Shown: positions 1 through 64,000 of the stretch, one piece after another
How the letters are laid out: each line of letters starts with the position of its first letter
Position numbering within the stretch: the first letter of the stretch is position 1
From: an uncultured Aquitalea sp.
Lineage (GTDB): Bacteria; Pseudomonadota; Gammaproteobacteria; Burkholderiales; Chromobacteriaceae
DNA length: 64,000 nucleotides
Direction: 5' to 3'
NCBI RefSeq assembly: GCF_945957525.1
Contig: NZ_CAMFLA010000012.1
Coordinates: 62,001-126,000 of the forward strand
Notes under the pieces: generated by a model
Databases searched by the model: none
Told to the model about the DNA's origin: nothing
What the model saw: only the letters and a program-made list of their open reading frames with translations
Position numbers and translations under genes: made by a program

Positions 1-398
1 TGACGCTGCCCTTGATTGCCTCGGCCACAGCCACCTTCCTGTTTCGCCAGTTCTTTCTCACCCTGCCGCCGGAGTTGGCCGAAGCGGCGCGGGTGGACGG
101 CGCGGGGCCCTTGCGCTTCATGCTGGATATCGTGCTGCCGCTCTCGCGCACCAATATCGCCGCGCTGTTCGTCATTACCTTCATCTATGGCTGGAACCAG
201 TATCTGTGGCCGCTGCTGGTGACGCACGATCCGGCCATGTCTACGGCGGTGATCGCCATCAAGGGCATGCTGGGTGAGGGCGCGGTGCAATGGCATCTGG
301 TGATGGCCACCGCCTTGCTGACCCTGATGCCGCCGCTGGCGGTGGTGATGCTGATGCAACGCTGGTTCGTCAAAGGGCTGGTGGACAATGAAAAATAA
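1..398 (+). CDS. ugpE: sn-glycerol-3-phosphate ABC transporter permease UgpE, C-terminal part
   Basis: This is the 3' end of an inner-membrane permease of the binding-protein-dependent transport family; the start lies left of the window and the reading frame enters at base 3. The visible part has the cytoplasmic EAA loop (EAARVDGAG, with the following block ending in VLPLS), which docks on the ATPase, then hydrophobic spans and the ending [10 protein letters not shown]. The run [16 protein letters not shown] is what I recall of UgpE rather than of maltose-type permeases. It is followed 12 bases later by ugpC, so it belongs to the ugp operon for uptake of glycerol-3-phosphate and glycerophosphodiesters. 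Family assignment is firm; the substrate is inferred from the neighbours ugpC and ugpQ. Confidence 0.9.
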
Positions 399-410
399 GG
401 ATGTGGAATC

Positions 411-1493
411 ATGGCGACACTGAGCCTGAAACAACTGGCCAAGCGCTACCCCGGCGCGGAGCGCGACGTGCTGACCGGCATTGATGTGGATATCGCAGAT
501 GGCGAGTTCGTCGTGATCGTCGGCCCTTCCGGCTGCGGCAAATCCACCCTGCTGCGCATGGTGGCCGGGTTGGAAAGCACCGAACGGGGAGAGATCCTGC
601 TGGATGGCCGTTGCGTCAATGCGCTGGAGCCCAAGGACCGCGACATGGCCATGGTGTTCCAGAATTACGCGCTCTATCCACACATGAGCGTGGCGGAGAA
701 TATGGCTTACGCGCTCAAGATACGCGGCTTGCACAAGGCCGCCATCGCCGAGCGCATTGGCCGTGCCGCCGCCATTCTGGAGCTGGACGCGCTTTTGCAG
801 CGCAAGCCGCGCGAGCTGTCCGGCGGCCAGCGCCAACGCGTGGCGATGGGGCGCGCCATTGTGCGCGAGCCGGCCCTGTTCTTGTTTGACGAGCCATTGT
901 CCAATCTGGACGCGCGTCTGCGCGGACAGATGCGGCTGGAAATCCAGCGCCTGCATCGTCGCCTCGCCACCACCAGCCTCTACGTGACGCACGATCAGGT
1001 GGAGGCCATGACGCTGGCTGATCGCGTCATCGTCATGAATCAGGGGCGGGTAGAGCAGGTGGGCGCGCCGGACGACATTTACGAGCGGCCTGCCTCGCTG
1101 TTTGTGGCCGGCTTCATGGGCGCGCCGGGCATGAACCTGCTGGAGGCCACGGTGGATGCCGATGGCCGGCGCGTGCTGCTGGGCGACGGGGCGGCGCTGC
1201 GCTTGGCCGAAACGCGGACTGATCTGGCCGGCAAGCCTCTGTCCGCCGGCGTTCGCCCGGAACATCTGGAGGCCGTTGGCGAGGAGGAAGCGGATGTCGT
1301 GATGCATGTGGAAAGCGTCGAATTGCTGGGAGCGGACAATTACGTCTATGGTATGTTGTCCGGCCAGGCGGTCGCCGCGCGCGTACCGCATGGGCTGAGA
1401 CCGATAGCCGGCAGCCGGCTGCCGCTGCGGCTCAAGCCGTCATCCCTGCACCTGTTCGACAAAACCACGCAAAGGAGAGTGAGCGATGTCTGA
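411..1493 (+). CDS. ugpC: sn-glycerol-3-phosphate import ATP-binding protein UgpC
   Basis: ABC-transporter ATPase of 360 residues, the usual MalK/UgpC length. Visible motifs are Walker [10 protein letters not shown] (38-46), the signature LSGGQ (about 136-140), Walker B ALFLFDE (155-161) and the switch histidine in [10 protein letters not shown] (about 194). The last ~120 residues form the TOBE-type regulatory domain typical of sugar and glycerol-phosphate importers. It hydrolyses ATP on the cytoplasmic face to power the UgpAE permease. It starts 12 bases after ugpE, and its end overlaps the start of ugpQ by 8 bases, indicating translational coupling. MalK-type ATPases are very alike, so the substrate call rests on the neighbours. 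Confidence 0.92.
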
Positions 1494-2235
1494 TCGCACT
1501 TGGCCCTATGCCGCGCTGGTGGCCCATCGCGGCGGCGGCGTCATGGCCCCGGAAAATACCCTGGCCGGCTTTCGCGAGGGTGTCCGTTACGGCTATCGCG
1601 CGGCGGAATGCGATGTGAAGCTGTCGGCGGACAATGTCTGTTTTTTGCTGCACGACGACACGCTGGACCGCACCTCCGACGCCAGAGGCCCTGCCGCCGG
1701 CAAAACCATGGCCGAGCTGGCCTGCGTTGACGCAGGCGGCTGGCGCGGCGCGGCCTTCGCGGGCGAAGCGCTGCCCACGCTGCATCAGGTGGCTGCTTGG
1801 TGTCGCGCGCAAGACATGCTGCTCAATATCGAAATCAAACCCTGCCCGGGGCGTGACGAGGAAACCGGCCGGCGGGTGGCGCATGAAGCCGCCCGGCTGT
1901 GGCAAGGCGCGACCATTGCCCCCTTGTTGTCCTCTTTCAGCGACAGCGCACTGCGCGCCGCGCAGGCGGCGGAGCCGCAACTGCCGCGTGCCTTTCTGGT
2001 GGAAACCATTCCTGCCGACTGGCAGCGCTTGCTGCGGGAAATGGATTGTATTGCCTTGCATTGCGACCACGAGACCCTGACCCGGGAGCTGGCCGCCGAC
2101 ATCAAGGCGGCGGGCTACCAGCTGCTGTGCTACACGGTAAACAGCGTGGAGCGCGCGCGCGAATTGCGGTCCTGGGGCGTGGACAGTGTGTGTACCGACC
2201 GGCTGGATCTGCTGCAGCCGGGCAAGCTGGATTGA
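1486..2235 (+). CDS. ugpQ: glycerophosphodiester phosphodiesterase UgpQ (cytoplasmic)
   Basis: A 249-residue TIM-barrel glycerophosphodiester phosphodiesterase that hydrolyses glycerophosphodiesters to glycerol-3-phosphate and an alcohol. The N-terminal motif VAHRGGG..APENT (12-25) supplies the catalytic His-Arg and the first metal-binding Glu; [10 protein letters not shown] and HDDTLDRT follow as in the family. There is no signal peptide, so it is the cytoplasmic UgpQ type and not the periplasmic GlpQ type. It overlaps ugpC by 8 bases and ends the operon, followed by a strong terminator. The pairing suggests that imported phospholipid head-group diesters are cleaved inside the cell; some of these release choline, which links loosely to the choline pathway downstream in this window. 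Confidence 0.93.
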
Positions 2236-2264
2236 TCCATGACTCCTGTCGTCAGTAGAAAACG

Positions 2265-2292
2265 AAAAAAGCCGGCATCAGCCGGCTTTTTT
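2265..2292. terminator. bidirectional intrinsic terminator between ugpQ and marR
   Basis: Perfect hairpin: six A, GCCGGC, loop ATCA, GCCGGC, six T. It can terminate both ugpQ from the left and the convergent marR gene from the right. Confidence 0.93.
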
Positions 2293-2309
2293 CATGCAAT
2301 GCAAACGGC

Positions 2310-2765
2310 TCAGGCTTCCGGATGCCGGGCGGCCATGATGGCCCAGCAGTCCGCCATGAGCTGCAACTGCTCCTCGCTGTAGAGATCAAGGAAAGCGGCT
2401 CTGACAAAGGCCACGTGCTGATCCAAAATCTTCTCGAACCGGGCTTTTCCTTCCGGCGTCAACATTGCATAGGCACCGCGTCTGTCCTCCTCCGCCACAT
2501 TCTTGGTGGTGAAACCAGCCTTCTCCAGTCTGTCCACTGCACGGCTAACGCCGCTGCGGGTAAGGATGCTTTGCTCCGCGAGATCCTGAATGCGCAGTTT
2601 GCCGCCCGGCGCGTAATTTAGTCGCAGCAAAATTTCGTATTCGACATGGGTGATGCCGAATTCGCTCTGCAACTGGGCTTCCAGCAGTTTATTGAGGGTG
2701 GTGTGGGTTTTGAGCAGGCCGCCCCAGGCTGCTCTTTCCAGTGGAGTGAATCGCTGTTGCGTCAT
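2310..2765 (-). CDS. MarR-family transcriptional repressor
   Basis: A winged-helix MarR regulator of 151 residues. The HTH/wing region reads LRIQDLAEQSILTRSGVSRAVDRL followed by DRRGAYAMLT, as in the family. The start chosen (MTQQRF) has an AGGA ribosome site about 8 bases upstream; a longer frame to 2825 would run through the operator region and is less likely. It is divergent from a small exported protein gene. The promoter facing that gene has a 16-bp palindrome in its spacer, and a second palindrome lies between the two genes, so this protein probably represses the divergent pair and possibly itself. The ligand is unknown. An N-terminal dimerisation helix rich in hydrophobics is present. 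Confidence 0.88.
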   Translation of the reverse strand: MTQQRFTPLERAAWGGLLKTHTTLNKLLEAQLQSEFGITHVEYEILLRLNYAPGGKLRIQDLAEQSILTRSGVSRAVDRLEKAGFTTKNVAEEDRRGAYAMLTPEGKARFEKILDQHVAFVRAAFLDLYSEEQLQLMADCWAIMAARHPEA

Positions 2766-2780
2766 TCTTGTATCCTGTTC

Positions 2781-2809
2781 TTGACAGTGCGTGCGCACGC
2801 ACATATTAT
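2781..2809 (+). promoter_or_regulatory. sigma-70 promoter with an operator palindrome filling the spacer
   Basis: A perfect -35 TTGACA (2781-2786), exactly 17 bases, then TATTAT (2804-2809, 5 of 6 to consensus). It points to the exported-protein gene at 2878. The spacer is almost entirely the 16-bp perfect palindrome GTGCGTGCGCACGCAC (2787-2802), so a dimeric repressor bound there would block RNA polymerase. Confidence 0.85.
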
Positions 2810-2814
2810 TCAAA

Positions 2815-2828
2815 TGCTTGCGCAAGCA
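2815..2828. promoter_or_regulatory. second operator-like palindrome near the transcription start
   Basis: Perfect 14-bp palindrome TGCTTGCGCAAGCA, centred 27 bp downstream of the spacer palindrome and sharing the TGCGCA core. Its position just after the -10 box fits a second MarR site in the initially transcribed region. Confidence 0.7.
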
Positions 2829-2877
2829 CCTACCTTATCAATTGTCGCTTTTGATAGCAACTACCAAGGAAACTGTA

Positions 2878-3279
2878 ATGAAAAAACTCGCCTTTTTTGC
2901 AAGTGTGATTCTGTCTGCTGCATTTCTGTCCAATGCTGCTTCCGCGGCGGATCACAGCGTCAAAGCCGCTGCTGCATCCCGTGCCATGAGTGACGTTACT
3001 ATGGAAGTGGTGGTGTCCAAGCCCAAGCCAGGCGTCGAGCTGAAGGATCTGCTGGCAGCCGACAAGGCAATGGAGCAGCAGTTTGTCAAAAAGCAGCATG
3101 GCTTCCTTGGCCGCAAGGTGGCCGTAGCCAAGGATGGCTCCGTGTTTGTTGTGGTGCAGTGGCGCACCATGAAGGATGCTGACGACGCGGCCGCTAAGTT
3201 CATGACTGACCCCAGCGCCAAGGCGCGCGGTGCGATTTCCGACGTTTCGTTGTTCGAGCATTATGTAGTGACTCACTGA
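2878..3279 (+). CDS. exported monooxygenase-like (ABM/dimeric alpha-beta barrel) protein
   Basis: A small protein of 133 residues with a clear signal peptide (MKKLAFFASVILSAAFLSNA, cleavage near ASA-AD), so periplasmic or secreted. The mature part (TMEVVVSKPKPGVELKDLL, then VAVAKDGSVFVVVQWRT and DVSLFEHYVV) has the strand-helix-strand pattern of antibiotic-biosynthesis-monooxygenase-like ferredoxin folds. That fold call is by pattern and not certain. The start is set by AAGGA 7 bases upstream of the ATG and by the signal peptide; an earlier in-frame start at 2791 would lie inside the promoter. It is the first gene after the MarR-controlled promoter and forms an operon with the NTF2-like gene. 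The substrate is unknown; detoxification of a small reactive or aromatic compound is only a guess. Confidence 0.75.
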   Translation: MKKLAFFASVILSAAFLSNAASAADHSVKAAAASRAMSDVTMEVVVSKPKPGVELKDLLAADKAMEQQFVKKQHGFLGRKVAVAKDGSVFVVVQWRTMKDADDAAAKFMTDPSAKARGAISDVSLFEHYVVTH

Positions 3280-3302
3280 GTCGCAAATTATAGGCAGGCG
3301 AT

Positions 3303-3725
3303 ATGGCAAATATGCACTCAAGTCCACGTGAAATTCTGCAGCGATTCTATCTCCAGGCGCTGACCGTCAACGCAGACACCACTCCGCAAGCGGTGCTGGA
3401 GGAGGTGTTAGCGGATGACTTTCAGTCGATCAATTCGCAAGAAACCAAAGACAAGGCCACGCTGATCAGGCAGATAGCGGCTATTTGGGCCGTTGTGCCA
3501 GATCTGAAGTTCGAGCCGCAGGACAAGCTGATGGATGGCTCCAAAGTGGTTATCCGTTCGGTCGCCAGTGGCACGCCCAAGGGCAATTTCATGGGTATGG
3601 TCTGTGATGGCGGCAAAAGCTTCCGCATCGACACGATTGATATTCATGAGCTGGCCGATGGCAGGATCTGGCGCGTTCACCATGTAGAAGACTGGGCGTC
3701 GGCGCTGAGGCAGTTGAAAGAGTGA
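3303..3725 (+). CDS. NTF2-like/SnoaL-type protein
   Basis: A 140-residue cytoplasmic protein with the look of the SnoaL/NTF2-like cone fold: an N-terminal helix (ILQRFYLQALTVNAD), a VLADDF segment, a long helix, then the strand block DGSKVVIRSVASGTPKG..FMGM, ending in the HELADGRIWRVHHVEDW motif common to ester cyclase-like members. No catalytic residue can be assigned with confidence. It lies 23 bases after the exported ABM-like gene under the same MarR-regulated promoter, and a terminator follows. The pairing of an ABM-like and a SnoaL-like protein under MarR suggests a response to a small organic compound. Confidence 0.75.
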   Translation: MANMHSSPREILQRFYLQALTVNADTTPQAVLEEVLADDFQSINSQETKDKATLIRQIAAIWAVVPDLKFEPQDKLMDGSKVVIRSVASGTPKGNFMGMVCDGGKSFRIDTIDIHELADGRIWRVHHVEDWASALRQLKE

Positions 3726-3776
3726 TGAGGGCCGGACATCGCGGCGCGAGTCTGACTGCTCACTGCCAGGATGTGG

Positions 3777-3804
3777 AAAACGCCGGGGAAGCCCCGGCTT
3801 TTTT
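3777..3804 (+). terminator. intrinsic terminator after the NTF2-like gene
   Basis: GCCGGGG, loop AAG, CCCCGGC, then six T (3799-3804), preceded by an A run. Confidence 0.88.
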
Positions 3805-3836
3805 CATGCTTCGCCTGCCTCGCGTACAACGGCCAT

Positions 3837-3848
3837 GGTTGGCCGAAG
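3837..3848 (+). repeat. intergenic copy of the GGTTGGCCGAAG word
   Basis: Exact 12-mer between convergent genes, one of twelve copies in the window (see findings). Confidence 0.8.
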
Positions 3849-3860
3849 GCGCGGGTCTCT

Positions 3861-3967
3861 GGCGGTTTACAACCCCTTGATGCTGCGTTGCGGCGCTTCG
3901 CCGCGCTTTGGGTACAGCCTGCGTCGGCGCGCCTTGCCCCAAGCGTAAAACTGATTTTGTTAGCCGC
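3861..3967 (+). repeat. dispersed intergenic element, copy A (MITE/REP-like)
   Basis: A 107-bp element sharing with three other intergenic sites the core GCTGCGTTGCG...GCCTGCGTCGGCGCGCCTTG and imperfect inverted ends (left GGCGGTTTACAACCCC, right TGATTTTGTTAGCCGC). It sits in the tail-to-tail gap between the NTF2-like gene and the small membrane protein gene. Confidence 0.75.
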
Positions 3968-4010
3968 GCTTATTGCGCAGGCGCTTATTGCGCAGGCGCT
4001 TGTTGCGCCT
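3966..4010. repeat. 15-bp tandem repeat, three units
   Basis: GCGCTTATTGCGCAG at 3966-3980 and 3981-3995, then a degenerate third unit to 4010. Read on the minus strand the units encode APAQ plus a TAA stop, so the stop of the small membrane protein gene is repeated 15 bases further on. The repeat begins at the right end of intergenic element A. Confidence 0.8.
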
Positions 4011-4299
4011 GCAGCTGGCGCTGGGTATCAATCACTTTCTGGATGGTGATGCCGCTGGCCAGGGTGAAGAACTTGTCCCAGCTGTCGTGCTTGTCGTGCG
4101 TGTACAGCTTGATGTCCTGGCGTTCTTCCGGGGTCAGCAACACCAGGGATGCCATTTTCCAATTTTGCGAGGTGTTCATTTTGGCGATATCCATGGCCAG
4201 CAAGGTGTGGCGGGCGCGAGCTCCGCTCCAGACGCCAATGGCCAGCAGGGCCAGGATGATAATCAGCGGCTTGCGCCAGCGGGATTGGGTATTGCTCAT
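3985..4299 (-). CDS. small membrane-anchored protein of unknown function
   Basis: A 104-residue protein with one N-terminal membrane helix (PLIIILALLAIGVWSGA, about 11-27) after a short basic cytoplasmic start, and a periplasmic tail containing LTPEERQDIKLYTHDKHDSWDKFFTLASGITIQKVIDTQRQL. I do not recognise the family. The C-terminus (QAQQAPAQ) is encoded by 15-bp tandem units, one of which also carries the stop codon. It lies beside another small exported protein gene on the same strand. Confidence 0.65.
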   Translation of the reverse strand: MSNTQSRWRKPLIIILALLAIGVWSGARARHTLLAMDIAKMNTSQNWKMASLVLLTPEERQDIKLYTHDKHDSWDKFFTLASGITIQKVIDTQRQLQAQQAPAQ

Positions 4300-4370
4300 G
4301 ATTGCCCTCGTTGTCTGTTTTCTTGATTTTCCGGTCGCATGGATTGCGGCCGGGTGGTTGCCGACGCTGC

Positions 4371-4598
4371 TCAGCAGCCCTTGTCGTCAAGATGCTTGTT
4401 CTTGGCGCGGCGCGCAAGGCCGATGGCGATGGGACTTTTATCCAGCGCCCGGCCAGCGGCCTGGTTTTGCAGGACGCGCTTGCCGCGTTGCGGTTCTTCG
4501 GTTTTCTTGCAGTCCACCGGCGCGCTGGCGGTATTGGCCAGTGTTGTTTGGCTTGGTAAAAGTAGGCAGGCAAGCAGACAAGCGACAGCGGCGCGCAT
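4371..4598 (-). CDS. small exported protein of unknown function
   Basis: A 75-residue protein with a signal peptide (MRAAVACLLACLLLPSQTTL, cleavage near ANTASA) and a short basic, polar mature part with two cysteines (DCKKTEEP near the start, KGC at the end). The start is chosen because AGGAT lies just upstream of this ATG; a start five codons earlier (MPRIL) is possible. I do not recognise the family. It is followed on the same strand by the small membrane protein gene, about 70 bases away, and the two may be cotranscribed. Confidence 0.6.
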   Translation of the reverse strand: MRAAVACLLACLLLPSQTTLANTASAPVDCKKTEEPQRGKRVLQNQAAGRALDKSPIAIGLARRAKNKHLDDKGC

Positions 4599-4874
4599 GA
4601 GTATCCTCGGCATCGTTTTGGTGGATTTGCATGACAGTGAATCATGCGGTCGCACATGATTCCATTGTCAGGCAATTATCTCAAGTGCCTATTTATTAAA
4701 ATATGTCAAGCGATCGGCGAATAATACTGAATAGGACGAACTGGCGGGTTGGGCGAAAGAAACGGTTTGGCAATGTTGGCGGTGAATAAGGCGAAGGCGG
4801 GGTGTGCCGATGAGAGGCAAACTGTCTGAACGGGCGATGGCTGCGGGAGGCGGCTGTCGCCCGGCCTGGCGGGT

Positions 4875-5456
4875 TTAATTGGCGATATAGAACACGCCCA
4901 GGCCAAGGGCTGCTCCGGCGGGCAAGTCGATAAGGTAGTGCTGCTTGGTAAACGCGCAGCTTAGCGCGATCAGGATGGGAAACAGCAGGCCCCACAAACC
5001 GACATAAGGCATGGCGTACATGGCGGTCAGCATGGCGACGGAGGTATGCATGCTGGGGAAGCAATTGGAGGACTTATCGTATTTCTGTACAAAGCGCAGG
5101 AATCTTACGGAAAGGCCATCCCGTTTCCCGTGATCGCGCCAGTGGGTGGGCGTTTCCACCGGAAGGAGCACAAAGAACACCATTTGCAATAGCAACAGCA
5201 GAATGAACGAGGCCGCCATGTAAGTGAATTCCCGGCTGTCGGAGACCAGCAGGTTCAGATAAATGATCGCTGGATAGTATAGAAAGCTGTAGATCCAGAC
5301 CCACCATGGCTGAAAAGGAATCGCTTCATCGATGGGGGAGTGGTAGCGGCGGGTTTTCACCCATGTGCGGCGCTGGCACCAGAAATAGAACTGATAACAA
5401 CCCACAATCAAAATAATGGACAGCAAAATATTGATGCAGTAATCGGTAAAAGTCAT
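4875..5456 (-). CDS. PAP2-family membrane phosphatase
   Basis: A 193-residue multi-pass membrane protein with about five hydrophobic spans. It carries the PAP2 acid-phosphatase motifs as SSNCFPSMHTS (PSMH at 134-137) and, after one span, FTKQHYLIDLPAG (catalytic His at about 173); the first KX6RP motif is replaced by a looser KRDGL..RFLRF region. Such proteins dephosphorylate lipid phosphates (phosphatidate, undecaprenyl diphosphate) or transfer inositol-phosphate groups at the membrane; which one cannot be told here. GC is lower than in its neighbours. It is transcribed alone, divergent from the small membrane protein gene at 5596. Confidence 0.85.
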   Translation of the reverse strand: MTFTDYCINILLSIILIVGCYQFYFWCQRRTWVKTRRYHSPIDEAIPFQPWWVWIYSFLYYPAIIYLNLLVSDSREFTYMAASFILLLLLQMVFFVLLPVETPTHWRDHGKRDGLSVRFLRFVQKYDKSSNCFPSMHTSVAMLTAMYAMPYVGLWGLLFPILIALSCAFTKQHYLIDLPAGAALGLGVFYIAN

Positions 5457-5595
5457 CTTGGCAAAGTATCGAAAATGAATAATTCAGTGAGGCGGCATTG
5501 TTGAAAGAATCCTCGGGGCGGTCAACAGAGCATGGTAATCCGGACAGTGCTGGTGCGGCAGCTGATGGGGTGTTCACGGCGGGAGGAGGCGGGTC

Positions 5596-5934
5596 ATGAG
5601 GCGTCTGGTTGACGGGTGGCGGGCCCGGTCGCCCCGCATGGCCGGCACGGCGCTGGCGCTGTCGGTGCTGGCAACGGCGGGGGCCTTGGTTTGTTTGCTG
5701 ATGCAGATGGGCGACCCGCATCCGCGGTGCTTTGAAAGCGCTGCGGCCTGTCCGTCATTGTGGGCGCAGCGGCGCTTGGCCGCGGCCGGCTTTCAGCTCA
5801 GCGTGCTGGTGTATTTTGCGGCCCTGGTATTGGCCTTGCGTTGTTGGCGGCTGGCTCGCGTCCGCAGCGCCCTGGCAGCGGCTTTCCCTTTTATGGCAGT
5901 GCTTGCCTTGTTCTTGTTGACGCTGTGGCTCTAA
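5596..5934 (+). CDS. small integral membrane protein of unknown function
   Basis: A 112-residue protein with three predicted membrane helices (about 15-37, 64-82 and 93-111) and a Cys pair in the first loop (CFESAAACPSLW) that could form a periplasmic disulphide. I do not recognise the family. It is a single gene divergent from the PAP2 phosphatase gene. Start and coding status are plausible from the hydrophobic pattern and composition but are not confirmed by a known homologue. Confidence 0.5.
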   Translation: MRRLVDGWRARSPRMAGTALALSVLATAGALVCLLMQMGDPHPRCFESAAACPSLWAQRRLAAAGFQLSVLVYFAALVLALRCWRLARVRSALAAAFPFMAVLALFLLTLWL

Positions 5935-5949
5935 CTTGCTGCGGCCAGT

Positions 5950-5977
5950 AAAAAAAGACGGCGCCCGAAAGCGCCGT
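5950..5977 (-). terminator. intrinsic terminator after the aldehyde dehydrogenase gene
   Basis: Stem ACGGCGC/GCGCCGT (5958-5964 with 5971-5977), loop of six, with an A run at 5950-5956 that becomes the U-tract on the minus strand. Confidence 0.82.
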
Positions 5978-6000
5978 TGAGGGGAGTTGGCCAGAGGAAA

Positions 6001-7434
6001 TCAGGCCGCCAAATACGCTGTTTTCACCGTGGTGTAGAACTCGCGCGCATAGCGTCCTTGCTCGCGCGGCCCGAAACTGGAGCCTTTGCGGCCGCCAAAG
6101 GGCACGTGATAGTCCACACCGGCGGTAGGCAGGTTCACCATCACCATGCCGGCTTCGGCATGGCGGCGGAAGTGGCTGGCCAGCGATAGCGAACGGGTGC
6201 AGATGCCGGCGGCGAGGCCGAACTCGGTGTCATTGGCCAGCGCCAGCGCATGCGGGTAGTCGTCCGCGCGCTGTATTACCGCTACCGGGCCGAAGATTTC
6301 CTCGCGCACGATGCGGTGTGTCGATAAGCCTTCGGCAAACAAGGCGGGTTGCAAGTAGTAGCCGCGATATCGGGTTTCAACCACTTGGCCGCCGGCCACC
6401 AGCACGGCGCCTTCCTGCTGTCCGATGGCGATGTAGTCCAGGTTCTTGCGCAACTGCTCTTCGCTGGCCAGCGGGCCGATCTGCGTGTCCGGGCTGGTGG
6501 CGTGTCCCACGCGCAGGCTGGCGCAGCGGGCTGCCAGCGCCTCGACGAAATGGTCGTGGACGCCGGCGCAGACCACCAGCCGGCTGCTGGCCGTACAGCG
6601 CTGGCCCGTAGAGTAGAAGGCGCCGTTGACGGCGCATTCCACCGCTTGCGCGAGATCAGCGTCGTCGGCTACCACCAGCGGGTTCTTGCCGCCCATTTCC
6701 AGTTGCACGCGGATACCGCGCACCGCGCACTCCCGCGCCAGTTGGCGGCCGGTAGGGACGGAACCGGTAAAACTGAGGGCGTCTATGCCGGCGTCCAGCA
6801 TGGCCGGGCCCAGCACGCGGCCCGGTCCGGTCACCAGATTGAACACGCCGTCCGGCAATCCGGCGCGCTTGAGAATATCGGCCAGTGCCCAGGCCGAGCC
6901 GGGCACCAGCTCGGCCGGCTTCAGCACCACCGTATTGCCAAAGGCCAGCGCCGGCGCGCTTTTCCAGGCGGGAATGGCGATGGGGAAGTTCCAGGGCGTG
7001 ATCAGACCCACCACGCCCACCGGCTCCCGCTCCACCAGCACCTCTACGCCGGGCCGCACCGAGGCCAGCACATCGCCCTCCTGCCGCAAGGCTTCGCCAG
7101 CAAAGAACTTGAAGATCTGGCCGGCCCGGCTCACTTCCGCCACCGCTTCCGGCAGGGTCTTGCCTTCCTCGCGGGCCAGCAGCAGGCCCAGTTCGCTGCG
7201 CCGCGCCAGTATCTCGCTGCCGGCGGCGTCCAGCACATCTGATCGCTGTTGCGGCGTACTGGCCCGCCAGCGGGGCAGCGCCGCGCGGGCGGCGGCCACC
7301 GCCTCGCGCATGTCTTCCTCGCCGGCTTCGGCGTACTCGCCCACCAGATCGCCCAGATCGGACGGATTTCGGTTGGGGCACAGCCGCAATCCGTCACGCC
7401 ATTGACCACCAATCAGCAAGGGATAGCGCTGCAT
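6001..7434 (-). CDS. 2-oxoglutarate semialdehyde dehydrogenase (hydroxyproline pathway)
   Basis: An NAD(P)-dependent aldehyde dehydrogenase of 477 residues, the standard family length. Catalytic residues are the Glu in QLEMGGKNP (about 246) and the nucleophilic Cys in FYSTGQRCTASS (about 280); the Asn in TPWNFP (about 149) completes the oxyanion site. In context it is the last step of trans-4-hydroxyproline breakdown, oxidising 2-oxoglutarate semialdehyde to 2-oxoglutarate. It starts two bases after the stop of the deaminase gene, so both are one operon. A longer frame upstream is open but would run into the deaminase gene. ALDH family is certain; substrate is from context. Confidence 0.9.
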   Translation of the reverse strand: MQRYPLLIGGQWRDGLRLCPNRNPSDLGDLVGEYAEAGEEDMREAVAAARAALPRWRASTPQQRSDVLDAAGSEILARRSELGLLLAREEGKTLPEAVAEVSRAGQIFKFFAGEALRQEGDVLASVRPGVEVLVEREPVGVVGLITPWNFPIAIPAWKSAPALAFGNTVVLKPAELVPGSAWALADILKRAGLPDGVFNLVTGPGRVLGPAMLDAGIDALSFTGSVPTGRQLARECAVRGIRVQLEMGGKNPLVVADDADLAQAVECAVNGAFYSTGQRCTASSRLVVCAGVHDHFVEALAARCASLRVGHATSPDTQIGPLASEEQLRKNLDYIAIGQQEGAVLVAGGQVVETRYRGYYLQPALFAEGLSTHRIVREEIFGPVAVIQRADDYPHALALANDTEFGLAAGICTRSLSLASHFRRHAEAGMVMVNLPTAGVDYHVPFGGRKGSSFGPREQGRYAREFYTTVKTAYLAA

Positions 7435-7436
7435 GC

Positions 7437-8342
7437 TTACAGTTCCGGCAGTGCGGGGCGGCTGTCGAGCCCGGCCTGAATCACGGCGGCCACTCGTTCG
7501 CGTTCGGCACCGGCCAGCGGCATGCGCGGCGCGCGCACGTGTTCGGTGCCGACGCCCGCCATCGCCTCGCACAGCTTGAGGTTCTGCACCAGCTTCATGG
7601 AGACGTCCAGATGTAACAAGGGGGCGAACCAGCGGTAGATGGCGCGGGCTTCCTCCCAGCGGCCGGCGCGGGCCAGCCGGTAAATGGCGACGGTCTCTTT
7701 GGGGAAGGCCACCACCAGGCCGGCCACCCAGCCGTGCGCGCCCATCATCAGGCTTTCCAGTGCCAGGTCATCCACGCCGCTGAAGATGGCGTAGCGCTCG
7801 CCCACGGCGTTGATGGTGTCGGTAAGACGGCGAATGTCGCCGCTGGATTCCTTGATGGCGACGAACTTCGGTTCGGCGGCCATGGCTTTGAACATCTCCG
7901 GCGAGATGTCTACGCCGTAAGCGATGCGGTTGTTGTAGACCATGATGGGCAGGGGGCTGGCCGCCGCCACGCGGTGGTAATGGTTCAGCGTTTCGCGCTC
8001 GTCGGACACATAGCGCATGGCGGGCAGCACCATCAGGCCGTCTGCGCCGGCCTGGTGCGCCGCGCGGGCCAGATCTTCGGCGGCGCGGGTGCTGTCCTCC
8101 GCGATGGTGAGCAGCACCGGGACGCGACCCGCCACCGTATTCCGCGCGGCCTTGAGCAGAATGATCTTTTCATCGGCGGTCAGGGTGGAGGCTTCGCCCA
8201 GCGAACCGCAGAGGATGATGCCGTCCGCGCCGCAATCCAGTTGCCACTGGATGTGGCGGCAGGTGGCGTCGATATCGAGGCTTTCGTCGGCGTGGAACTT
8301 GGTGGTGACGGCCGGGAATACGCCAGTCCAGAGATGTGCCAT
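7437..8342 (-). CDS. 1-pyrroline-4-hydroxy-2-carboxylate deaminase (DapA family)
   Basis: A 301-residue class I aldolase-like TIM barrel of the dihydrodipicolinate synthase/N-acetylneuraminate lyase family. It has the substrate-binding loop GSLGEAST (46-53), Tyr136 in MVYNNRIAYG and the Schiff-base Lys164 in VAIKESSGD. Next to a hydroxyproline epimerase and a D-amino-acid oxidoreductase it is best read as the deaminase that converts 1-pyrroline-4-hydroxy-2-carboxylate to 2-oxoglutarate semialdehyde and ammonia. The start is fixed by GGAGG 9 bases upstream. It is the first gene of the minus-strand operon and is divergent from the epimerase gene, with shared TTGTATnCA operator sites between. 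Confidence 0.88.
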   Translation of the reverse strand: MAHLWTGVFPAVTTKFHADESLDIDATCRHIQWQLDCGADGIILCGSLGEASTLTADEKIILLKAARNTVAGRVPVLLTIAEDSTRAAEDLARAAHQAGADGLMVLPAMRYVSDERETLNHYHRVAAASPLPIMVYNNRIAYGVDISPEMFKAMAAEPKFVAIKESSGDIRRLTDTINAVGERYAIFSGVDDLALESLMMGAHGWVAGLVVAFPKETVAIYRLARAGRWEEARAIYRWFAPLLHLDVSMKLVQNLKLCEAMAGVGTEHVRAPRMPLAGAERERVAAVIQAGLDSRPALPEL

Positions 8343-8390
8343 GGGTGTTTCCTCCTGAAGGATGGGGTGGGATGTCCATTTCATGTTTCC

Positions 8391-8403
8391 ATTTTTGTAT
8401 CCA
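8391..8403. promoter_or_regulatory. TTGTATnCA operator half of the hydroxyproline deaminase promoter
   Basis: ATTTTTGTATCCA, about 50 bases upstream of the deaminase start. It matches the first 13 bases of the palindromic site at 8414 except for one base. Confidence 0.6.
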
Positions 8404-8413
8404 GTAATCAATC

Positions 8414-8431
8414 ATTTTTGTATACAAAATT
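8414..8431. promoter_or_regulatory. GntR-type palindromic operator
   Basis: Contains the 14-bp perfect palindrome TTTTGTATACAAAA (8416-8429). The core TTGTATACAA is typical of FadR/FCD-type GntR repressors. No such regulator is encoded in the window. Confidence 0.7.
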
Positions 8432-8582
8432 GCTTGTTTTGAATTTTCGTATGTTATTGCTGTGCAGCATGACAAATTTGCAACATGGCGATAATTTATT
8501 GATTTAATTGATTTTTATTGTGGAATTGGTTGATGGTGCAGGATTGTCCGACTGTTGGGTTTGTGCAAATTTTATCCTGATT

Positions 8583-8604
8583 ATTGTATTCAATTTTGTA
8601 TGCA
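8583..8604. promoter_or_regulatory. paired TTGTATnCA operator at the epimerase promoter
   Basis: ATTGTATTCAAT followed directly by TTTGTATGCA, ending 33 bases upstream of the epimerase start. With the 8391/8414 pair this gives each divergent promoter two related boxes. The stretch 8432-8582 between the pairs is AT-rich and holds no gene. Confidence 0.65.
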
Positions 8605-8637
8605 CCTAAAGTGAATCCATCATTTCGGGAGACAAGC

Positions 8638-9639
8638 ATGGCGGTGTACGAATTCGAATGCATTGATGGCCATACGTGCGGTAATCCGGTGCGGCTGGTG
8701 GTGAAGGGGGAGCCCGTGCTGACGGGCGCTACCCAGGCGGAGCGCCGGCTGGACTTCCTCAAGCGGCTGGACTGGATGCGTACCGGCCTGATGTATGAAC
8801 CGCGCGGCCATGCGCAGATGTCTGGCGCTTTTCTCTACCCACCCACGCGTGATGATTGCGACGTGGCGGTGCTGTACATCGAAACCAGCGGCTGTCTCCC
8901 CATGTGCGGGCACGGCACCATCGGTGTGGTGACCATGGCCATCGAGCACGGCGTGGTGACGCCGCGCACCCCGGGCGTGCTGAATCTGGACACGCCCGCC
9001 GGTAAGGTGGTGGCCCATTACACGCAGGAAGGGAGCAAGGTGAAGTCGGTGCGCCTGACCAATGTGCCGTCTTTCCTGCTATTGCAGGACATCGAGGTGG
9101 AGGTGGCGGCGCTGGGCCGGCTGAAGGCGGACATCGCCTACGGCGGCAATTTCTATCCCATCATCGAGCCCCAGCCCGGCTACCGCGATATGGCCGACTA
9201 CACGCCGGCCCAGCTGGTGGCCATGGGCAATGAAGTGCGCGACTACATCAATCGCCACTACGACATCATTCACCCTGACAACCCGGACATTCGCGGCGTG
9301 CGCCATTGCATGTGGACGGGCGCGCCCAAGAGCGCAGGCTCGCACGCGGCCAACGCCGTGCTGTACGGCGCGGCCGCGCTGGATCGCTCTCCCTGCGGCA
9401 CCGGCACCTCGGCCCGGCTGGCGCAGCGTCATGCGCGCGGCCTGATCGGCCAGGGCGAGCCCTTTGTGCATGAGAGCCTGATTGGCAGCCAGTTCATCGG
9501 CCGGGTGGAGGCGGAAACACGGGTGGGCGGCTTGCCGGCCATCATTCCCAGCATCGAGGGCTGGGCCATCACCACCGGCTACAACCGCATCTTGCTGGAT
9601 GAGGCCGACCCCTATGTGCACGGCTTTGTGGTGGGGTAA
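8638..9639 (+). CDS. 4-hydroxyproline 2-epimerase
   Basis: A proline-racemase-family enzyme of 333 residues, cofactor-independent. Both catalytic cysteines are present: Cys90 in LPMCGHGTIG and Cys253 in DRSPCGTGTSAR. This Cys/Cys pair marks epimerases, in contrast to the Cys/Thr pair of the paralogue at 12208. It interconverts trans-4-hydroxy-L-proline and cis-4-hydroxy-D-proline, the first step of the pathway. The start is chosen at MAVYEF, with CGGGAGA upstream and downstream of the operator boxes; an earlier in-frame start at 8584 would lie inside the operator. It heads a plus-strand operon with the D-hydroxyproline dehydrogenase six bases downstream. Confidence 0.93.
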   Translation: MAVYEFECIDGHTCGNPVRLVVKGEPVLTGATQAERRLDFLKRLDWMRTGLMYEPRGHAQMSGAFLYPPTRDDCDVAVLYIETSGCLPMCGHGTIGVVTMAIEHGVVTPRTPGVLNLDTPAGKVVAHYTQEGSKVKSVRLTNVPSFLLLQDIEVEVAALGRLKADIAYGGNFYPIIEPQPGYRDMADYTPAQLVAMGNEVRDYINRHYDIIHPDNPDIRGVRHCMWTGAPKSAGSHAANAVLYGAAALDRSPCGTGTSARLAQRHARGLIGQGEPFVHESLIGSQFIGRVEAETRVGGLPAIIPSIEGWAITTGYNRILLDEADPYVHGFVVG

Positions 9640-9645
9640 GCCAGG

Positions 9646-10887
9646 ATGAAACAAGTGGTGGTGATCGGCGCGGGGGTGGTGGGCATAGCCGCCGCGCTGC
9701 AATTGCAACAGGCCGGTTGCGCAGTCACCCTGCTGGACCGGGGTGAGCCGGCCCGCGAAACCAGTTTCGGCAACGCCGGCGCGCTGGCGGTGAGCGACAT
9801 CATTCCCTTGGCCGAACCCGGCGTGCTGAAAAAAGTGCCCGGCTGGATGCTGGACCCGCTGGGCCCGCTGGCCATGCGCTGGCGCTATTTGCCCAGTCTT
9901 GCCCCTTGGTTGCTGCGTTTTGTCGCCGCCAGCCGGCCTTCTCGGGTAAGGGCGCTGACCGAAGCGCTGTCCGCGTTGTTGTCGCGGGTGAACCGCGATA
10001 CCGAACCGCTGGCCGACCTGGCCGGCCTCAACGGCATCTGGCGACGGCATGGCTCGCTGACCCTGTATCGCGATGTAGCGGAGTATAGGTTGGCCGAAGA
10101 GGCGTGGCGGGAAAAGCGCCGCCACGGCGTGGCCTGGGAGCTGCTGAACGGCGAGGCCGTGCGTGATGCAGACGCCGCCCTGCTGCCGGGTTGGGAGTGC
10201 GCGGTGAAGGTGCGCGACTGGTCGCATGTGGACGACCCCTGGCTGTTTGCCGTGGGTCTGTTTGACGCTTTTCGCCGTCTGGGCGGGCAGTTTGTGCGGG
10301 CAGAGGCATCGTCCCTGCGCGAACGCGGCGGACGGGTGGACGGGGTTGAGCTGCAGAATGGCGGCGCGCTGGACGCCGACGAGGTGGTGGTGGCTTGCGG
10401 CGTGTGGAGCGACCGCTTTTTCAAGCCCATGGGCTGTCGCGTGCCGTTGGAAAGCGAGCGCGGTTATCACGTCACCCTGCCGAAGGCGGGCGTGTCATTG
10501 CGCCACTTTTTGCAATGCGCCAGCGAAAGCTTCGTCATTTTGCCGATGGCCAATGGCGGCCTGCGACTGGCCGGCACTGTGGAGCTGGCGCATCGCGACG
10601 CGCCCCCGGACTGGCGGCGCGCGCACATTCTGATCGACAAGGCGCGTGCCATCGTCGGCGATTTTTCCACCGAGGACATGAGCGTGTGGATGGGCAACCG
10701 CCCCTCGGTGCCGGACACCGTGCCGGTAATCGGCCCTTCGCCCCGTCATGCCGGGCTGTGGTTCGCTACCGGCCATGGCCATCTCGGCCTGACGCTGGCG
10801 GCCACTACTGGCGCTTTATTGGCGGACGCCATGCTGGGGCGAGAGCCCGGCATCGATATGCGGCCGTATCGGGTAGACCGTTTCTGA
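9646..10887 (+). CDS. D-hydroxyproline dehydrogenase (FAD, DadA-like)
   Basis: A 413-residue FAD-dependent oxidoreductase of the DAO/DadA family. The N-terminal dinucleotide-binding motif VVVIGAGVVGIAAALQL (4-20) is followed by ETSFGNAGAL, typical of DadA-like enzymes, and by the C-terminal FAD contact GLWFATGHGHLGLT. By context it oxidises cis-4-hydroxy-D-proline to 1-pyrroline-4-hydroxy-2-carboxylate, probably passing electrons to the respiratory chain. It sits six bases after the epimerase gene and 100 bases before the binding-protein gene. A D-amino-acid dehydrogenase of wider specificity is the alternative. Confidence 0.88.
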   Translation: MKQVVVIGAGVVGIAAALQLQQAGCAVTLLDRGEPARETSFGNAGALAVSDIIPLAEPGVLKKVPGWMLDPLGPLAMRWRYLPSLAPWLLRFVAASRPSRVRALTEALSALLSRVNRDTEPLADLAGLNGIWRRHGSLTLYRDVAEYRLAEEAWREKRRHGVAWELLNGEAVRDADAALLPGWECAVKVRDWSHVDDPWLFAVGLFDAFRRLGGQFVRAEASSLRERGGRVDGVELQNGGALDADEVVVACGVWSDRFFKPMGCRVPLESERGYHVTLPKAGVSLRHFLQCASESFVILPMANGGLRLAGTVELAHRDAPPDWRRAHILIDKARAIVGDFSTEDMSVWMGNRPSVPDTVPVIGPSPRHAGLWFATGHGHLGLTLAATTGALLADAMLGREPGIDMRPYRVDRF

Positions 10888-10987
10888 CCGGTGGACGGCC
10901 CGGTCGTTGCAGGGCTTCAGTCGTCCGAAAAAGCACGGCGGGCAGAGCCCGCCGGCACAACAAGCATGTCGCAAAGGAGAAAACGAG

Positions 10988-12139
10988 ATGGTGCAGAACA
11001 AGTTTGGCGAATGGACCTGGGTGGTGGCGCTGGGCGGCATGATGGCGCCCTTTGCGGTGATGTCGGCGCAGGCGCAAGCCGATACGGTGGTGAAGATCGG
11101 TTTTTCTTCGCCGCTGTCCGGCCCGCAGGCCCACTATGGCAAGGACAACGAAAACGCCACCCGCATGGCCATCGATGACCTCAACGCCAAGGGTTTGGTG
11201 GTGGGCGGCCAGAAGGTGAAGTTCGAGATGGTGTCCGAGGATGATCAGGCTGACCCGCGCGTTGGCACCCAGGCGGCGCAGCGCCTGGTGGATGCCGGCG
11301 TCAAAGCCGTGATTGGCCACTTCAACTCCGGGGTATCCATTCCGGCTTCCAAGATTTACTTCGATGCAGGCATCCCGCAGTTGTCGGTGTCCACCAATCC
11401 CACCTACACCCAGCAAGGCTACAAGACCACCTTCCGACTGGTGGGCAGCGACAGCCAGGTGGGCGGCGCGCTGGGCCAGTTTGCGGTAAAAACGCTCAAG
11501 GCCAAGAGCATTGTCGCCATCGATGATCGCACCGCCTACGGTCAGGGGCTGGCCGACGAGTTCGTCAAATCGGTCACCGCCAATGGCGGTAAGGTGCTGC
11601 GCCGCGAGTACACCACCGACAAGGCCACCGATTTCACCTCCATCCTCACCTCGGTGAAGGCGGTGAACCCCGAAGTGATCTTCTACGGCGGCGCCGACGC
11701 ACAAGCCGCGCCGATGGCCAAGCAGCTCAAGCGGCTGGGCATGAAAGCCAAGTTGATGGGGGGCGACATGCTCAATACGCCCAACTTCATCACGCTGGCC
11801 GGCGCGGATGCCGCGGGTCACTACTCGGCGGTGCCCGGCGGCGTGCTGACCGCGCGTCCGGCCGGCAAGGAGTTTGAAAAGCGCTACAAGGACCGCTTCC
11901 ATCTGGATGTGGTGCTGCTGGGGCCGCAGTTTTACGACGGCGTGATGCTGGTGGCCGAAGCCATGAAGCAGGCCGGCTCGGTGGAGCCCGCCAAGTACCT
12001 GCCCAAACTGGCCTCCATCCGCTACAGCGGCGTGACTGCCGACTTCGCCTTCGACCGCAGCGGCAATCTGCAAAAAGCGCCGGTCACGCTGTCGGTGGTG
12101 AAGAACAATGCCTGGGCAGTGGAAAGCGTCGTGCGCTGA
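10988..12139 (+). CDS. periplasmic branched-chain/hydroxyproline-type ABC binding protein
   Basis: A type I periplasmic binding protein of 383 residues in the LivK/LivJ family. It has a signal peptide (hydrophobic segment WVVALGGMMAPFAVMSAQA, cleavage near AQA-DT), then VKIGFSSPLSGPQAHYGKD, the family's opening strand and ligand loop, and GYKTTFRLVGSD later on. It starts after AAGGAGA and ends in a terminator. Its place in the epimerase operon suggests it captures hydroxyproline, but LivK-like proteins bind Leu/Ile/Val or other amino acids and no permease or ATPase is encoded beside it, so it must share a membrane complex encoded elsewhere. Confidence 0.85.
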   Translation: MVQNKFGEWTWVVALGGMMAPFAVMSAQAQADTVVKIGFSSPLSGPQAHYGKDNENATRMAIDDLNAKGLVVGGQKVKFEMVSEDDQADPRVGTQAAQRLVDAGVKAVIGHFNSGVSIPASKIYFDAGIPQLSVSTNPTYTQQGYKTTFRLVGSDSQVGGALGQFAVKTLKAKSIVAIDDRTAYGQGLADEFVKSVTANGGKVLRREYTTDKATDFTSILTSVKAVNPEVIFYGGADAQAAPMAKQLKRLGMKAKLMGGDMLNTPNFITLAGADAAGHYSAVPGGVLTARPAGKEFEKRYKDRFHLDVVLLGPQFYDGVMLVAEAMKQAGSVEPAKYLPKLASIRYSGVTADFAFDRSGNLQKAPVTLSVVKNNAWAVESVVR

Positions 12140-12169
12140 CGGTTGCCGGCATCGGGTCTCTTGCACTGG

Positions 12170-12195
12170 GGGCGGCGTAGGCCGCCCGTTTTTTT
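12170..12195 (+). terminator. intrinsic terminator after the binding-protein gene
   Basis: GGGCGGC, loop GTAG, GCCGCCC, then G and a T run to 12195. It ends only 12 bases before the next start codon, so the dehydratase gene may be served by read-through. Confidence 0.85.
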
Positions 12196-12207
12196 GGGGA
12201 GAAAATC

Positions 12208-13227
12208 ATGCACACAGCCTTGTCCTGGCCTGAGGTGCTGGACGTGGTGGACATGCATACCGGCGGTGAGCCGGTGCGCATCGTCCGCAAGCTGGAAGGG
12301 TTGGCCGAAGGCGGGGATATCCTCGCCAAACGGCGGCATTTTGCCGAACGGCATGATGATGTGCGCCGCTTGCTGATGTATGAACCGCGCGGCCACGCCG
12401 ACATGTACGGCGCGGTGCTGGTAGCGCCGAGCTTGCCGGGCGCGGATCTGGCGGTGCTGTTCATCCACAACGAAGGCTACAGCACCATGTGCGGACACGC
12501 TGTTATCGCGCTGGGCCGTTACGCGGTGGATTACGGCCTGGTGCCGGCCAGCGGGCCTTTGACCCGGGTGGGCATCGAATGTCCGTGCGGGCTGGTCGAG
12601 GCTTGGGTAGAAATACAGGATGGCCGCAGCGGCAGGGTGTTTTTTGATAGCGTGCCGGCCTTCGCGTTGGCGCTGGATGTGGCGGTGACGCTGCCGGAGG
12701 CGGGCGCATTGACCGTGGATGTGGGTTATGGCGGCGCGTTTTACGCGTTGGCGCCGGCTGTCGCGCTGGGCGTTAGCCTGGACGGCCCGGTGGCGGCACT
12801 GAAAGCGGCTGCCGGCCGGCTGAGCGAGGCCGTTCGGCAAACCTTGCCCATTCGTCATCCGCTGCATGAGGATCTCGGCTTCTTGTACGGCAGCATTCTC
12901 AGCGATGGCCGCGAGCGGGCGGCGGATGGCGCGAGCAGCAATGTGTGCGTGTTTGCCGATGCCGAGGTGGACCGCAGCCCCACCGGCTCCGGTGTTACCG
13001 CCCGCATGGCGGTGCGCTACGCGCGCGGCCGGGTGGCCTTGGGAGAGCGCTGTGTGTTTCGCAGCCTCACCGGGGCGGAATTCAGCGCGGAGGTACGCCG
13101 GGAGGTGGATCTTGCCGGCCTGCCGGCGGTGGTGGTGCGGGTGGGCGGGCAGGCGCATTACAGCGGCGAAGCCCGGTTCTGGCTGGAGGAGGGCGACGAG
13201 ATCGGCCGGGGCTTCCTCTTGCGCTGA
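12208..13227 (+). CDS. trans-3-hydroxy-L-proline dehydratase
   Basis: A second proline-racemase-family protein, 339 residues. The first catalytic position is Cys95 (YSTMCGHAVI) but the second is Thr259 (DRSPTGSGVTAR) instead of Cys. In this family the Cys/Thr pair is the hallmark of trans-3-hydroxy-L-proline dehydratases, which yield 1-pyrroline-2-carboxylate. That product would need a pyrroline-2-carboxylate reductase to reach L-proline; none is in the window. The gene follows the binding-protein gene after a terminator, with GGGGAGA before its start. The pair of paralogues lets the cell use both hydroxyproline isomers found in collagen. Confidence 0.9.
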   Translation: MHTALSWPEVLDVVDMHTGGEPVRIVRKLEGLAEGGDILAKRRHFAERHDDVRRLLMYEPRGHADMYGAVLVAPSLPGADLAVLFIHNEGYSTMCGHAVIALGRYAVDYGLVPASGPLTRVGIECPCGLVEAWVEIQDGRSGRVFFDSVPAFALALDVAVTLPEAGALTVDVGYGGAFYALAPAVALGVSLDGPVAALKAAAGRLSEAVRQTLPIRHPLHEDLGFLYGSILSDGRERAADGASSNVCVFADAEVDRSPTGSGVTARMAVRYARGRVALGERCVFRSLTGAEFSAEVRREVDLAGLPAVVVRVGGQAHYSGEARFWLEEGDEIGRGFLLR

Positions 13228-13237
13228 GGCGGCTTGA

Positions 13238-13352
13238 GCCGCAGGCAAAACCGCTGATCCTGCATTGCGCCTGCTTGCCGTCCGGCTGGTGCTGCCTGCA
13301 TCGGCGCGCCTTTGCAAGGTGTTGTCGGCGGTGCTCAGGGCGCGCTGGTTTG
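13238..13352 (+). repeat. dispersed intergenic element, copy B (MITE/REP-like, degenerate)
   Basis: Left end GCCGCAGGCAAAACCGCTGATC, core CTGCATTGCGCCTGCTTGCC and GCATCGGCGCGCCTTTGC, with a weak right end near GGTTTGCTGGGG. It is the most divergent of the four copies; its right boundary is approximate. Confidence 0.6.
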
Positions 13353-13409
13353 CTGGGGTGGCGACGTGTTCGAAAGAGCTGTTGAGTATTTGCTCGACAA
13401 GAATTATTA

Positions 13410-13421
13410 TTAGCAAGCTAA
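13410..13421. promoter_or_regulatory. SlyA-type operator
   Basis: TTAGCAAGCTAA, identical to the SlyA consensus as I know it, in an AT-rich 40 bp directly before the MarR/SlyA-type regulator gene. Autoregulation is the natural reading. Confidence 0.75.
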
Positions 13422-13440
13422 TTATTTTGCTGTTAATGAT

Positions 13441-13893
13441 ATGACGACATCGCATCAGGAACTGGCCGAGTTGCTCGGCCATGTGCCCAAAGTCTGGCGG
13501 GCCTTGCTGGACAAGCGCCTCAAACCCTACGGCTTTTCCCAGGCCACCTGGCAAGTGCTGCTGAAACTGCGCCGCGCCGGTCAGCCTTTGCTGCAAGCCG
13601 AACTGGCCGCGCGCATTGGTATTGAGCCCGCCTCGCTGGTGCGCTTGCTGGATGTGCTGCAGCAGGATGGCTGGATCACCCGCGAACCGGACCCGGATGA
13701 TCGCCGCGCCAAACGCGTGTGGCTCACCGCCAAGGCGGAGCAGGTATCGGCCGAACTGTTGACCGTGGCCGACGCGCTCAAGGCCGAACTGCTGTCCGGC
13801 CTTGAGCCGCAGGCGCTGGTGGCCTGCGTTGCCACCTTGCGACAGATTGCTTTGGCGGCAGAAGACGCCGCCAGCCGGGAACAGGCCGAGTGA
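13441..13893 (+). CDS. MarR/SlyA-type transcriptional regulator
   Basis: A 150-residue winged-helix regulator: N-terminal helices (HVPKVWRALLDKRLKPYGFS), recognition helix region LAARIGIEPASLVRLLDVL and wing DPDDRRAKRVWLT. A SlyA-type box lies 20 bases upstream of the start codon. Its stop overlaps the GTG start of the efflux pump gene (GTGA), so the two are cotranscribed and coupled. The arrangement is a self-controlled efflux system induced by a ligand of the regulator, probably an aromatic acid or drug, which the sequence does not reveal. Confidence 0.88.
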   Translation: MTTSHQELAELLGHVPKVWRALLDKRLKPYGFSQATWQVLLKLRRAGQPLLQAELAARIGIEPASLVRLLDVLQQDGWITREPDPDDRRAKRVWLTAKAEQVSAELLTVADALKAELLSGLEPQALVACVATLRQIALAAEDAASREQAE

Positions 13894-15398
13894 ACAGCCG
13901 GCTGTGGGTAACGGTGGCGGTGATGGCCGCCACCGTGATGCAAGTGCTGGACACCACTATCGTCAACGTGGCCTTGCCGCAGATGCAGGGCGAACTGGGC
14001 GCCACCTCGGACCAGATCAGCTGGGTGCTCACTAGCTATCTGGTGGCCAGCGCCATCTGCATGCCGCTCACCGGCTATCTCACCGACCGGCTGGGGCGGA
14101 GGCGTTATCTCCTGTATTCCATCAGCGGTTTCGTCATCGCCTCCATGCTGTGCGGCGTGGCGATGAATCTGACGCAGATCGTGCTGTTCCGCCTGTTGCA
14201 AGGCGTGTTCGGCGCGGCGCTGGTGCCCTTGTCGCAAGCCATCATGGTGGACAACTACCCGCGCGAGGAGCGCGGGCGCGCCATGGCCATCTGGGGCATG
14301 GGGGTGATGGTGGGGCCGATTGCCGGGCCGACGCTGGGTGGTTGGCTTACCGATGTTTTCGACTGGCGCTGGACCTTTTTCATCAACCTGCCGGTGGGTG
14401 TGCTGTCGCTGTTTCTGGCGCGGCAGGTGCCGGATACCGAGCGCCGTCAGCGCAGTATCGACTGGCTGGGGCTGGCAATGATTTCTTGCGCTATCGGCGG
14501 CATCCAGTATGTGCTGGACCGTGGCAACGGCGATGACTGGTTCGCCAGCTCCGGTATTGTGGCCGCAGCCTTGCTGGCCGTGCTGGGGTTGGCCGGTTTC
14601 ATCTGGCGCGGACTGTCGGCCGAAGCGCATCCCCTGTTTGACCTGCACATGTTCCGCGACCGCAATTTCGTGGCCGCCAGTTTTGTCATCGCCGCGCTGG
14701 GTTTGTCGATGTATGGCGCGATGGTGATCCAGCCCATCATGCTGGAGGGGCTGTTCCAGTACCCGACGCTGGATACCGGCATGATCATGGCCCCGCGCGG
14801 GGTGGCCAGCTTTGTCAGCATGATGATTGTGGGGCGGCTGATCGGCAAAGTGGACTCACGGCTGATCATCGGCACCGGTTTGCTGATCGGCGCTACCGGC
14901 ACCTGGGTGTGCACCCATTACACGCTGGACACCAGTCCGGCCTGGTTTGTCTGGCCGGTGCTGCTGCAAGGTTTTGGCCTGGGCATGATCTATGTGCCGC
15001 TGTCGGCCATGGCCATGTCCACGTTGCCGGCGCGGCTGTCGGCCGAAGCCGCCGGCCTGTTCAGCCTGTTGCGCACCATGGGTTCTTCGGTGGGCATTGC
15101 CATTGTCAGCACGGCGTACACGCGCGGCACGCAACACGCCTGGAACGTGCTGGGCGGTTTTTTCAACGAATACAACCCGGCCTTGCAGGATTATTTGCAG
15201 CGGCTGGGCAAGGCGGCGCTGGACCCGAGCGTGGCCCAGCGGCTGGCGCTGGAGTTGGACAAGCAGGCGCGCATGGTGTCGATTGTGGATGTGTATTGGC
15301 TGATCACCTTCAGTTTCCTTGCCATGCTGCCCTTGCTGCTGTTGCTCAAGCCGAGGCAGGGCGGTGGCCTGCCACCGGAAATGACGGCGCACGAGTAG
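13890..15398 (+). CDS. DHA2-family drug efflux pump (EmrB/QacA type)
   Basis: A 502-residue major-facilitator protein with 14 predicted spans. It has the family motifs: VLDTTIVNVALPQM at the first span (DHA2 motif D1), GYLTDRLGRRRYLL (motif A, about 58-71) and GPIAGPTLGGWLTD (motif C). It exports drugs by proton antiport across the inner membrane. EmrB-type pumps work with an EmrA adaptor and outer-membrane channel; neither is encoded beside it, so it acts alone or borrows partners. The start is GTG overlapping the regulator's stop. An intrinsic terminator follows 20 bases after the end. Confidence 0.9.
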   Translation: MNSRLWVTVAVMAATVMQVLDTTIVNVALPQMQGELGATSDQISWVLTSYLVASAICMPLTGYLTDRLGRRRYLLYSISGFVIASMLCGVAMNLTQIVLFRLLQGVFGAALVPLSQAIMVDNYPREERGRAMAIWGMGVMVGPIAGPTLGGWLTDVFDWRWTFFINLPVGVLSLFLARQVPDTERRQRSIDWLGLAMISCAIGGIQYVLDRGNGDDWFASSGIVAAALLAVLGLAGFIWRGLSAEAHPLFDLHMFRDRNFVAASFVIAALGLSMYGAMVIQPIMLEGLFQYPTLDTGMIMAPRGVASFVSMMIVGRLIGKVDSRLIIGTGLLIGATGTWVCTHYTLDTSPAWFVWPVLLQGFGLGMIYVPLSAMAMSTLPARLSAEAAGLFSLLRTMGSSVGIAIVSTAYTRGTQHAWNVLGGFFNEYNPALQDYLQRLGKAALDPSVAQRLALELDKQARMVSIVDVYWLITFSFLAMLPLLLLLKPRQGGGLPPEMTAHE

Positions 15399-15418
15399 CC
15401 TTGAAGGTGGATGCAAAC

Positions 15419-15450
15419 AAAAAACGGCAGCCGGAAGGCTGCCGTTTTTT
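15419..15450. terminator. bidirectional intrinsic terminator between efflux pump and suhB
   Basis: AAAAAACGGCAGCC, loop GGAA, GGCTGCCGTTTTTT: 14-bp perfect stem with U-tracts on both strands, shared by convergent genes. Confidence 0.95.
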
Positions 15451-15469
15451 GTTTAATGCCGACGGAGGC

Positions 15470-16261
15470 TTATTGCGGTACGTGCGGTGCCAGGGTGGCC
15501 AGCAACTGGGCCAGCACCTTGGGGTTGCCGGCCACGATGTCGCCGGATTCCAGCCAGCCTTGTTCGCCGGTGAGGTCGGTCACAATGCCGCCGGCTTCCT
15601 GCACGATCAGGCTGCCCGCTGCAATGTCCCAGGGCTGCAGATTGAGTTCCCAGAAGCCTTCAACGCGGCCGCAGGCCACATTGCACAAGTCCAGCGAAGC
15701 CGCGCCTTCGCGACGCACGCCGGCGGTCTTGCCGATGACATCCTTCAGCATGCCCATGTATTGGTCGATGTAGCTTTGGTCGGAAACGGGGAAACCGGTG
15801 GCGATGACGCACTCGTTCATCATGAAGCGGCGAGACACGCGGATGCGGCGGTCGTTGAGGAAGGCGCCCACACCGCGGCTGGCGGTGAAGAGATCGTTAC
15901 GGTTGAGGTCGTACACCACGGCCTGCTGGATCTGGCCCTTGTGCGCCAGTGCGATGGAAATCGCGTATTGCGGGTGGCCGCGCAGGAAGTTGGTGGTGCC
16001 GTCGATGGGGTCGATGATCCATTCGTATTCGGAAGTGCCCATGCCTTTGGCGCCCGACTCTTCTGCTAGAATGGCGTGCTTCGGATAGGCTTCCAGAATG
16101 ACGTCGATGATGGCCTGCTCGGCGGCGCGGTCCACCTCGGTGACGAAGTCATTGTGCTTTTTCTTTTCTACGCGAATGGCGTCGAGGTTGAGCGACGCGC
16201 GCTGGATAACATTGCCAGCGCGGCGAGCGGCTTTAACCGCGACATTGAGCATCGGATGCAT
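15470..16261 (-). CDS. suhB: inositol-1-monophosphatase family protein SuhB
   Basis: A 263-residue Mg-dependent phosphatase with the metal-binding motifs EE (67-68), WIIDPIDGTTNF (81-92) and, near the end, WDIAAGSLIVQEAGG. SuhB hydrolyses myo-inositol-1-phosphate in vitro and in enterobacteria also takes part in ribosomal RNA antitermination. Length and motifs match SuhB better than CysQ. It is divergent from trmJ, with a 139-base gap that holds no gene, and is convergent with the efflux pump gene. Confidence 0.92.
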   Translation of the reverse strand: MHPMLNVAVKAARRAGNVIQRASLNLDAIRVEKKKHNDFVTEVDRAAEQAIIDVILEAYPKHAILAEESGAKGMGTSEYEWIIDPIDGTTNFLRGHPQYAISIALAHKGQIQQAVVYDLNRNDLFTASRGVGAFLNDRRIRVSRRFMMNECVIATGFPVSDQSYIDQYMGMLKDVIGKTAGVRREGAASLDLCNVACGRVEGFWELNLQPWDIAAGSLIVQEAGGIVTDLTGEQGWLESGDIVAGNPKVLAQLLATLAPHVPQ

Positions 16262-16358
16262 TGACGGCCTCTAGACTAAGAACAGATGTCAGCAAAATGG
16301 CTCGACATCTGTGAGTAACAATCTGGGTTAAGGAACAAAAAAACCCGACGCGGGTGCG

Positions 16359-16380
16359 CGGGCTTTTGGTAATGCCCGCC
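16359..16380 (+). other. possible leader hairpin before trmJ
   Basis: GCGGGC (16359-16364) pairs with GCCCGC (16375-16380) and is followed by ATTTTAAT. A shorter competing hairpin ACCCG/CGGGT lies just before it (16344-16356). It could be an attenuator or chance; weak. Confidence 0.25.
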
Positions 16381-16400
16381 ATTTTAATGTGAAATCGTCG

Positions 16401-17165
16401 ATGAATAAACCCCAAGTACCTGATTTTCTGCAAAACATTCGCATTGTGCTGGCCAGACCGAATCATCCGGGCAACATCGGCTCGGCCGCCCGAGCCATGA
16501 AAACCATGGGTTTGCACCGGCTTTATCTGGTGGAACCCAAGGTGTTTCCCAGTGATGAAGCCAACACATTGGCCTCCGGCGCGGTGGATGTGCTGGACAA
16601 CGCCGTGGTGGTATCGACATTGGCCGAAGCGCTGGCCGATGTGACCGTGGCTTGCGCGCTGACCAGCCGCCGCCGCGAACTCACCACCCCCCTGTCCACG
16701 CCGCGCGACACCACGCCGGAGCTGATTGCCCGCGCCCGCGACGGCGAGCAGGTGGCATTGGTGTTCGGCAACGAAACCTTTGGCCTCTCCATCGACGAAG
16801 TGGAGCAGTGCAACCGGCTGGTGACCATTCCCGGCAACCCGGACTATTTTTCGCTCAATCTGGCCATGGCCGTGCAGGTGATGACCTACGAGCTGTTCAG
16901 CCACACCGGGGTGGATGTGGAATACCTGCGACCAGAGAGCGAAACCGCCACGCTGGGCGAGGTGGAGGGTTTTTGCGGCCATCTGGACGACACCATGGCC
17001 GCCATCGGCTATTACCAGCGCCGCAACAGCGAGCGCCTGATGCGGCGCATGCGGGCCCTGTTCAACCGCGCCGGCATGTTGCGCGAGGAAGTGGACATCC
17101 TGCGCGGCCTGATGAAACAGATCCAGCGCGTGGCAAGCGGCCATGGACGCGACGAGCAGGGCTGA
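16401..17165 (+). CDS. trmJ: tRNA (cytidine/uridine-2'-O)-methyltransferase TrmJ
   Basis: A SPOUT-fold RNA methyltransferase of 254 residues. N-terminal IRIVLARPNHPGNIGSAARAM, central LVFGNETFGLS and C-terminal IPGNPDYFSLNLAMAVQVMTYE form the trefoil-knot S-adenosylmethionine site. TrmJ 2'-O-methylates position 32 of several tRNAs. The ATG at 16401 is preferred, though a GTG four codons upstream is also in frame; neither has a strong ribosome site. It overlaps the DUF1853 gene by 23 bases and is read toward it. Confidence 0.9.
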   Translation: MNKPQVPDFLQNIRIVLARPNHPGNIGSAARAMKTMGLHRLYLVEPKVFPSDEANTLASGAVDVLDNAVVVSTLAEALADVTVACALTSRRRELTTPLSTPRDTTPELIARARDGEQVALVFGNETFGLSIDEVEQCNRLVTIPGNPDYFSLNLAMAVQVMTYELFSHTGVDVEYLRPESETATLGEVEGFCGHLDDTMAAIGYYQRRNSERLMRRMRALFNRAGMLREEVDILRGLMKQIQRVASGHGRDEQG

Positions 17166-18081
17166 GCGCTCTTTTCCTCTCCCTTATACCCACCAGGCGC
17201 TGCGCGACCTGGCTTTCCTCCTGTTGTCGCCGCCGCCCTGGCGCACTGGGAGGGATCTTTCTTCGGCCAACCTTCTCGGGCCGGACGGCCTCGGCCTCTT
17301 GGCTGCGCTGGAAGATGATCCAACCCCCTTGTCGCACTGGTTGGGGCCGACGCAAACCGGCGAGCGACTGGGCCGCTACGCCGAGCGTTTGCTGGCCTTC
17401 TGGTTCCGGCTGGCGCCCCATATCGAGACGGTGGCGGTCAATCTGCCGGTGCGCAACGCCGCCTTGCGCACCATTGGCGAGTTCGATTTCCTCATTCGGC
17501 TTGATGGCCGCCCGCTGCACGTGGAAACCGCCAGCAAGTTCTATCTGCAACTGGGCCATGGCCCAGATACTCTGATCGGCCCCAGCTTGCGCGACGCCTG
17601 GCGTCTGAAGGCCGCCAAACTGCAAGAGCAGTTGCGGCTGGCGCGCCATGCCGTGGCGCAGACGGTGCTGCCTGCCGATTTTCGGCAATGCGACAGCGCG
17701 GCCCGCGTGGCGGGCTGGTTCTTCTACGCTCCGGGTGCAGGGCCGCAACCGCCTTTGGCCGAGGAGCAACTCACCGGTTGGTATGCGCCGCTGACCGCGC
17801 CCTGGCCCCGGCAGGCGCAAGGCTCGCGCTGGGTATGGCTGTCGCGGCTGGGGTGGTTGTCGCCGGCGCGAGTGACCGAGGCGGCAACACGGGAAGAAGA
17901 CAGCTTGCGCCGCGAGTTATTGCAATCCGCCGTACCGCAACTGGTGGCCGAATTACTGCCAGTGGGCGATGGCCATTGGGAAGAAATCTCGCGCGGTTTC
18001 GTCATTCCACCGGGCTGGCCGCAAGAAGAGCGGCTGACGGCCCTGCTCGATGAAGTGGGGCGGCTGGGAGCCGCATCGTGA
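17143..18081 (+). CDS. DUF1853 family protein
   Basis: A 312-residue soluble protein that I place in DUF1853 from the pattern YTHQALRDLAFLLLSPP at the N-terminus and GEFDFLIRLDGRPLHVETASKFYL in the middle. The latter resembles a PD-(D/E)xK nuclease core (E..D, then hVEtASKFY), so a nuclease-like fold is possible but not shown. It overlaps trmJ by 23 bases and its stop overlaps the next start (GTGA), so three genes are cotranscribed. Function unknown; linkage to an RNA modification enzyme is the only hint. Confidence 0.8.
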   Translation: MDATSRAERSFPLPYTHQALRDLAFLLLSPPPWRTGRDLSSANLLGPDGLGLLAALEDDPTPLSHWLGPTQTGERLGRYAERLLAFWFRLAPHIETVAVNLPVRNAALRTIGEFDFLIRLDGRPLHVETASKFYLQLGHGPDTLIGPSLRDAWRLKAAKLQEQLRLARHAVAQTVLPADFRQCDSAARVAGWFFYAPGAGPQPPLAEEQLTGWYAPLTAPWPRQAQGSRWVWLSRLGWLSPARVTEAATREEDSLRRELLQSAVPQLVAELLPVGDGHWEEISRGFVIPPGWPQEERLTALLDEVGRLGAAS

Positions 18082-18536
18082 AGCGGGTGCTGGTGGTGCA
18101 TGCCACTCAGACCGGCCGCACCCTGCAGCTGGTGGATGCGCTGCTGCAAGGCTTGGCCGAAGCCGGGGATGAGGTGGTGGCGGAGTGTCTGTGCGGGCTG
18201 GATGCCGGGCCGGAGGCGGTGTTGCGCGCCGATGCGCTGGTGATCGCCACGCCGGAGAATTTCGGCTACATGGCGGGCGGCATCAAGGATTTCCTCGACC
18301 GCAGTTTTTATCCGCTGGAAGAGCGTACGGCCGGTTTGCCCTGGCTGATGCTGGTTTCCGCAGGCACCGATGGCGAAGGCGCGGCGCGTTCGGTGGAGCG
18401 TATTGTCGGCGGCTTGGCATGGCGGCGCGTGATGCCGGCTTTGCTGTGTCGCGGCGAGCCTGATGCGCAGATGTTGGCACAGGCGAGAGAGCGGGGCGAA
18501 GTGTTGGTCGCAGGCTTGCTGTCCGGCATGTGGTGA
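18078..18536 (+). CDS. flavodoxin-like NAD(P)H-dependent oxidoreductase
   Basis: A 152-residue flavodoxin-fold protein: phosphate-binding loop HATQTGRTLQLVDALLQGL (9-27) near the N-terminus, then ADALVIATPENFGYMAGGIKDFLD, which resembles the FMN-contact region of NADPH-dependent FMN reductases. GTG start overlaps the DUF1853 stop. Substrate unknown; likely reduces FMN or a quinone. It ends at a hairpin shared with the convergent fnr gene. Confidence 0.8.
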   Translation: MKRVLVVHATQTGRTLQLVDALLQGLAEAGDEVVAECLCGLDAGPEAVLRADALVIATPENFGYMAGGIKDFLDRSFYPLEERTAGLPWLMLVSAGTDGEGAARSVERIVGGLAWRRVMPALLCRGEPDAQMLAQARERGEVLVAGLLSGMW

Positions 18537-18552
18537 TTCGGCGGGCATGACA

Positions 18553-18582
18553 AAGGCTGCCGGCCATGGGGCGGGCAGCCTT
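18553..18582. terminator. terminator-like hairpin between convergent genes
   Basis: AAGGCTGCC/GGCAGCCTT, 9-bp stem, 12-base loop, only short T/A runs. Placed midway between the flavodoxin-like gene and fnr. Confidence 0.55.
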
Positions 18583-18605
18583 GCTGAGGCAAGCGTTGGG
18601 ACGGA

Positions 18606-19352
18606 TCAGACGCTGTTGGCGTGAGAGCAGCCGGAAACCAGATGCTTGAGCTCTTCCGGCTTCACCAGCTGGATGTGCTTGTGATCCACCACGATCCAGC
18701 CCTGCTGCTGGAATTTGGACAGCGTACGGCTTACGGTTTCCAGTTTCAGGCCGAGGAAGCTGCCGATTTCCTCGCGGCTCATGCGCAGGATGAAATCATT
18801 GGCGGCGAAACCGCGGGTGGACAGGCGCTGCGACAGATTCAGCAAGAAAGCGGCCAGCCGTTCTTCGGCTTTCATGTTGCCAAGCAGCAACATGACGTTC
18901 TGGTCGCGCACGATCTCGCGGCTCATCAGACGGAAGAAGTGGTGCTGCAAGCTGGGGATATCGCGCCCTAGGCTTTCCATGCGATTGAACGGCAGTTCGC
19001 AGACTTCGCTGTCCTCGAGGGCGATGGCGTCGCAGCCGTGGACATTGGACGAGATGCCGTCCAGGCCCATCAGTTCGCCGGACATCAGGAAGCCGGTAAC
19101 CTGCTCGCGGCCATCCTGGCTCGCCACGCTGGTCTTGAAGAAACCGGTGCGCACGGCGAACAGCGATTTGAAACCTTCCCCGCTGCGGAAGAGATATTCG
19201 CCGCGCTTGAGGCGACGGCTCTGCCGGATGACGGCGTCGAGCTGCGTCATTTCGTCGCGGTTCAGCCCAACCGGCAGGCAAAGCTCGCGCAAGCTGCAGT
19301 TGGAGCAGGACACCTTGAGTGCGTGAATGGACGTGTGATTATTGTCGGACAT
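18606..19352 (-). CDS. fnr: FNR/ANR-type oxygen-sensing transcription regulator
   Basis: A CRP/FNR-family protein of 248 residues. The N-terminal cysteines of the oxygen-labile [4Fe-4S] cluster are present: C16, C19 and C25 (CSNCSLRELC), with the fourth at C107 (VHGCDAI). The C-terminal helix-turn-helix reads MSREEIGSFLGLKLETVSRTLS, whose E..SR residues recognise TTGAT half-sites. It switches genes on or off when oxygen is scarce. The start MSDNNH is chosen over a long upstream extension that would cross the hemN promoter. It is divergent from hemN, with a perfect FNR box between. Confidence 0.94.
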   Translation of the reverse strand: MSDNNHTSIHALKVSCSNCSLRELCLPVGLNRDEMTQLDAVIRQSRRLKRGEYLFRSGEGFKSLFAVRTGFFKTSVASQDGREQVTGFLMSGELMGLDGISSNVHGCDAIALEDSEVCELPFNRMESLGRDIPSLQHHFFRLMSREIVRDQNVMLLLGNMKAEERLAAFLLNLSQRLSTRGFAANDFILRMSREEIGSFLGLKLETVSRTLSKFQQQGWIVVDHKHIQLVKPEELKHLVSGCSHANSV

Positions 19353-19382
19353 GCTGTGTTTCGTACTACCTTGTAAAGAAGC

Positions 19383-19396
19383 TTGACCCTTGTCAA
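19383..19396. promoter_or_regulatory. FNR/ANR box between fnr and hemN
   Basis: TTGAC-CCTT-GTCAA, a perfect inverted repeat. It is centred about 37 bases before fnr and 72 before hemN. On the fnr strand it contains TTGACA, which could be the -35 element, so binding could repress fnr while serving hemN. Confidence 0.88.
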
Positions 19397-19461
19397 AGCG
19401 AAATTCGCACGTTTTCCGCAAATTTACCAGTCCACCAGAGGTTTTGCCATCGATAACCGAC

Positions 19462-20868
19462 ATGAATACCACCCACCCGTTTTCGCCCACCCACTTCGAA
19501 TTCGATCGCGAGTTGATCGAACGTCTCGATGGCTCGGGGCCCAGATACACGTCCTACCCGACTGCTGACCGGTTCACACCGGCCTTTGGAGAGAAGGACT
19601 ACCGACACTGGTTGAAGCAACGACGCATCGGCGCCAACCAGAAACCTATATCATTATACGCTCATATACCGTTCTGCAACACGGTTTGCTACTACTGCGG
19701 TTGCAACAAGATCATCACCAAGGACAAAACCCGCGCGGACCGCTACCTGGATTACCTGGAAAAGGAGATCCGCATGGTAGCCCAAACGCTGGGCTGTCGG
19801 GAAAAAGTGATCCAGTTGCATTTCGGCGGCGGCACGCCGACCTTCCTGTCGGACGATCAGCTTGATCGCCTGATGGGGATGCTACGCACTCACTTCGAAT
19901 TTTTGCCCGAAGGAGAGTATTCCATTGAGATCGATCCGCGCAAGGTGGGTCGCGATACGGTGCATCATCTCGCGCGCCTGGGTTTCAACCGCATGAGCGT
20001 GGGCATCCAGGACTTCGACCCCAAGGTGCAGGAAGCGGTCAATCGCGTGCAATCGGAAGAGGAAACCCGCGAAGTGATCGAGGCGGCGCGGGAGGCGGGT
20101 TTCCGCTCTGTGAGCGTGGACCTGATCTACGGTTTGCCCTTGCAGACGCGCGAGTCGGTGCGCGAGACGCTGGAGCGCGTGATTGCGCTGAATCCGGATC
20201 GCATCGCCCTCTACAACTATGCGCATTTGCCCACCGTGTTCATGCCGCAGCGCCGCATCAATGAAGCCGACCTGCCAGCCGCCAGCGTGAAACTGGACAT
20301 CCTGCAGGACTCGGTAAAAAGACTGAGCGACGCAGGCTATGTTTTTATCGGCATGGACCACTTCGCAAAGCCGGAGGACGACCTGGCCATCGCCTTGCGC
20401 CAAGCGCGTTTGCAGCGCAATTTCCAGGGTTACTCCACCCACGCGGACTGCGACATGATTGGTCTTGGCGTGTCATCCATCGGCAAGATCGGCCCCTGTT
20501 ACACGCAAAGCCAGAAGGATGTGGACAGCTATTACCAGATGCTGGACGAAGGCCATCTGCCCACCATGCGCGGCATGACGCTGGATAGCGACGATATACT
20601 GCGGCGCAGCGTGATTCAGGCGCTGATGTGTCGTTTCAGCCTGTCGGTAGAGGCGATAGAGCAGGTGTTCGGCATCAATTTCGCCGACTACTTCGCCGAG
20701 GAACTGCCGGCCATCCGCGAGTACCACAAGATGGGCTTGCTGACCTTCGACGGCGATTTCCTCATGGTGGAGCCCAAGGGGCGCTTCCTGATTCGCAACA
20801 TTGCCATGCTGTTCGACCGCCATTTGCGCGAGCGTCAAACGCATGCGAAGTATTCGAAAACCATCTGA
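19462..20868 (+). CDS. hemN: oxygen-independent coproporphyrinogen III oxidase HemN
   Basis: A radical-SAM enzyme of 468 residues that decarboxylates coproporphyrinogen III to protoporphyrinogen IX without oxygen, in anaerobic haem synthesis. The cluster motif CNTVCYYCGC gives C72, C76 and C79, plus the extra C81 typical of true HemN. Also present are LHFGGGTPTFLS and a C-terminal HemN domain with KMGLLTFDGDFL. The start MNTTHP gives the usual length; a longer frame would begin inside the FNR box. FNR control is expected because the enzyme is needed at low oxygen. Confidence 0.95.
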   Translation: MNTTHPFSPTHFEFDRELIERLDGSGPRYTSYPTADRFTPAFGEKDYRHWLKQRRIGANQKPISLYAHIPFCNTVCYYCGCNKIITKDKTRADRYLDYLEKEIRMVAQTLGCREKVIQLHFGGGTPTFLSDDQLDRLMGMLRTHFEFLPEGEYSIEIDPRKVGRDTVHHLARLGFNRMSVGIQDFDPKVQEAVNRVQSEEETREVIEAAREAGFRSVSVDLIYGLPLQTRESVRETLERVIALNPDRIALYNYAHLPTVFMPQRRINEADLPAASVKLDILQDSVKRLSDAGYVFIGMDHFAKPEDDLAIALRQARLQRNFQGYSTHADCDMIGLGVSSIGKIGPCYTQSQKDVDSYYQMLDEGHLPTMRGMTLDSDDILRRSVIQALMCRFSLSVEAIEQVFGINFADYFAEELPAIREYHKMGLLTFDGDFLMVEPKGRFLIRNIAMLFDRHLRERQTHAKYSKTI

Positions 20869-20910
20869 AACCGGTTAGCAAGCGACCGTTTTTTGTTGTT
20901 TTCCGATATG

Positions 20911-20938
20911 AAAAAGGCCCGCCAGCGCGGGCTTTTTT
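20911..20938 (+). terminator. intrinsic terminator after hemN
   Basis: A run, GCCCGC, loop CAGC, GCGGGC, then six T. Confidence 0.9.
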
Positions 20939-21179
20939 CTTTGAAATGTGATGGTTTTTTACAACACATTGACGGAGTGTGACCACGCCCGGAGGGGGGA
21001 CGCCGTCGGGGACAAGGTTGGCCGAAGGAAATTTTACCTGTTGAGAGTAGGGAAATTTCTTAACCCTGCGCCGCAGCATGCTATAGCAAAAAGGTGACCG
21101 CCACCGGACAAGGTGATTTAAATCGCCGCCCATTTGAAGAGCGGTCGCTTGGAAGAGCCAAATCCCAGGGAGAGCGGTC
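20939..21179. other. gap between hemN terminator and chemoreceptor gene
   Basis: No gene seen. It holds one exact GGTTGGCCGAAG word and presumably the chemoreceptor promoter; I could not identify a convincing sigma-28 or sigma-70 promoter. Confidence 0.6.
21016..21027 (+). repeat. intergenic copy of the GGTTGGCCGAAG word
   Basis: Exact 12-mer upstream of the chemoreceptor gene. Confidence 0.8.
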
Positions 21180-23129
21180 ATGTTTCGTTTCGCAGCCAAA
21201 GGCATGCGACGGCTGAGTTATCCCAGCCGTTTCGCCATCATCGGCGCGGTGTTCGCCGTTGCGCTTGTCTATCTCACGTACGGGCTTTATCGCAGCAATC
21301 AGGACAATGCCGACTTCTCCGGCAAGGAACTGGTGGGCGCGCAGTACCTGAAGCCGGCCATGAGCCTGCTGGCGGATACGCAGAAGCAGCGCATGCTGGC
21401 GGAGAAAGGGCAAGCAAGCGCGGCTGGGCTGGATGCTGCCTGGGGGGCGCTGGATGCCACCCAGCGCGAGCTGGGGCCCAAACTGGCGGTGGATGCCGGT
21501 TGGCAAAGCCTGAGCGCCGCCTGGCAGGCGGTGAAGGCAGCGCCCTCGGCGGATAATCTGGATGCCTTGTCCGACAGGCTGAACGATCACATCGGGCTGG
21601 TGAGCGATCAGTCCAACCTGACGCTGGACCCGGATATCGACAGTTTTTATCTGATGGACGCGCTGACCGTGAAGTGGCCGGACTGGCTGATCCGCGCAGC
21701 GCGCGGCAATGCACTGATCGAGCGTTCCAGCGCCAAGCCGCTGGGGGCCGGCGAGCATGACCACGCCGTCGAGTTGCGTCCCTTGCTGGCGGACGCCTTG
21801 TCCGGCTTGCAGAACGACCTGACCAAGGCGGTAGCCTACAACCCCGGTCTGAAAGGCGTGCTTGCCGCCAAGGAGGAGGCGCTGATGTCGCAAGCCAAAA
21901 CCAATGGCGCGCAACTGGACAAGGCGGTGGCGGGCGGCCAGGCCAGCGCCGCGGGCTTGCACGAAGGCACTTTGCAAAGCGCGCAGGCATTCCAGCAGGC
22001 GGCGTTGGATCAGCTGGAGTCGCTGCTGAGGGCGCGGCTTGACCGCATCCTGTTGCAGCGCGACATCTATATGGCTTGCGCCTTGTTTGCTCTCTTGCTG
22101 TCGGCTTATCTGTTCATTGCTTTGTATCTGTCCATTACCGCGCAACTGGGCGGGGAGCCTTTCTACGTGCAAGAGGTGGTGCAGCAGATTGCCAGTGGCA
22201 AGCTGGATACGCGCATCAGCATTGAAGACAAGGATGGGGACAGCCTGTTGGCCGCCATTCGCGGCATGCGCAACGAGCTTCGCGAAACCGTCAGCGGGCT
22301 GATCGCCACATCGCGTCAGCTGGATGCGGCAGCCACGCAGGTGGCGGACAGCGCGCAGCAGGTGGCCAGTGGCAGTGAGCGGCAAAATGAGGCCGCGTCC
22401 AGCATGGCCGCAGCGGTGGAGGAGTTGAGCACCAGTCTGTCGGTCAGCGCGGAGCGCTCGGAAGAGGCCGACCAGCTGTCGCGCTCGGCGGTGAACCAGT
22501 CGGCAACCGGCGTGGCGGTGATCGGCAACGCCAGCCAGAGCATGAGCAGCATCGTGTCTTCCATCGGCGAAGTGGCCGGCACCATCGAAAAGCTCAGCCG
22601 GCAGTCTGAATCTATTGCCGGCATTGTGGATGTGATTCGCGATGTGGCGGATCAGACCAATCTGCTGGCGTTGAACGCGGCTATAGAGGCGGCGCGCGCC
22701 GGCGAGCAGGGCAGGGGCTTCGCGGTGGTGGCCGACGAAGTGCGCAAGCTGGCGGAACGCACGGCGCAATCCACCACCGAGATCGCGTCTATCGTGCAGG
22801 AAATCCAGGGCACCACCCGCCATGTGGTGGGCGACATGAGCACCAGCCGCCGCATTGTGGAAGAGGGGCAGGGCAAGGCGGATGAGGCGCGCAGCGTGAT
22901 GGGCGACATTCGCGGCCAGATCGATCAGGCTTGCGAGGCAGTGGCCGAGATTCGCAATGCGCTGGGCGAGCAAAGCCAGACCAGCCAGATCATCGCCCGC
23001 AACGTGGAGCAGGTGGCGCAGATGTCGGAGGAAAACAGCCGGGCGGTGAAGAGCTCCGCCGAAACGGTGGTTGGTCTGAAAAACCTGTCCGGTCAGCTGG
23101 CCGAACTGGCGGGCCGGTTTACCGTTTAG
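21180..23129 (+). CDS. methyl-accepting chemotaxis protein
   Basis: A 649-residue transmembrane chemoreceptor. Topology: short basic cytoplasmic start, first span about 18-38, a periplasmic sensor of about 250 helical residues, second span about 297-319 ([20 protein letters not shown]), a HAMP-like linker and a long signalling coiled coil with the conserved tip [42 protein letters not shown] split over residues ~490-530. It controls CheA through this tip. The sensor domain is all-helical and not recognisable as Cache or PAS; the ligand is unknown. No C-terminal CheR-binding pentapeptide is seen (ends AGRFTV). Confidence 0.92.
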
Positions 23130-23174
23130 CCGGCAGGCTGTCGCCACATGGCCTGCTCTGTCCGGGGCAGGCAG

Positions 23175-23198
23175 AAGGGCCGCCCGTGGGCGGCCCTT
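23175..23198. terminator. terminator-like hairpin between chemoreceptor and betA
   Basis: AAGGGCCGCC/GGCGGCCCTT with a four-base loop; short T/A tails. It lies between convergent genes. Confidence 0.6.
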
Positions 23199-23220
23199 GA
23201 TCATGGCAGGCGCTTGGCGT

Positions 23221-24915
23221 TCAGGCGCCTGCCGCTGCGGCCGCTTCGGCAGCCCAGCGTGTGTCGCGGTCGCCCGCTACGAAATAGGCGGCCTTGCTGC
23301 GCGGCAGCGAGGGCAGGCCGCGAATGGCGTCGGCCAGCTTCTCCGCCATCATGATCACCGGCGCGTTGAGGTTGCCGGTGGTGACCATCGGCATGATGGA
23401 GGCGTCCACCACCCGCAGCCCGTCCACGCCGTGCACCCGGCCCTGCTTGTCCACCACGGCCATCTCGTCGTAACCCATCTTGCAGGTGCAGGACGGATGC
23501 AGCGCCGTTTCCGCGTGCTGACGCACGAAGTCGTCGATTTCGGCGTCGGTCCGCACCATCATGCCCGGCTTTATTTCATCGCCGCGGAAAGCGTCGAAAG
23601 CCTGCTGGGCGACAATCTCGCGCGTCAGCCGCACGCCGGCGCGGAATTCCTGCCAGTCCACCTCGTGCGCCATGTAGTTGAAGCGCAGCAGCGGCTTGAC
23701 GCGAGGGTCGCGGCTGGCCAGCCGCACAAAGCCGGTGCTGGGCGAGCGCATGGAACCCACATGGCACTGGAAGCCGTGCGCTTTCACTGGATTGCTGCCG
23801 TCGTAATTCATCGCCAGCGGAATGAAGTGATATTGCAGGTTGGGCCAGGCGAAGTCGGTGCTGCTGCGGATGAAGCCGCCGGCCTCGAAGTGGTTGGTGG
23901 CACCGTGGCCGGTGCCGTTGAGATACCACTCGATGCCGATCGGCGGTTTGTTCCACCACTGTAGGGCCGGGTACAGCGATACCGGCTGTTTGCAGTGGTA
24001 TTGCAGGTACATTTCCAGATGATCCTGCAAGTTTTCGCCGACGCCCGGCAGGTGCACCACCGAGCCGATGCCGTGCTCGCGCAGTTGGTCGGCGTTGCCG
24101 ACGCCCGAGCGCTGCAGCAATTGCGGGGTGGCGATGGCGCCGTTGCAGACGATTACTTCTCGCTCGGCGCGCGCCTCGTGCAGTGCATGGCCTTGCAGAT
24201 AGCTCACGCCGACGGCGCGGTTGCCGGCAAAGACGATCTGGTCGGCCAACGCGCGGGTGCGCACGGTGAGATTGGGGCGCTCGCGGGCGCTGTCCAGATA
24301 CGCCAGCGAGGTGCTGCAGCGGCGGCCGCCCGGCGTGGTGGTGCGGTCCATCGGGCCGAAACCTTCCTGCCGGTAGCCGTTAAGGTCGTCGGTGCGCGGG
24401 TAACCGGCCTGTTCGCCGGCTTCGATCAGCGCGTGGTAGAGCGGGTTGTTGCCGGCTTTGGGCGTGGCGACGTGCAGGGGGCCGTGGCCGCCGTGGTAGT
24501 CGTTGGCGCCCAGGTCGTAGCACTCGGCCTTGCGGAAGTAAGGCAGGCAGTCCAGATAGCTCCAGTCTTCCAGGCCCGGGTTTTGCGCCCAGCCGTCGTA
24601 GTCCAGCGCGTTGCCCCGGATGTAAACCATGCCGTTGATCAGCGAGGAGCCGCCAAGCCCCTTGCCGCGCCCTTGCGTCATGATGCGATTGCCCATGTGC
24701 GGCTCGGGCAGCGTGGTGTAGGCCCAGTTGTAGGTGGTGCCTTGCAGCGGGTAGGCCAGCGCGGCCGGCATCTGGGTGCGCCAGTCCAGTCGCCAGTCCG
24801 GCCCGCCGGCTTCCAGCAACAGCACACGCACTTGCGGGTCTTCGGTGAGGCGGGCTGCCAGCACGCAGCCGGCGGAGCCGGCGCCCACGATGATGTAGTC
24901 AAAGGTCGAGGACAT
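23221..24915 (-). CDS. betA: choline dehydrogenase BetA
   Basis: A GMC-family FAD oxidoreductase of 564 residues. FAD-binding [17 protein letters not shown] (7-23), the GMC signature [20 protein letters not shown] and the catalytic His in HPSCTCKMG are all present; the last motif is characteristic of choline dehydrogenases. It oxidises choline to betaine aldehyde at the inner membrane. The start is set by AGGAG before MSSTFDY. It is followed upstream, on the same strand, by betB with a gap that contains intergenic element C. No betI repressor is present; control may come from the GlxA-type regulator at 48878. Confidence 0.93.
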
Positions 24916-25063
24916 GCTTGCTCCTGCAAGAGGGGTCTTCGGCAAACCCGTGCCGTGCGTCTGGGCAAGGGCAGACAGGCCGCACGCAAGCCCGGTACTG
25001 GGCTGCGGGTTCGGGGATCTCTTTACGATGTGGCGATGCCTTGTTGAAAGCGGCTGCCAATAC

Positions 25064-25160
25064 CCGCCAGCAAAACGACTGATGCGGCGTTGCGCCTCCT
25101 TGCCGTACTCAAGTACTGCCCGCGTCGGTGCGGCACCGCATCAGGGGTTTGTTGGTCGCC
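25064..25160 (+). repeat. dispersed intergenic element, copy C (MITE/REP-like)
   Basis: Left end CCCGCCAGCAAAACGACTGATG, core GCGTTGCGCCTCCTTGCCGT, internal GTACTCAAGTAC dyad, right end GGGTTTGTTGGTCGCC. It ends at 25160, immediately beside the betB stop codon. The rest of the 246-base gap between betB and betA shows nothing else. Confidence 0.75.
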
Positions 25161-25161
25161 A

Positions 25162-26625
<1,464 letters not shown>

Positions 26626-26739
26626 TGCAGTTTCCTCTTTGGTGTTCGCCCCGGGCCAGCCGGCAACCGGCTACAGGCGATGCGTGCGTTCAGCCCGGCG
26701 CGATGCGTCCGGGCCTTCCATTGGGCCATAAAGCCTGCA

Positions 26740-26772
26740 GCGCCCGCCTGTCCATGAGCGACAGGCGGGCGC
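26740..26772. other. strong hairpin between purU and betB
   Basis: GCGCCCGCCTGTC pairs with GACAGGCGGGCGC over a seven-base loop. There is no U-tract on either strand, so it may be an RNA-stability element, a Rho-type end or a REP-like sequence. Confidence 0.6.
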
Positions 26773-26847
26773 GATCGGACGACAAGCGCTTGGGCCGATG
26801 ATGACATCGGCAAGCCGCGTCCGGCAATGCGCCGTTGGCGGCATCGC

Positions 26848-27711
26848 TCAGCGCAGCACCACGGTGCGGTTGTCGTTGAGAAACACGCGGCGCTCCAGGT
26901 GGTAACGCACTGCGCGCGACAGGGCCAGGCACTCCATGTCGCGGCCTGTGGCCTGGAGGTCGTCCGGGGCATGGGCGTGATCCACCCGGTCCACCACCTG
27001 TTCGATGATCGGGCCTTCGTCCAGATCGTCGGTGATGTAGTGGGCGGTGGCGCCGATCAGCTTTACGCCGCGTTCGTAGGCTTGCTGGTAAGGCCGCGCG
27101 CCCTTGAAGCCAGGGAGAAATGAGTGGTGGATGTTGATGGCGCGACCAGATAGCCAGGCCGACATTTCGCTGCTCAGTACCTGCATGTAACGCGCCAGGA
27201 TGACCAGTTCGACACCGCTGGCTTCAATCAGTTCGCGCAGCGCCGCCTCTTGCTGCGGCTTAGTGTCCGCGCTGATGGGCAGGTGGTAGTAAGGCAGGCC
27301 GTAGGCGTCGGCAATGGGCTTGAGATCAGGGTGGTTGGATGCTACCGCCACCACGTCCATGTCCAGATCGCCCATTTTTTGCCGGTAGAGCAGGTCGTTG
27401 AGGCAGTGGTCCAGCTTGGACACCATGATCAGTACGCGGGCGCGCTCTCGGCGGTCGTGCAGCCGCCAGGCCAGACCCTGAAAGTGGGTGCGCATGCCTT
27501 CCATGCCTTCGGCCAACCTGGCGCGGTCGAAACCCTCGCTTTGCGGATGAAACACACAGCGCACGAAAAAGCGCCGGCTGATCGGGTCGTCGAACACCGC
27601 CAGTTCGTCCAGATAGCAGCCTTGCGCTTCCAGGAGGGCGGAGAAGGCGGCCACCTGACCGGAGGCGCTCTGGCAGGTGAAGCTCAGAACATAAGAAGGT
27701 GTGTTGTGCAT
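26848..27711 (-). CDS. purU: formyltetrahydrofolate deformylase PurU
   Basis: A 287-residue enzyme with an N-terminal ACT-like domain (about 1-85) and a C-terminal formyltransferase domain. The catalytic Asn-His-Asp set is visible as INIHHSFLPGFKG and, later, AHYITDDLDEGPI. It hydrolyses 10-formyl-THF to formate and THF. Set in a betaine-demethylation block, it probably regenerates THF after sarcosine oxidase charges it with a one-carbon unit, giving formate to the formate dehydrogenase at 53043. The start MHNTPS gives the normal length; the upstream open frame is an extension through a repeat element. The ribosome site is weak. Confidence 0.92.
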   Translation of the reverse strand: MHNTPSYVLSFTCQSASGQVAAFSALLEAQGCYLDELAVFDDPISRRFFVRCVFHPQSEGFDRARLAEGMEGMRTHFQGLAWRLHDRRERARVLIMVSKLDHCLNDLLYRQKMGDLDMDVVAVASNHPDLKPIADAYGLPYYHLPISADTKPQQEAALRELIEASGVELVILARYMQVLSSEMSAWLSGRAINIHHSFLPGFKGARPYQQAYERGVKLIGATAHYITDDLDEGPIIEQVVDRVDHAHAPDDLQATGRDMECLALSRAVRYHLERRVFLNDNRTVVLR

Positions 27712-27858
27712 GGCTCGTGGTCCGGGCTGTGGGCCGACCTGCGCGGGTGGCGCGGGGGCCGCGTAAGGGAGGGCCGGCGGCTGGCTTCCCGCCTGACTGC
27801 CGGCAGCGTTTGTTTGGTCGATGACGCGCACCGTGGGCGCGACACGCTGATGCTAAAA

Positions 27859-27965
27859 GCGGCTGACAAAAGCGGGTAGAAGCCTTGACCAAGGCGCGCC
27901 GGCGCAAGCAGTAGATAAAGTACGGCCTGAAGGCGCAACGCAGGGGCAAGCGTTTTGCTAGCGGG
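27859..27965 (-). repeat. dispersed intergenic element, copy D (MITE/REP-like)
   Basis: 107 bp, the same length as copy A. On the minus strand: left end CCCGCTAGCAAAACGCTTG, core CTGCGTTGCGCCTTCAGGCC and GCGCCGGCGCGCCTTGG, right end GCTTTTGTCAGCCGC. Confidence 0.75.
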
Positions 27966-28035
27966 TTTAAACCTACTGGCCCCGGGGCGGCGGCACTGGT
28001 CAAAAAGCGCCGGTTTTAAGTCGATTCCGGACATG

Positions 28036-28068
28036 TGCGAGGTGTCGCATGAGGACAAGTGCTTGTCC
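28036..28068. promoter_or_regulatory. two dyads upstream of the sox operon
   Basis: TGCGA-GGTG-TCGCA (28036-28049) and GGACAAG-TG-CTTGTCC (28053-28068), side by side about 110 bases before soxB. The half-site GACAAG recurs before the V4R/dgcA operon (36992) and before gbcA (43535), so they may be sites for the betaine regulator. Confidence 0.5.
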
Positions 28069-28175
28069 TTTTCAGCCAAACACGCAAGGGAGCGCTTCCG
28101 GAGAATGTTTCGGGACGGGAAGCCGGGTTGCTGTGCCGGTTTCCGATTTGTGACCGCCACTCTCCGGAGCCGCAG

Positions 28176-29429
28176 ATGGCAAACCGATATTCCTTGTGGA
28201 GCCTGATCAAGCATGGGCTCAAGCATCATGAAAGCTGGCAGCCTGCCTGGCAGAGCCCCACGCCGCGCAACAAGTACGATGTGATCATCGTCGGCGGCGG
28301 CGGGCATGGCCTGGCCACCGCCTACTACCTGGCCCGCGAGCATGGCATCACCAACGTGGCCGTGCTGGAAAAAGGCTATCTGGGCGGCGGCAACACCGCC
28401 CGCAACACCACCATCATCCGCTCCAATTATCTGTGGGACGAGGCCGCCCAACTGTACGAGCACGCGCTCAAACTGTGGGAAGGCCTGTCGCAGGATCTCA
28501 ATTTCAACGTGATGTTCAGCCAGCGCGGGGTGATGAACCTCGGCCACACGCTGCAGGACATGCGCGACATCGAGCGCCGGGCTAACGCCAACCTGCTCAA
28601 CGGTGTGGACGCCGTGGTGCTGAGCCCGTCCGAGATTCGCGACATCGTGCCGCTGATGGACGTCAGTAGCAAGACGCGCTACCCGGTGATGGGCGCCAGC
28701 TTCCAGCCGCGCGGCGGCGTGGCCCGCCACGATGCGGTGGCCTGGGGCTTTGCCCGCGCCGCCAGCGAGCTGGGCGTGCACATCATCGAGCAGTGCGAGG
28801 TGACCGGCATGCTGATCGACGGCGATCGCATCAAGGGCGTCAAGACTACGCGCGGCGACATTCTGGCCGACAAGGTGGGCTGTGTGGCGGCCGGCAATAC
28901 CAGCACCCTGGCCAAGATGGCGGGCATCCGCCTGCCGCTGGAGAGCCATCCGCTGCAGGCCTTCGTCTCCGAGTCGCTCAAGCCCTGTCTGGATACCGTA
29001 GTGATGTCCAATGCCGTACACGGCTACGTCAGCCAGTCGGACAAGGGCGAGCTGGTGATCGGCGCCGGCATCGACTCCTACCTGGGTTACGGTCAGCGCG
29101 GCAGTCCGCACATCATCGAGCACACCGCCGCCGCCATCATCGAGCTGTTTCCGTCCTTCTCCCGCGTGCGCATGAACCGCCAGTGGGGCGGCATCGTCGA
29201 TGTGTCGCCGGATGCCTGCCCCATCATCACCAAGACGCGCGTCAAAGGCCTGTTCTTCAACTGCGGCTGGGGTACCGGCGGCTTCAAGGCCACGCCGGGT
29301 TCGGGCAACGTGTTCGCCCACACCATCGCCAACGATGCACCGCACCGGCTCAACGCGGCCTTCTCGCTGGATCGTTTCGCCAGCGGCCACCTGATCGACG
29401 AACACGGCGCCGCCGCTGTGGCGCACTGA
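28176..29429 (+). CDS. soxB: sarcosine oxidase beta subunit
   Basis: The FAD-bearing beta subunit of heterotetrameric sarcosine oxidase, 417 residues. The FAD motif [20 protein letters not shown] lies near residue 35; the C-terminal half includes [13 protein letters not shown], typical of the family. The tetramer demethylates sarcosine to glycine, forming 5,10-methylene-THF and hydrogen peroxide. The start MANRYS has CGGAG upstream; the longer open frame runs into the dyad region. It heads the operon soxB-soxD-soxA-soxG-dipeptidase; 104 bases separate it from soxD. Confidence 0.95.
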
Positions 29430-29533
29430 AAAAACAGTTCACAAAACCACGCAGCAGACCCGAACCCGCATGGGCCGCCGGCAGGGCGGCGCGGGGGCTG
29501 CGGTTTTGTCGGCGAATTGCAAAAGGAAGCAGC

Positions 29534-29830
29534 ATGTTGCGCATTCATTGCCCGTACTGCCGCGAAGTGCGGGAGGAAGAAGAGTTCGGCTACGCCGGCG
29601 AGGCCTATATCGCCCGCCCCGCCGCGCCGGAAGAGGTGGACGACGCCGTGTGGGGCGATTACGTGTTTCATCGCAAGAACCCGCGCGGCTGGCACTGGGA
29701 GCAATGGCAGCACGTTGCCGGCTGCCGCAAGGTGTTTGTCGTGAAGCGCCACACCGTCACCTATGAGATAGCCGGGTCCTGGACCCTGGCCGAAGGCAAG
29801 GCCCTGTACCTTTCGGAGGAGCAATCGTGA
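29534..29830 (+). CDS. soxD: sarcosine oxidase delta subunit
   Basis: A 98-residue zinc-binding subunit. Ligand candidates C6, C9 (HCPYCREV), H60 and C64 (WQHVAGCRKVF) match the known pattern of the small subunit. AAGGAAG precedes the ATG. Its stop overlaps the GTG start of soxA (GTGA). Confidence 0.95.
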   Translation: MLRIHCPYCREVREEEEFGYAGEAYIARPAAPEEVDDAVWGDYVFHRKNPRGWHWEQWQHVAGCRKVFVVKRHTVTYEIAGSWTLAEGKALYLSEEQS

Positions 29831-32800
29831 GCGGCTACCGCATTCATCGCAAGGGCGAGCGCATCCAGCGCCAGAAGCCGCTGAGCTTCATTTTCGACAA
29901 TGTGCGCTACAACGCCTTCGCCGGCGACACGCTGGCTTCGGCGCTGCTGGCCAACGGCGTGCGCCTGATTGGCCGCAGCTTCAAGTATGGCCGTCCGCGC
30001 GGCATCGTCGGTTTTGGCGCGGAAGAGCCCAATGCGCTGATCCAGCTGGAAACCGGCGCCCACACCGTACCGGATCTCAAGGCCACGCAGGTGGAGCTGT
30101 ACCAGGGCCTGGTAGCGGCTTCCACCACCGGTTATCCCTCGCTGGATTTCGACTACAAAGGCTTGCTGGGCAAGCTGGGCCGCTTCATGCCGCCGGGCTT
30201 CTACTACAAAACCTTCATGGAGCCGGTGAACGCCTGGCCCTTCTATGAGAAATACATCCGCAAGGCCGCCGGTTATGGTCGCGCGCCGGTGGAGGCGGAC
30301 CCGGAAAGCTACGACCACCTGCACCACCATGTGGATGTGCTGGTGGTGGGCGGCGGCGCGGCTGGCCTGTGGGCCGCTACGCTGGCCGGACGGGCCGGCC
30401 TCAAAACCCTGCTGGTGGACGAGCAGGCTGAGGCCGGCGGCTGGTTGCTGACCGACCGCCGCAGCCGTATCGACGGCCTGGAGCCCACCGAGTGGCTGGC
30501 CGAGAGGTTGGCCGAACTGGACAGCCTGCCCAATGTGAGCGTACTGACCCGCACCACGGCTTTTGCCCTGCACGACGGCAATCTGGTGCAGGCGCTGGAA
30601 CTGGTGCAGGACCATCTGCCGCTGACTGAACGCAACGCCGCGCTGCCGCGCCAGCGCCTGCACAAGATCCGCTCGCATCAGCTGGTGCTGGCTACCGGCG
30701 CCATCGAGCGTCCGCTGGTGTTCGGCTACAACGACGTGCCCGGCGTGATGACCGTAGCCGCCGGCCACAGCTATCTCAATCGTTACGGCGTGGCCGTGGG
30801 CCGCGAAGTGCTGCTGCAAACCCAGAACGACGCCGCCTACGACGCTGCATTCGATCTGGCCGCCAGCGGCGTGAAAGTGACGGTGGCCGATGCCCGCTGC
30901 GACGGCCCGGCACGCTGGCGCCAGGACGCGTTGTCGCGTGCTGGCATCCAGTTGTTGTCCGGTCACGGGATCGCCAGAGTGCTGGGCGACAAAACAGTCA
31001 ACGGCGTGGAGTTGGTCCGGCTGGATGGACAGCGCAATGCGGCGACCGGCAAGGGGCCGCGCCTTAATGTGGACACCGTACTCTCGTCCGGCGGCCTGAC
31101 CTCCACCGTGCATCTGTTCTGTCACAACGGCGGCCGCCCGGTGTGGCGCGACGACCGCTTGTCTTTTGTCTGCCCGGACGAGGGCCGCGACAACATCGCC
31201 TGCGTCGGCGCCATTACCGGCCGCTGGGAGCTGGATGAAGCGCTGGCGCAAACCCATCAGGCCTGCCTCGGCTTCCTGCAAAAAGCCGGTCGCGCCACCG
31301 GTTTCCTTGCACCCAAGGTCAACGGCGATGCGATCAGCGCGCCGCGCGCCATCTTCCGCCTGCCGGACGGCAAGCCGGAAGGTCGCGGCGCCAAGGCCTT
31401 CGTGGATTACCAGAACGACGTGGCCGCCGCCGACATCCACTTGGCCGTGCGTGAAAACTACCGTTCGGTGGAACATGTGAAGCGCTACACCGCGCTGGGC
31501 TTCGGCACCGATCAGGGCAAGCTGTCCAACATCAACGGCTTTGCCATCGCCGCCGAAGCACTGGGCAAACCCATTGCCGAAGTGGGCACCACCACCTATC
31601 GCCCGGCCTACACCCCGGTGACGTTTGGCGCGCTGGCCGGGGCGCATGTGGGCGACACTTTCGAGCCGCGCCGTTACACCGCCATGCAGGCCAGCCACGA
31701 TGCGCGCCAGGCCGAATACGAAACCGTGGGCCAATGGATGCGCCCCTGGTACTTCCCCAAGGCGGGCGAGGATCTGCACGCCGCCGTCAATCGCGAATGC
31801 CTGGCCACCCGCAACAGCGTGGGCGTGATGGATGCCTCCACGCTGGGCAAGATCGACGTCAAAGGCCCGGACGCGCGCGAGTTCCTCAACCGCATCTACA
31901 GCAACGCCTGGAGCAAGCTGGACCCGGGCAAATGCCGCTACGGCCTGATGCTGGATGAAAACGGCATGGTGATGGACGACGGCGTCACTGCCTGCATCGC
32001 CGACGATCACTTTCACATGACCACCACCACGGGCGGCGCGGCGCGCGTGTACAGCTGGCTGGAGCGCTGGCACCAGACCGAGTGGCCTGAGCTGAAAGTG
32101 CGCTTCACCACCACCACCGACCACTGGGCCACCGTGGCCGTGGTAGGGCCGAACAGCCGCAAGGTGCTGCAAAAGCTCTGCGGCGACATCAACTTTGACC
32201 CCGAGGCCTTCAAGTTCATGGATTGGCGTCCGGGCACTGTGGCCGGCCTGCCGGCGCGGGTGTTCCGCATCAGTTTCTCCGGCGAGCTGGCTTATGAGAT
32301 CAACGTGGACGCCAACTACGGCCGCTACATCTGGGAAGAAGTGATGAAGGCCGGCGCGGAGTTCGACATCACGCCTTACGGCACGGAAAGCATGCACGTG
32401 CTGCGTGCCGAGAAGGGTTTCATCATCGTCGGCCAGGACACCGACGGCTCGATGAGCCCGATCGATCTGGCCATGGGCTGGGCGGTGGGCATGAAAAAGC
32501 CGTTCAGCTTCCTCGGCAAACGGTCGCTGTCGCGCTCCCATACCGGCGGCGAGGGCCGCAAGCAGCTGGTGGGCCTGATGCCGCTGGATGCGGCCACCGT
32601 GTTGGCCGAAGGCGCGCAGATACTCAACAACACCGACGACACGGTGCCAGCGGCCATGCAGGGCCACGTCACTTCCAGCTATCACAGCGCCTTCCTCGGT
32701 CGCTCCATCGCCATGGCCGTGCTCAAGGACGGCAGCAAGCGCGAAGGCGATACCGTGCAGGTGTGGGCGCACGGCAAGAGCGTGCCGGCCAAGGTGGTGT

Positions 32801-32844
32801 CGTCGGTCTTTGTGGATAAAGAAGGGGTGCGTCAACATGCCTGA
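29827..32844 (+). CDS. soxA: sarcosine oxidase alpha subunit
   Basis: A 1005-residue multidomain subunit, slightly longer than the ~965 usual. Order: an N-terminal ferredoxin-like H2-binding domain (RIQRQKPLSFIFDNVRYNAF..), an FAD/NAD-binding region (DVLVVGGGAAGLWAATLAGRAG split, near 170-190), an NAD domain and a C-terminal GcvT-like aminomethyltransferase domain (from about 620: MDASTLGKIDVKGPDAREFLNRI), which passes the methyl carbon to THF. GTG start coupled to soxD; its end overlaps soxG by 8 bases. Confidence 0.95.
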   Translation: MSGYRIHRKGERIQRQKPLSFIFDNVRYNAFAGDTLASALLANGVRLIGRSFKYGRPRGIVGFGAEEPNALIQLETGAHTVPDLKATQVELYQGLVAASTTGYPSLDFDYKGLLGKLGRFMPPGFYYKTFMEPVNAWPFYEKYIRKAAGYGRAPVEADPESYDHLHHHVDVLVVGGGAAGLWAATLAGRAGLKTLLVDEQAEAGGWLLTDRRSRIDGLEPTEWLAERLAELDSLPNVSVLTRTTAFALHDGNLVQALELVQDHLPLTERNAALPRQRLHKIRSHQLVLATGAIERPLVFGYNDVPGVMTVAAGHSYLNRYGVAVGREVLLQTQNDAAYDAAFDLAASGVKVTVADARCDGPARWRQDALSRAGIQLLSGHGIARVLGDKTVNGVELVRLDGQRNAATGKGPRLNVDTVLSSGGLTSTVHLFCHNGGRPVWRDDRLSFVCPDEGRDNIACVGAITGRWELDEALAQTHQACLGFLQKAGRATGFLAPKVNGDAISAPRAIFRLPDGKPEGRGAKAFVDYQNDVAAADIHLAVRENYRSVEHVKRYTALGFGTDQGKLSNINGFAIAAEALGKPIAEVGTTTYRPAYTPVTFGALAGAHVGDTFEPRRYTAMQASHDARQAEYETVGQWMRPWYFPKAGEDLHAAVNRECLATRNSVGVMDASTLGKIDVKGPDAREFLNRIYSNAWSKLDPGKCRYGLMLDENGMVMDDGVTACIADDHFHMTTTTGGAARVYSWLERWHQTEWPELKVRFTTTTDHWATVAVVGPNSRKVLQKLCGDINFDPEAFKFMDWRPGTVAGLPARVFRISFSGELAYEINVDANYGRYIWEEVMKAGAEFDITPYGTESMHVLRAEKGFIIVGQDTDGSMSPIDLAMGWAVGMKKPFSFLGKRSLSRSHTGGEGRKQLVGLMPLDAATVLAEGAQILNNTDDTVPAAMQGHVTSSYHSAFLGRSIAMAVLKDGSKREGDTVQVWAHGKSVPAKVVSSVFVDKEGVRQHA

Positions 32845-33520
32845 TCAACGTTTTCAGCCGTTCCTGGAGTCGCCGCTCCAGCATTTCAATCTGGCGGCCG
32901 AAGCCCAGCCGCGCCGCGCCGATGGCCGCATCTGGAGCAACGAGCTGGCCAACCTGGCCTATGTGGTATTGCGCGGCGATACGGCGGAAGAAGGCTTTGC
33001 CCGCGTGGTGGCGGAGGTGACCGGCCTGGCGCTGCCCACCTCGCCAAAGGTGATGTCCACCGCGCCGCAAGGCGTGCTGGTATGGACTTCGCCGGATGAG
33101 TGGTTGCTGATCACCAGCCGCGTTCGCGCCCGTCAGTGGATGGCGGCGCTGGACGGCAGGTTTGCCGAAGAAGGCCTGTTTGCCCAGACCGTGGATTCCA
33201 GCGGCGGGCTCACCAGCGCCTTGCTGGCCGGCCCGCAGCACATCACCGTGCTGCGCCATCTGGGCGTGTACGACTTTGAAACCATCCAGCCGGGACAGGC
33301 GGTCAGCACCGTGCTGGGCAAGGCCACCGTGCAAATTCTGAAGCTGGAGGACGATGCGGTGTTTCTGGTGTTCCGCCGCAGCTTTGCCGACTACCTGTGG
33401 CGCTTGCTGCGCCGCGCCGCCCAGCCTTACGGCTTTGCGGTCTGCCAGCTGGAGGCCCGCGCCGGCCATCCGCTGCTGGGCCTGTTGGCCGAACCCCGTC
33501 ACGACGCCGTGCCGGCCTGA
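32837..33520 (+). CDS. soxG: sarcosine oxidase gamma subunit
   Basis: A 227-residue subunit with the folate-binding GcvT-like fold shared with soxA's C-terminus. Recognisable blocks are VLRGDTAEEGFARVVAEVTGLALPT and a C-terminal SFADYLWRLLRRAAQPYGF. ATG start overlaps the end of soxA by 8 bases, as in other sox operons. It completes the alpha-beta-gamma-delta complex. Confidence 0.93.
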   Translation: MPDQRFQPFLESPLQHFNLAAEAQPRRADGRIWSNELANLAYVVLRGDTAEEGFARVVAEVTGLALPTSPKVMSTAPQGVLVWTSPDEWLLITSRVRARQWMAALDGRFAEEGLFAQTVDSSGGLTSALLAGPQHITVLRHLGVYDFETIQPGQAVSTVLGKATVQILKLEDDAVFLVFRRSFADYLWRLLRRAAQPYGFAVCQLEARAGHPLLGLLAEPRHDAVPA

Positions 33521-33538
33521 ACGACTTAGGAGATAACC

Positions 33539-34507
<969 letters not shown>

Positions 34508-34513
34508 ACCTGG

Positions 34514-34540
34514 GCGGGGCCATTGGCCCCGCTTTTTTTT
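34514..34540 (+). terminator. intrinsic terminator after the sox-dipeptidase operon
   Basis: GCGGGGCC, loop ATT, GGCCCCGC, then eight T. Confidence 0.94.
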
Positions 34541-34763
34541 GGCGCAACAAGCAACAGCCCTTGCCCGATCGACGCGGCTTGATCCGCGTCGGGGACGCGC
34601 CAGCCGGCTTGCCCTGCGGATGGCGACAACGATTCCGGGATGCCTTGGGCCAACCCGGAGCGATGCAGTAGCGGAATCAGGTACCGAGCATGCGGCAAGA
34701 CGACTGCGGCCGGACTGAGACGTTCATCCTTAAGAACCTGCGATTTCAAGTTTGGAGAAAACG

Positions 34764-35609
34764 ATGCAGAAACGAAGCTTTCTTGCCCTGCTGCTGGCCG
34801 GCCTTGCCACGCCTTTGTTGAGTCACGCGGCTGACAAGCCCACCATCAAGATCGGCTATGTGGAAGGCTGGTCGGACAGCGTGGCCACCACCAACGTGGC
34901 CGCCACCATTATCCGCACCAAGCTGGGCTATCCGGTGGAAATCATCCCGGTGGCCGCGGGCATCATGTGGCAGGGCGTGGCGCGCGGCGATCTGGATGCC
35001 ACCCTGTCCGCCTGGCTGCCCACCACGCATGAAGCCTATTACAGCCAGTTCAAGGACAAGGTGGTGGACGTGGCGGTGAACTATCCCGGAGCCAAGATCG
35101 GCCTGATCGTGCCGGATTACTCTCCGGCGCATTCCATTGCCGACCTCAATGCCAACAAGGCTGCCTTTCAGGGCCGCATCGTCGGCATCGACGCCGGGGC
35201 CGGCGTGATGAAGAAAACCGAAGAGGCCATCAAGAAGTACCAGCTGGGTTATACGCTGTTGCCCAGCTCCGGCACCGGCATGGCTGCCGAACTGGCGCGT
35301 TCCATCAACGCCAAAAAGCCGGTCATCGTCACCGGCTGGATTCCACACTGGATGTTCGCCAAGTGGAAGCTGCGCTTCCTGGATGATCCGCAGAAGGTCT
35401 ACGGCGACGCCGAGCATGTGGACAGCGTGATCAACCCGAACCTGAGCGCCAAGGCACCGGACGTGGTGGCCTTCTTCAAGAAATTCCAGTGGAAGCCCGA
35501 GGAAATCGGCAAGGTGATGCTGGATGTGGAAAACGGCGCCAAACCGGCCGCCGCCGCCGAGAGCTGGGTAAAGGCCAATCCGGGCAAAGTGGGCGAGTGG
35601 ACGCACTGA
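34764..35609 (+). CDS. glycine betaine-type ABC binding protein (CaiX/OpuAC-like)
   Basis: A 281-residue periplasmic binding protein of the OpuAC family. It has a signal peptide (MQKRSFLALLLAGLATPLLS, cleavage near HAA) and the OpuAC-like pattern IKIGYVEGWSDSVATTNVA..., GIMWQGVARGDLDATLSAWLP and a TGWIPHWMFAKWKLRFL block with the aromatic residues that cage quaternary amines. GGAGA precedes the start. No permease is adjacent; such orphan proteins (CaiX, BetX, CbcX types) deliver carnitine, betaine or choline to the shared ChoVW/Cbc complex, here encoded at 46769-48749. Which ligand it binds is not decided by sequence. Confidence 0.88.
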   Translation: MQKRSFLALLLAGLATPLLSHAADKPTIKIGYVEGWSDSVATTNVAATIIRTKLGYPVEIIPVAAGIMWQGVARGDLDATLSAWLPTTHEAYYSQFKDKVVDVAVNYPGAKIGLIVPDYSPAHSIADLNANKAAFQGRIVGIDAGAGVMKKTEEAIKKYQLGYTLLPSSGTGMAAELARSINAKKPVIVTGWIPHWMFAKWKLRFLDDPQKVYGDAEHVDSVINPNLSAKAPDVVAFFKKFQWKPEEIGKVMLDVENGAKPAAAAESWVKANPGKVGEWTH

Positions 35610-35636
35610 TTCCCCCTGCTGAGATCGTTGCAGAAC

Positions 35637-35673
35637 ACCGCGCCGGGCGAATGACGCCGGCGCGGTATTTTTT
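35637..35673 (+). terminator. intrinsic terminator after the CaiX-like gene
   Basis: ACCGCGCCGG/CCGGCGCGGT, ten-base loop, then A and six T. Confidence 0.88.
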
Positions 35674-35688
35674 GCCTGCCTGCCTGCC
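35673..35688. repeat. TGCC tetranucleotide tract, four units
   Basis: Four TGCC units directly after the terminator U-tract, followed by two TGCG. Not inside a gene; the remaining bases to 35905 are AT-richer and hold nothing I recognise. Confidence 0.75.
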
Positions 35689-35905
35689 TGCGTGCGTTGC
35701 GACGCGGTCATTCAAGCCAGTCTCAGCAAAACGGGCTTGGTTGCGAGAGTGACGCGTGTCGAGCGGCAGCCAGAAAATGCTGTCGTGGTGAAAACGGCAT
35801 TTACAGCGTTAGGCCTGTACTGGTTTTATCTCTGGGGGAGAGTGCAAGCTTAACGTCGTCAAACAAGCTTATTCTCACTCATATATCACTTTGGTATTGG
35901 CTACT

Positions 35906-36586
35906 TTAGACCAGCCCATATCCAAACATGTCCCCCATTGCGTGGGCCACGAAGAAGGGCCAGAGTTTTTTGACGCGTAAATACAGTAAGGCCATCGGAA
36001 TGCCGGTCAGACCGATGACGGCTGCTGGGACCATGCCTTGGTAGGTGTGAAAGGAAAAGCGGACGAGCAAACTCAGTGCCAGAGTGAGCCATAGCCTTTC
36101 TTTCGGTACTGCCAGAAATAGCCCAAGGAAAAATAGCTCCTCGTAAAAGCCATTGAAAAACGAATACATCATCAACGACAGACTTTGGGGAAAAATCGCG
36201 CCAAAGCCGTTAGGGTGCCATACATCCCAGCTGGTCAATAAAGCCAAGGTATAAAACGACAGATCAGCGAAACATGAGAGTCCAAGATAGACGACGACGC
36301 CGAGCAGTGTCATTTGCCAGGAAATGCCCCAGGAAAGAGAGCGCCAGTCGAAGCGTCTCCAGTGCAGGTAGACCAGACCGATTGCCAGCAGCCCCAGTTG
36401 GTGAATCAGACTGCCCAAATTGTCGTCATCGGTAAAACTAGCTTCTGGGCCGACGGCTTGAGTCATGCTATCCCCGGTTAGCAGGCCGATATTGGACCAA
36501 TAAATGGGCGCTCCGAAGAAAATCAGAGTCAATACTAATAAGTCGTAGTGATTGAGATGCGATCGTTTTTCCGCAATCCACTTCAT
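35906..36586 (-). CDS. CPBP-family intramembrane metalloprotease
   Basis: A 226-residue membrane protein with about six spans. The CPBP/Abi catalytic motifs are present: FNGFYEELFFLGLF (EE at 149-150), RFSFHTYQG (His180) and FFVAHAMGD (His215). Such proteases cut membrane peptides or serve in bacteriocin self-immunity. GC content is clearly lower than in the surrounding betaine genes, and the gene splits the methyl-catabolism block on the opposite strand, so it may be an insertion. The target is unknown. Confidence 0.85.
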   Translation of the reverse strand: MKWIAEKRSHLNHYDLLVLTLIFFGAPIYWSNIGLLTGDSMTQAVGPEASFTDDDNLGSLIHQLGLLAIGLVYLHWRRFDWRSLSWGISWQMTLLGVVVYLGLSCFADLSFYTLALLTSWDVWHPNGFGAIFPQSLSLMMYSFFNGFYEELFFLGLFLAVPKERLWLTLALSLLVRFSFHTYQGMVPAAVIGLTGIPMALLYLRVKKLWPFFVAHAMGDMFGYGLV

Positions 36587-37116
36587 ACAGTTGCCTTTTC
36601 TGTCAGCACACTTTAGTTGTCACGGCAGCGTTGCCGTCATCCTCCGACTGGGTGCTGATTCAAAAGTTTTGCTTGAAAACCACTTTTGAGCATGGTTGCG
36701 GTAAACAAGTCTGTAATAAAAGCGAATTCTCTATTTTTACCTTTTGTCTGGATGCTTTTCCCTGTTGGCTGAAGGCCATGCTCGCCGGATGGCCTTTAGG
36801 AATAAAAGGGATTTTCCGCCAAACATAAGGCCTCTTTCCATCCGCAGCACGGAAGCCGCTAAGTCATTATTCAAATCCACCTTGCAAACAACGCTAGTGC
36901 GGAATCGGCGAAGCGGTCGCGAGCATACGCAAGCAACAATCAGCGCCGATCTGGCCTAGCCATGCCCCCCCGCCACAATCTGCCCACAGACGACAAGCTG
37001 TCGTCTTGTCGCTAGTCGGCAAATACCTGTCGTCCCCGCCGCACCGTCGCCCGGCACCGTCCGGCACCATCCTCTGCATGAGCGAATTTCTCGCCCCCCT
37101 TGTTCAGGAGAATGGC
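36587..37116. other. 530-base gap before the dgcA operon
   Basis: No gene supported. The left two-thirds are AT-rich, continuing the composition of the CPBP gene. The right end holds overlapping dyads at 36988-37011 and the promoter of the V4R/dgc operon. Confidence 0.6.
36988..37011. promoter_or_regulatory. overlapping dyads upstream of the V4R-dgcA operon
   Basis: AGACGACA-AGC-TGTCGTCT (36988-37006) overlaps CGACAAG-N7-CTTGTCG (36991-37011). About 110 bases before the first start codon; shares GACAAG with the sox dyad. Confidence 0.5.
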
Positions 37117-37650
37117 ATGCAACCCCAAGTACCCATTGATGTCGATCCGCAAACCGGCGTCTGGACCACCAATGGCCTGCCCATGCTGTACGTGCCGCGG
37201 CACTTTTTCATCAACAACCACCTGGCCATCGAGACCGCGCTGGGCCGTCGCACCTATGCCGATTCCCTGTACGAAGCCGGTTACCGCTCCGCTCATTTCT
37301 GGTGCGGCAGCGAAGCGCAAACCCACGGCCTGACGGGGTTGGCGGTGTTCGAACACTATCTGTCCCGCCTGTCGCAACGCGGCTGGGGCCAGTTCAGCTT
37401 CATCGAAGCCGACCCGGAAACCGGCAACGCCAGCATCCGCCTGGACAACTCCTGCTTCGTGCTGGCACAGGGCGTGGCCGGAGCGCCGCAGAGCGAGCAC
37501 ATGGCCTGTTACCTGTTTGCCGGCTGGTTCTCCGGGGCGATGGACTGGGTGGGCGAGAATCTGGGCAAGGATTACCGCACCGTCAGCCGCGAAAGCCAGT
37601 GCGCGGGCCTTGGCGCCGAGTACTGCGTGTTTACCGTTCATCCCTTGTAA
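37117..37650 (+). CDS. V4R/4-vinyl-reductase-like domain protein of the betaine operon
   Basis: A 177-residue soluble protein. The C-terminal half (LYEAGYRSAHFWCGSEAQTH.., then LFAGWFSGAMDWVGENLGKDYRTVSRESQCAGLGAEYCVFTV, split) shows the V4R-type pattern with a closing C..GA.YC motif seen in small-molecule or metal-binding sensor domains. In pseudomonads a protein of this kind is encoded just before dgcA. AGGAGA six bases before this ATG fixes the start against two earlier in-frame ATGs. It is 15 bases upstream of dgcA. Function unproven; a chaperone or ligand-sensing role for the demethylase is a guess. Confidence 0.78.
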   Translation: MQPQVPIDVDPQTGVWTTNGLPMLYVPRHFFINNHLAIETALGRRTYADSLYEAGYRSAHFWCGSEAQTHGLTGLAVFEHYLSRLSQRGWGQFSFIEADPETGNASIRLDNSCFVLAQGVAGAPQSEHMACYLFAGWFSGAMDWVGENLGKDYRTVSRESQCAGLGAEYCVFTVHPL

Positions 37651-37665
37651 GCCCAGAGGTGTTCC

Positions 37666-39726
37666 ATGCGCTATCCGCACCTGTTCGCCCCCATCACGCT
37701 CAACAAACTGACGCTGCGCAACCGCATTGTCAGCACTGCCCACGCCGAGGTGTACGCTGAACCCGGCGGCCTGCCGGGCGAGCGCTATATCCGCTACTAC
37801 GAAGAAAAGGCCAAGGGCGGACTGGGGTTGGCCATCTGCGGCGGCTCCAGCCCGGTGTCCATCGACAGCCCGCAAAGCTGGTGGAAGTCGGTCAATCTGG
37901 CCACCGACGCCATCGTTGATCCGCTGGCAAGGTTGGCCGAAGCCATGCATCGTCACGGCGCCAAGATCATGATCCAGGCTACCCACATGGGGCGGCGTTC
38001 CAGCTATTACGGCGAGCACTGGCCGCATCTGGTCAGCCCGTCCGGCATTCGCGAGCCGGTACACCGCGGCAACGCCAAGATCATCGAAACGGAAGAAATC
38101 CGCCGCATCATCGGCGATTTCGCCCAGGCGGCGCGCCGGGTGAAGGCGGCCGGCATGGACGGCATCGAAATTTCCGCCGCGCACCAGCACCTGATCGACC
38201 AGTTCTGGAGCCCGCGCACCAATTTCCGCACCGACGAGTGGGGCGGCAGCTTTGAAAACCGCCTGCGCTTCGGCGTGGAGGTGCTGAACGCGGTGCGCGC
38301 GGAGGTGGGCCCGGATTTCTGTGTCGGCTTGCGCATGTGCGGCGACGAATTCCACGAGGACGGCCTCAGCCACGACATGCTGAAAGACATTGCCGCGGCG
38401 ATGTCGGAAACCGGCCTTATCGATTACCTGTCGGTGGTGGGCTCCGGCGCGGACACCCACAACACCCTGGCCAACTGCATGCCGCCGATGGCCCTGCCGC
38501 CGGAGCCCTTCGTGCATCTGGCCGCCGGCATCAAGTCGGTGTCCAAGGTGCCGGTGATGCACGCGCAAAGCATCCGCGACCCGGTACAGGCCGAGCGCAT
38601 CCTGTCCACCGGCATGGTGGACATGGTGGGCATGACCCGCGCCCACATCGCCGACCCGCATCTGGTGATCAAGATCCGCGACGGCAAGGAAGACCAGATT
38701 CGCCAGTGCGTGGGCGCCAACTATTGCATCGACCGCCAGTATCACGGCCAGGACGTGCTGTGCATCCAGAACGCCGCCACCAGCCGCGAAGCCACCATGC
38801 CGCACACTTTCAGCAAGAGCGAAACGCCGCGCCGCGTGGTCGTGGTGGGCGCCGGCCCGGCCGGGCTGGAAGCCGCCCGCGTAGCGCGGGAACGCGGTCA
38901 TGAGGTGGTGCTGTTCGAGAAAGAACCCCAGGTGGGCGGGCAGATCGTGCTGGCGGCCAAGGCGCCGCAACGCGAACAGATGGCCGGCATCATCCGCTGG
39001 CTGGACATGGAAACCCAACGGCTGGGCGTGGATCGTCGGCTGGGTACGGTGGCCGATCGCGCCGCCATCATGGACGAGCGGCCGGACATTGTGGTGCTGG
39101 CCACCGGCGGTTCCCCCTACACCGGTCAAGTGCCGGCCTGGGGCGTGGAGGAGGGGCTGGCCGTCAGCAGCTGGGACATCCTGTCCGGCAAGACCGCGCC
39201 GGGCAAGAATGTCCTGGTGTACGACGCGGTGAGCACCCATGCCGGCTTCGGCGTGGCGGATTTCCTCGCTAGCCGCGGCAGCACAGTGGAAATCGTCACG
39301 CCAGACGTGAAAGTGGGCGACGACACGGGCGGCACCACCTTCCCCATTTTCTATCGCCGGCTGTACGCGCAGGGCATCATTCCCACCCCCAATTTCTGGC
39401 TGGACCGTGTTTACGCCGAAGGGGACAAGAAGATTGCCGTGCTGCGCAACGAGTACACCGAGGCGCTGGAAGAGCGCGAGGTGGATCAAGTTGTGGTGGA
39501 AAACGGCATTCTGCCCAATGACGGCCTCTACTGGCAGCTCAAGGAGGCCTCGAAAAACAAGGGCCAGACCGATGTGCACGCCCTGTTTGCCGCCAAGCCG
39601 CAGCCGGCCTTGTCGCAGCCGCTGGCCAGCGGCGAGTTCCTCTTGTTCCGCGTTGGCGACTGCATCTCCATGCACAACATCCACGGGGCGATTTATGACG
39701 CTCTGCGCCTGGTGAAGGATTTCTGA
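37666..39726 (+). CDS. dgcA: dimethylglycine demethylase subunit DgcA
   Basis: A 686-residue flavoprotein of the trimethylamine-dehydrogenase/2,4-dienoyl-CoA-reductase type. Residues 1-345 form the FMN TIM barrel (APITLNKLTLRNRIVSTAHAE, then EWGGSFENRLRF); from about 390 an FAD/NAD-like domain begins with VVVVGAGPAGLEAARVA. The cluster segment has C348, C354 and C366 but Ala351 where the second Cys of the classical [4Fe-4S] motif should be. It demethylates dimethylglycine to sarcosine and passes electrons to DgcB and the linked ETF. It is followed two bases later by dgcB. Confidence 0.92.
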   Translation: MRYPHLFAPITLNKLTLRNRIVSTAHAEVYAEPGGLPGERYIRYYEEKAKGGLGLAICGGSSPVSIDSPQSWWKSVNLATDAIVDPLARLAEAMHRHGAKIMIQATHMGRRSSYYGEHWPHLVSPSGIREPVHRGNAKIIETEEIRRIIGDFAQAARRVKAAGMDGIEISAAHQHLIDQFWSPRTNFRTDEWGGSFENRLRFGVEVLNAVRAEVGPDFCVGLRMCGDEFHEDGLSHDMLKDIAAAMSETGLIDYLSVVGSGADTHNTLANCMPPMALPPEPFVHLAAGIKSVSKVPVMHAQSIRDPVQAERILSTGMVDMVGMTRAHIADPHLVIKIRDGKEDQIRQCVGANYCIDRQYHGQDVLCIQNAATSREATMPHTFSKSETPRRVVVVGAGPAGLEAARVARERGHEVVLFEKEPQVGGQIVLAAKAPQREQMAGIIRWLDMETQRLGVDRRLGTVADRAAIMDERPDIVVLATGGSPYTGQVPAWGVEEGLAVSSWDILSGKTAPGKNVLVYDAVSTHAGFGVADFLASRGSTVEIVTPDVKVGDDTGGTTFPIFYRRLYAQGIIPTPNFWLDRVYAEGDKKIAVLRNEYTEALEEREVDQVVVENGILPNDGLYWQLKEASKNKGQTDVHALFAAKPQPALSQPLASGEFLLFRVGDCISMHNIHGAIYDALRLVKDF

Positions 39727-39728
39727 CG

Positions 39729-41627
39729 ATGAGCCTCTCCCTCGATCTTGTGCTGACCGCGCTGGTGTGGCTGGGGCTGGGCCTGCTGCTTGTGGGGCTG
39801 GCCTGTCGCGCCGCGCTATGGCGGCAAGGCCGGGCCGCGCCAGTGGCCTGGCTGGGCCTGCTGGCCATGCCCAAGCGCTATTTCGTCGATCTGCATCATG
39901 TGGTGGCGCGCGAGCCGGCAGTGGCGCGCGCCCACGTGGCGGTGGCGGGCGGCGCGGTGGCCATCCTGTTGCTGTCCATGCTCAATTACGGCCTGATGCT
40001 GTACTGGCGCTGGCTGGACGTGCTGCTGGCCTTGCTGGCGGCCGGCATGCTGGTGGGCGCGCGCATGATGGCGGCCCGCCGCCTGGACGCGCCCAAGCGT
40101 TTGTCGCAAGGGCGCTGGCAGCGCTTGCCCTCGCGTCTGCGCTGGTTCGCCATGGGCATGCTGGTGGTGGCTGCGGTCATGGCCACCGGCGGCGACGCTG
40201 GCGCGGCGGGCCGTCTGCTGGCCTTGCTGGCCTGCGCCTTGCTGGCGCTGGGCGGGGCGGAGCTGGTGCTGGGCATCGGCCTGGGCTGGCCGATGAAGCA
40301 TGCTGTGGCTGGCCTGTTGCATCTGGCTTTCCACCCGCGACCGCAGCGTTTCGCCGGCAAATCGTCCGATCTGCAGCCCTTGCGCTTGGAGCAGGGCGAG
40401 TTGGGCGTGGCCAAGGTGGAGGATTTCACCTGGAACCGCTTGCTGTCCTTTGACGCCTGCGTGCAGTGCGGCAAATGCGAGGCGGCCTGTCCGGCCTATG
40501 CCGCCGGTCAGCCGCTCAATCCCAAGAAACTGATCCAGGACATGGTGGCCGCGCAAAGCCGGGGGCGCGATCCTGCCTATGCCGGCAGCCCGCATCCGGG
40601 GCGCGAGGCGGCGGTGACGGTGACGCCGGGCGAGGGCATCGTCGGCAGCGTGCTGGCGGCCGAGACGCTGTGGTCCTGCACGACCTGTCGCGCTTGTGTG
40701 GAAAACTGCCCGATGCTGATCGAGCACGTGGACACTGTGGTGAGCCTGCGCCGTCACCTTGCTTTGCAGCGCGGCGATTTGCCCGGCAAGGGCGCGGAGG
40801 CGCTGGCCAACCTGCGCAATACCGACACCGTAGGCGGCTACCCGCTGGCAGTGCGTTACCACTGGGCGATTGATCTGAATCTGCCGGTCTTGCAAGCGGG
40901 CGAGGAGACAGACTGGCTGTTGCTGGCGGGCGAGGGCGCGTTCGACATGCGCTACCAGCGCGCCTTGCGCGCGCTGGTGAAAGTGCTGAAAGCCGCCGGC
41001 CTCAAGGTGGCGGTGCTGGGCGAAGCCGAGCGCGATTGCGGCGATCTGGCGCGCCGCTTGGGCGATGAAGCCACCTTCCAGCGGCTGGCCGCCGACAATA
41101 TCGCCACGCTGCGGCGTTATCGCTTTGCCCGCATCGTGACGCCGGACCCGCACGTCTTCCATTGCCTGGCCAATGAGTATCCGGCGCTGGGCGGCGAGTT
41201 CGACGTCTGGCATCACAGCAAACTGATCGAGCACTTGTTGGCGCGTCGCGCACTGCCGCTGAAAGCCGACACAGTCGCCCCCGCGCCGGTCACCTTCCAC
41301 GACCCTTGCTATCTGGGTCGCTACAACGATGGTTACGAAGCGCCGCGCAATGTGCTCAAGGGCATTGGCGTGAAAGTGGTGGAAATGGAACGCTCGCGTC
41401 GCGACGCTCGCTGCTGTGGCTGGGGCGGCGGCGCGGCCTTTACCGATATCCCGGGCCAGCGACGCATTCCCGACATGCGCATGGACGACATCCGCGCCAC
41501 CGGCGCCGGTCGCGTGGCGGTAGCCTGCCCCAATTGCACCGCCATGCTGGAAGGCGTGCCGGGCGAGCGGGCCGATGTCATCGAGTTGGCCGAGCTGGTG
41601 GCCGAGCGACTGGAGGACAAGGCATGA
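39729..41627 (+). CDS. dgcB: dimethylglycine demethylase subunit DgcB (Fe-S membrane protein)
   Basis: A 632-residue protein with an N-terminal membrane part of about five spans (1-190), two [4Fe-4S] ferredoxin motifs (CVQCGKCEAACP and CTTCRACVENCP) and two C-terminal CCG domains (FHDPCYLGRYN; RRDARCCGWGGG), as in heterodisulfide-reductase-like proteins. It is the likely electron conduit from DgcA and the ETF to membrane quinone. Its stop overlaps the ETF alpha start (ATGA). Confidence 0.92.
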   Translation: MSLSLDLVLTALVWLGLGLLLVGLACRAALWRQGRAAPVAWLGLLAMPKRYFVDLHHVVAREPAVARAHVAVAGGAVAILLLSMLNYGLMLYWRWLDVLLALLAAGMLVGARMMAARRLDAPKRLSQGRWQRLPSRLRWFAMGMLVVAAVMATGGDAGAAGRLLALLACALLALGGAELVLGIGLGWPMKHAVAGLLHLAFHPRPQRFAGKSSDLQPLRLEQGELGVAKVEDFTWNRLLSFDACVQCGKCEAACPAYAAGQPLNPKKLIQDMVAAQSRGRDPAYAGSPHPGREAAVTVTPGEGIVGSVLAAETLWSCTTCRACVENCPMLIEHVDTVVSLRRHLALQRGDLPGKGAEALANLRNTDTVGGYPLAVRYHWAIDLNLPVLQAGEETDWLLLAGEGAFDMRYQRALRALVKVLKAAGLKVAVLGEAERDCGDLARRLGDEATFQRLAADNIATLRRYRFARIVTPDPHVFHCLANEYPALGGEFDVWHHSKLIEHLLARRALPLKADTVAPAPVTFHDPCYLGRYNDGYEAPRNVLKGIGVKVVEMERSRRDARCCGWGGGAAFTDIPGQRRIPDMRMDDIRATGAGRVAVACPNCTAMLEGVPGERADVIELAELVAERLEDKA

Positions 41628-42724
41628 ATCATCCCGTAGCTGCAATTCCGCGCAGAGATCCGCGCCGGCCCTGGGTATCGGGGCCAGGCGGCATCAAGCG
41701 CATCGTGCTGGGCGAGGAGCGCGGCAGCCGCGACGCGCAGCAACCGGGCCACGGCCCGTCGGGCAAGCCGCTGCGCAGCGCCGGGCCCTTCGGCCAACGT
41801 ATTCTGGTGGTGGGCCATGCCGAACGCGGCCAGCCGGACGAGGCGCTGATCGAAGCGCTGGCCGCCGCCGCCGTGCTGGCCGGGCCGGATACCGAAGTGC
41901 TGGCCGCACTGATCGGCCTGGACGACGAGGTATCCCTGGCCGAGCTGGGCGTGGACCGGGTGTTGGCCTTGCCCGATCCCGGCTACGCGCCGCAAGCCCT
42001 GCTGGCCTGGCTGGACGCCGTATGGAAGCAGGAGCGGCCCACGCAGGCGCTGTTTCCGGATCGCGGCGACGATGCCGACCTGGGACGGCGTTTTGCCTGC
42101 CGCCAGGGTTTGCGGGCAGTCACCGATGTGCTGGAAATCGCGGCCGACGGCGTTCGCCGCAGGCTGTCATCAGCCGACTTCGCCTTGCACGACAGCGCGC
42201 CGGTGCTGTTGCTGGCGCGCGGGGTGGCCGATGCCCGTCTGCCCTTTGTCGGGCTGGGCCTGCGCGGCGACAGTCCGGTAAGCGTGAACGCCGCAGAGCG
42301 CGTGCGCGATCTGGGCAGCCAGTCCAGCCCCGCTTCGGCGCTGCCGCTGGAAGAGGCGGATCTTATCTTGTCAGCCGGCAACGGCGTGGCCGATGTGCCG
42401 TCCTTTCTGGAGCTGGCCCGTACCATGGGCGCGGCGGTGGGGGCGTCTCGCGTGGCGGTGGACGATGGCCGCTTTACCCGCGACAAGCAGGTGGGCGCCA
42501 CCGGCAAGACCGTGCAGGCCAGCGCCTACATCGCGCTGGGCATTTCCGGCGCCGTGCAGCATTTGCAGGGCATCAAGAGCTGTCGTCATGTCATCGCGGT
42601 GAATCTGGATGCGGCGGCGCCCATCGTCAAACGCGCCGATCTCACCATCGTCGAGGATTGCGCCGCTTTCATCGCCGCGCTGCAAGCGCTGGTGGCGGCG
42701 GCCAGGCAGGAGAAACAGTCATGA
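41624..42724 (+). CDS. etfA: electron transfer flavoprotein alpha subunit (betaine-linked)
   Basis: A 366-residue ETF alpha-like protein. The C-terminal FAD-binding stretch VGASRVAVDDGRFTRDKQVGATGKTV..ISGAVQHLQGIKSCRHVIAVN is clear. It has an unusual N-terminal extension of about 65 basic, Pro/Gly-rich residues before the usual ILVVGHAE start, a feature I associate with ETFs of dgc clusters. It accepts electrons from the demethylase flavins. Coupled by ATGA to both dgcB and the beta subunit. Not the housekeeping ETF. Confidence 0.88.
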   Translation: MNHPVAAIPRRDPRRPWVSGPGGIKRIVLGEERGSRDAQQPGHGPSGKPLRSAGPFGQRILVVGHAERGQPDEALIEALAAAAVLAGPDTEVLAALIGLDDEVSLAELGVDRVLALPDPGYAPQALLAWLDAVWKQERPTQALFPDRGDDADLGRRFACRQGLRAVTDVLEIAADGVRRRLSSADFALHDSAPVLLLARGVADARLPFVGLGLRGDSPVSVNAAERVRDLGSQSSPASALPLEEADLILSAGNGVADVPSFLELARTMGAAVGASRVAVDDGRFTRDKQVGATGKTVQASAYIALGISGAVQHLQGIKSCRHVIAVNLDAAAPIVKRADLTIVEDCAAFIAALQALVAAARQEKQS

Positions 42725-43467
42725 AAGTAGCGGTACTGGTGGCGCCGGCCGCCCACCCGGTCAGTGGTCGGCCCTGTGCCGGCGAGGCGGAACTGGCGGC
42801 CTTGGCGCTGGCCGGCGGTTTGTCCACCGAGCTGACGGTGCTCTATGCCGGCGCGGCGGAGGACGCCGCCCTGGCGGACTATCTGGCGCAAGGCGCGGCG
42901 GCGGTGCGCGTGCTGGCGGTAGAGGCTGGGCAGGACATCCTGCCGGCGCTGATCGAGGCGGTGAAAGACCACGATCTGATCTTGTGCGGTGGGCGCGCCG
43001 GCAACGGCGCAGGCAGCGGCATGCTGCCCTACCTGTTGGCCGAAGCGCTGGAGCGTCCCTTGCTGCCGGACGCCATGGCGCTGGAAGTGTGCGGCAAGGA
43101 GCTGCGCATTACCCAGGGGCTGGCCAAAGGCGTGCGCCGCACGCTGTCCGCCGCGTTGCCTCTGGTGTCGTCTGTAGACAAGCGCGCCGCCAGCGCCGGC
43201 GGTTGGTCTTACGCCGCGCTGAGGCAGGGGGCCATCCGCCGTCAGCAGGCGGCCGGGCCGGCCTTCGCCCAACCGCGTCGCGAGCCAGCCCGCCGGGCTC
43301 GCGCGCTGGTGGCGGCCAGCCGCGCCAGCGGTCACGACCGCATGCTGGGAGCCATTGCCGGCAGCGACGGCAAGCAGTCCGGGCGCGTCGTAAAACAGGG
43401 TGATCCTGTCGAAAAAGCGCAAGTTGTACTGGAGTACCTCAGGCACCATCAGCTCGTCGATTTCTGA
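42721..43467 (+). CDS. etfB: electron transfer flavoprotein beta subunit (betaine-linked)
   Basis: A 248-residue ETF beta-like protein: MKVAVLVAPAAHPVSGRP at the start, GEAELAALALAGG, and LCGGRAGNGAGSGMLPYLLAEAL, corresponding to the AMP-binding region. The C-terminus is more diverged than in housekeeping EtfB. ATGA overlap with the alpha subunit gene. It ends 89 bases before gbcA. Confidence 0.82.
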   Translation: MKVAVLVAPAAHPVSGRPCAGEAELAALALAGGLSTELTVLYAGAAEDAALADYLAQGAAAVRVLAVEAGQDILPALIEAVKDHDLILCGGRAGNGAGSGMLPYLLAEALERPLLPDAMALEVCGKELRITQGLAKGVRRTLSAALPLVSSVDKRAASAGGWSYAALRQGAIRRQQAAGPAFAQPRREPARRARALVAASRASGHDRMLGAIAGSDGKQSGRVVKQGDPVEKAQVVLEYLRHHQLVDF

Positions 43468-43556
43468 CAACGACACAACAGCATCCGACCAGCAACCCAC
43501 CCACCGGCTCTCAGGATGCATGGACATGGACCAGGACAAGTTTGGAGATTCGTGAA

Positions 43557-44828
43557 ATGCAGCAGAGCACTCTTTCTTTCAAGCCGGTGATCAACTTGCG
43601 CGAGCTGGTGGCTCGCCGCCAGGCCGGCCACAGTCTTGAAGCCCCGTTCTACAACTCGCAAGCGGTCTTCGACGCCGACATCGAGCACATCTTCCGCCGC
43701 CATTGGATTTATGTCGGCGTGACGGCGGAGATCCCCGAGCCGGGCGACTACATCACCGTGGAAATCGGCAAGGAGCCCATCCTGATCCTGCGCGATGACG
43801 ACATGCAGGTGAAGGCCTTCCACAATGTGTGCCGCCATCGCGGTTCGCGCTTGTGCAACTCGGAAAAGGGCTCGGTGGGCAATCTGGTCTGTCCCTACCA
43901 CCAATGGACTTACAACCTCTCTGGCAAGCTGATTTTCGCCGATCACATGCCGGAAGGTTTCGACATGTCGCACCACAGCCTGAAACCGGTGCATGTGCGC
44001 AATCTGGAAGGGCTGATCTTTGTCTGTCTGGCCGATGAAGCGCCGGCCGACATCGACCAGATGATCAGCCAGATGTCGCCCTACATCGCCCCGCACCAGA
44101 TCGACAACTGCAAGGTGGCCGCCCAGATCGACATCATCGAGGCCGGCAACTGGAAGCTGACGATGGAGAACAACCGCGAGTGCTATCACTGCACCGGCAA
44201 CCATCCCGAGCTGACCATTTCCTTGTACGCCTACAGCTACGGCTTTGCGCCCAAGTCCGAACTGGCGGCCGGCCTGGAAGGCTATGAAAAGCTGGTGCGG
44301 GAAAACCACGAGCGCTGGGAAGCCTGCGGCCTGCCCTCCGCCGAAATCGAGAAACTGTCGGACGTGACCGGCTTCCGCACTATGCGCATGCCGCTGGACC
44401 GCAAGGGTCAGTCGCAGACCATGGACACCGGCGCGGCCTGCAAAAAGCTGTTGGGCGACATTACCGACCCGTCTTCCGGCGGCCTGTCGTTCTGGACCCA
44501 GCCCAATTCCTGGCACCACTTCATGGCCGACCACATCGTAACCTTCACCGTGCTGCCTCTGACGCCGGAAACCACGCTGGTGCGCACCAAATGGCTGGTG
44601 CACAAGGATGCGGTGGAAGGCGTGGATTACAACGTGGACAACCTGACTCGCGTGTGGAACGCCACCAACGGCCAGGACCGCCATCTGGTGGAGGAGTCGC
44701 AAGTGGGCGTCAACAGTTCCGCCTATCGTCCCGGCCCGTACTCGCCCTATACCGAGGAGCTGGTGGAAAAATTCACCAACTGGTACATCAACCGTCTGGG
44801 CCACGGCCTGGATACCGCCCAGGGCTGA
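43557..44828 (+). CDS. gbcA: glycine betaine monooxygenase, Rieske oxygenase subunit GbcA
   Basis: A 423-residue Rieske non-haem iron oxygenase. The [2Fe-2S] ligands are C92-x-H94 (NVCRHRGSRL) and C112-x2-H115 (LVCPYHQW). The mononuclear iron site is NRECYHCTGNHPE (two His) plus a downstream acidic residue. It removes the first methyl of glycine betaine as formaldehyde, giving dimethylglycine. GGAG precedes the chosen ATG, and GGACAAG sits just upstream as at the sox operon. The partner reductase gbcB follows 129 bases later, across a hairpin. Confidence 0.95.
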   Translation: MQQSTLSFKPVINLRELVARRQAGHSLEAPFYNSQAVFDADIEHIFRRHWIYVGVTAEIPEPGDYITVEIGKEPILILRDDDMQVKAFHNVCRHRGSRLCNSEKGSVGNLVCPYHQWTYNLSGKLIFADHMPEGFDMSHHSLKPVHVRNLEGLIFVCLADEAPADIDQMISQMSPYIAPHQIDNCKVAAQIDIIEAGNWKLTMENNRECYHCTGNHPELTISLYAYSYGFAPKSELAAGLEGYEKLVRENHERWEACGLPSAEIEKLSDVTGFRTMRMPLDRKGQSQTMDTGAACKKLLGDITDPSSGGLSFWTQPNSWHHFMADHIVTFTVLPLTPETTLVRTKWLVHKDAVEGVDYNVDNLTRVWNATNGQDRHLVEESQVGVNSSAYRPGPYSPYTEELVEKFTNWYINRLGHGLDTAQG

Positions 44829-44851
44829 GTCCGACCCCGCGCCGCACCGGC

Positions 44852-44863
44852 CTTCGGCCAACC
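44852..44863 (-). repeat. intergenic copy of the GGTTGGCCGAAG word
   Basis: Exact 12-mer on the minus strand, forming the left part of the gbcA-gbcB hairpin. Confidence 0.8.
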
Positions 44864-44890
44864 AGACTTGCAGCATGCGTCTGGTTGGCC
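44856..44890. other. hairpin between gbcA and gbcB built from the GGTTGGCC word
   Basis: GGCCAACCAGAC (44856-44867) pairs perfectly with GTCTGGTTGGCC (44879-44890) over 11 bases. No U-tract follows. It may tune the ratio of oxygenase to reductase by partial termination or by protecting gbcA mRNA. Confidence 0.75.
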
Positions 44891-44957
44891 GCCCTGGGCT
44901 GGCGAGCGGCGGCGAAAGGGTCGGCGGCTTGCCGGCGCATCGTCGAGGAACGCCTCC

Positions 44958-46070
44958 ATGTCAGAACAAAAGCACAGCCACCCGTCCTCGCCGCTGCCGG
45001 CGGATGATCTGCCTCTGTGGCAGCCGGGCGAAGACAGCACGCTGGAGTGCGTGCAGGTGCGCGAAGAAACGCACGACGTCAAAACCTTCGTTTTCCGCGC
45101 CGAGCCGCCGCGTCGTTTTCATTACCAGCCGGGACAATTCCTCACGCTGGAGCTGGAAATCGACGGTGAAGCCGTCAACCGCTGTTACACCCTGTCGTCC
45201 ACGCCCACCCGGCCGGATCGCGTCAGCATTACCGTCAAGCGCATTCCCGGCGGCAAGGTATCCGGCTGGTTACATGAACAATTGCGGCCGGGACAGCGCA
45301 TCAACGTGCTGGGGCCGTCCGGCGAATTCACCTGCGCCCGTCACGCCGCTTCGCCTTACCTGTTCCTGTCCGCCGGTAGCGGCATCACGCCGCTGATGTC
45401 GATGACGCGCGCGCTGACCGATCTTTCCACCGGCGCGGACATCGTCTTCATCCATAGCGCGCGCTCGCCGCGCGACATCATCTTTCGCAAGGAGCTGGCG
45501 CTGTTGTCCGCCAGCCATGCCACCTTCACCCAGGCCATCATCTGTGAAAACCGGGCCGGTGAACCGGAGTGGCCGGGCTTTATCGGCCGGCTGGACGCCG
45601 CCCGTTTGCAGGGCATGGTGCCGGATTTGCTGGCGCGGCAAGTATTCTGCTGCGGCCCGGCACCCTACATGGCGTCGGTGCGGGCCCTGTTGCAAGAGTG
45701 CGGTTTCGACATGAATCGCTATCACGAAGAAAGCTTCAACTTTGCCGAACTGAACGCCGCGCCGCCGGACGAGGTGGTGGAAAGCGCCTCGCCCAGCGAA
45801 GAGGGCACCGGTTTCAATGTGCATTTCGCCAAGATGGGCGACGACCTCAGCGTGGCGCCGGGCCAGACCGTACTGGCGGCCGCGCTGGCCAAGGGCATGC
45901 GCTTGCCGGCCTCTTGCACGCGGGGCGTCTGCGGCACCTGCAAGACCCGGTTGCTGGAGGGCAAAGTGGATATGAAGCACGAGGGCGGTATCCGCCAGCG
46001 CGAAGTGGATCAGGGCTATTTCCTGCCCTGTTGCAGCAAACCGCTGACCGATCTTGTGCTGGATCGCTGA
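44958..46070 (+). CDS. gbcB: glycine betaine monooxygenase reductase subunit GbcB
   Basis: A 370-residue reductase with three parts: an FAD-binding barrel (FHYQPGQFLTLELE, then RCYTLSSTPTRPD), an NAD-binding domain (LFLSAGSGITPLMSM; FCCGPAPYM) and a C-terminal plant-type [2Fe-2S] domain (CTRGVCGTCKTRLLEG and a final Cys in LPCCSKP). It carries electrons from NADH to the GbcA Rieske centre. The start is taken at MSEQKH with GAGGA upstream; a frame open to 44868 has no good ribosome site and would lie in the hairpin. Confidence 0.94.
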   Translation: MSEQKHSHPSSPLPADDLPLWQPGEDSTLECVQVREETHDVKTFVFRAEPPRRFHYQPGQFLTLELEIDGEAVNRCYTLSSTPTRPDRVSITVKRIPGGKVSGWLHEQLRPGQRINVLGPSGEFTCARHAASPYLFLSAGSGITPLMSMTRALTDLSTGADIVFIHSARSPRDIIFRKELALLSASHATFTQAIICENRAGEPEWPGFIGRLDAARLQGMVPDLLARQVFCCGPAPYMASVRALLQECGFDMNRYHEESFNFAELNAAPPDEVVESASPSEEGTGFNVHFAKMGDDLSVAPGQTVLAAALAKGMRLPASCTRGVCGTCKTRLLEGKVDMKHEGGIRQREVDQGYFLPCCSKPLTDLVLDR

Positions 46071-46107
46071 CGATTCTCTCCCCCTGAGGGGCCTGTCAGG
46101 CCTCCTG

Positions 46108-46141
46108 ATGCCCGCTCATCGCAAGGTGGCGGGCATTTTTT
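46108..46141 (+). terminator. intrinsic terminator after gbcB
   Basis: ATGCCCGC/GCGGGCAT with a 13-base loop and six T. Confidence 0.82.
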
Positions 46142-46768
46142 CTGGCAGTGGGCACGGTCTTTGCTGTAGGACAATCAGGCGGATTGCTGGCGCGTTTTAG
46201 CGGCTGTAACAGACGTTACGCCGTTATGTTGCAGTGCATGTTGCTGTTTTTTTGCGACAAGGAATTTTTGCTCGGAAAAGATGCAAACAAGGTAGGCAAG
46301 TTGCTGAATTTGCATGGGTATGGCGTCTATTTGTCGTTTTCCGACAGCGTGTCGCCTGTAGGCATGTGATGGTCGGAATGCGCTTATTTCGTGTAACCCA
46401 TACTGCCTATCTTGGTCCTTGACTTACATTAAACATTCTTCGATCGGTTCATGAATTTTGCATGTTCGCCAAAGCGGCGTCATGCAGCGGACCGCAGCGA
46501 AAAATGCCATCTGTTGCCAGGCCGGCGCGAGGGATTCCCCGCCGGCGCCAGGGGCGGGGCGCACGAGACTCCGTCAGTTCAAGCAGCAGTCTGTCAGGGC
46601 CGGCGGCCCGCGACGGACGAGACGGCGGGGCCGCGCAAGACCACGCCGGACACGATGGATGACAGCCGTATAGATCCGCACGCTGCGGGCCAAGGCCCGA
46701 CGGGACAGCGCAGAAAACGGACAGACGGCGGGATATGGCCAGCGTGCGATATCAACGGAGGAGAACGG
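46142..46768. other. 627-base gap before the choline transporter genes
   Basis: No gene supported. 46142-46450 is AT-rich and includes CTTGACTTACATTAAAC as a possible promoter; 46451-46768 is GC-rich leader. Frames open here lack ribosome sites and recognisable content. The length suggests a regulated promoter with a long leader. Confidence 0.6.
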
Positions 46769-47821
46769 ATGAAGCAGTCGGCCAAGATAGTGGTGAAAAA
46801 CCTCTATAAGGTATTCGGGGGAAAGTCGTCCGAAGTCATGGACATGCTGCGCGCCGGTGAGAAGAAAGACGCCATCTTTCAGAAAACCGGCAGCGTGGTA
46901 GGCGTCAACGACGTGTCGTTCTCGGTGCAGGAAGGCGAGATTTTTGTGCTGATGGGCCTGTCCGGTTCCGGCAAGTCCACGCTGATCCGCCTGATCAACC
47001 GTCTGATGGATCCGACCGATGGCCAGATCATTCTGGACGGCAAGGACATCACCCGACTCAACCACAAACAGCTGGTGGACCTGCGCCGCCGCGACATGAG
47101 CATGGTGTTCCAGAGCTTTGCCCTGATGCCGCACCGCTCGGTGCTGGACAACGCGGCCTTCGGTCTGGAAATCGCCGGCGTGGATCGCAAGACCCGCGAA
47201 GCCCGCGCCATGGAGGTGCTGGAGCAGGTGGGCCTGGCGCAGTTCTCCGCCAAGTATCCGCATCAGCTCTCCGGCGGTATGCAGCAGCGCGTCGGCCTGG
47301 TGCGCGCGCTGGCGGTCAATCCGTCGCTGATGCTGATGGACGAAGCCTTCTCAGCGCTCGACCCGCTCAAGCGCACCGAGATGCAGGACATCCTGTTGCA
47401 ACTGCAGCGCGAGCATCGCCGTACCATTTTCTTCGTCTCGCACGACCTGGAAGAAGCGCTGCGCATCGGTACCCGCATCGCCATCATGGAAGGCGGCCGG
47501 CTGGTGCAGGTAGGTACGCCGCAAGAGATCATCGAGAAACCGGCGGACGATTACGTTCGCGACTTCTTCAAGAGCGTGGACACTTCGCGTTATCTGCAAG
47601 CCAAGGATCTCATCGAAGCCGGCTTGCCGGTGCACGCCTCCGCCCTGGGCCAGCATGTGCCGCCGTCCTGTAGCCTGCCCGACGTGCTGCAACGCTTGCT
47701 GGGCCAGACCGAACCCCTGCAGGTGCGCGACGCCAACGGCGAATGCCTCGGCCTGATCACTCCCAGCAGCGTGCTTACCAAGATTTCACAGCATCGGCTG
47801 CAAACCACTGCCTCGCACTGA
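46769..47821 (+). CDS. choV: choline/glycine betaine ABC transporter ATPase ChoV
   Basis: A 350-residue ATPase of the ProV/OpuAA family: N-terminal KNLYKVFGGKS..., Walker A MGLSGSGKST (62-71), Q-loop MVFQSFALMPHRSV, signature LSGGMQQRVGLVRAL, Walker B LMLMDEAFSALD and H-loop FVSHDLEEAL. A short CBS-like C-terminal part ends the protein. It drives uptake of choline or betaine through ChoW. The start follows GGAGGAG; the frame open further upstream has no ribosome site. choW lies 64 bases downstream. Confidence 0.92.
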   Translation: MKQSAKIVVKNLYKVFGGKSSEVMDMLRAGEKKDAIFQKTGSVVGVNDVSFSVQEGEIFVLMGLSGSGKSTLIRLINRLMDPTDGQIILDGKDITRLNHKQLVDLRRRDMSMVFQSFALMPHRSVLDNAAFGLEIAGVDRKTREARAMEVLEQVGLAQFSAKYPHQLSGGMQQRVGLVRALAVNPSLMLMDEAFSALDPLKRTEMQDILLQLQREHRRTIFFVSHDLEEALRIGTRIAIMEGGRLVQVGTPQEIIEKPADDYVRDFFKSVDTSRYLQAKDLIEAGLPVHASALGQHVPPSCSLPDVLQRLLGQTEPLQVRDANGECLGLITPSSVLTKISQHRLQTTASH

Positions 47822-47885
47822 CGCGGCGCCGACGACATGACGGGGCCGGGCCCCGCGACCGGGATACAGGAAGGAGCAAGCCGCT

Positions 47886-48749
47886 ATGGCTGACGCAAGC
47901 ACGCAAGACATGTTGCCGATTGGCGACTGGGTGAATGAAATCATTCATTTCATGCTGGACCACAATGCCGGGGCTTTTGACGCCATCGGCAACTCCATCG
48001 ACTGGTTCGCCAACATGGTGGAGTTTGTTCTGCTGGGCATTCCGCCGCTGATCATGGGCGGCATCTTTGTCGCCGTCGGCCTGTGGCGGCTGGGCTGGAA
48101 ATTCGCTGTTTTCGTCGTGGCCGCCTTGGGCCTGATCTGGGCCACCGGCTTCTGGAGCCAAACCATCGCCACGCTGGCGCTCACCTTGTCCGCCACCTGC
48201 GTCAGTCTGGTGCTGGGCGTGCCGGTGGGCATCTGGTGCGCGCGCAACAAGATCGTCAACACCGTGGTGCGCCCGGTGCTGGACTTCATGCAGACCATGC
48301 CGGCCTTCGTCTATCTGATTCCGGCGGCCATGTTCTTTGGGCTGGGCCGGGTGCCAGGCATTCTCGCCACCGTGGTGTTTGCCGTGCCGCCCGCCGTACG
48401 CCTGACCAATCTGGGCATCCGCCAGGTGAACAAGGAACAGGTGGAAGCTGGCCACGCTTTCGGCTGTACCTCCTGGCAGTTGCTGTTCAAAGTGCAGTTG
48501 CCCATCGCCTTGCCGTCCATCATGGCCGGCGTCAACCAGACCATCATGATGGCGCTGTCCATGGTGATCATCGCCTCGATGGTGGGCGCGGGCGGTCTGG
48601 GCAACGACGTGCTGGCCAGTATCCAACGTCTGGACGTGGGGCTGGGTTTTGAGAGCGGCCTGGCTGTGGTGCTGCTGGCCATCATTCTGGACCGCATCAC
48701 CGAAAGCTTCGGCGCTTCGCCATCGGCGCGCAGCGAGCAGGGCAGCTGA
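47886..48749 (+). CDS. choW: choline/glycine betaine ABC transporter permease ChoW
   Basis: A 287-residue permease of the ProW family with about six spans and the cytoplasmic coupling loop near EAGHAFGCTSWQLLFKVQLPIALPSIMAG. The opening DWVNEIIHFMLD..FDAIGNSIDWF matches ProW/ChoW N-termini. GGAGCAAG lies before the start. It works with ChoV and the binding protein ChoX at 50193, and may be shared with the orphan binding protein at 34764. Confidence 0.92.
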   Translation: MADASTQDMLPIGDWVNEIIHFMLDHNAGAFDAIGNSIDWFANMVEFVLLGIPPLIMGGIFVAVGLWRLGWKFAVFVVAALGLIWATGFWSQTIATLALTLSATCVSLVLGVPVGIWCARNKIVNTVVRPVLDFMQTMPAFVYLIPAAMFFGLGRVPGILATVVFAVPPAVRLTNLGIRQVNKEQVEAGHAFGCTSWQLLFKVQLPIALPSIMAGVNQTIMMALSMVIIASMVGAGGLGNDVLASIQRLDVGLGFESGLAVVLLAIILDRITESFGASPSARSEQGS

Positions 48750-48877
48750 GCGCAATACCGATTCATACCAAGAAAAAGCCGCAAACAGGCTGAGGGGTCG
48801 ACGCTAAGACGGGGTCGACCGGTCTGCTTTGACGGCGACAAAACCAGAACGCAGCACACATCTACAGAGGTGACGCC

Positions 48878-49864
48878 ATGAGCCCGCAAAACATCGCAGA
48901 GTTGTCGCATATAGGTTTCCTGTTGCTGGACAAGTTTTCCATGATCGCGTTTTCCAACGCGGTGGAACCCTTGCGCATGGCCAATTATCTGTCGCGCAAG
49001 AAGCTGTACCGCTGGAGTCTCTTGTCCGCTGACGGCAATCCGGTGCCCGCCAGCAACGGGCTGGAGCTGTCGCCCATCACTGCGCCGGAAAGCCCGCAAA
49101 ACTACGACATGCTGATTGTTTGCGGCGGCTGGCAGGTGCGCGAAGCGGTGGACGACAAGGTGCTGGCTGTCATCCGTCGTTTTGCCGCGCAAGGCGTGCC
49201 GCTTGGCGCCATCTGCACCGGCACGTTCGCGCTGGCCAAGGCTGGCGTGGTGAATGGCTATCGTTGCGCCATTCACTGGGAAAACCTGCTGTCCATCAGC
49301 GAGGAGTTTCCCAAGACGCAGTTCACCTCTGATCTGTTTGTGTTGGACCGCGACCGCTTCACCTGTAGCGGCGGCACGGCCCCGCTGGATTTTATGTGCC
49401 ACCTGATCCGCCACAAGGGCGGCAAGAGCCTGGCGGCCGACGTGTCCGAGCAGTTCATCGTCGATCGCCTGCGCGACAACGGCGATCGTCAGCATATCCC
49501 CTTGCTGGCGCGCATCGGCACCGGCCATGAAACGCTGGTGGACGCCGCGCTGGCGATGGAAGGCAATATCGAGAATCCGCGCTCGCTGGAAGAGTTGGCC
49601 GAAGAGTTGGGCGTGTCCCTGCGTCATCTGGAGCGCCTGTTCAAACGCTATCTCAACACCACGCCGGCGCAGTACTACCTGGATTTGCGCCTGCGGCGCG
49701 CGCGCGAACTGCTGCTGCAAACCAATATGAGCGTGATGGAAGTCACCGTGGCCTGTGGTTTCCTCTCCTCCTCGCATTTTTCCAAATCGTATCGCGGCCT
49801 GTTTGGCTACCCGCCCAGCCGCGAACGCCAGCAGTATCTGGTGGACAGCGCGGTGATCGCCTGA
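48878..49864 (+). CDS. GlxA/AraC-type regulator, GbdR-like
   Basis: A 328-residue regulator with an N-terminal DJ-1/PfpI-like domain (1-185; nucleophile-elbow-like AICTGTFALAKAG) and a C-terminal AraC-type double helix-turn-helix (LEELAEELGVSLRHLERLFKRYLNTTPAQYY, split, then ACGFLSSSHFSKSYRGLFGYPPS). This architecture is that of GbdR, CdhR and ArgR-type activators. Between choVW and choX it is the best candidate for the betaine/dimethylglycine-responsive activator of the whole block. The ligand is inferred. A terminator follows at 50013. Confidence 0.9.
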   Translation: MSPQNIAELSHIGFLLLDKFSMIAFSNAVEPLRMANYLSRKKLYRWSLLSADGNPVPASNGLELSPITAPESPQNYDMLIVCGGWQVREAVDDKVLAVIRRFAAQGVPLGAICTGTFALAKAGVVNGYRCAIHWENLLSISEEFPKTQFTSDLFVLDRDRFTCSGGTAPLDFMCHLIRHKGGKSLAADVSEQFIVDRLRDNGDRQHIPLLARIGTGHETLVDAALAMEGNIENPRSLEELAEELGVSLRHLERLFKRYLNTTPAQYYLDLRLRRARELLLQTNMSVMEVTVACGFLSSSHFSKSYRGLFGYPPSRERQQYLVDSAVIA

Positions 49865-50012
49865 TCGCCAGGACGCCGCGCCGCGCGGTGGCGCGCAACG
49901 GTTTTAAGGAGTGGCTTTCAACATCCTGTTGCCAAACGGGGCAGGTTGAAAAACGGCTGCTTACAACGCGACGATCCCTTCTCGGTCCGTGCATGGCGGG
50001 CCGATTTCCCTC

Positions 50013-50044
50013 CGTCCCGATGGCTTCCTCGGGACGTTTTTTTT
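50013..50044 (+). terminator. intrinsic terminator after the GbdR-like gene
   Basis: CGTCCCGA/TCGGGACG, eight-base loop, then eight T. The rest of 49865-50192 holds no gene; the choX promoter should lie between the terminator and 50192. Confidence 0.9.
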
Positions 50045-50192
50045 CGCCGGATTCAAGCAATTGACGGTCGCGCCTGCGCAAGAGGCGGGGCAGGGCTGGG
50101 GCAATGATGTCGCGGTGGCGATAACTACAGCGGCCGCATGGCCATTGCCGCATCAGTTCGATCATTCGAGCAGCACATCAGAGGAGTTAACC

Positions 50193-51128
50193 ATGAAGAT
50201 TCGCAGCATGATTCTGGGCTGTGCCCTGGCGGCATTGGCGGGCAGCGCGCTGGCCAACGATGCGGCCCAGTGCCGCAATGTCCGTTTTGCCGACGTGGGT
50301 TGGACCGATATCGCCGCCACCACCGGCATGGCCAGCGTGGTGCTGGAGGGCCTTGGCTACAAGCCCACCACCACCATCGCCTCGGTGCCCATTACCTTCT
50401 CCGGCATCAAGACCAAGCAGATTGACGCCTTTCTCGGCTACTGGAACCCCAGCATGACTCCGGTGATCGAGCCCTTCGTCAAGGCTGGTCAGATCAAGGT
50501 GCTGGACAAGCCCAATCTGGTGGGCGCCAAGTACACCCTGGCCGTGCCTGACTATGTGGCCGCCGGTGGTCTGAAGAGCTTCCAGGACATCGCCAAATTC
50601 AAGAAGCAACTGGATGGCAAGATCTACGGTATCGAGCCGGGCAATGACGGCAATTTGCTGATTGACGGCATGATCAAGAAAAACCAGTTCAACCTGGCCG
50701 GCTTCAAGATGGTGGAATCCAGCGAGGCTGGCATGCTGGCCGAAGTGGAGCGTTCCATCCGCCAGAAAAAGTGGATCGTATTCCTGGGCTGGGAGCCGCA
50801 TCCGATGAACGTGAAGTTCAAGATGGCCTACCTGACCGGCGGCGATGACGTGTTCGGCCCCAATCTGGGCGAAGCCAAGGTGTTTACCGCCATTGCGCCG
50901 GATTACGAAAGCCGCTGCCCCAATGTGGCCAAGCTGCTGCACAACCTGAAGTACACCACCACCATGGAAAACGTGGTGATGGGCCCGATCATGGACAAGG
51001 TGAAGCCGGAAGTGGCCGCCCGCAACTATCTGAAGAAGAACCCCGATGTGCTGAAAACCTGGCTGGCCGGTGTCACCACCGCCGATGGCAAGCCGGGCCT
51101 CGACGCTGTGATGAAGTCGCTGCATTGA
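50193..51128 (+). CDS. choX: choline ABC transporter binding protein ChoX
   Basis: A 311-residue periplasmic binding protein with signal peptide (MKIRSMILGCALAALAGSAL, cleavage after ALA). The mature start CRNVRFADVGWTDIAATTG and the segments DAFLGYWNPSMTP and WIVFLGWEPHPMNVKFKM supply the aromatic cage of ChoX-type proteins (Trp, Tyr). GAGGAG precedes the start. It is separated from choVW by the regulator gene, and a strong terminator follows. Choline is favoured over betaine by resemblance to ChoX, not proven. Confidence 0.9.
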   Translation: MKIRSMILGCALAALAGSALANDAAQCRNVRFADVGWTDIAATTGMASVVLEGLGYKPTTTIASVPITFSGIKTKQIDAFLGYWNPSMTPVIEPFVKAGQIKVLDKPNLVGAKYTLAVPDYVAAGGLKSFQDIAKFKKQLDGKIYGIEPGNDGNLLIDGMIKKNQFNLAGFKMVESSEAGMLAEVERSIRQKKWIVFLGWEPHPMNVKFKMAYLTGGDDVFGPNLGEAKVFTAIAPDYESRCPNVAKLLHNLKYTTTMENVVMGPIMDKVKPEVAARNYLKKNPDVLKTWLAGVTTADGKPGLDAVMKSLH

Positions 51129-51195
51129 TGTTTTACCCGCCTCAGCCTTGAAGGGCATTGTTCAAGGTTTTCAAAGCATTGGCTTTTTCACCACA

Positions 51196-51229
51196 CAAGG
51201 CCCCGGCTTTCGCCGGGGCCTTGTTGTTT
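51196..51229 (+). terminator. intrinsic terminator after choX
   Basis: CAAGGCCCCGGC/GCCGGGGCCTTG, 12-bp perfect stem, loop TTTC, then TTGTTTG. Confidence 0.85.
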
Positions 51230-51401
51230 GCTGTCCTTGCGGCCCGTGGCCTGGCGCAGCGCAGGACGCGTGCAGGGGAAAAGCTGTCGCCTGCGGTCAA
51301 ACCGGCGCCGACGCGCCGACCTACGATGCCCAGGCCCGTCGGCGCGCCGGCGCGGTCTTTCCCCGATGCAACCGTGTGTTCAAACAATGAGGAGACAACA
51401 C

Positions 51402-52604
51402 ATGACAGGCAACCGTGGTGTCGTATATGTCGGACCGGGCAAGGTGGAGGTGCAGTCCATCCCCTTTCCGGAATTGGTGTCGCCCGCTGGCCGCAAGCTT
51501 GGCCACGGCGTGATTCTCAAGGTGCTCAGCACCAATATCTGCGGCTCGGACCAGCACATGGTGCGCGGTCGCACCACCGCCCCGTCCGGGCTAGTGCTGG
51601 GCCATGAAATCACCGGCGAGGTGATCGAGGTGGGCAGCGATGTCGAGATGCTGAAGAAAGGCGACATCGTTTCGGTGCCGTTCAATGTGGCCTGCGGGCG
51701 TTGCCGCTGCTGCAAGGAACAGCACACCGGCGTCTGTCTGTCGGTGAACCCGGCCCGTGCAGGCGGCGCGTACGGCTATGTGGACATGGGCGGTTGGGTG
51801 GGCGGCCAGGCCGAATACGTCATGGTGCCGTACGCCGACTTCAATCTGCTGAAGTTTCCCGACCGCGATCAGGCCATGGCCAAGATTCGCGATCTGACCT
51901 GCCTCTCCGATATCCTGCCTACCGGTTATCACGGTGCGGTGTCGGCGGGCGTGGGACCGGGCAGTACCGTGTATGTCGCGGGGGCGGGGCCGGTAGGCCT
52001 GGCTGCAGCCGCATCCGCCCGACTCCTGGGCGCGGCGGTGGTGATCGTGGGCGACGTCAATCCGTCGCGCTTGATCCACGCGCGCGCGGTGGGTTTTGAA
52101 ACCGTTGACCTGTCGCAGGATGCCACGCTGGCAGAGCAGATCGCCGCCGTTCTGGGCGTGCCGGAAGTGGATTGCGCCATCGACGCGGTCGGCTTCGAAG
52201 CGCGCGGCCACGGCCATGCCGGCTCGCAACAGGAGGCGCCGGCCACCGTGCTCAACTCGCTGATGGAAGTCACGCGCGAAGCCGGCCGCATCGGCATCCC
52301 GGGGCTTTACGTCACCGATGATCCTGGCGCCAAGGATGAAGCGGCGCGCCGCGGCAGCCTGTCGGTGCGGCTGGGGCTGGGCTGGGCCAAATCGCACAGC
52401 TTCTTTACCGGCCAGACACCGGTGATGAAGTACAACCGCGCCCTGATGCAGGCCATTTTGTGGGACCGCATCAATATCGCCGAAGTGGTGGGCGTGCAAC
52501 TTATCACGCTGGATCAGGCGCCGCAGGGCTATGCTGAATTCGATGGCGGCGCGCCGAAGAAATTCGTCATTGACCCGCATCTGCAACTGCTGAACACGGC
52601 CTGA
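51402..52604 (+). CDS. fdhA: glutathione-independent formaldehyde dehydrogenase FdhA
   Basis: A zinc-dependent medium-chain dehydrogenase of 400 residues. Catalytic zinc ligands include C47 (NICGSDQH) and H68 (LGHEITGEV); structural zinc cysteines are in CGRCRCCKEQHTGVC. The NAD fold has VAGAGPVGLAAAASARLLG. The long insert and the opening GNRGVVYVGPGKVEVQ match the Pseudomonas putida-type formaldehyde dismutase/dehydrogenase. It oxidises formaldehyde, released by GbcAB and DgcAB, to formate. GAGGAGA precedes the start; the upstream open frame is not used. Confidence 0.94.
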   Translation: MTGNRGVVYVGPGKVEVQSIPFPELVSPAGRKLGHGVILKVLSTNICGSDQHMVRGRTTAPSGLVLGHEITGEVIEVGSDVEMLKKGDIVSVPFNVACGRCRCCKEQHTGVCLSVNPARAGGAYGYVDMGGWVGGQAEYVMVPYADFNLLKFPDRDQAMAKIRDLTCLSDILPTGYHGAVSAGVGPGSTVYVAGAGPVGLAAAASARLLGAAVVIVGDVNPSRLIHARAVGFETVDLSQDATLAEQIAAVLGVPEVDCAIDAVGFEARGHGHAGSQQEAPATVLNSLMEVTREAGRIGIPGLYVTDDPGAKDEAARRGSLSVRLGLGWAKSHSFFTGQTPVMKYNRALMQAILWDRINIAEVVGVQLITLDQAPQGYAEFDGGAPKKFVIDPHLQLLNTA

Positions 52605-53042
52605 CGCGCCGGCGCCCGGCGCGGCAAAAGCGGTGCCGGGCTTTGCAGAGGGAACAACCCGGCAAGGGTAGCTGCCGGCGCTTCGGCTAACCCTCGCGTG
52701 TCATGCGCCCTGCAAGCTTCACGCCTAAGCTTGATCACGACCGCTTGATGGCGGTCAAATGCCGGATGGCATAAGACGGGGAAGATGCCTTCCCTTGTCG
52801 CGGCCCGTCATGGCAAGCGCCGTGTGCGGGACGCACGGGACGCGCCGTGCCGCGAGGAGGTCGCCTGTGAGCAAGCCTTGCGTAACGGCGGCCGTTACTG
52901 TGGCCCAAGCAGTTTGCTTTGCCAGCAAGCGCCTTAACATGAAAACAGACTCAAGCAGGTTGCGCCCAGCCCGCCCCCAGCCGTTGCCGGCGTCGATGAC
53001 GCCGTTTGCCGGGCGGGCGGCTGCCCTGCAGGACACGCCAAC
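52605..53042. other. 438-base gap before the formate dehydrogenase operon
   Basis: No gene supported. It contains an FNR-type box at 52745 and several short GC-rich dyads, e.g. GACCGC/GCGGTC overlapping the box. The leader to fdsG would be over 200 bases. Confidence 0.6.
52745..52758. promoter_or_regulatory. FNR/ANR-type box upstream of the fds operon
   Basis: TTGAT-GGCG-GTCAA, nine of ten conserved positions of TTGAT-N4-ATCAA. A weak -10-like CATAAG lies at 52770; spacing suggests repression or a promoter further down, so the direction of control is open. Confidence 0.65.
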
Positions 53043-53522
53043 ATGACGCCAGAACAACAAACCGCGGTGGAGGGCTTGCTGCGCAGCCACGCCGCCGCGC
53101 CAGGCGGCCTTTTGCCGCTGTTGCACGCGGTACAGGATCAACTGGGCTATCTGCCGCCGGCCGCCGTGCCGCTGATCGCCAGCGCTTTCAACCGCACTCG
53201 CGCCGAAATCGAAGGCGTCATCAGTTTCTATCACGATTTCCATACCGAACCGCCCGCGCGCCACACTTTGCGTTTGTGCCGGGCAGAGGCCTGTCAATGC
53301 ATGGGAGGCGAAGCGCTGGCCGCGCAACTGCGCGACAGCCTGGGCCTGCCTGACGAGGGCGTCAGCGCGGACGGCGAGCTGGGCCTCATCCCGGTGTACT
53401 GCCTGGGCGCTTGCGCCTGCGCGCCGGCGCTGGAATTGGACGGCCGGCTGCATGCCCGCGTGACGCCGGACAAGCTGCGGCAATTGCTGCAAGGCCTCAA
53501 GGGCGGGGAGGGCGCATGCTGA
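53043..53522 (+). CDS. fdsG: NAD-dependent formate dehydrogenase gamma subunit
   Basis: A 159-residue protein homologous to the 24-kDa NuoE subunit. The [2Fe-2S] cysteines are in CRAEACQCMGG (near 80) and YCLGACACAP. It passes electrons between FdsB and the alpha subunit of a soluble NAD-linked formate dehydrogenase. First gene of fdsGBA-D, overlapping fdsB by 7 bases. Confidence 0.92.
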   Translation: MTPEQQTAVEGLLRSHAAAPGGLLPLLHAVQDQLGYLPPAAVPLIASAFNRTRAEIEGVISFYHDFHTEPPARHTLRLCRAEACQCMGGEALAAQLRDSLGLPDEGVSADGELGLIPVYCLGACACAPALELDGRLHARVTPDKLRQLLQGLKGGEGAC

Positions 53523-55075
53523 CTGTCTACATTCCCATGGATTCCGTCGCCTGCGCCGTGGGCGCGGACGACGTCGCGCAAAGGTTTGCCGAAGAGGCGG
53601 CGCGGCGCGGCATGGCGCTGGATATCCGCCGCACCAGTTCGCGCGGCCTGTTCTGGCTGGAGCCGCTGGTGGAGGTGGACACCCCGCACGGGCGGGCAGG
53701 TTTTCGCACGGTGACGCCGGAGGATGTGTCCGGCCTGCTGGCCATCGACATGGCCGCCGTGCGGGATCACCTTTTGTCCATCGGGCTGGTGGATGAACTG
53801 CCCTACCTGAAGAGCCAGCAGCGCTTGTTGTTTGCCCGCGCCGGCCTTACCCGGCCCTTGTCGCTGGATGATTATCTGGCCGCCGGAGGGTATCAGGGGC
53901 TGGAGAAAGCGGCCGCCATGAGCGGCGACGACATCGTCGCCAATGTCCTGGATTCCGGCCTGCGCGGCCGGGGCGGCGCGGCCTTTCCCGCCGGCATCAA
54001 ATGGCGCACCGTGCGTCAGGCCGGTGCGGACAGCAAATACGTGGTGTGCAACGCTGACGAAGGCGACTCCGGCAGTTTTGCCGACCGCATGTTGATGGAG
54101 GGCGACCCCTTCCTGTTGCTGGAAGGCATGACCATCGCCGGGCTGGCGGTGGGGGCCACCCGGGGCTACATCTATGTGCGCTCCGAATACGCGCCGGCCA
54201 TCGCCGTGCTGCGCCAGGCCATCGTCATTGCCCGGGAACACGGTTATCTCGGCGACAACGTGGCCCACGGCGGCCACGATTTCGATATCGAAGTGCGCGA
54301 AGGCGCGGGGGCCTACATCTGCGGCGAGGAAACCTCGTTGCTGGAATCACTGGAAGGCAAGCGCGGCACGGTGCGGGCCAAGCCGCCGCTGCCGGCGTTG
54401 CAGGGCCTCTTCGGCCAACCTACGCTGGTGCACAACGTATTGTCGCTGGCCTCCGTGCCGCTGATCCTGGCGCGCGGGGCGGCTTGGTATCGCAATTTCG
54501 GCATGGGCAGATCGCTGGGCACCATGGCCTTTCAGCTGGCCGGCAATGTGCGGCGCGGCGGCTTGGTGGAGCGGGCCTTCGGCCTGACCTTGCGCGAGCT
54601 GGTGCTGGATTACGGCGGCGGTACCGCCAGCGGCCGTCCGCTGAAGGCGGTGCAGCTGGGCGGCCCGCTGGGCGCCTGGATTCCGCCCTCCCTGCTGGAC
54701 ACCCCGCTGGATTACGAAGCACTGGCCGCCATTGGCGCCATGCTGGGGCACGGCGGCGCGGTGCTGGCGGACGATACGGTGGACATGGGGCGCATGGCGC
54801 GCTTCGCCATGCGGTTTTGCGCCATAGAGTCCTGCGGCAAGTGCACGCCCTGTCGCATCGGCTCCACGCGCGGCGTGGAAGTGATAGACCGCTTGCTGGC
54901 GGCTGGCAACGCCGAGGAGAAATCCCGGCAACATGCTTTGCTGGATGACCTCTGCCTCACCATGCAACATGGCTCGCTCTGCGCGCTGGGCGGCATGACG
55001 CCCTTTCCGGTGCAAAGCGCCCTCAAGTACTTTCCCGCCGATTTCGGCCTGACTTCCCAGGAGAACGCACAATGA
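53516..55075 (+). CDS. fdsB: NAD-dependent formate dehydrogenase beta subunit
   Basis: A 519-residue protein with an N-terminal thioredoxin-like region and a NuoF-like core: NADH/FMN site GLRGRGGAAFPAGIKW and CNADEGDSGSFADR, then ICGEETSLLESLEG, and the [4Fe-4S] motif ESCGKCTPCRIG near the end. It is the FMN site where NAD+ is reduced. ATG start overlaps fdsG; its stop overlaps fdsA (ATGA). Confidence 0.94.
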   Translation: MLTVYIPMDSVACAVGADDVAQRFAEEAARRGMALDIRRTSSRGLFWLEPLVEVDTPHGRAGFRTVTPEDVSGLLAIDMAAVRDHLLSIGLVDELPYLKSQQRLLFARAGLTRPLSLDDYLAAGGYQGLEKAAAMSGDDIVANVLDSGLRGRGGAAFPAGIKWRTVRQAGADSKYVVCNADEGDSGSFADRMLMEGDPFLLLEGMTIAGLAVGATRGYIYVRSEYAPAIAVLRQAIVIAREHGYLGDNVAHGGHDFDIEVREGAGAYICGEETSLLESLEGKRGTVRAKPPLPALQGLFGQPTLVHNVLSLASVPLILARGAAWYRNFGMGRSLGTMAFQLAGNVRRGGLVERAFGLTLRELVLDYGGGTASGRPLKAVQLGGPLGAWIPPSLLDTPLDYEALAAIGAMLGHGGAVLADDTVDMGRMARFAMRFCAIESCGKCTPCRIGSTRGVEVIDRLLAAGNAEEKSRQHALLDDLCLTMQHGSLCALGGMTPFPVQSALKYFPADFGLTSQENAQ

Positions 55076-57942
55076 GCTGCGCCTGTTCCTCCCGCGAGCC
55101 GGATCGCGGCACGCCGGCCCGCGCCGGCGAAGCCAGCATCACCCTCAACATTGATGGACGTGATATCAGCGTGCCGGCCGGCACCTCGGTCATGCATGCG
55201 GCCAGCCTGCTGGATACCCCCATTCCCAAGCTTTGCGCCACCGACAGCCTGGAGCCGTTTGGCTCTTGCCGCATGTGTCTGGTGGAAATCGACGGTCATC
55301 GCGGCTACCCCGCTTCCTGCACCACGCCGGTGTCGCCCGGCATGGTGGTGCGCACCCAGAGCGAAGCGCTGGCAGCACTGCGTCGCGGCGTGATGGAGCT
55401 GTACATCTCCGATCATCCGCTGGACTGCCTCACCTGTTCGGCCAACGGCAATTGCGAGCTGCAAACCGTGGCCGGGCAAGTGGGCTTGCGCGAGGTGCGC
55501 TACGGCTTTGAAGGCGAGGGGCACTTGCAGGAAACCAAGGATTGCTCCAATCCGTATTTCGATTACGACCCCTCCAAGTGCATTGTCTGCAACCGCTGCG
55601 TGCGCGCTTGTGAAGAGGTGCAGGGCACGTTTGCGCTGACCATCGCCGGCCGGGGCTTCGAGTCCCGCGTCAGAGCGGCGGGCGGGCCGGATTTTCTCGG
55701 TTCGGAATGCGTGTCTTGCGGCGCATGCGTTGATGCCTGCCCCACTGCTACGCTGATGGAAAAGAGCGTCATCCAGTGGGGTCAGCCGGATCGCAGCGTC
55801 ACCACCACCTGCGCTTATTGCGGCGTGGGCTGCTCGTTCAAGGCGGAAGTGAAGGGCAACCGCGTAGTACGCATGGCGCCGGACAAGAACGGCCAGGCCA
55901 ACCACGGCCACGCCTGCGTCAAGGGTCGCTTCGCCTGGGGCTACGCCAGCCACCCGGACCGCATCACCAAACCCATGATCCGCAAGAGCATCCAGGACCC
56001 GTGGCGCGAAGTGAGTTGGGAAGAAGCGCTGGCTTACGCCGCCGGAGAGTTCCGCCGACTGCAGCAACAGTACGGCCGCGAGGCGGTGGGCGGCATCACC
56101 TCCAGCCGCTGTACCAATGAAGAAACCTATCTGGTGCAGAAGCTGGTGCGCGCCGCTTTCGGCAACAACAATGTGGACACCTGCGCCCGCGTTTGCCATT
56201 CGCCCACTGGTTATGGTCTCAAGCAAACGCTGGGCGAATCGGCCGGCACGCAAAGTTTCGATTCCGTGATGCAAGCCGATGTAATCATGGTGGTGGGCGC
56301 CAACCCCACCGATGCGCATCCCGTGTTCGGCTCGCGCCTGCGCCGCCGTTTGCGCGAGGGGGCCAGCCTGATCGTGGTGGACCCGCGCCGCATCGACCTG
56401 GTGGACACCCCACATGGCCGCGCCAGCCATCATCTGGCGCTGCGCCCTGGCACCAACGTGGCCATGCTCAACGCGCTGGCCCACGTCATTGTCAGCGAAG
56501 GGCTGGTGGACGAAACCTTCGTCGCCGAACGTTGCGAAGCGGAGGCTTTCCGTCGCTGGCGTGATTTTGTCGCCCAGCCGGCGCAGTCGCCGGAAGCCGT
56601 CGCCGGGGTGTGCGGCGTGGCGGCGGAAGACATCCGCGCCGCCGCCCGCTTGTACGCCAATGCCGGCAACGCCGCCATCTATTACGGTCTGGGCGTTACC
56701 GAGCATAGCCAGGGCAGCACGGCGGTGATGGCCATCGCCAATCTCGCCATGGCCACCGGCAATATCGGTCGCGAGGGCGTGGGGGTGAACCCCCTGCGCG
56801 GGCAGAACAACGTGCAGGGCTCCTGCGATATGGGTTCCTTCCCGCACGAACTGCCGGGCTACCGCCATGTCTCGGACGGTAGCGTGCGCGGTCTGTTCGA
56901 GTCGGCCTGGGGCGTGGCCTTGCAGGCCGAGCCGGGGCTGCGCATTCCCAATATGTTCGAAGCGGCGCTGGACGGCAGCTTCAAGGGCCTGTACTGCCAG
57001 GGCGAGGACATCGCCCAGAGCGACCCCAACACCCAGCATGTCACTGCCGCCCTGTCCGCCATGGAGTGCGTGGTGGTACAGGACATCTTCCTCAATGAAA
57101 CCGCCCGTTTTGCCCATGTGTTCCTGCCCGGCAGCTCCTTCCTGGAGAAGGATGGCACCTTCACCAATGCCGAGCGCCGCATCTCCCGCGTCCGCAAGGT
57201 GATGGAGCCGCTGGGCGGCAAGGCGGATTGGGAAGTCACCATCGCTCTGGCCGAAGCACTGGGCTACGCCATGCCGTATCGCCACCCGTCCGACATCATG
57301 GACGAGATCGCCCGGCTCACGCCCAGCTTCCACGGCGTCAGCTATCGCAAGCTGGACCAGCATGGCAGCCTGCAATGGCCCTGCAACGACAGCGCGCCGG
57401 AGGGCACCGTCACCATGCACGTTGACCGCTTCGTGCGCGGCGAAGGGCATTTCATGGTAACCCGCTATGTGCCGACCGAGGAAAAGGTCAATGCGCGTTA
57501 CCCGCTGATCCTGACTACCGGCCGCATTCTCAGTCAGTACAACGTCGGCGCGCAGACTCGCCGCACCGACAATGTGGCCTGGCATGAAGAGGACCGGCTG
57601 GAGATCCATCCCAGCGACGCAGAACAACGCGGCATCGCCGATGGCGACTGGGTGGGCGTGGCCAGCCGCTCTGGCGATACCGTGCTGCGCGCTCGCGTCA
57701 GCGAACGCATGGCGCCGGGCGTGGTGTACACCACGTTCCACTTTCCGGAATCCGGTGCCAACGTCATCACCACCGACAACTCCGACTGGGCGACCAACTG
57801 CCCGGAATACAAAGTGACGGCGGTGGAAGTGCTGCGTGTCAACGAGCCTTCCGTGTGGCAGCAACGCTATCGCGAATTCAGCAGCCAGCAACAGGCGCTG
57901 TTGGCCGAAAGGCGGCGGGCGGAAAAGGAGACCGGTCGATGA
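55072..57942 (+). CDS. fdsA: NAD-dependent formate dehydrogenase alpha (molybdenum) subunit
   Basis: A 956-residue catalytic subunit. The N-terminal 240 residues carry a NuoG-like [2Fe-2S] (GSCRMCLVE) and several [4Fe-4S] motifs (CIVCNRCVRACEE; CVSCGACVDACP). From CAYCGVGCSF the bis-molybdopterin guanine dinucleotide domain begins, with its own cluster. The molybdenum ligand is Cys375 (ARVCHSPTGYG), not selenocysteine. It oxidises formate to CO2. ATGA coupling on both sides. Formate comes from FdhA and PurU, so the complex ends the methyl-oxidation route with NADH gain. Confidence 0.95.
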   Translation: MSCACSSREPDRGTPARAGEASITLNIDGRDISVPAGTSVMHAASLLDTPIPKLCATDSLEPFGSCRMCLVEIDGHRGYPASCTTPVSPGMVVRTQSEALAALRRGVMELYISDHPLDCLTCSANGNCELQTVAGQVGLREVRYGFEGEGHLQETKDCSNPYFDYDPSKCIVCNRCVRACEEVQGTFALTIAGRGFESRVRAAGGPDFLGSECVSCGACVDACPTATLMEKSVIQWGQPDRSVTTTCAYCGVGCSFKAEVKGNRVVRMAPDKNGQANHGHACVKGRFAWGYASHPDRITKPMIRKSIQDPWREVSWEEALAYAAGEFRRLQQQYGREAVGGITSSRCTNEETYLVQKLVRAAFGNNNVDTCARVCHSPTGYGLKQTLGESAGTQSFDSVMQADVIMVVGANPTDAHPVFGSRLRRRLREGASLIVVDPRRIDLVDTPHGRASHHLALRPGTNVAMLNALAHVIVSEGLVDETFVAERCEAEAFRRWRDFVAQPAQSPEAVAGVCGVAAEDIRAAARLYANAGNAAIYYGLGVTEHSQGSTAVMAIANLAMATGNIGREGVGVNPLRGQNNVQGSCDMGSFPHELPGYRHVSDGSVRGLFESAWGVALQAEPGLRIPNMFEAALDGSFKGLYCQGEDIAQSDPNTQHVTAALSAMECVVVQDIFLNETARFAHVFLPGSSFLEKDGTFTNAERRISRVRKVMEPLGGKADWEVTIALAEALGYAMPYRHPSDIMDEIARLTPSFHGVSYRKLDQHGSLQWPCNDSAPEGTVTMHVDRFVRGEGHFMVTRYVPTEEKVNARYPLILTTGRILSQYNVGAQTRRTDNVAWHEEDRLEIHPSDAEQRGIADGDWVGVASRSGDTVLRARVSERMAPGVVYTTFHFPESGANVITTDNSDWATNCPEYKVTAVEVLRVNEPSVWQQRYREFSSQQQALLAERRRAEKETGR

Positions 57943-58160
57943 ATATCGAACAACTGGTGCGCATGGCCAACCAGATCAGCCAGTTTTTTGACGGCGACGC
58001 CAGCGAGGCGGAAGCGGTGGCGGATATCCGTAATCATCTGCAACGCTTCTGGGCACCGTCGATGCGCGAGGCGCTCTGCGCCGCGCTGGCCGAGGGGCGG
58101 GCGGAGGGCTTGAGCCACAGCGCCAGACAGGCGGTGGCCGGGCTGGATCAAGGCGGATAG
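57939..58160 (+). CDS. fdsD: formate dehydrogenase delta subunit
   Basis: A 73-residue soluble protein: MNIEQLVRMANQISQFFDG opening and DIRNHLQRFWAPSMREAL centre are the delta-subunit pattern. It helps assembly or stability of the complex. ATGA overlap with fdsA. The sulfurtransferase gene fdsC/fdhD, which often precedes fdsD, is absent here. Confidence 0.9.
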   Translation: MNIEQLVRMANQISQFFDGDASEAEAVADIRNHLQRFWAPSMREALCAALAEGRAEGLSHSARQAVAGLDQGG

Positions 58161-58193
58161 CAACCGCCCAGTGCTGATGGCGTCATGAGCGTA

Positions 58194-58232
58194 AAACAGG
58201 CCGTTGTCGCGTAAGCGATAACGGCCTGTTTG
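58194..58232. terminator. long terminator hairpin between fdsD and udk
   Basis: AAACAGGCCGTTGTCGC pairs over loop GTAA with GCGATAACGGCCTGTTT: 17-bp stem with one G-U pair, short T/A ends on both strands. Confidence 0.85.
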
Positions 58233-58277
58233 TCTGGGGCTCAGGGCAGATCCTATGGCCAAGCAGCCACGCGCGGC

Positions 58278-58901
58278 TCAGGCCAGATCGCGGATCAGGC
58301 TGGCCACCTTGGTTGTGATGATATCCACCGCCGGGTCGTTGGCGCCGTGCGGCAGGATCACGTCGGCAAAGCGTTTGGTGGGCTCGATGAACTGGTTGTG
58401 CATGGGGCGCACGGTGGACAGGTATTGGTCGATCACGCTGTCGGTGGTGCGGCCGCGTTCGGCGATGTCGCGCTTGAGGCGGCGGATGAAGCGCACGTCC
58501 GGATCGGTATCGACAAAAATCTTCAGCGACATCATCTCGCGCAGCGCGGCGTCGTACAGCGGAAACAGCCCTTCGATCACGATCACCGGCGCCGGCTGGA
58601 TGGTGATGGTCTGCTCGGAACGGGTGTGATTGGCAAAATCGTATACCGGCATGTCAATGGCGCGGCCGTTGCGCAGATCGTCGATGTGCTCGATCAGCAA
58701 GGGCCAGTCGAAGGCGTGCGGGTGGTCGTAATTGGTGGCTAGCCGTTGTTCGAAGGTGAGGTGGCTCTGGTCTCGGTAGTAGTAGTCCTGCACGATGACC
58801 GCAGCCATATCGTCGCCGATGGTTTCCAGCACCTTGACCGTAACCGTGGTTTTGCCGCTGCCGCTGCCACCTGCAACGCCGATGATGAACGGTGTGGTCA
58901 T
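58278..58901 (-). CDS. udk: uridine kinase
   Basis: A 207-residue P-loop kinase. Walker [10 protein letters not shown] (11-19), then [14 protein letters not shown] and YDFANHTRS, both typical of uridine-cytidine kinases. It phosphorylates uridine and cytidine to UMP and CMP for pyrimidine salvage. AAGGCAG lies before MTTPF, chosen over an ATG eight codons upstream. Convergent with fds, downstream of a GST gene with a terminator between. Confidence 0.94.
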
Positions 58902-58923
58902 GGGTACTGCCTTTCGGGATCGC

Positions 58924-58959
58924 AAAAAAACGCGCCATTTTAATGAGTTATGGCGCGTT
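58924..58959 (-). terminator. intrinsic terminator after the glutathione S-transferase gene
   Basis: AACGCGCCAT/ATGGCGCGTT with an 11-base loop; the seven A at 58924-58930 give the U-tract on the minus strand. Confidence 0.82.
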
Positions 58960-59056
58960 GATCCATCAGTTTTGCGCTGTTTTTTTCCGTATTACTGTCC
59001 GCCGCTGCCAGCGGGAGGGCAGTAGCGCGGCAGCGGCGGAAACGGAAACCGCCGCG

Positions 59057-59677
59057 TCAGCCTTCCGCTTCGGCTTCGGCCAACCATTGCTGCATGGCCG
59101 GCAGCGCGCGCAGGTGGGCGGCGTAGCGGGCGGACAGCGCCGGCAGCGCCACATGATAGGTATGGAAACGCCAGACCACCGGCGCGAAGAAGGCATCGGC
59201 GATGCTGAACTCGCCAAACAGGAAGGGGCCTTGCGTCTGGTTGCGTTCCAGCTGGTGTTCCCACAAATCAACGATGCGCTCGATATCGGCCAGCGCCGCA
59301 TCGGACAATGGCTTGCCCGGCAGGCTGGCGGTGACGTTCATTGGCAGCTCCTGGCGCAGGGCGGTGAAGCTAGAGTGCATTTCCGCCACCATGGAGCGGG
59401 CTTCGGCGCGCTGCGCGGCATCAAGCGGCCACAGCTTGCCGGGAAAACAGTCGGCCAGGTATTCGCAGATGGCGAGGCTGTCCCACACCGCCAATTGGCG
59501 GTCGCGCAGGAAAGGCACTTTGCCGGCCGGGTTGTAGGCAAGGATTTGCTGCTTGCTGTCGGCGCGACCCAGCGGGATGAGCACTTCTTCAAACGGCTCG
59601 CCCAGCATTTTCAGGGCGAGCCAGGGGCGCAGCGACCAGGAGGAAAGATTCTTGCTGCCAATGACAAGGGTAAACAT
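59057..59677 (-). CDS. glutathione S-transferase family protein
   Basis: A 206-residue GST. N-terminal thioredoxin-like domain LVIGSKNLSSWSLRPWLALK with Ser residues at the glutathione site and NPAGKVPFL..WDSLAICEYLAD; C-terminal helical domain ending QWLAEAEAEG. GGAG precedes MFTLVIG. The group resembles cytoplasmic GSTs that act on maleyl or stress-derived substrates; substrate unknown. The C-terminal Leu-Ala-Glu codons form one copy of the GGTTGGCCGAAG word. Confidence 0.88.
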   Translation of the reverse strand: MFTLVIGSKNLSSWSLRPWLALKMLGEPFEEVLIPLGRADSKQQILAYNPAGKVPFLRDRQLAVWDSLAICEYLADCFPGKLWPLDAAQRAEARSMVAEMHSSFTALRQELPMNVTASLPGKPLSDAALADIERIVDLWEHQLERNQTQGPFLFGEFSIADAFFAPVVWRFHTYHVALPALSARYAAHLRALPAMQQWLAEAEAEG

Positions 59678-59740
59678 GGTGGTGCTCCGGCGAGGTGGGG
59701 AATGCACCATGGTAGCGGCTGGTACGCTGCAGGGGTAGAG

Positions 59741-59775
59741 AAAATGACAACGCCCTATCCGGAGGCAGGGCGTTG
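59741..59775 (-). terminator. intrinsic terminator of the isc operon
   Basis: CAACGCCCT/AGGGCGTTG (59748-59756 with 59767-59775), ten-base loop; on the minus strand TCATTTTC follows. Confidence 0.65.
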
Positions 59776-59799
59776 ATGGGCAGCGGTTGCCAGCCGCTC

Positions 59800-59994
59800 T
59801 TAGTCGGCTTCGTCGATCCAGGCTTGCTGGATGGCTTCCAGCACGCGTTCGCCGCCGCGACTGTGATCGTCGTCGAAACCGGGCAGGCTGACCACCCAGT
59901 TGTGCAGATCAACAAAACGGACGGTTGTCGGGTCCACGTCCGGGTAGGTGTCGGCCAGTTCGATGGCGATGTCGTTAACGTCGGTCCATTTCAT
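59800..59994 (-). CDS. iscX: Fe-S assembly protein IscX
   Basis: A 64-residue acidic protein: MKWTDVNDIAIELADTYPDVDP, then VRFVDLHNWVVSLPGF, the whole-family signature of IscX/YfhJ. It binds IscS and iron and modulates cluster assembly. Last gene of the isc operon, 118 bases after fdx. Confidence 0.95.
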   Translation of the reverse strand: MKWTDVNDIAIELADTYPDVDPTTVRFVDLHNWVVSLPGFDDDHSRGGERVLEAIQQAWIDEAD

Positions 59995-60112
59995 CTTGGT
60001 GCTCCAGAGGCGGCATGAGCATGCGCGGTTTGCCGGTGTGTTGTCGGCAGCCGACGCATGGCGCGGCGGTTCTCAACGGGCGTGCGCGATCAGCGGCGGA
60101 TCGCGCGCGTTT

Positions 60113-60454
60113 TCAGTGATGCTCGCGGGCGTGGTTGATGGTGTAACGCGGGATTTCCACCACCAGGTCTTCCTCGCCGATCACGGCCTGGCAGGACAGG
60201 CGGGACTGGGCTTCCAGCCCCCATGCTTTGTCCAGCATGTCTTCTTCCAGTTCGTCCGCGTCGTTCAGCGAATCGAAACCCTCGCGTACAATGCAGTGGC
60301 AGGTAGTGCAGGCACAGGACAGTTCGCAGGCGTGCTCGATTTCGATGTCGTGTTCCAGCAGCACTTCGCAGATGTTCTTGCCGGTTTCGGCGTTGTCGAT
60401 GACCGCCCCATCGGGGCAGAGGTCGGCATGGGGCAGCACGATCAGGCGTGGCAT
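60113..60454 (-). CDS. fdx: isc-type [2Fe-2S] ferredoxin
   Basis: A 113-residue adrenodoxin-type ferredoxin. Cluster ligands are C43, C49, C52 (HACELSCACTTCHC) and a fourth near C88 (SRLSCQAV); DEEEDMLD-type acidic stretch present as ADELEEDMLDKAWGL. It supplies electrons for cluster building on IscU. Nine bases after hscA. Confidence 0.95.
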   Translation of the reverse strand: MPRLIVLPHADLCPDGAVIDNAETGKNICEVLLEHDIEIEHACELSCACTTCHCIVREGFDSLNDADELEEDMLDKAWGLEAQSRLSCQAVIGEEDLVVEIPRYTINHAREHH

Positions 60455-60463
60455 GAAAAATCC

Positions 60464-62323
<1,860 letters not shown>

Positions 62324-62360
62324 GACTCGTCTTTATTGTTGTGGAGGGTAAACGGCGCGC

Positions 62361-62894
62361 TCAGCCCAGCAGGCTTTCGATGGCGTCGCCGATCTCCTGT
62401 TCCAGTTTTTCCAGAAAGCGCAATTTTCTCACCAGAAGCGCGGCGGCGTCCAAGTCCGGGGCCGTATCCAGCGCGACGGCCAGTTCGGCAACCCGCTCGC
62501 GCATCTCGTCGCGCAAACGGGCGGACAGCGCATCCAGCGCTTCCACCTCGCCGCTGTCGCGGGCGTCTTCGATGCTTTCGCGCCACTCCATTTGCGCCAT
62601 GAGGAAGTCCGCCGGCATGCTGGTATTGGTTTCTTCGCCGGTATCCACGCCTTGCAGCGACAGCAGGTAACGGCCGCGATTCACTGGGTTCTTGAGGGTC
62701 TGGTAGGCCTCGTTGACGCGCGTGGCCATCATCAGCGCCACGCGTTTTTCCGCTTCGGGGCGGCTGGCGTGACGATCGGGATGCACTTCGGCGGCGGCGG
62801 TGCGCCAGGCGTGGTCAAGACGCTCGGTATCCAGCGCGAAAGCGCGCGGCAGGCCCAGCAGGGAGAAGAAATCCTGAGTGAAGTCGGTTGTCAT
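62361..62894 (-). CDS. hscB: J-domain co-chaperone HscB
   Basis: A 177-residue J-protein. The J-domain has HPD at 38-40 (AAEVHPDRHAS), and the C-terminal three-helix domain binds IscU (MQMEWRE-like run MAQMEWRESIEDA). The start MTTDFTQDFF gives the family length; a longer open frame is not supported. Confidence 0.94.
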   Translation of the reverse strand: MTTDFTQDFFSLLGLPRAFALDTERLDHAWRTAAAEVHPDRHASRPEAEKRVALMMATRVNEAYQTLKNPVNRGRYLLSLQGVDTGEETNTSMPADFLMAQMEWRESIEDARDSGEVEALDALSARLRDEMRERVAELAVALDTAPDLDAAALLVRKLRFLEKLEQEIGDAIESLLG

Positions 62895-62966
62895 CAGCGA
62901 AAAGGCGGGCGCAAGTGCGAGTGGGAATGGTCGGCAACCAGATAGCGGCAGCCGACCCGGCAAGGA

Positions 62967-63290
62967 TCAGACGTTGAAGCTCTCGCCGCAACCGCACTCG
63001 TTCTTCACATTGGGATTGTTGAACTTGAAGCCTTCGTTCAAGCCTTCCTTGGTGTAGTCGAGTTCGGTGCCGTCGATGTAGGCCAGGCTCTTGGCATCGG
63101 TAAACACCTTGACGCCATGGCTTTCGAAGGCGATGTCTTCATCGTTGGCGACATCGACGAATTCCAGCTTGTAAGCCATGCCGGAACAGCCCGAGGTCTT
63201 GACGCCCAGGCGAATGCCGAGGCCCTTGCCGCGTTTGCTGATGAACTGGCTAACGTGGCGCGCTGCGGTTTCGGAAAGCGTGATGGCCAT
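62967..63290 (-). CDS. iscA: A-type Fe-S carrier IscA
   Basis: A 107-residue A-type carrier with the three conserved cysteines: one in [14 protein letters not shown] and two in NECGCGESF at the end. It carries iron or clusters to target proteins. Nine bases after iscU. Confidence 0.95.
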
Positions 63291-63299
63291 GATGCGTCC

Positions 63300-63683
63300 T
63301 TACTTGCCGTGTTTTTGCTTGTAGTCTGTCACTGCGGCCTTGATGGCGTCTTCGGCCAGGATGGAGCAGTGGATTTTCACCGGCGGCAGCGCCAGTTCTT
63401 CGGCGATGGCGGTGTTCTTGATGGACAGCGCTTCGTCCAGCGACTTGCCCTTCACCCATTCAGTCACCAGCGAAGACGATGCGATGGCGGAACCGCAGCC
63501 ATAGGTTTTGAACTTGGCGTCTTCGATCACGCCGTCGGCGTTGACCTTGATCTGCAGTTTCATCACGTCGCCGCAGGCCGGGGCGCCCACCATGCCGGTG
63601 CCCACGCTGTCGTCGCCCTTGTCGAAGGAACCCACGTTGCGGGGGTTCTCGTAGTGATCCATTACCTTGTCGCTGTATGCCAT
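63300..63683 (-). CDS. iscU: Fe-S cluster scaffold IscU
   Basis: A 127-residue scaffold. Cluster ligands C37 (APACGDVM, with Asp39), C63 (YGCGSAIASS) and C106 (KIHCSILAED) are all present, as is the HscA-recognition motif LPPVK just before C106. Standard position after iscS. Confidence 0.97.
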   Translation of the reverse strand: MAYSDKVMDHYENPRNVGSFDKGDDSVGTGMVGAPACGDVMKLQIKVNADGVIEDAKFKTYGCGSAIASSSLVTEWVKGKSLDEALSIKNTAIAEELALPPVKIHCSILAEDAIKAAVTDYKQKHGK

Positions 63684-63724
63684 GTTTTCTCTCCTGCCGC
63701 TCCGGCCGCCCCGCTATCGTTCAG

Positions 63725-63736
63725 GGTTGGCCGAAG
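63725..63736 (+). repeat. intergenic copy of the GGTTGGCCGAAG word
   Basis: Exact 12-mer in the 66-base gap between iscS and iscU. Confidence 0.8.
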
Positions 63737-63749
63737 CTGATCTGTACTG

Positions 63750-64000
63750 TCAGTGGGCTGCCCACTGCACCGAGTTGATGTCGACGCCGTCCTTGAACAT
63801 TTCCCACAGCGGAGAGAGTTCGCGCAGCTTGCCGATCTTGTCTTTCAGCAGCTTGATGGCGTAGTCGATTTCTTCTTCGGTGGTGAAGCGGCCGATGGTG
63901 AAGCGGATGGAGCTGTGCGCCATTTCGTCGCTGCGGCCCAGCGCGCGCAGCACGTAGGACGGTTCCAGCGAAGCGGAGGTGCAGGCGGAGCCGCTGGATA
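63750..64000 (-). CDS. iscS: cysteine desulfurase IscS, C-terminal part
   Basis: The last ~83 residues of IscS, cut by the right window edge. It begins in the catalytic loop with [20 protein letters not shown], which holds the active-site Cys that takes sulfur from L-cysteine, and ends with the IscU-contact tail [21 protein letters not shown]. It is the sulfur donor for the isc genes that follow. The iscR regulator, if present, lies beyond the window. Confidence 0.97.

Follow-up and report, generated by a model that had tools for sequence, protein, structure and literature searches.

What is the role of a 12-base word, GGTTGGCCGAAG, that recurs on both strands of a stretch of DNA from an uncultured Aquitalea sp.? 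The window (the whole stretch analyzed, 64,000 nucleotides long) was credited in the preliminary description with 12 exact copies, four of them intergenic, and all 12 were recovered with the same position and strand. Under simple gene calls, made by codon-position GC, four of the 12 indeed lie outside called genes, at 3837..3848, 21016..21027, and 63725..63736 (plus strand) and, between gbcA-like and gbcB-like genes, at 44852..44863 (minus). Sense copies in genes are seen at 10088..10099, 12299..12310, and 37931..37942 (plus) and at 27507..27518 and 59074..59085 (minus); antisense copies, at 17261..17272 and 54409..54420 (minus) and, in hscA, at 61251..61262 (plus).

The 10-mer form GTTGGCCGAA is found in sense orientation in genes at 74..83, 49594..49603, and 57900..57909 (plus), in soxA-family genes at 30507..30516 and 32601..32610 (plus), and in hscA at 60647..60656 (minus); antisense in a gene at 55437..55446 (minus); antisense to the selected gene call and sense to an overlapping ORF at 43035..43044 (plus); and outside the selected gene calls, within one overlapping ORF at 33484..33493 (plus) and within several at 41789..41798 (minus). 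A second word, GTTTGCCGAA, occurs on the minus strand at 6331..6340 (outside the selected gene calls), 12833..12842 (in a gene, antisense), and 24938..24947 (spanning the 5' end of a called gene), and on the plus strand at 33160..33169 (outside the selected gene calls, within an overlapping ORF) and 53584..53593 (in a gene, sense).

Dinucleotide shuffles of the window predict 0.04 copies of the 12-mer, and none of 100 contained 12. For the 9-mer TTGGCCGAA, recounting gives 26 copies (18 plus, 8 minus) and not 25 (18 plus, 7 minus), against 1.1 expected and a shuffle maximum of 5. Among words with at least eight copies in the window, forms of the same word have the highest ratio of observed to expected counts under a third-order Markov model at each length from 9 to 12; at length 9, the rarer GATTTCCTC nearly equals them. 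The 12-base word recurs as a signal throughout its own genome: in the 4,045,770 bases (35 contigs), the 12-mer has 515 copies (244 and 271 by strand) and its reversed control two, while the 10-mer GTTGGCCGAA has 1368 copies (670 and 698) and its reversed control 21. In 450 kb of this genome, GTTGGCCGAA has 157 copies against 4.0 expected under a fourth-order Markov model, a 39-fold excess, so the genome-wide count proposed in the preliminary description bore the excess out. The word is also sharp: one-off variants are few, except for GTTTGCCGAA (65 copies in the same 450 kb), and the CTG version of the 10-mer has only five copies against 157. Its spacing is more even than random, with equal evenness reached in only 20 of 2000 simulations.

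Codon or oligonucleotide bias, or restriction–modification effects around GGCC, could in principle generate a recurrent word, and here the core contains GGCC and about half of the coding copies (63 of 124 in 450 kb) are read in the Leu-Ala-Glu frame. However, 94 of the 157 copies are consequently not in that frame, which still far exceeds the 4.0 expected in all frames; this exclusion supports the earlier statement that codon or protein preference alone is insufficient. Moreover, TTG-GCC-GAA occurs 73 times against 9.2 expected, i.e., 8 times its codon expectation, as compared to 1 against 3.0 in the sister genome; the tripeptide LAE, 196 times against 88, as compared to 70 against 51. Codon and amino acid choice is pulled toward the word. 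The TTG-GCC-GAA excess rules out coding bias as a full explanation, and GTTTGCCGAA, which lacks GGCC, does the same for GGCC-based restriction; given also the 39-fold Markov excess and the intergenic excess, bias of either kind is scarcely credible as the source of the word.

The word is denser outside than inside genes (0.534 vs. 0.319 per kb in 450 kb of the own genome; 1.9 vs. 0.42 per kb in one genome of genus g4 and one of g5). Close pairs are inverted in four of four cases in the own genome (450 kb), two with a T-run; their number is barely above chance (4 vs. 2.1 expected), and only the orientation stands out. In a g4 genome, 80 kb contain eight close pairs, all of them inverted; seven lie beside a T-run, resembling terminators. 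The density between genes and the g4 pairs beside T-runs would suit a binding site of a regulator or transcription factor, or an RNA or terminator element. Against this, 124 of the 157 copies in 450 kb are intragenic in either orientation, more than 1300 copies are present in the genome with a spacing more even than random, and no Rfam family reaches its threshold in the window, so that known RNA families were discarded as candidates; terminator use is, in addition, a known secondary role of DNA uptake sequences (DUS), according to PMC3630211. We consider a regulatory or terminator element highly improbable as the main role.

Word density falls in DNA of low GC content, with eight words in 18 segments of 2.5 kb below 57% GC (0.18 per kb) and 0.52 to 0.55 per kb elsewhere. 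The reading of these word-poor stretches as imported DNA was dropped because the largest gap between words (14.5 kb) is the ribosomal-protein operon; this gap shows constraint, not exclusion from foreign DNA.

Comparison of 61 Chromobacteriaceae genomes reveals three dialects, sorted by genus: GTTGGCCGAA in eight genomes, GTTGGCCGCA in 13 of 13 genomes of g5, and GTTGGCCGAG in both genomes of g4. One dialect is dominant in 23 of the 61 genomes and none is abundant in the other 38. Word counts in g2 and g3 are graded. All three dialects have the CCG core; at position +10, where A is expected of a Neisseriaceae-type DUS, the own dialect and that of g5 have A, and that of g4 has G. Within Chromobacteriaceae, the own genome branches deepest in GTDB Aquitalea, and its sister group consists of eight Aquitalea genomes without the word; within g1, the word is abundant in one genome and not so in nine congeners. 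No other strong word is seen in 300 kb each of G001 and G032, 80 kb of G016, and 60 kb of G017, where a rarer word could escape.

This distribution, together with strand behavior, bears on the possibility that a DNA translocase, RecBCD, or a nucleoid protein binds the word as a chromosome-organizing or recombination site (of the KOPS, matS, Chi, or SMC type). Many copies are indeed spread across the sampled contigs, and they show a mild leading-strand excess (95 vs. 62, assigned by the sign of GC skew). However, KOPS, Chi, and other chromosome-polarity words are strongly polar, and a KOPS-like pattern counted over those stretches gives 46 vs. 11; the ratio of 95 to 62 rules out a strongly polar word of this kind. 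Chromosome-organizing machinery is expected to be conserved, whereas the word is abundant in a single g1 genome, and inverted terminator-like pairs, an intergenic excess, and dialect switching at one end of the word would not be expected of it. A chromosome-organizing site is thus very unlikely.

Some orthologous places hold the word in distant genera, sometimes in another dialect; at least two sites are occupied by two dialects. The antisense hscA copy (61251..61262) has a word at the same place in g3 (G011) and g10 (G018), and the intergenic copy at 63725..63736 corresponds to GTTGGCCGAA in g10 (G018) and to GTTGGCCGCA, the dialect of that genus, in g5 (G013). Against six dialect genomes, 12 of 69 comparisons give a shared orthologous site, and against four word-less genomes none of 46 does, leaving out one site (L291:1342) also shared by G001 and C. 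amazonense, both word-less. An alignment of that site is present in the ten comparison sets checked, out of eleven (all but G032). In the sister genome G001, base identity under the own words is lower than in whole alignments (0.689 vs. 0.801), hence the gain or turnover of many sites postdates the separation of the two lineages.

Identical copies in their hundreds might also suggest a short repeat that moves or replicates (REP, MITE, or similar). Yet information falls to near background outside a motif of about 12–13 bp, and similarity fades one or two bases beyond the 12-mer, so the word is not part of a larger repeat; no longer consensus surrounds the copies in 450 kb, and a longer mobile repeat is ruled out by the near-background flanks beyond about 13 bp. 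Furthermore, sense and antisense copies lie inside conserved genes, e.g., hscA, and different genera are occupied at some of the same places. A mobile repeat is therefore extremely unlikely.

ComP, which serves as the DUS receptor in Neisseria, has an ortholog in all 23 dialect genomes (E ≤ 5e-16). The Pfam family ComP_DUS (PF16732) alone is too broad a criterion, as 56 of the 61 genomes match it, many via other pilins. The own genome encodes four pilins of this family: three ComP entries head the solved-structure matches of the ComP ortholog (E about 3e-10), which has the TSTxWPxLP stretch; the other three match no ComP entry, including the top Pfam match (C14), which is a match to PilE. ComEC, DprA, and PilQ are also encoded, and these frames, as well as that of ComP, are open. 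ComP orthologs are further present where no word is abundant (nine of nine other g1 genomes and 19 of 19 of g7), hence the presence of ComP is not by itself a predictor of the word. In the ComP alignment, inspected by eye, no clean column of residues separates word-bearing from word-less genomes. The beta-1 cysteine is seen in none of 50 aligned ComPs, and the C-terminal cysteine pair in all 50.

Of the three roles initially offered, the comparative evidence favors an uptake word over a chromosome-organizing or a protein-binding site, due to the dialects by genus, ComP in every dialect genome, the inverted pairs, and the intergenic excess. Judged from sequence, the word is very probably a DUS-type uptake sequence in a Chromobacteriaceae dialect, read by ComP and tagging DNA to be taken up in natural transformation. 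In the proposed mechanism, the strain would be competent and ComP would bind the word, raising uptake; the pilus would retract through PilQ, ComEC would import one DNA strand, and DprA and homologous recombination would swap out the resident allele. Word-rich DNA would be taken up more often, and copies would build up by biased gene conversion where the gene tolerates them. A variant of this account is that the word is a relic of an ancestral uptake word in a strain that has since lost its competence or selectivity: relatives that retain ComP and ComEC have few words or none, which suggests that the uptake system is easily lost, and counts in g2 and g3 are graded. Still, with the own ComP, ComEC, DprA, and PilQ frames open and the word sharp, a relic seems unlikely.

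DUS-guided transformation, instead of arising within Neisseriaceae, may already have existed in the common ancestor of Neisseriaceae and Chromobacteriaceae, the supposedly essential CTG being one of at least two cores; Chromobacteriaceae would then read a CCG core by a one-disulfide ComP, with dialects that switch at the other end of the word and several losses (crown Aquitalea, Chromobacterium, g8, and g9), mostly keeping comP. We regard this scenario as evenly balanced. A sister family with three CCG-core dialects, every one accompanied by a ComP ortholog, offers natural receptor–word pairs far outside the known range, so how ComP reads DUS becomes testable by comparison. Dialect change is testable as well, at the two or more orthologous sites where the word appears in two dialects, and so is the reason for system loss, by comparing the own genome with its Aquitalea sisters.

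Among known systems, KOPS- and Chi-type words are likewise short, over-represented, and genome-wide, but the polarity of the word is mild. The USS of Pasteurellaceae (AAGTGCGGT) is similarly a self-marking repeated word with terminator pairs, in a naturally competent family; unlike the word, it has downstream AT-rich parts, and the two sequences show no resemblance by eye. A different receptor, ComN/PpdA, is proposed for USS in PMC12616744.

Closest are the DUS of Neisseriaceae, which the word had been said to resemble in behavior: both are 12 bp long and present on both strands in hundreds to thousands of copies, with dialects tracking phylogeny, inverted pairs, and an encoded ComP ortholog. 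The alignment of the word with these dialects had been overlooked. In the register AGGTTGGCCGAA, it shares the frame AG..G.C.GAA with AG-mucDUS (AGGTCGTCTGAA) and AG-simDUS (AGGCTGCCTGAA), matching at 9 of 12 positions, a score equaled by 217 of 20,000 random genomic 12-mers. The claim that known dialects end in CTGAA fails as a universal, given that king3DUS ends in CTGCA (PMC10715097). In PMC3630211, DUS are taken to belong to Neisseriaceae alone, to have a CTG core that never varies, and to postdate the Chromobacterium split; this core is present in all eight published dialects and required in N. meningitidis, where about 1900 DUS are reported per genome. The word is sparser per base (1368 copies in 4.05 Mb), has G at +5, and varies between dialects at +9/+10 (AA, CA, AG), whereas DUS vary mainly at +2 to +5. 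It breaks the DUS rule in two respects, with CCG in place of CTG and ComPs that retain the C-terminal cysteine pair only, without one conserved disulfide cysteine; PMC12061091 describes two ComP disulfides as crucial for DUS binding, one of them formed by the beta-1 cysteine. According to published work, five genomes of the own lineage have no obvious DUS; a DUS-like word with a changed core is now seen in the sister family, Chromobacteriaceae, from which such signals had been described as absent.

The word GGTTGGCCGAAG is a real, strong, genome-wide signal, and its anatomy, the comparison with other genomes and the presence of a likely receptor make it highly probable that it is a DUS-type uptake word (DUS, the DNA uptake sequence of Neisseria), a candidate for a new group of dialects, altered in the core, in the Chromobacteriaceae. 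All 12 coordinates listed for it in the preliminary description of the window are confirmed, while the 9-mer core was undercounted there by one (26 in the window). The genome-wide count proposed in the same description yields 515 copies (244 and 271 on the two strands), against two of the reversed form.

The 10-mer GTTGGCCGAA within this word occurs 1368 times in the whole genome, versus 21 for its reversed form, and 22 times in the 64-kb window; a 450-kb sample of the genome contains 157 copies, 39 times the fourth-order Markov expectation (4.0). Of the forms that differ from the 10-mer at one base, a single one is strongly enriched, that with T at +4; this second word, GTTTGCCGAA, reaches 15 times the expectation (65 versus 4.4); C at +3 (18 versus 3.6) and C at +5 (9 versus 1.2) are weakly enriched. 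The second word has five copies in the window (6331, 12833, 24938, 33160, and 53584), and 0 to 3 in the stretches sampled from other genomes. The consensus over 173 sites is A-g-G-T-T-G-G-C-C-G-A-A-G, with A at -2 in 101 sites and G at +11 in 128; flanks before -2 and past about +13 are near background. Since the flanks are near background and few substitutions are enriched, GTTGGCCGAA is a putative short recognition word and not a longer repeat. Another sequence, GAGGAAATC, is seen nine times in the window (5994, 6295, 17485, 18288, 18765, 20755, 25474, 35499, and 39259; 0.32 expected) and 25 times in 482 kb.

In the same 450 kb, 124 of the 157 copies of GTTGGCCGAA fall in called genes and 33 outside, at densities of 0.319 and 0.534 per kb, respectively. 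All frames and both orientations are represented within genes, the Leu-Ala-Glu frame accounting for 63 of the 124 copies. This tripeptide is 2.2 times as frequent as predicted from amino acid composition (196 versus 88), and is spelt TTG-GCC-GAA 73 times with 9.2 expected; the respective values for G001, a sister genome that lacks the word, are 70 versus 51 and 1 versus 3.0. Hence, the codons are shaped by the word, not the word by the codons.

Copies are spaced more evenly than at random (coefficient of variation 0.79 versus 0.92 simulated, with 20 of 2000 simulations as low). Orientation relative to the sign of GC skew is mildly biased, 95 to 62; the figure for a KOPS-like pattern is 46 to 11. 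The largest word-free gap, 14.5 kb (contig C1, 34214-48760; stretches L152 and L153), is taken to be a ribosomal-protein operon, because its genes match SecY, ribosomal protein L3, and elongation factor Tu. Window positions 28059-49864 hold what looks like a gene cluster for the catabolism of glycine betaine and sarcosine: soxB and soxA, genes similar to gbcA and gbcB, genes for a betaine/choline ABC transporter, and one for a GbdR-like regulator.

Among the best 80 named loci, the HscA encoded in the window is closest to those of Aquitalea aquatica (85% identity), Pseudogulbenkiania subflava (82%), and Chromobacterium amazonense (82%). Identical word counts, and in A. aquatica the same positions as well, link these three to G007 (genus g1), G019 (g2), and G063 (g7), respectively, which places the host in the Chromobacteriaceae. 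HscA of 50 family genomes and six outgroups was placed in a tree by a quick method; there, the present genome branches as the sister of the eight Aquitalea genomes sampled (SH-aLRT 99), and the ComP tree agrees, with support 80 and long branches.

Three dialects are seen among 61 genomes of ten genera of the family (g1–g10, the present genome belonging to g1). GTTGGCCGAA is abundant in eight genomes: the present one (1368), three of g2 (1104, 893, and 183), two of g3 (2168 and 579), one of g6 (1245), and one of g10 (1851); the other 53 carry 8 to 78 copies. GTTGGCCGCA is abundant in all 13 g5 genomes (1871 to 2895), the 48 others holding 58 copies or fewer, and GTTGGCCGAG in both g4 genomes (1940 and 1590), the 59 others holding 165 or fewer. 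That leaves 38 genomes (nine of g1, 19 of g7, six of g8, and four of g9) in which no dialect is abundant; 300 kb from each of G001 and a second genome, G032, yielded no other comparable word. Two g8 genomes show a weak excess of GTTGGCCGAA and GTTGGCCGAG (62 and 92; 45 and 85); their ComP genes are divergent, and the excess may be what is left of an uptake system in decay. The 893 copies in P. subflava compare with 24 in Bergeriella denitrificans and four in a Neisseria, and GGTTGGCCGAAG has 0 to 6 copies in each of 24 genomes from other families of the order.

Presence and absence of the word require at least five changes on the HscA tree, which is without power to separate gain from loss. 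The word-bearing g3, g4, and g5 branch early, although without full support, and we therefore lean towards losses over gains. Simple loss is, however, weighed against by the alignments: in most sets identity is lower under the words than across the alignments as a whole (0.689 versus 0.801 in G001, 0.767 versus 0.811 in A. aquatica, 0.687 versus 0.776 in G011 of g3), and about equal in G010, so that many of the copies here arose or turned over once the lineages had split.

Words of the present genome were also mapped onto aligned stretches of other genomes; one site can count in several genomes, so the comparisons are not independent. A coding site at L291:1342, aligned in ten sets checked and shared even by word-less genomes, was set aside. 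Of 69 words compared in six dialect genomes, 12 have a counterpart at the same place (2/14 in G011, 4/12 in G018, 4/14 in G010, 0/12 in G014, 1/9 in G013, 1/8 in G021), and in P. subflava 2 of 6, versus 0 of 46 in genomes without an abundant word (G001 0/26, A. aquatica 0/8, C. amazonense 0/7, G032 0/5). The intergenic site at window position 63725 reads GTTGGCCGAA here and in g10, and GTTGGCCGCA in g5; that at L170:4332, within an ORF matching DNA polymerase I, reads GTTGGCCGAA here and GTTGGCCGAG in g4; and the antisense hscA site at window position 61251 is common to the present genome, g3, and g10. These sites support descent of some copies with apparent dialect switching.

The likely receptor is an ortholog of ComP, a 150-aa minor pilin (contig C9, L170:7150-7599) adjoining a PilX-like gene and close to polA. 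Its three best solved-structure matches are the ComP entries 2m3k, 5hz7, and 2nba (E about 3e-10), with alignments running through TST[KR]WPxLP; the next pilins match no better than E 5e-5, for the most part in the shared N-terminal region, and the genome's three remaining pilins of this Pfam family hit none of the ComP entries among solved structures up to E = 1. No dialect genome lacks ComP (23 of 23, E 5e-16 or better), but ComP also occurs where no word is abundant, in the nine other g1 and all 19 g7 genomes. The six g8 genomes give matches at E 8e-22 to 9e-9, and the four g9 genomes weak pilin matches only (E 8e-8 or worse). The genome also encodes ComEC, DprA, and PilQ; ComEC, found in 59 of the 61 family genomes, is no guide to which of them carry the word.

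Close pairs of 10-mers (at most 40 bases apart, first and second words counted) number four in the 450 kb, hardly above chance (2.1 expected for the first word); all four are inverted and two have a T-run. Among the matches listed, at least five plus-minus pairs of GGTTGGCCGAAG have starts 13-19 bases apart, two of them members of these four. In 80 kb of G021 (g4), all eight pairs are inverted and seven lie beside a T-run, an arrangement as in intrinsic terminators; one of five in G011 is not inverted. In G013 (g5; L121-L124, 80 kb), four of six pairs form the abutting palindrome TGCGGCCAACGTTGGCCGCA, which recalls overlapping dyads described for Simonsiella muelleri.

No paper on the subject was seen by title among matches listed for the word's letters, nor a report of DUS in Chromobacteriaceae by title or abstract start, subscription journals and preprints being outside the scope. 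In Frye et al. (PMC3630211), no obvious DUS is reported in five genomes (Laribacter, Lutiella, Pseudogulbenkiania, and two Chromobacterium), nor ComP in C. violaceum by BLAST, and the DUS system is concluded to have arisen after the split from Chromobacterium. The lack of DUS in Chromobacterium agrees with our counts; we disagree for the genus Pseudogulbenkiania, given the 893 copies in P. subflava, a strain different from theirs, and for ComP in Chromobacterium, given the C. amazonense ortholog (E 3e-27). Their Table S1D, which lists over-represented 10-mers of the five genomes, may print this word without a DUS label.

Frye et al. describe eight DUS dialects for the Neisseriaceae, each of which has CTG as its core, at +6 to +8, and an A at +10. 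The core here is CCG, and dialects vary at +9/+10, not mainly at +2 to +5. All 50 aligned ComP proteins keep the C-terminal cysteine pair, while none has a counterpart of the beta-1 cysteine seen in Neisseria, leaving one pair instead of two disulfides, both described as crucial for DUS binding (PMC12061091). Because of these three differences, we set the word apart from the Neisseriaceae DUS, though claiming that it acts, putatively, like one. In the register AGGTTGGCCGAA, 9 of 12 positions are identical to AG-mucDUS and AG-simDUS; as good a match to one dialect or another (either strand, shifts up to 3) is reached by 217 of 20,000 random genomic 12-mers. The resemblance is suggestive, not proof, of common descent, and the word is probably a relative of the Neisseriaceae DUS.
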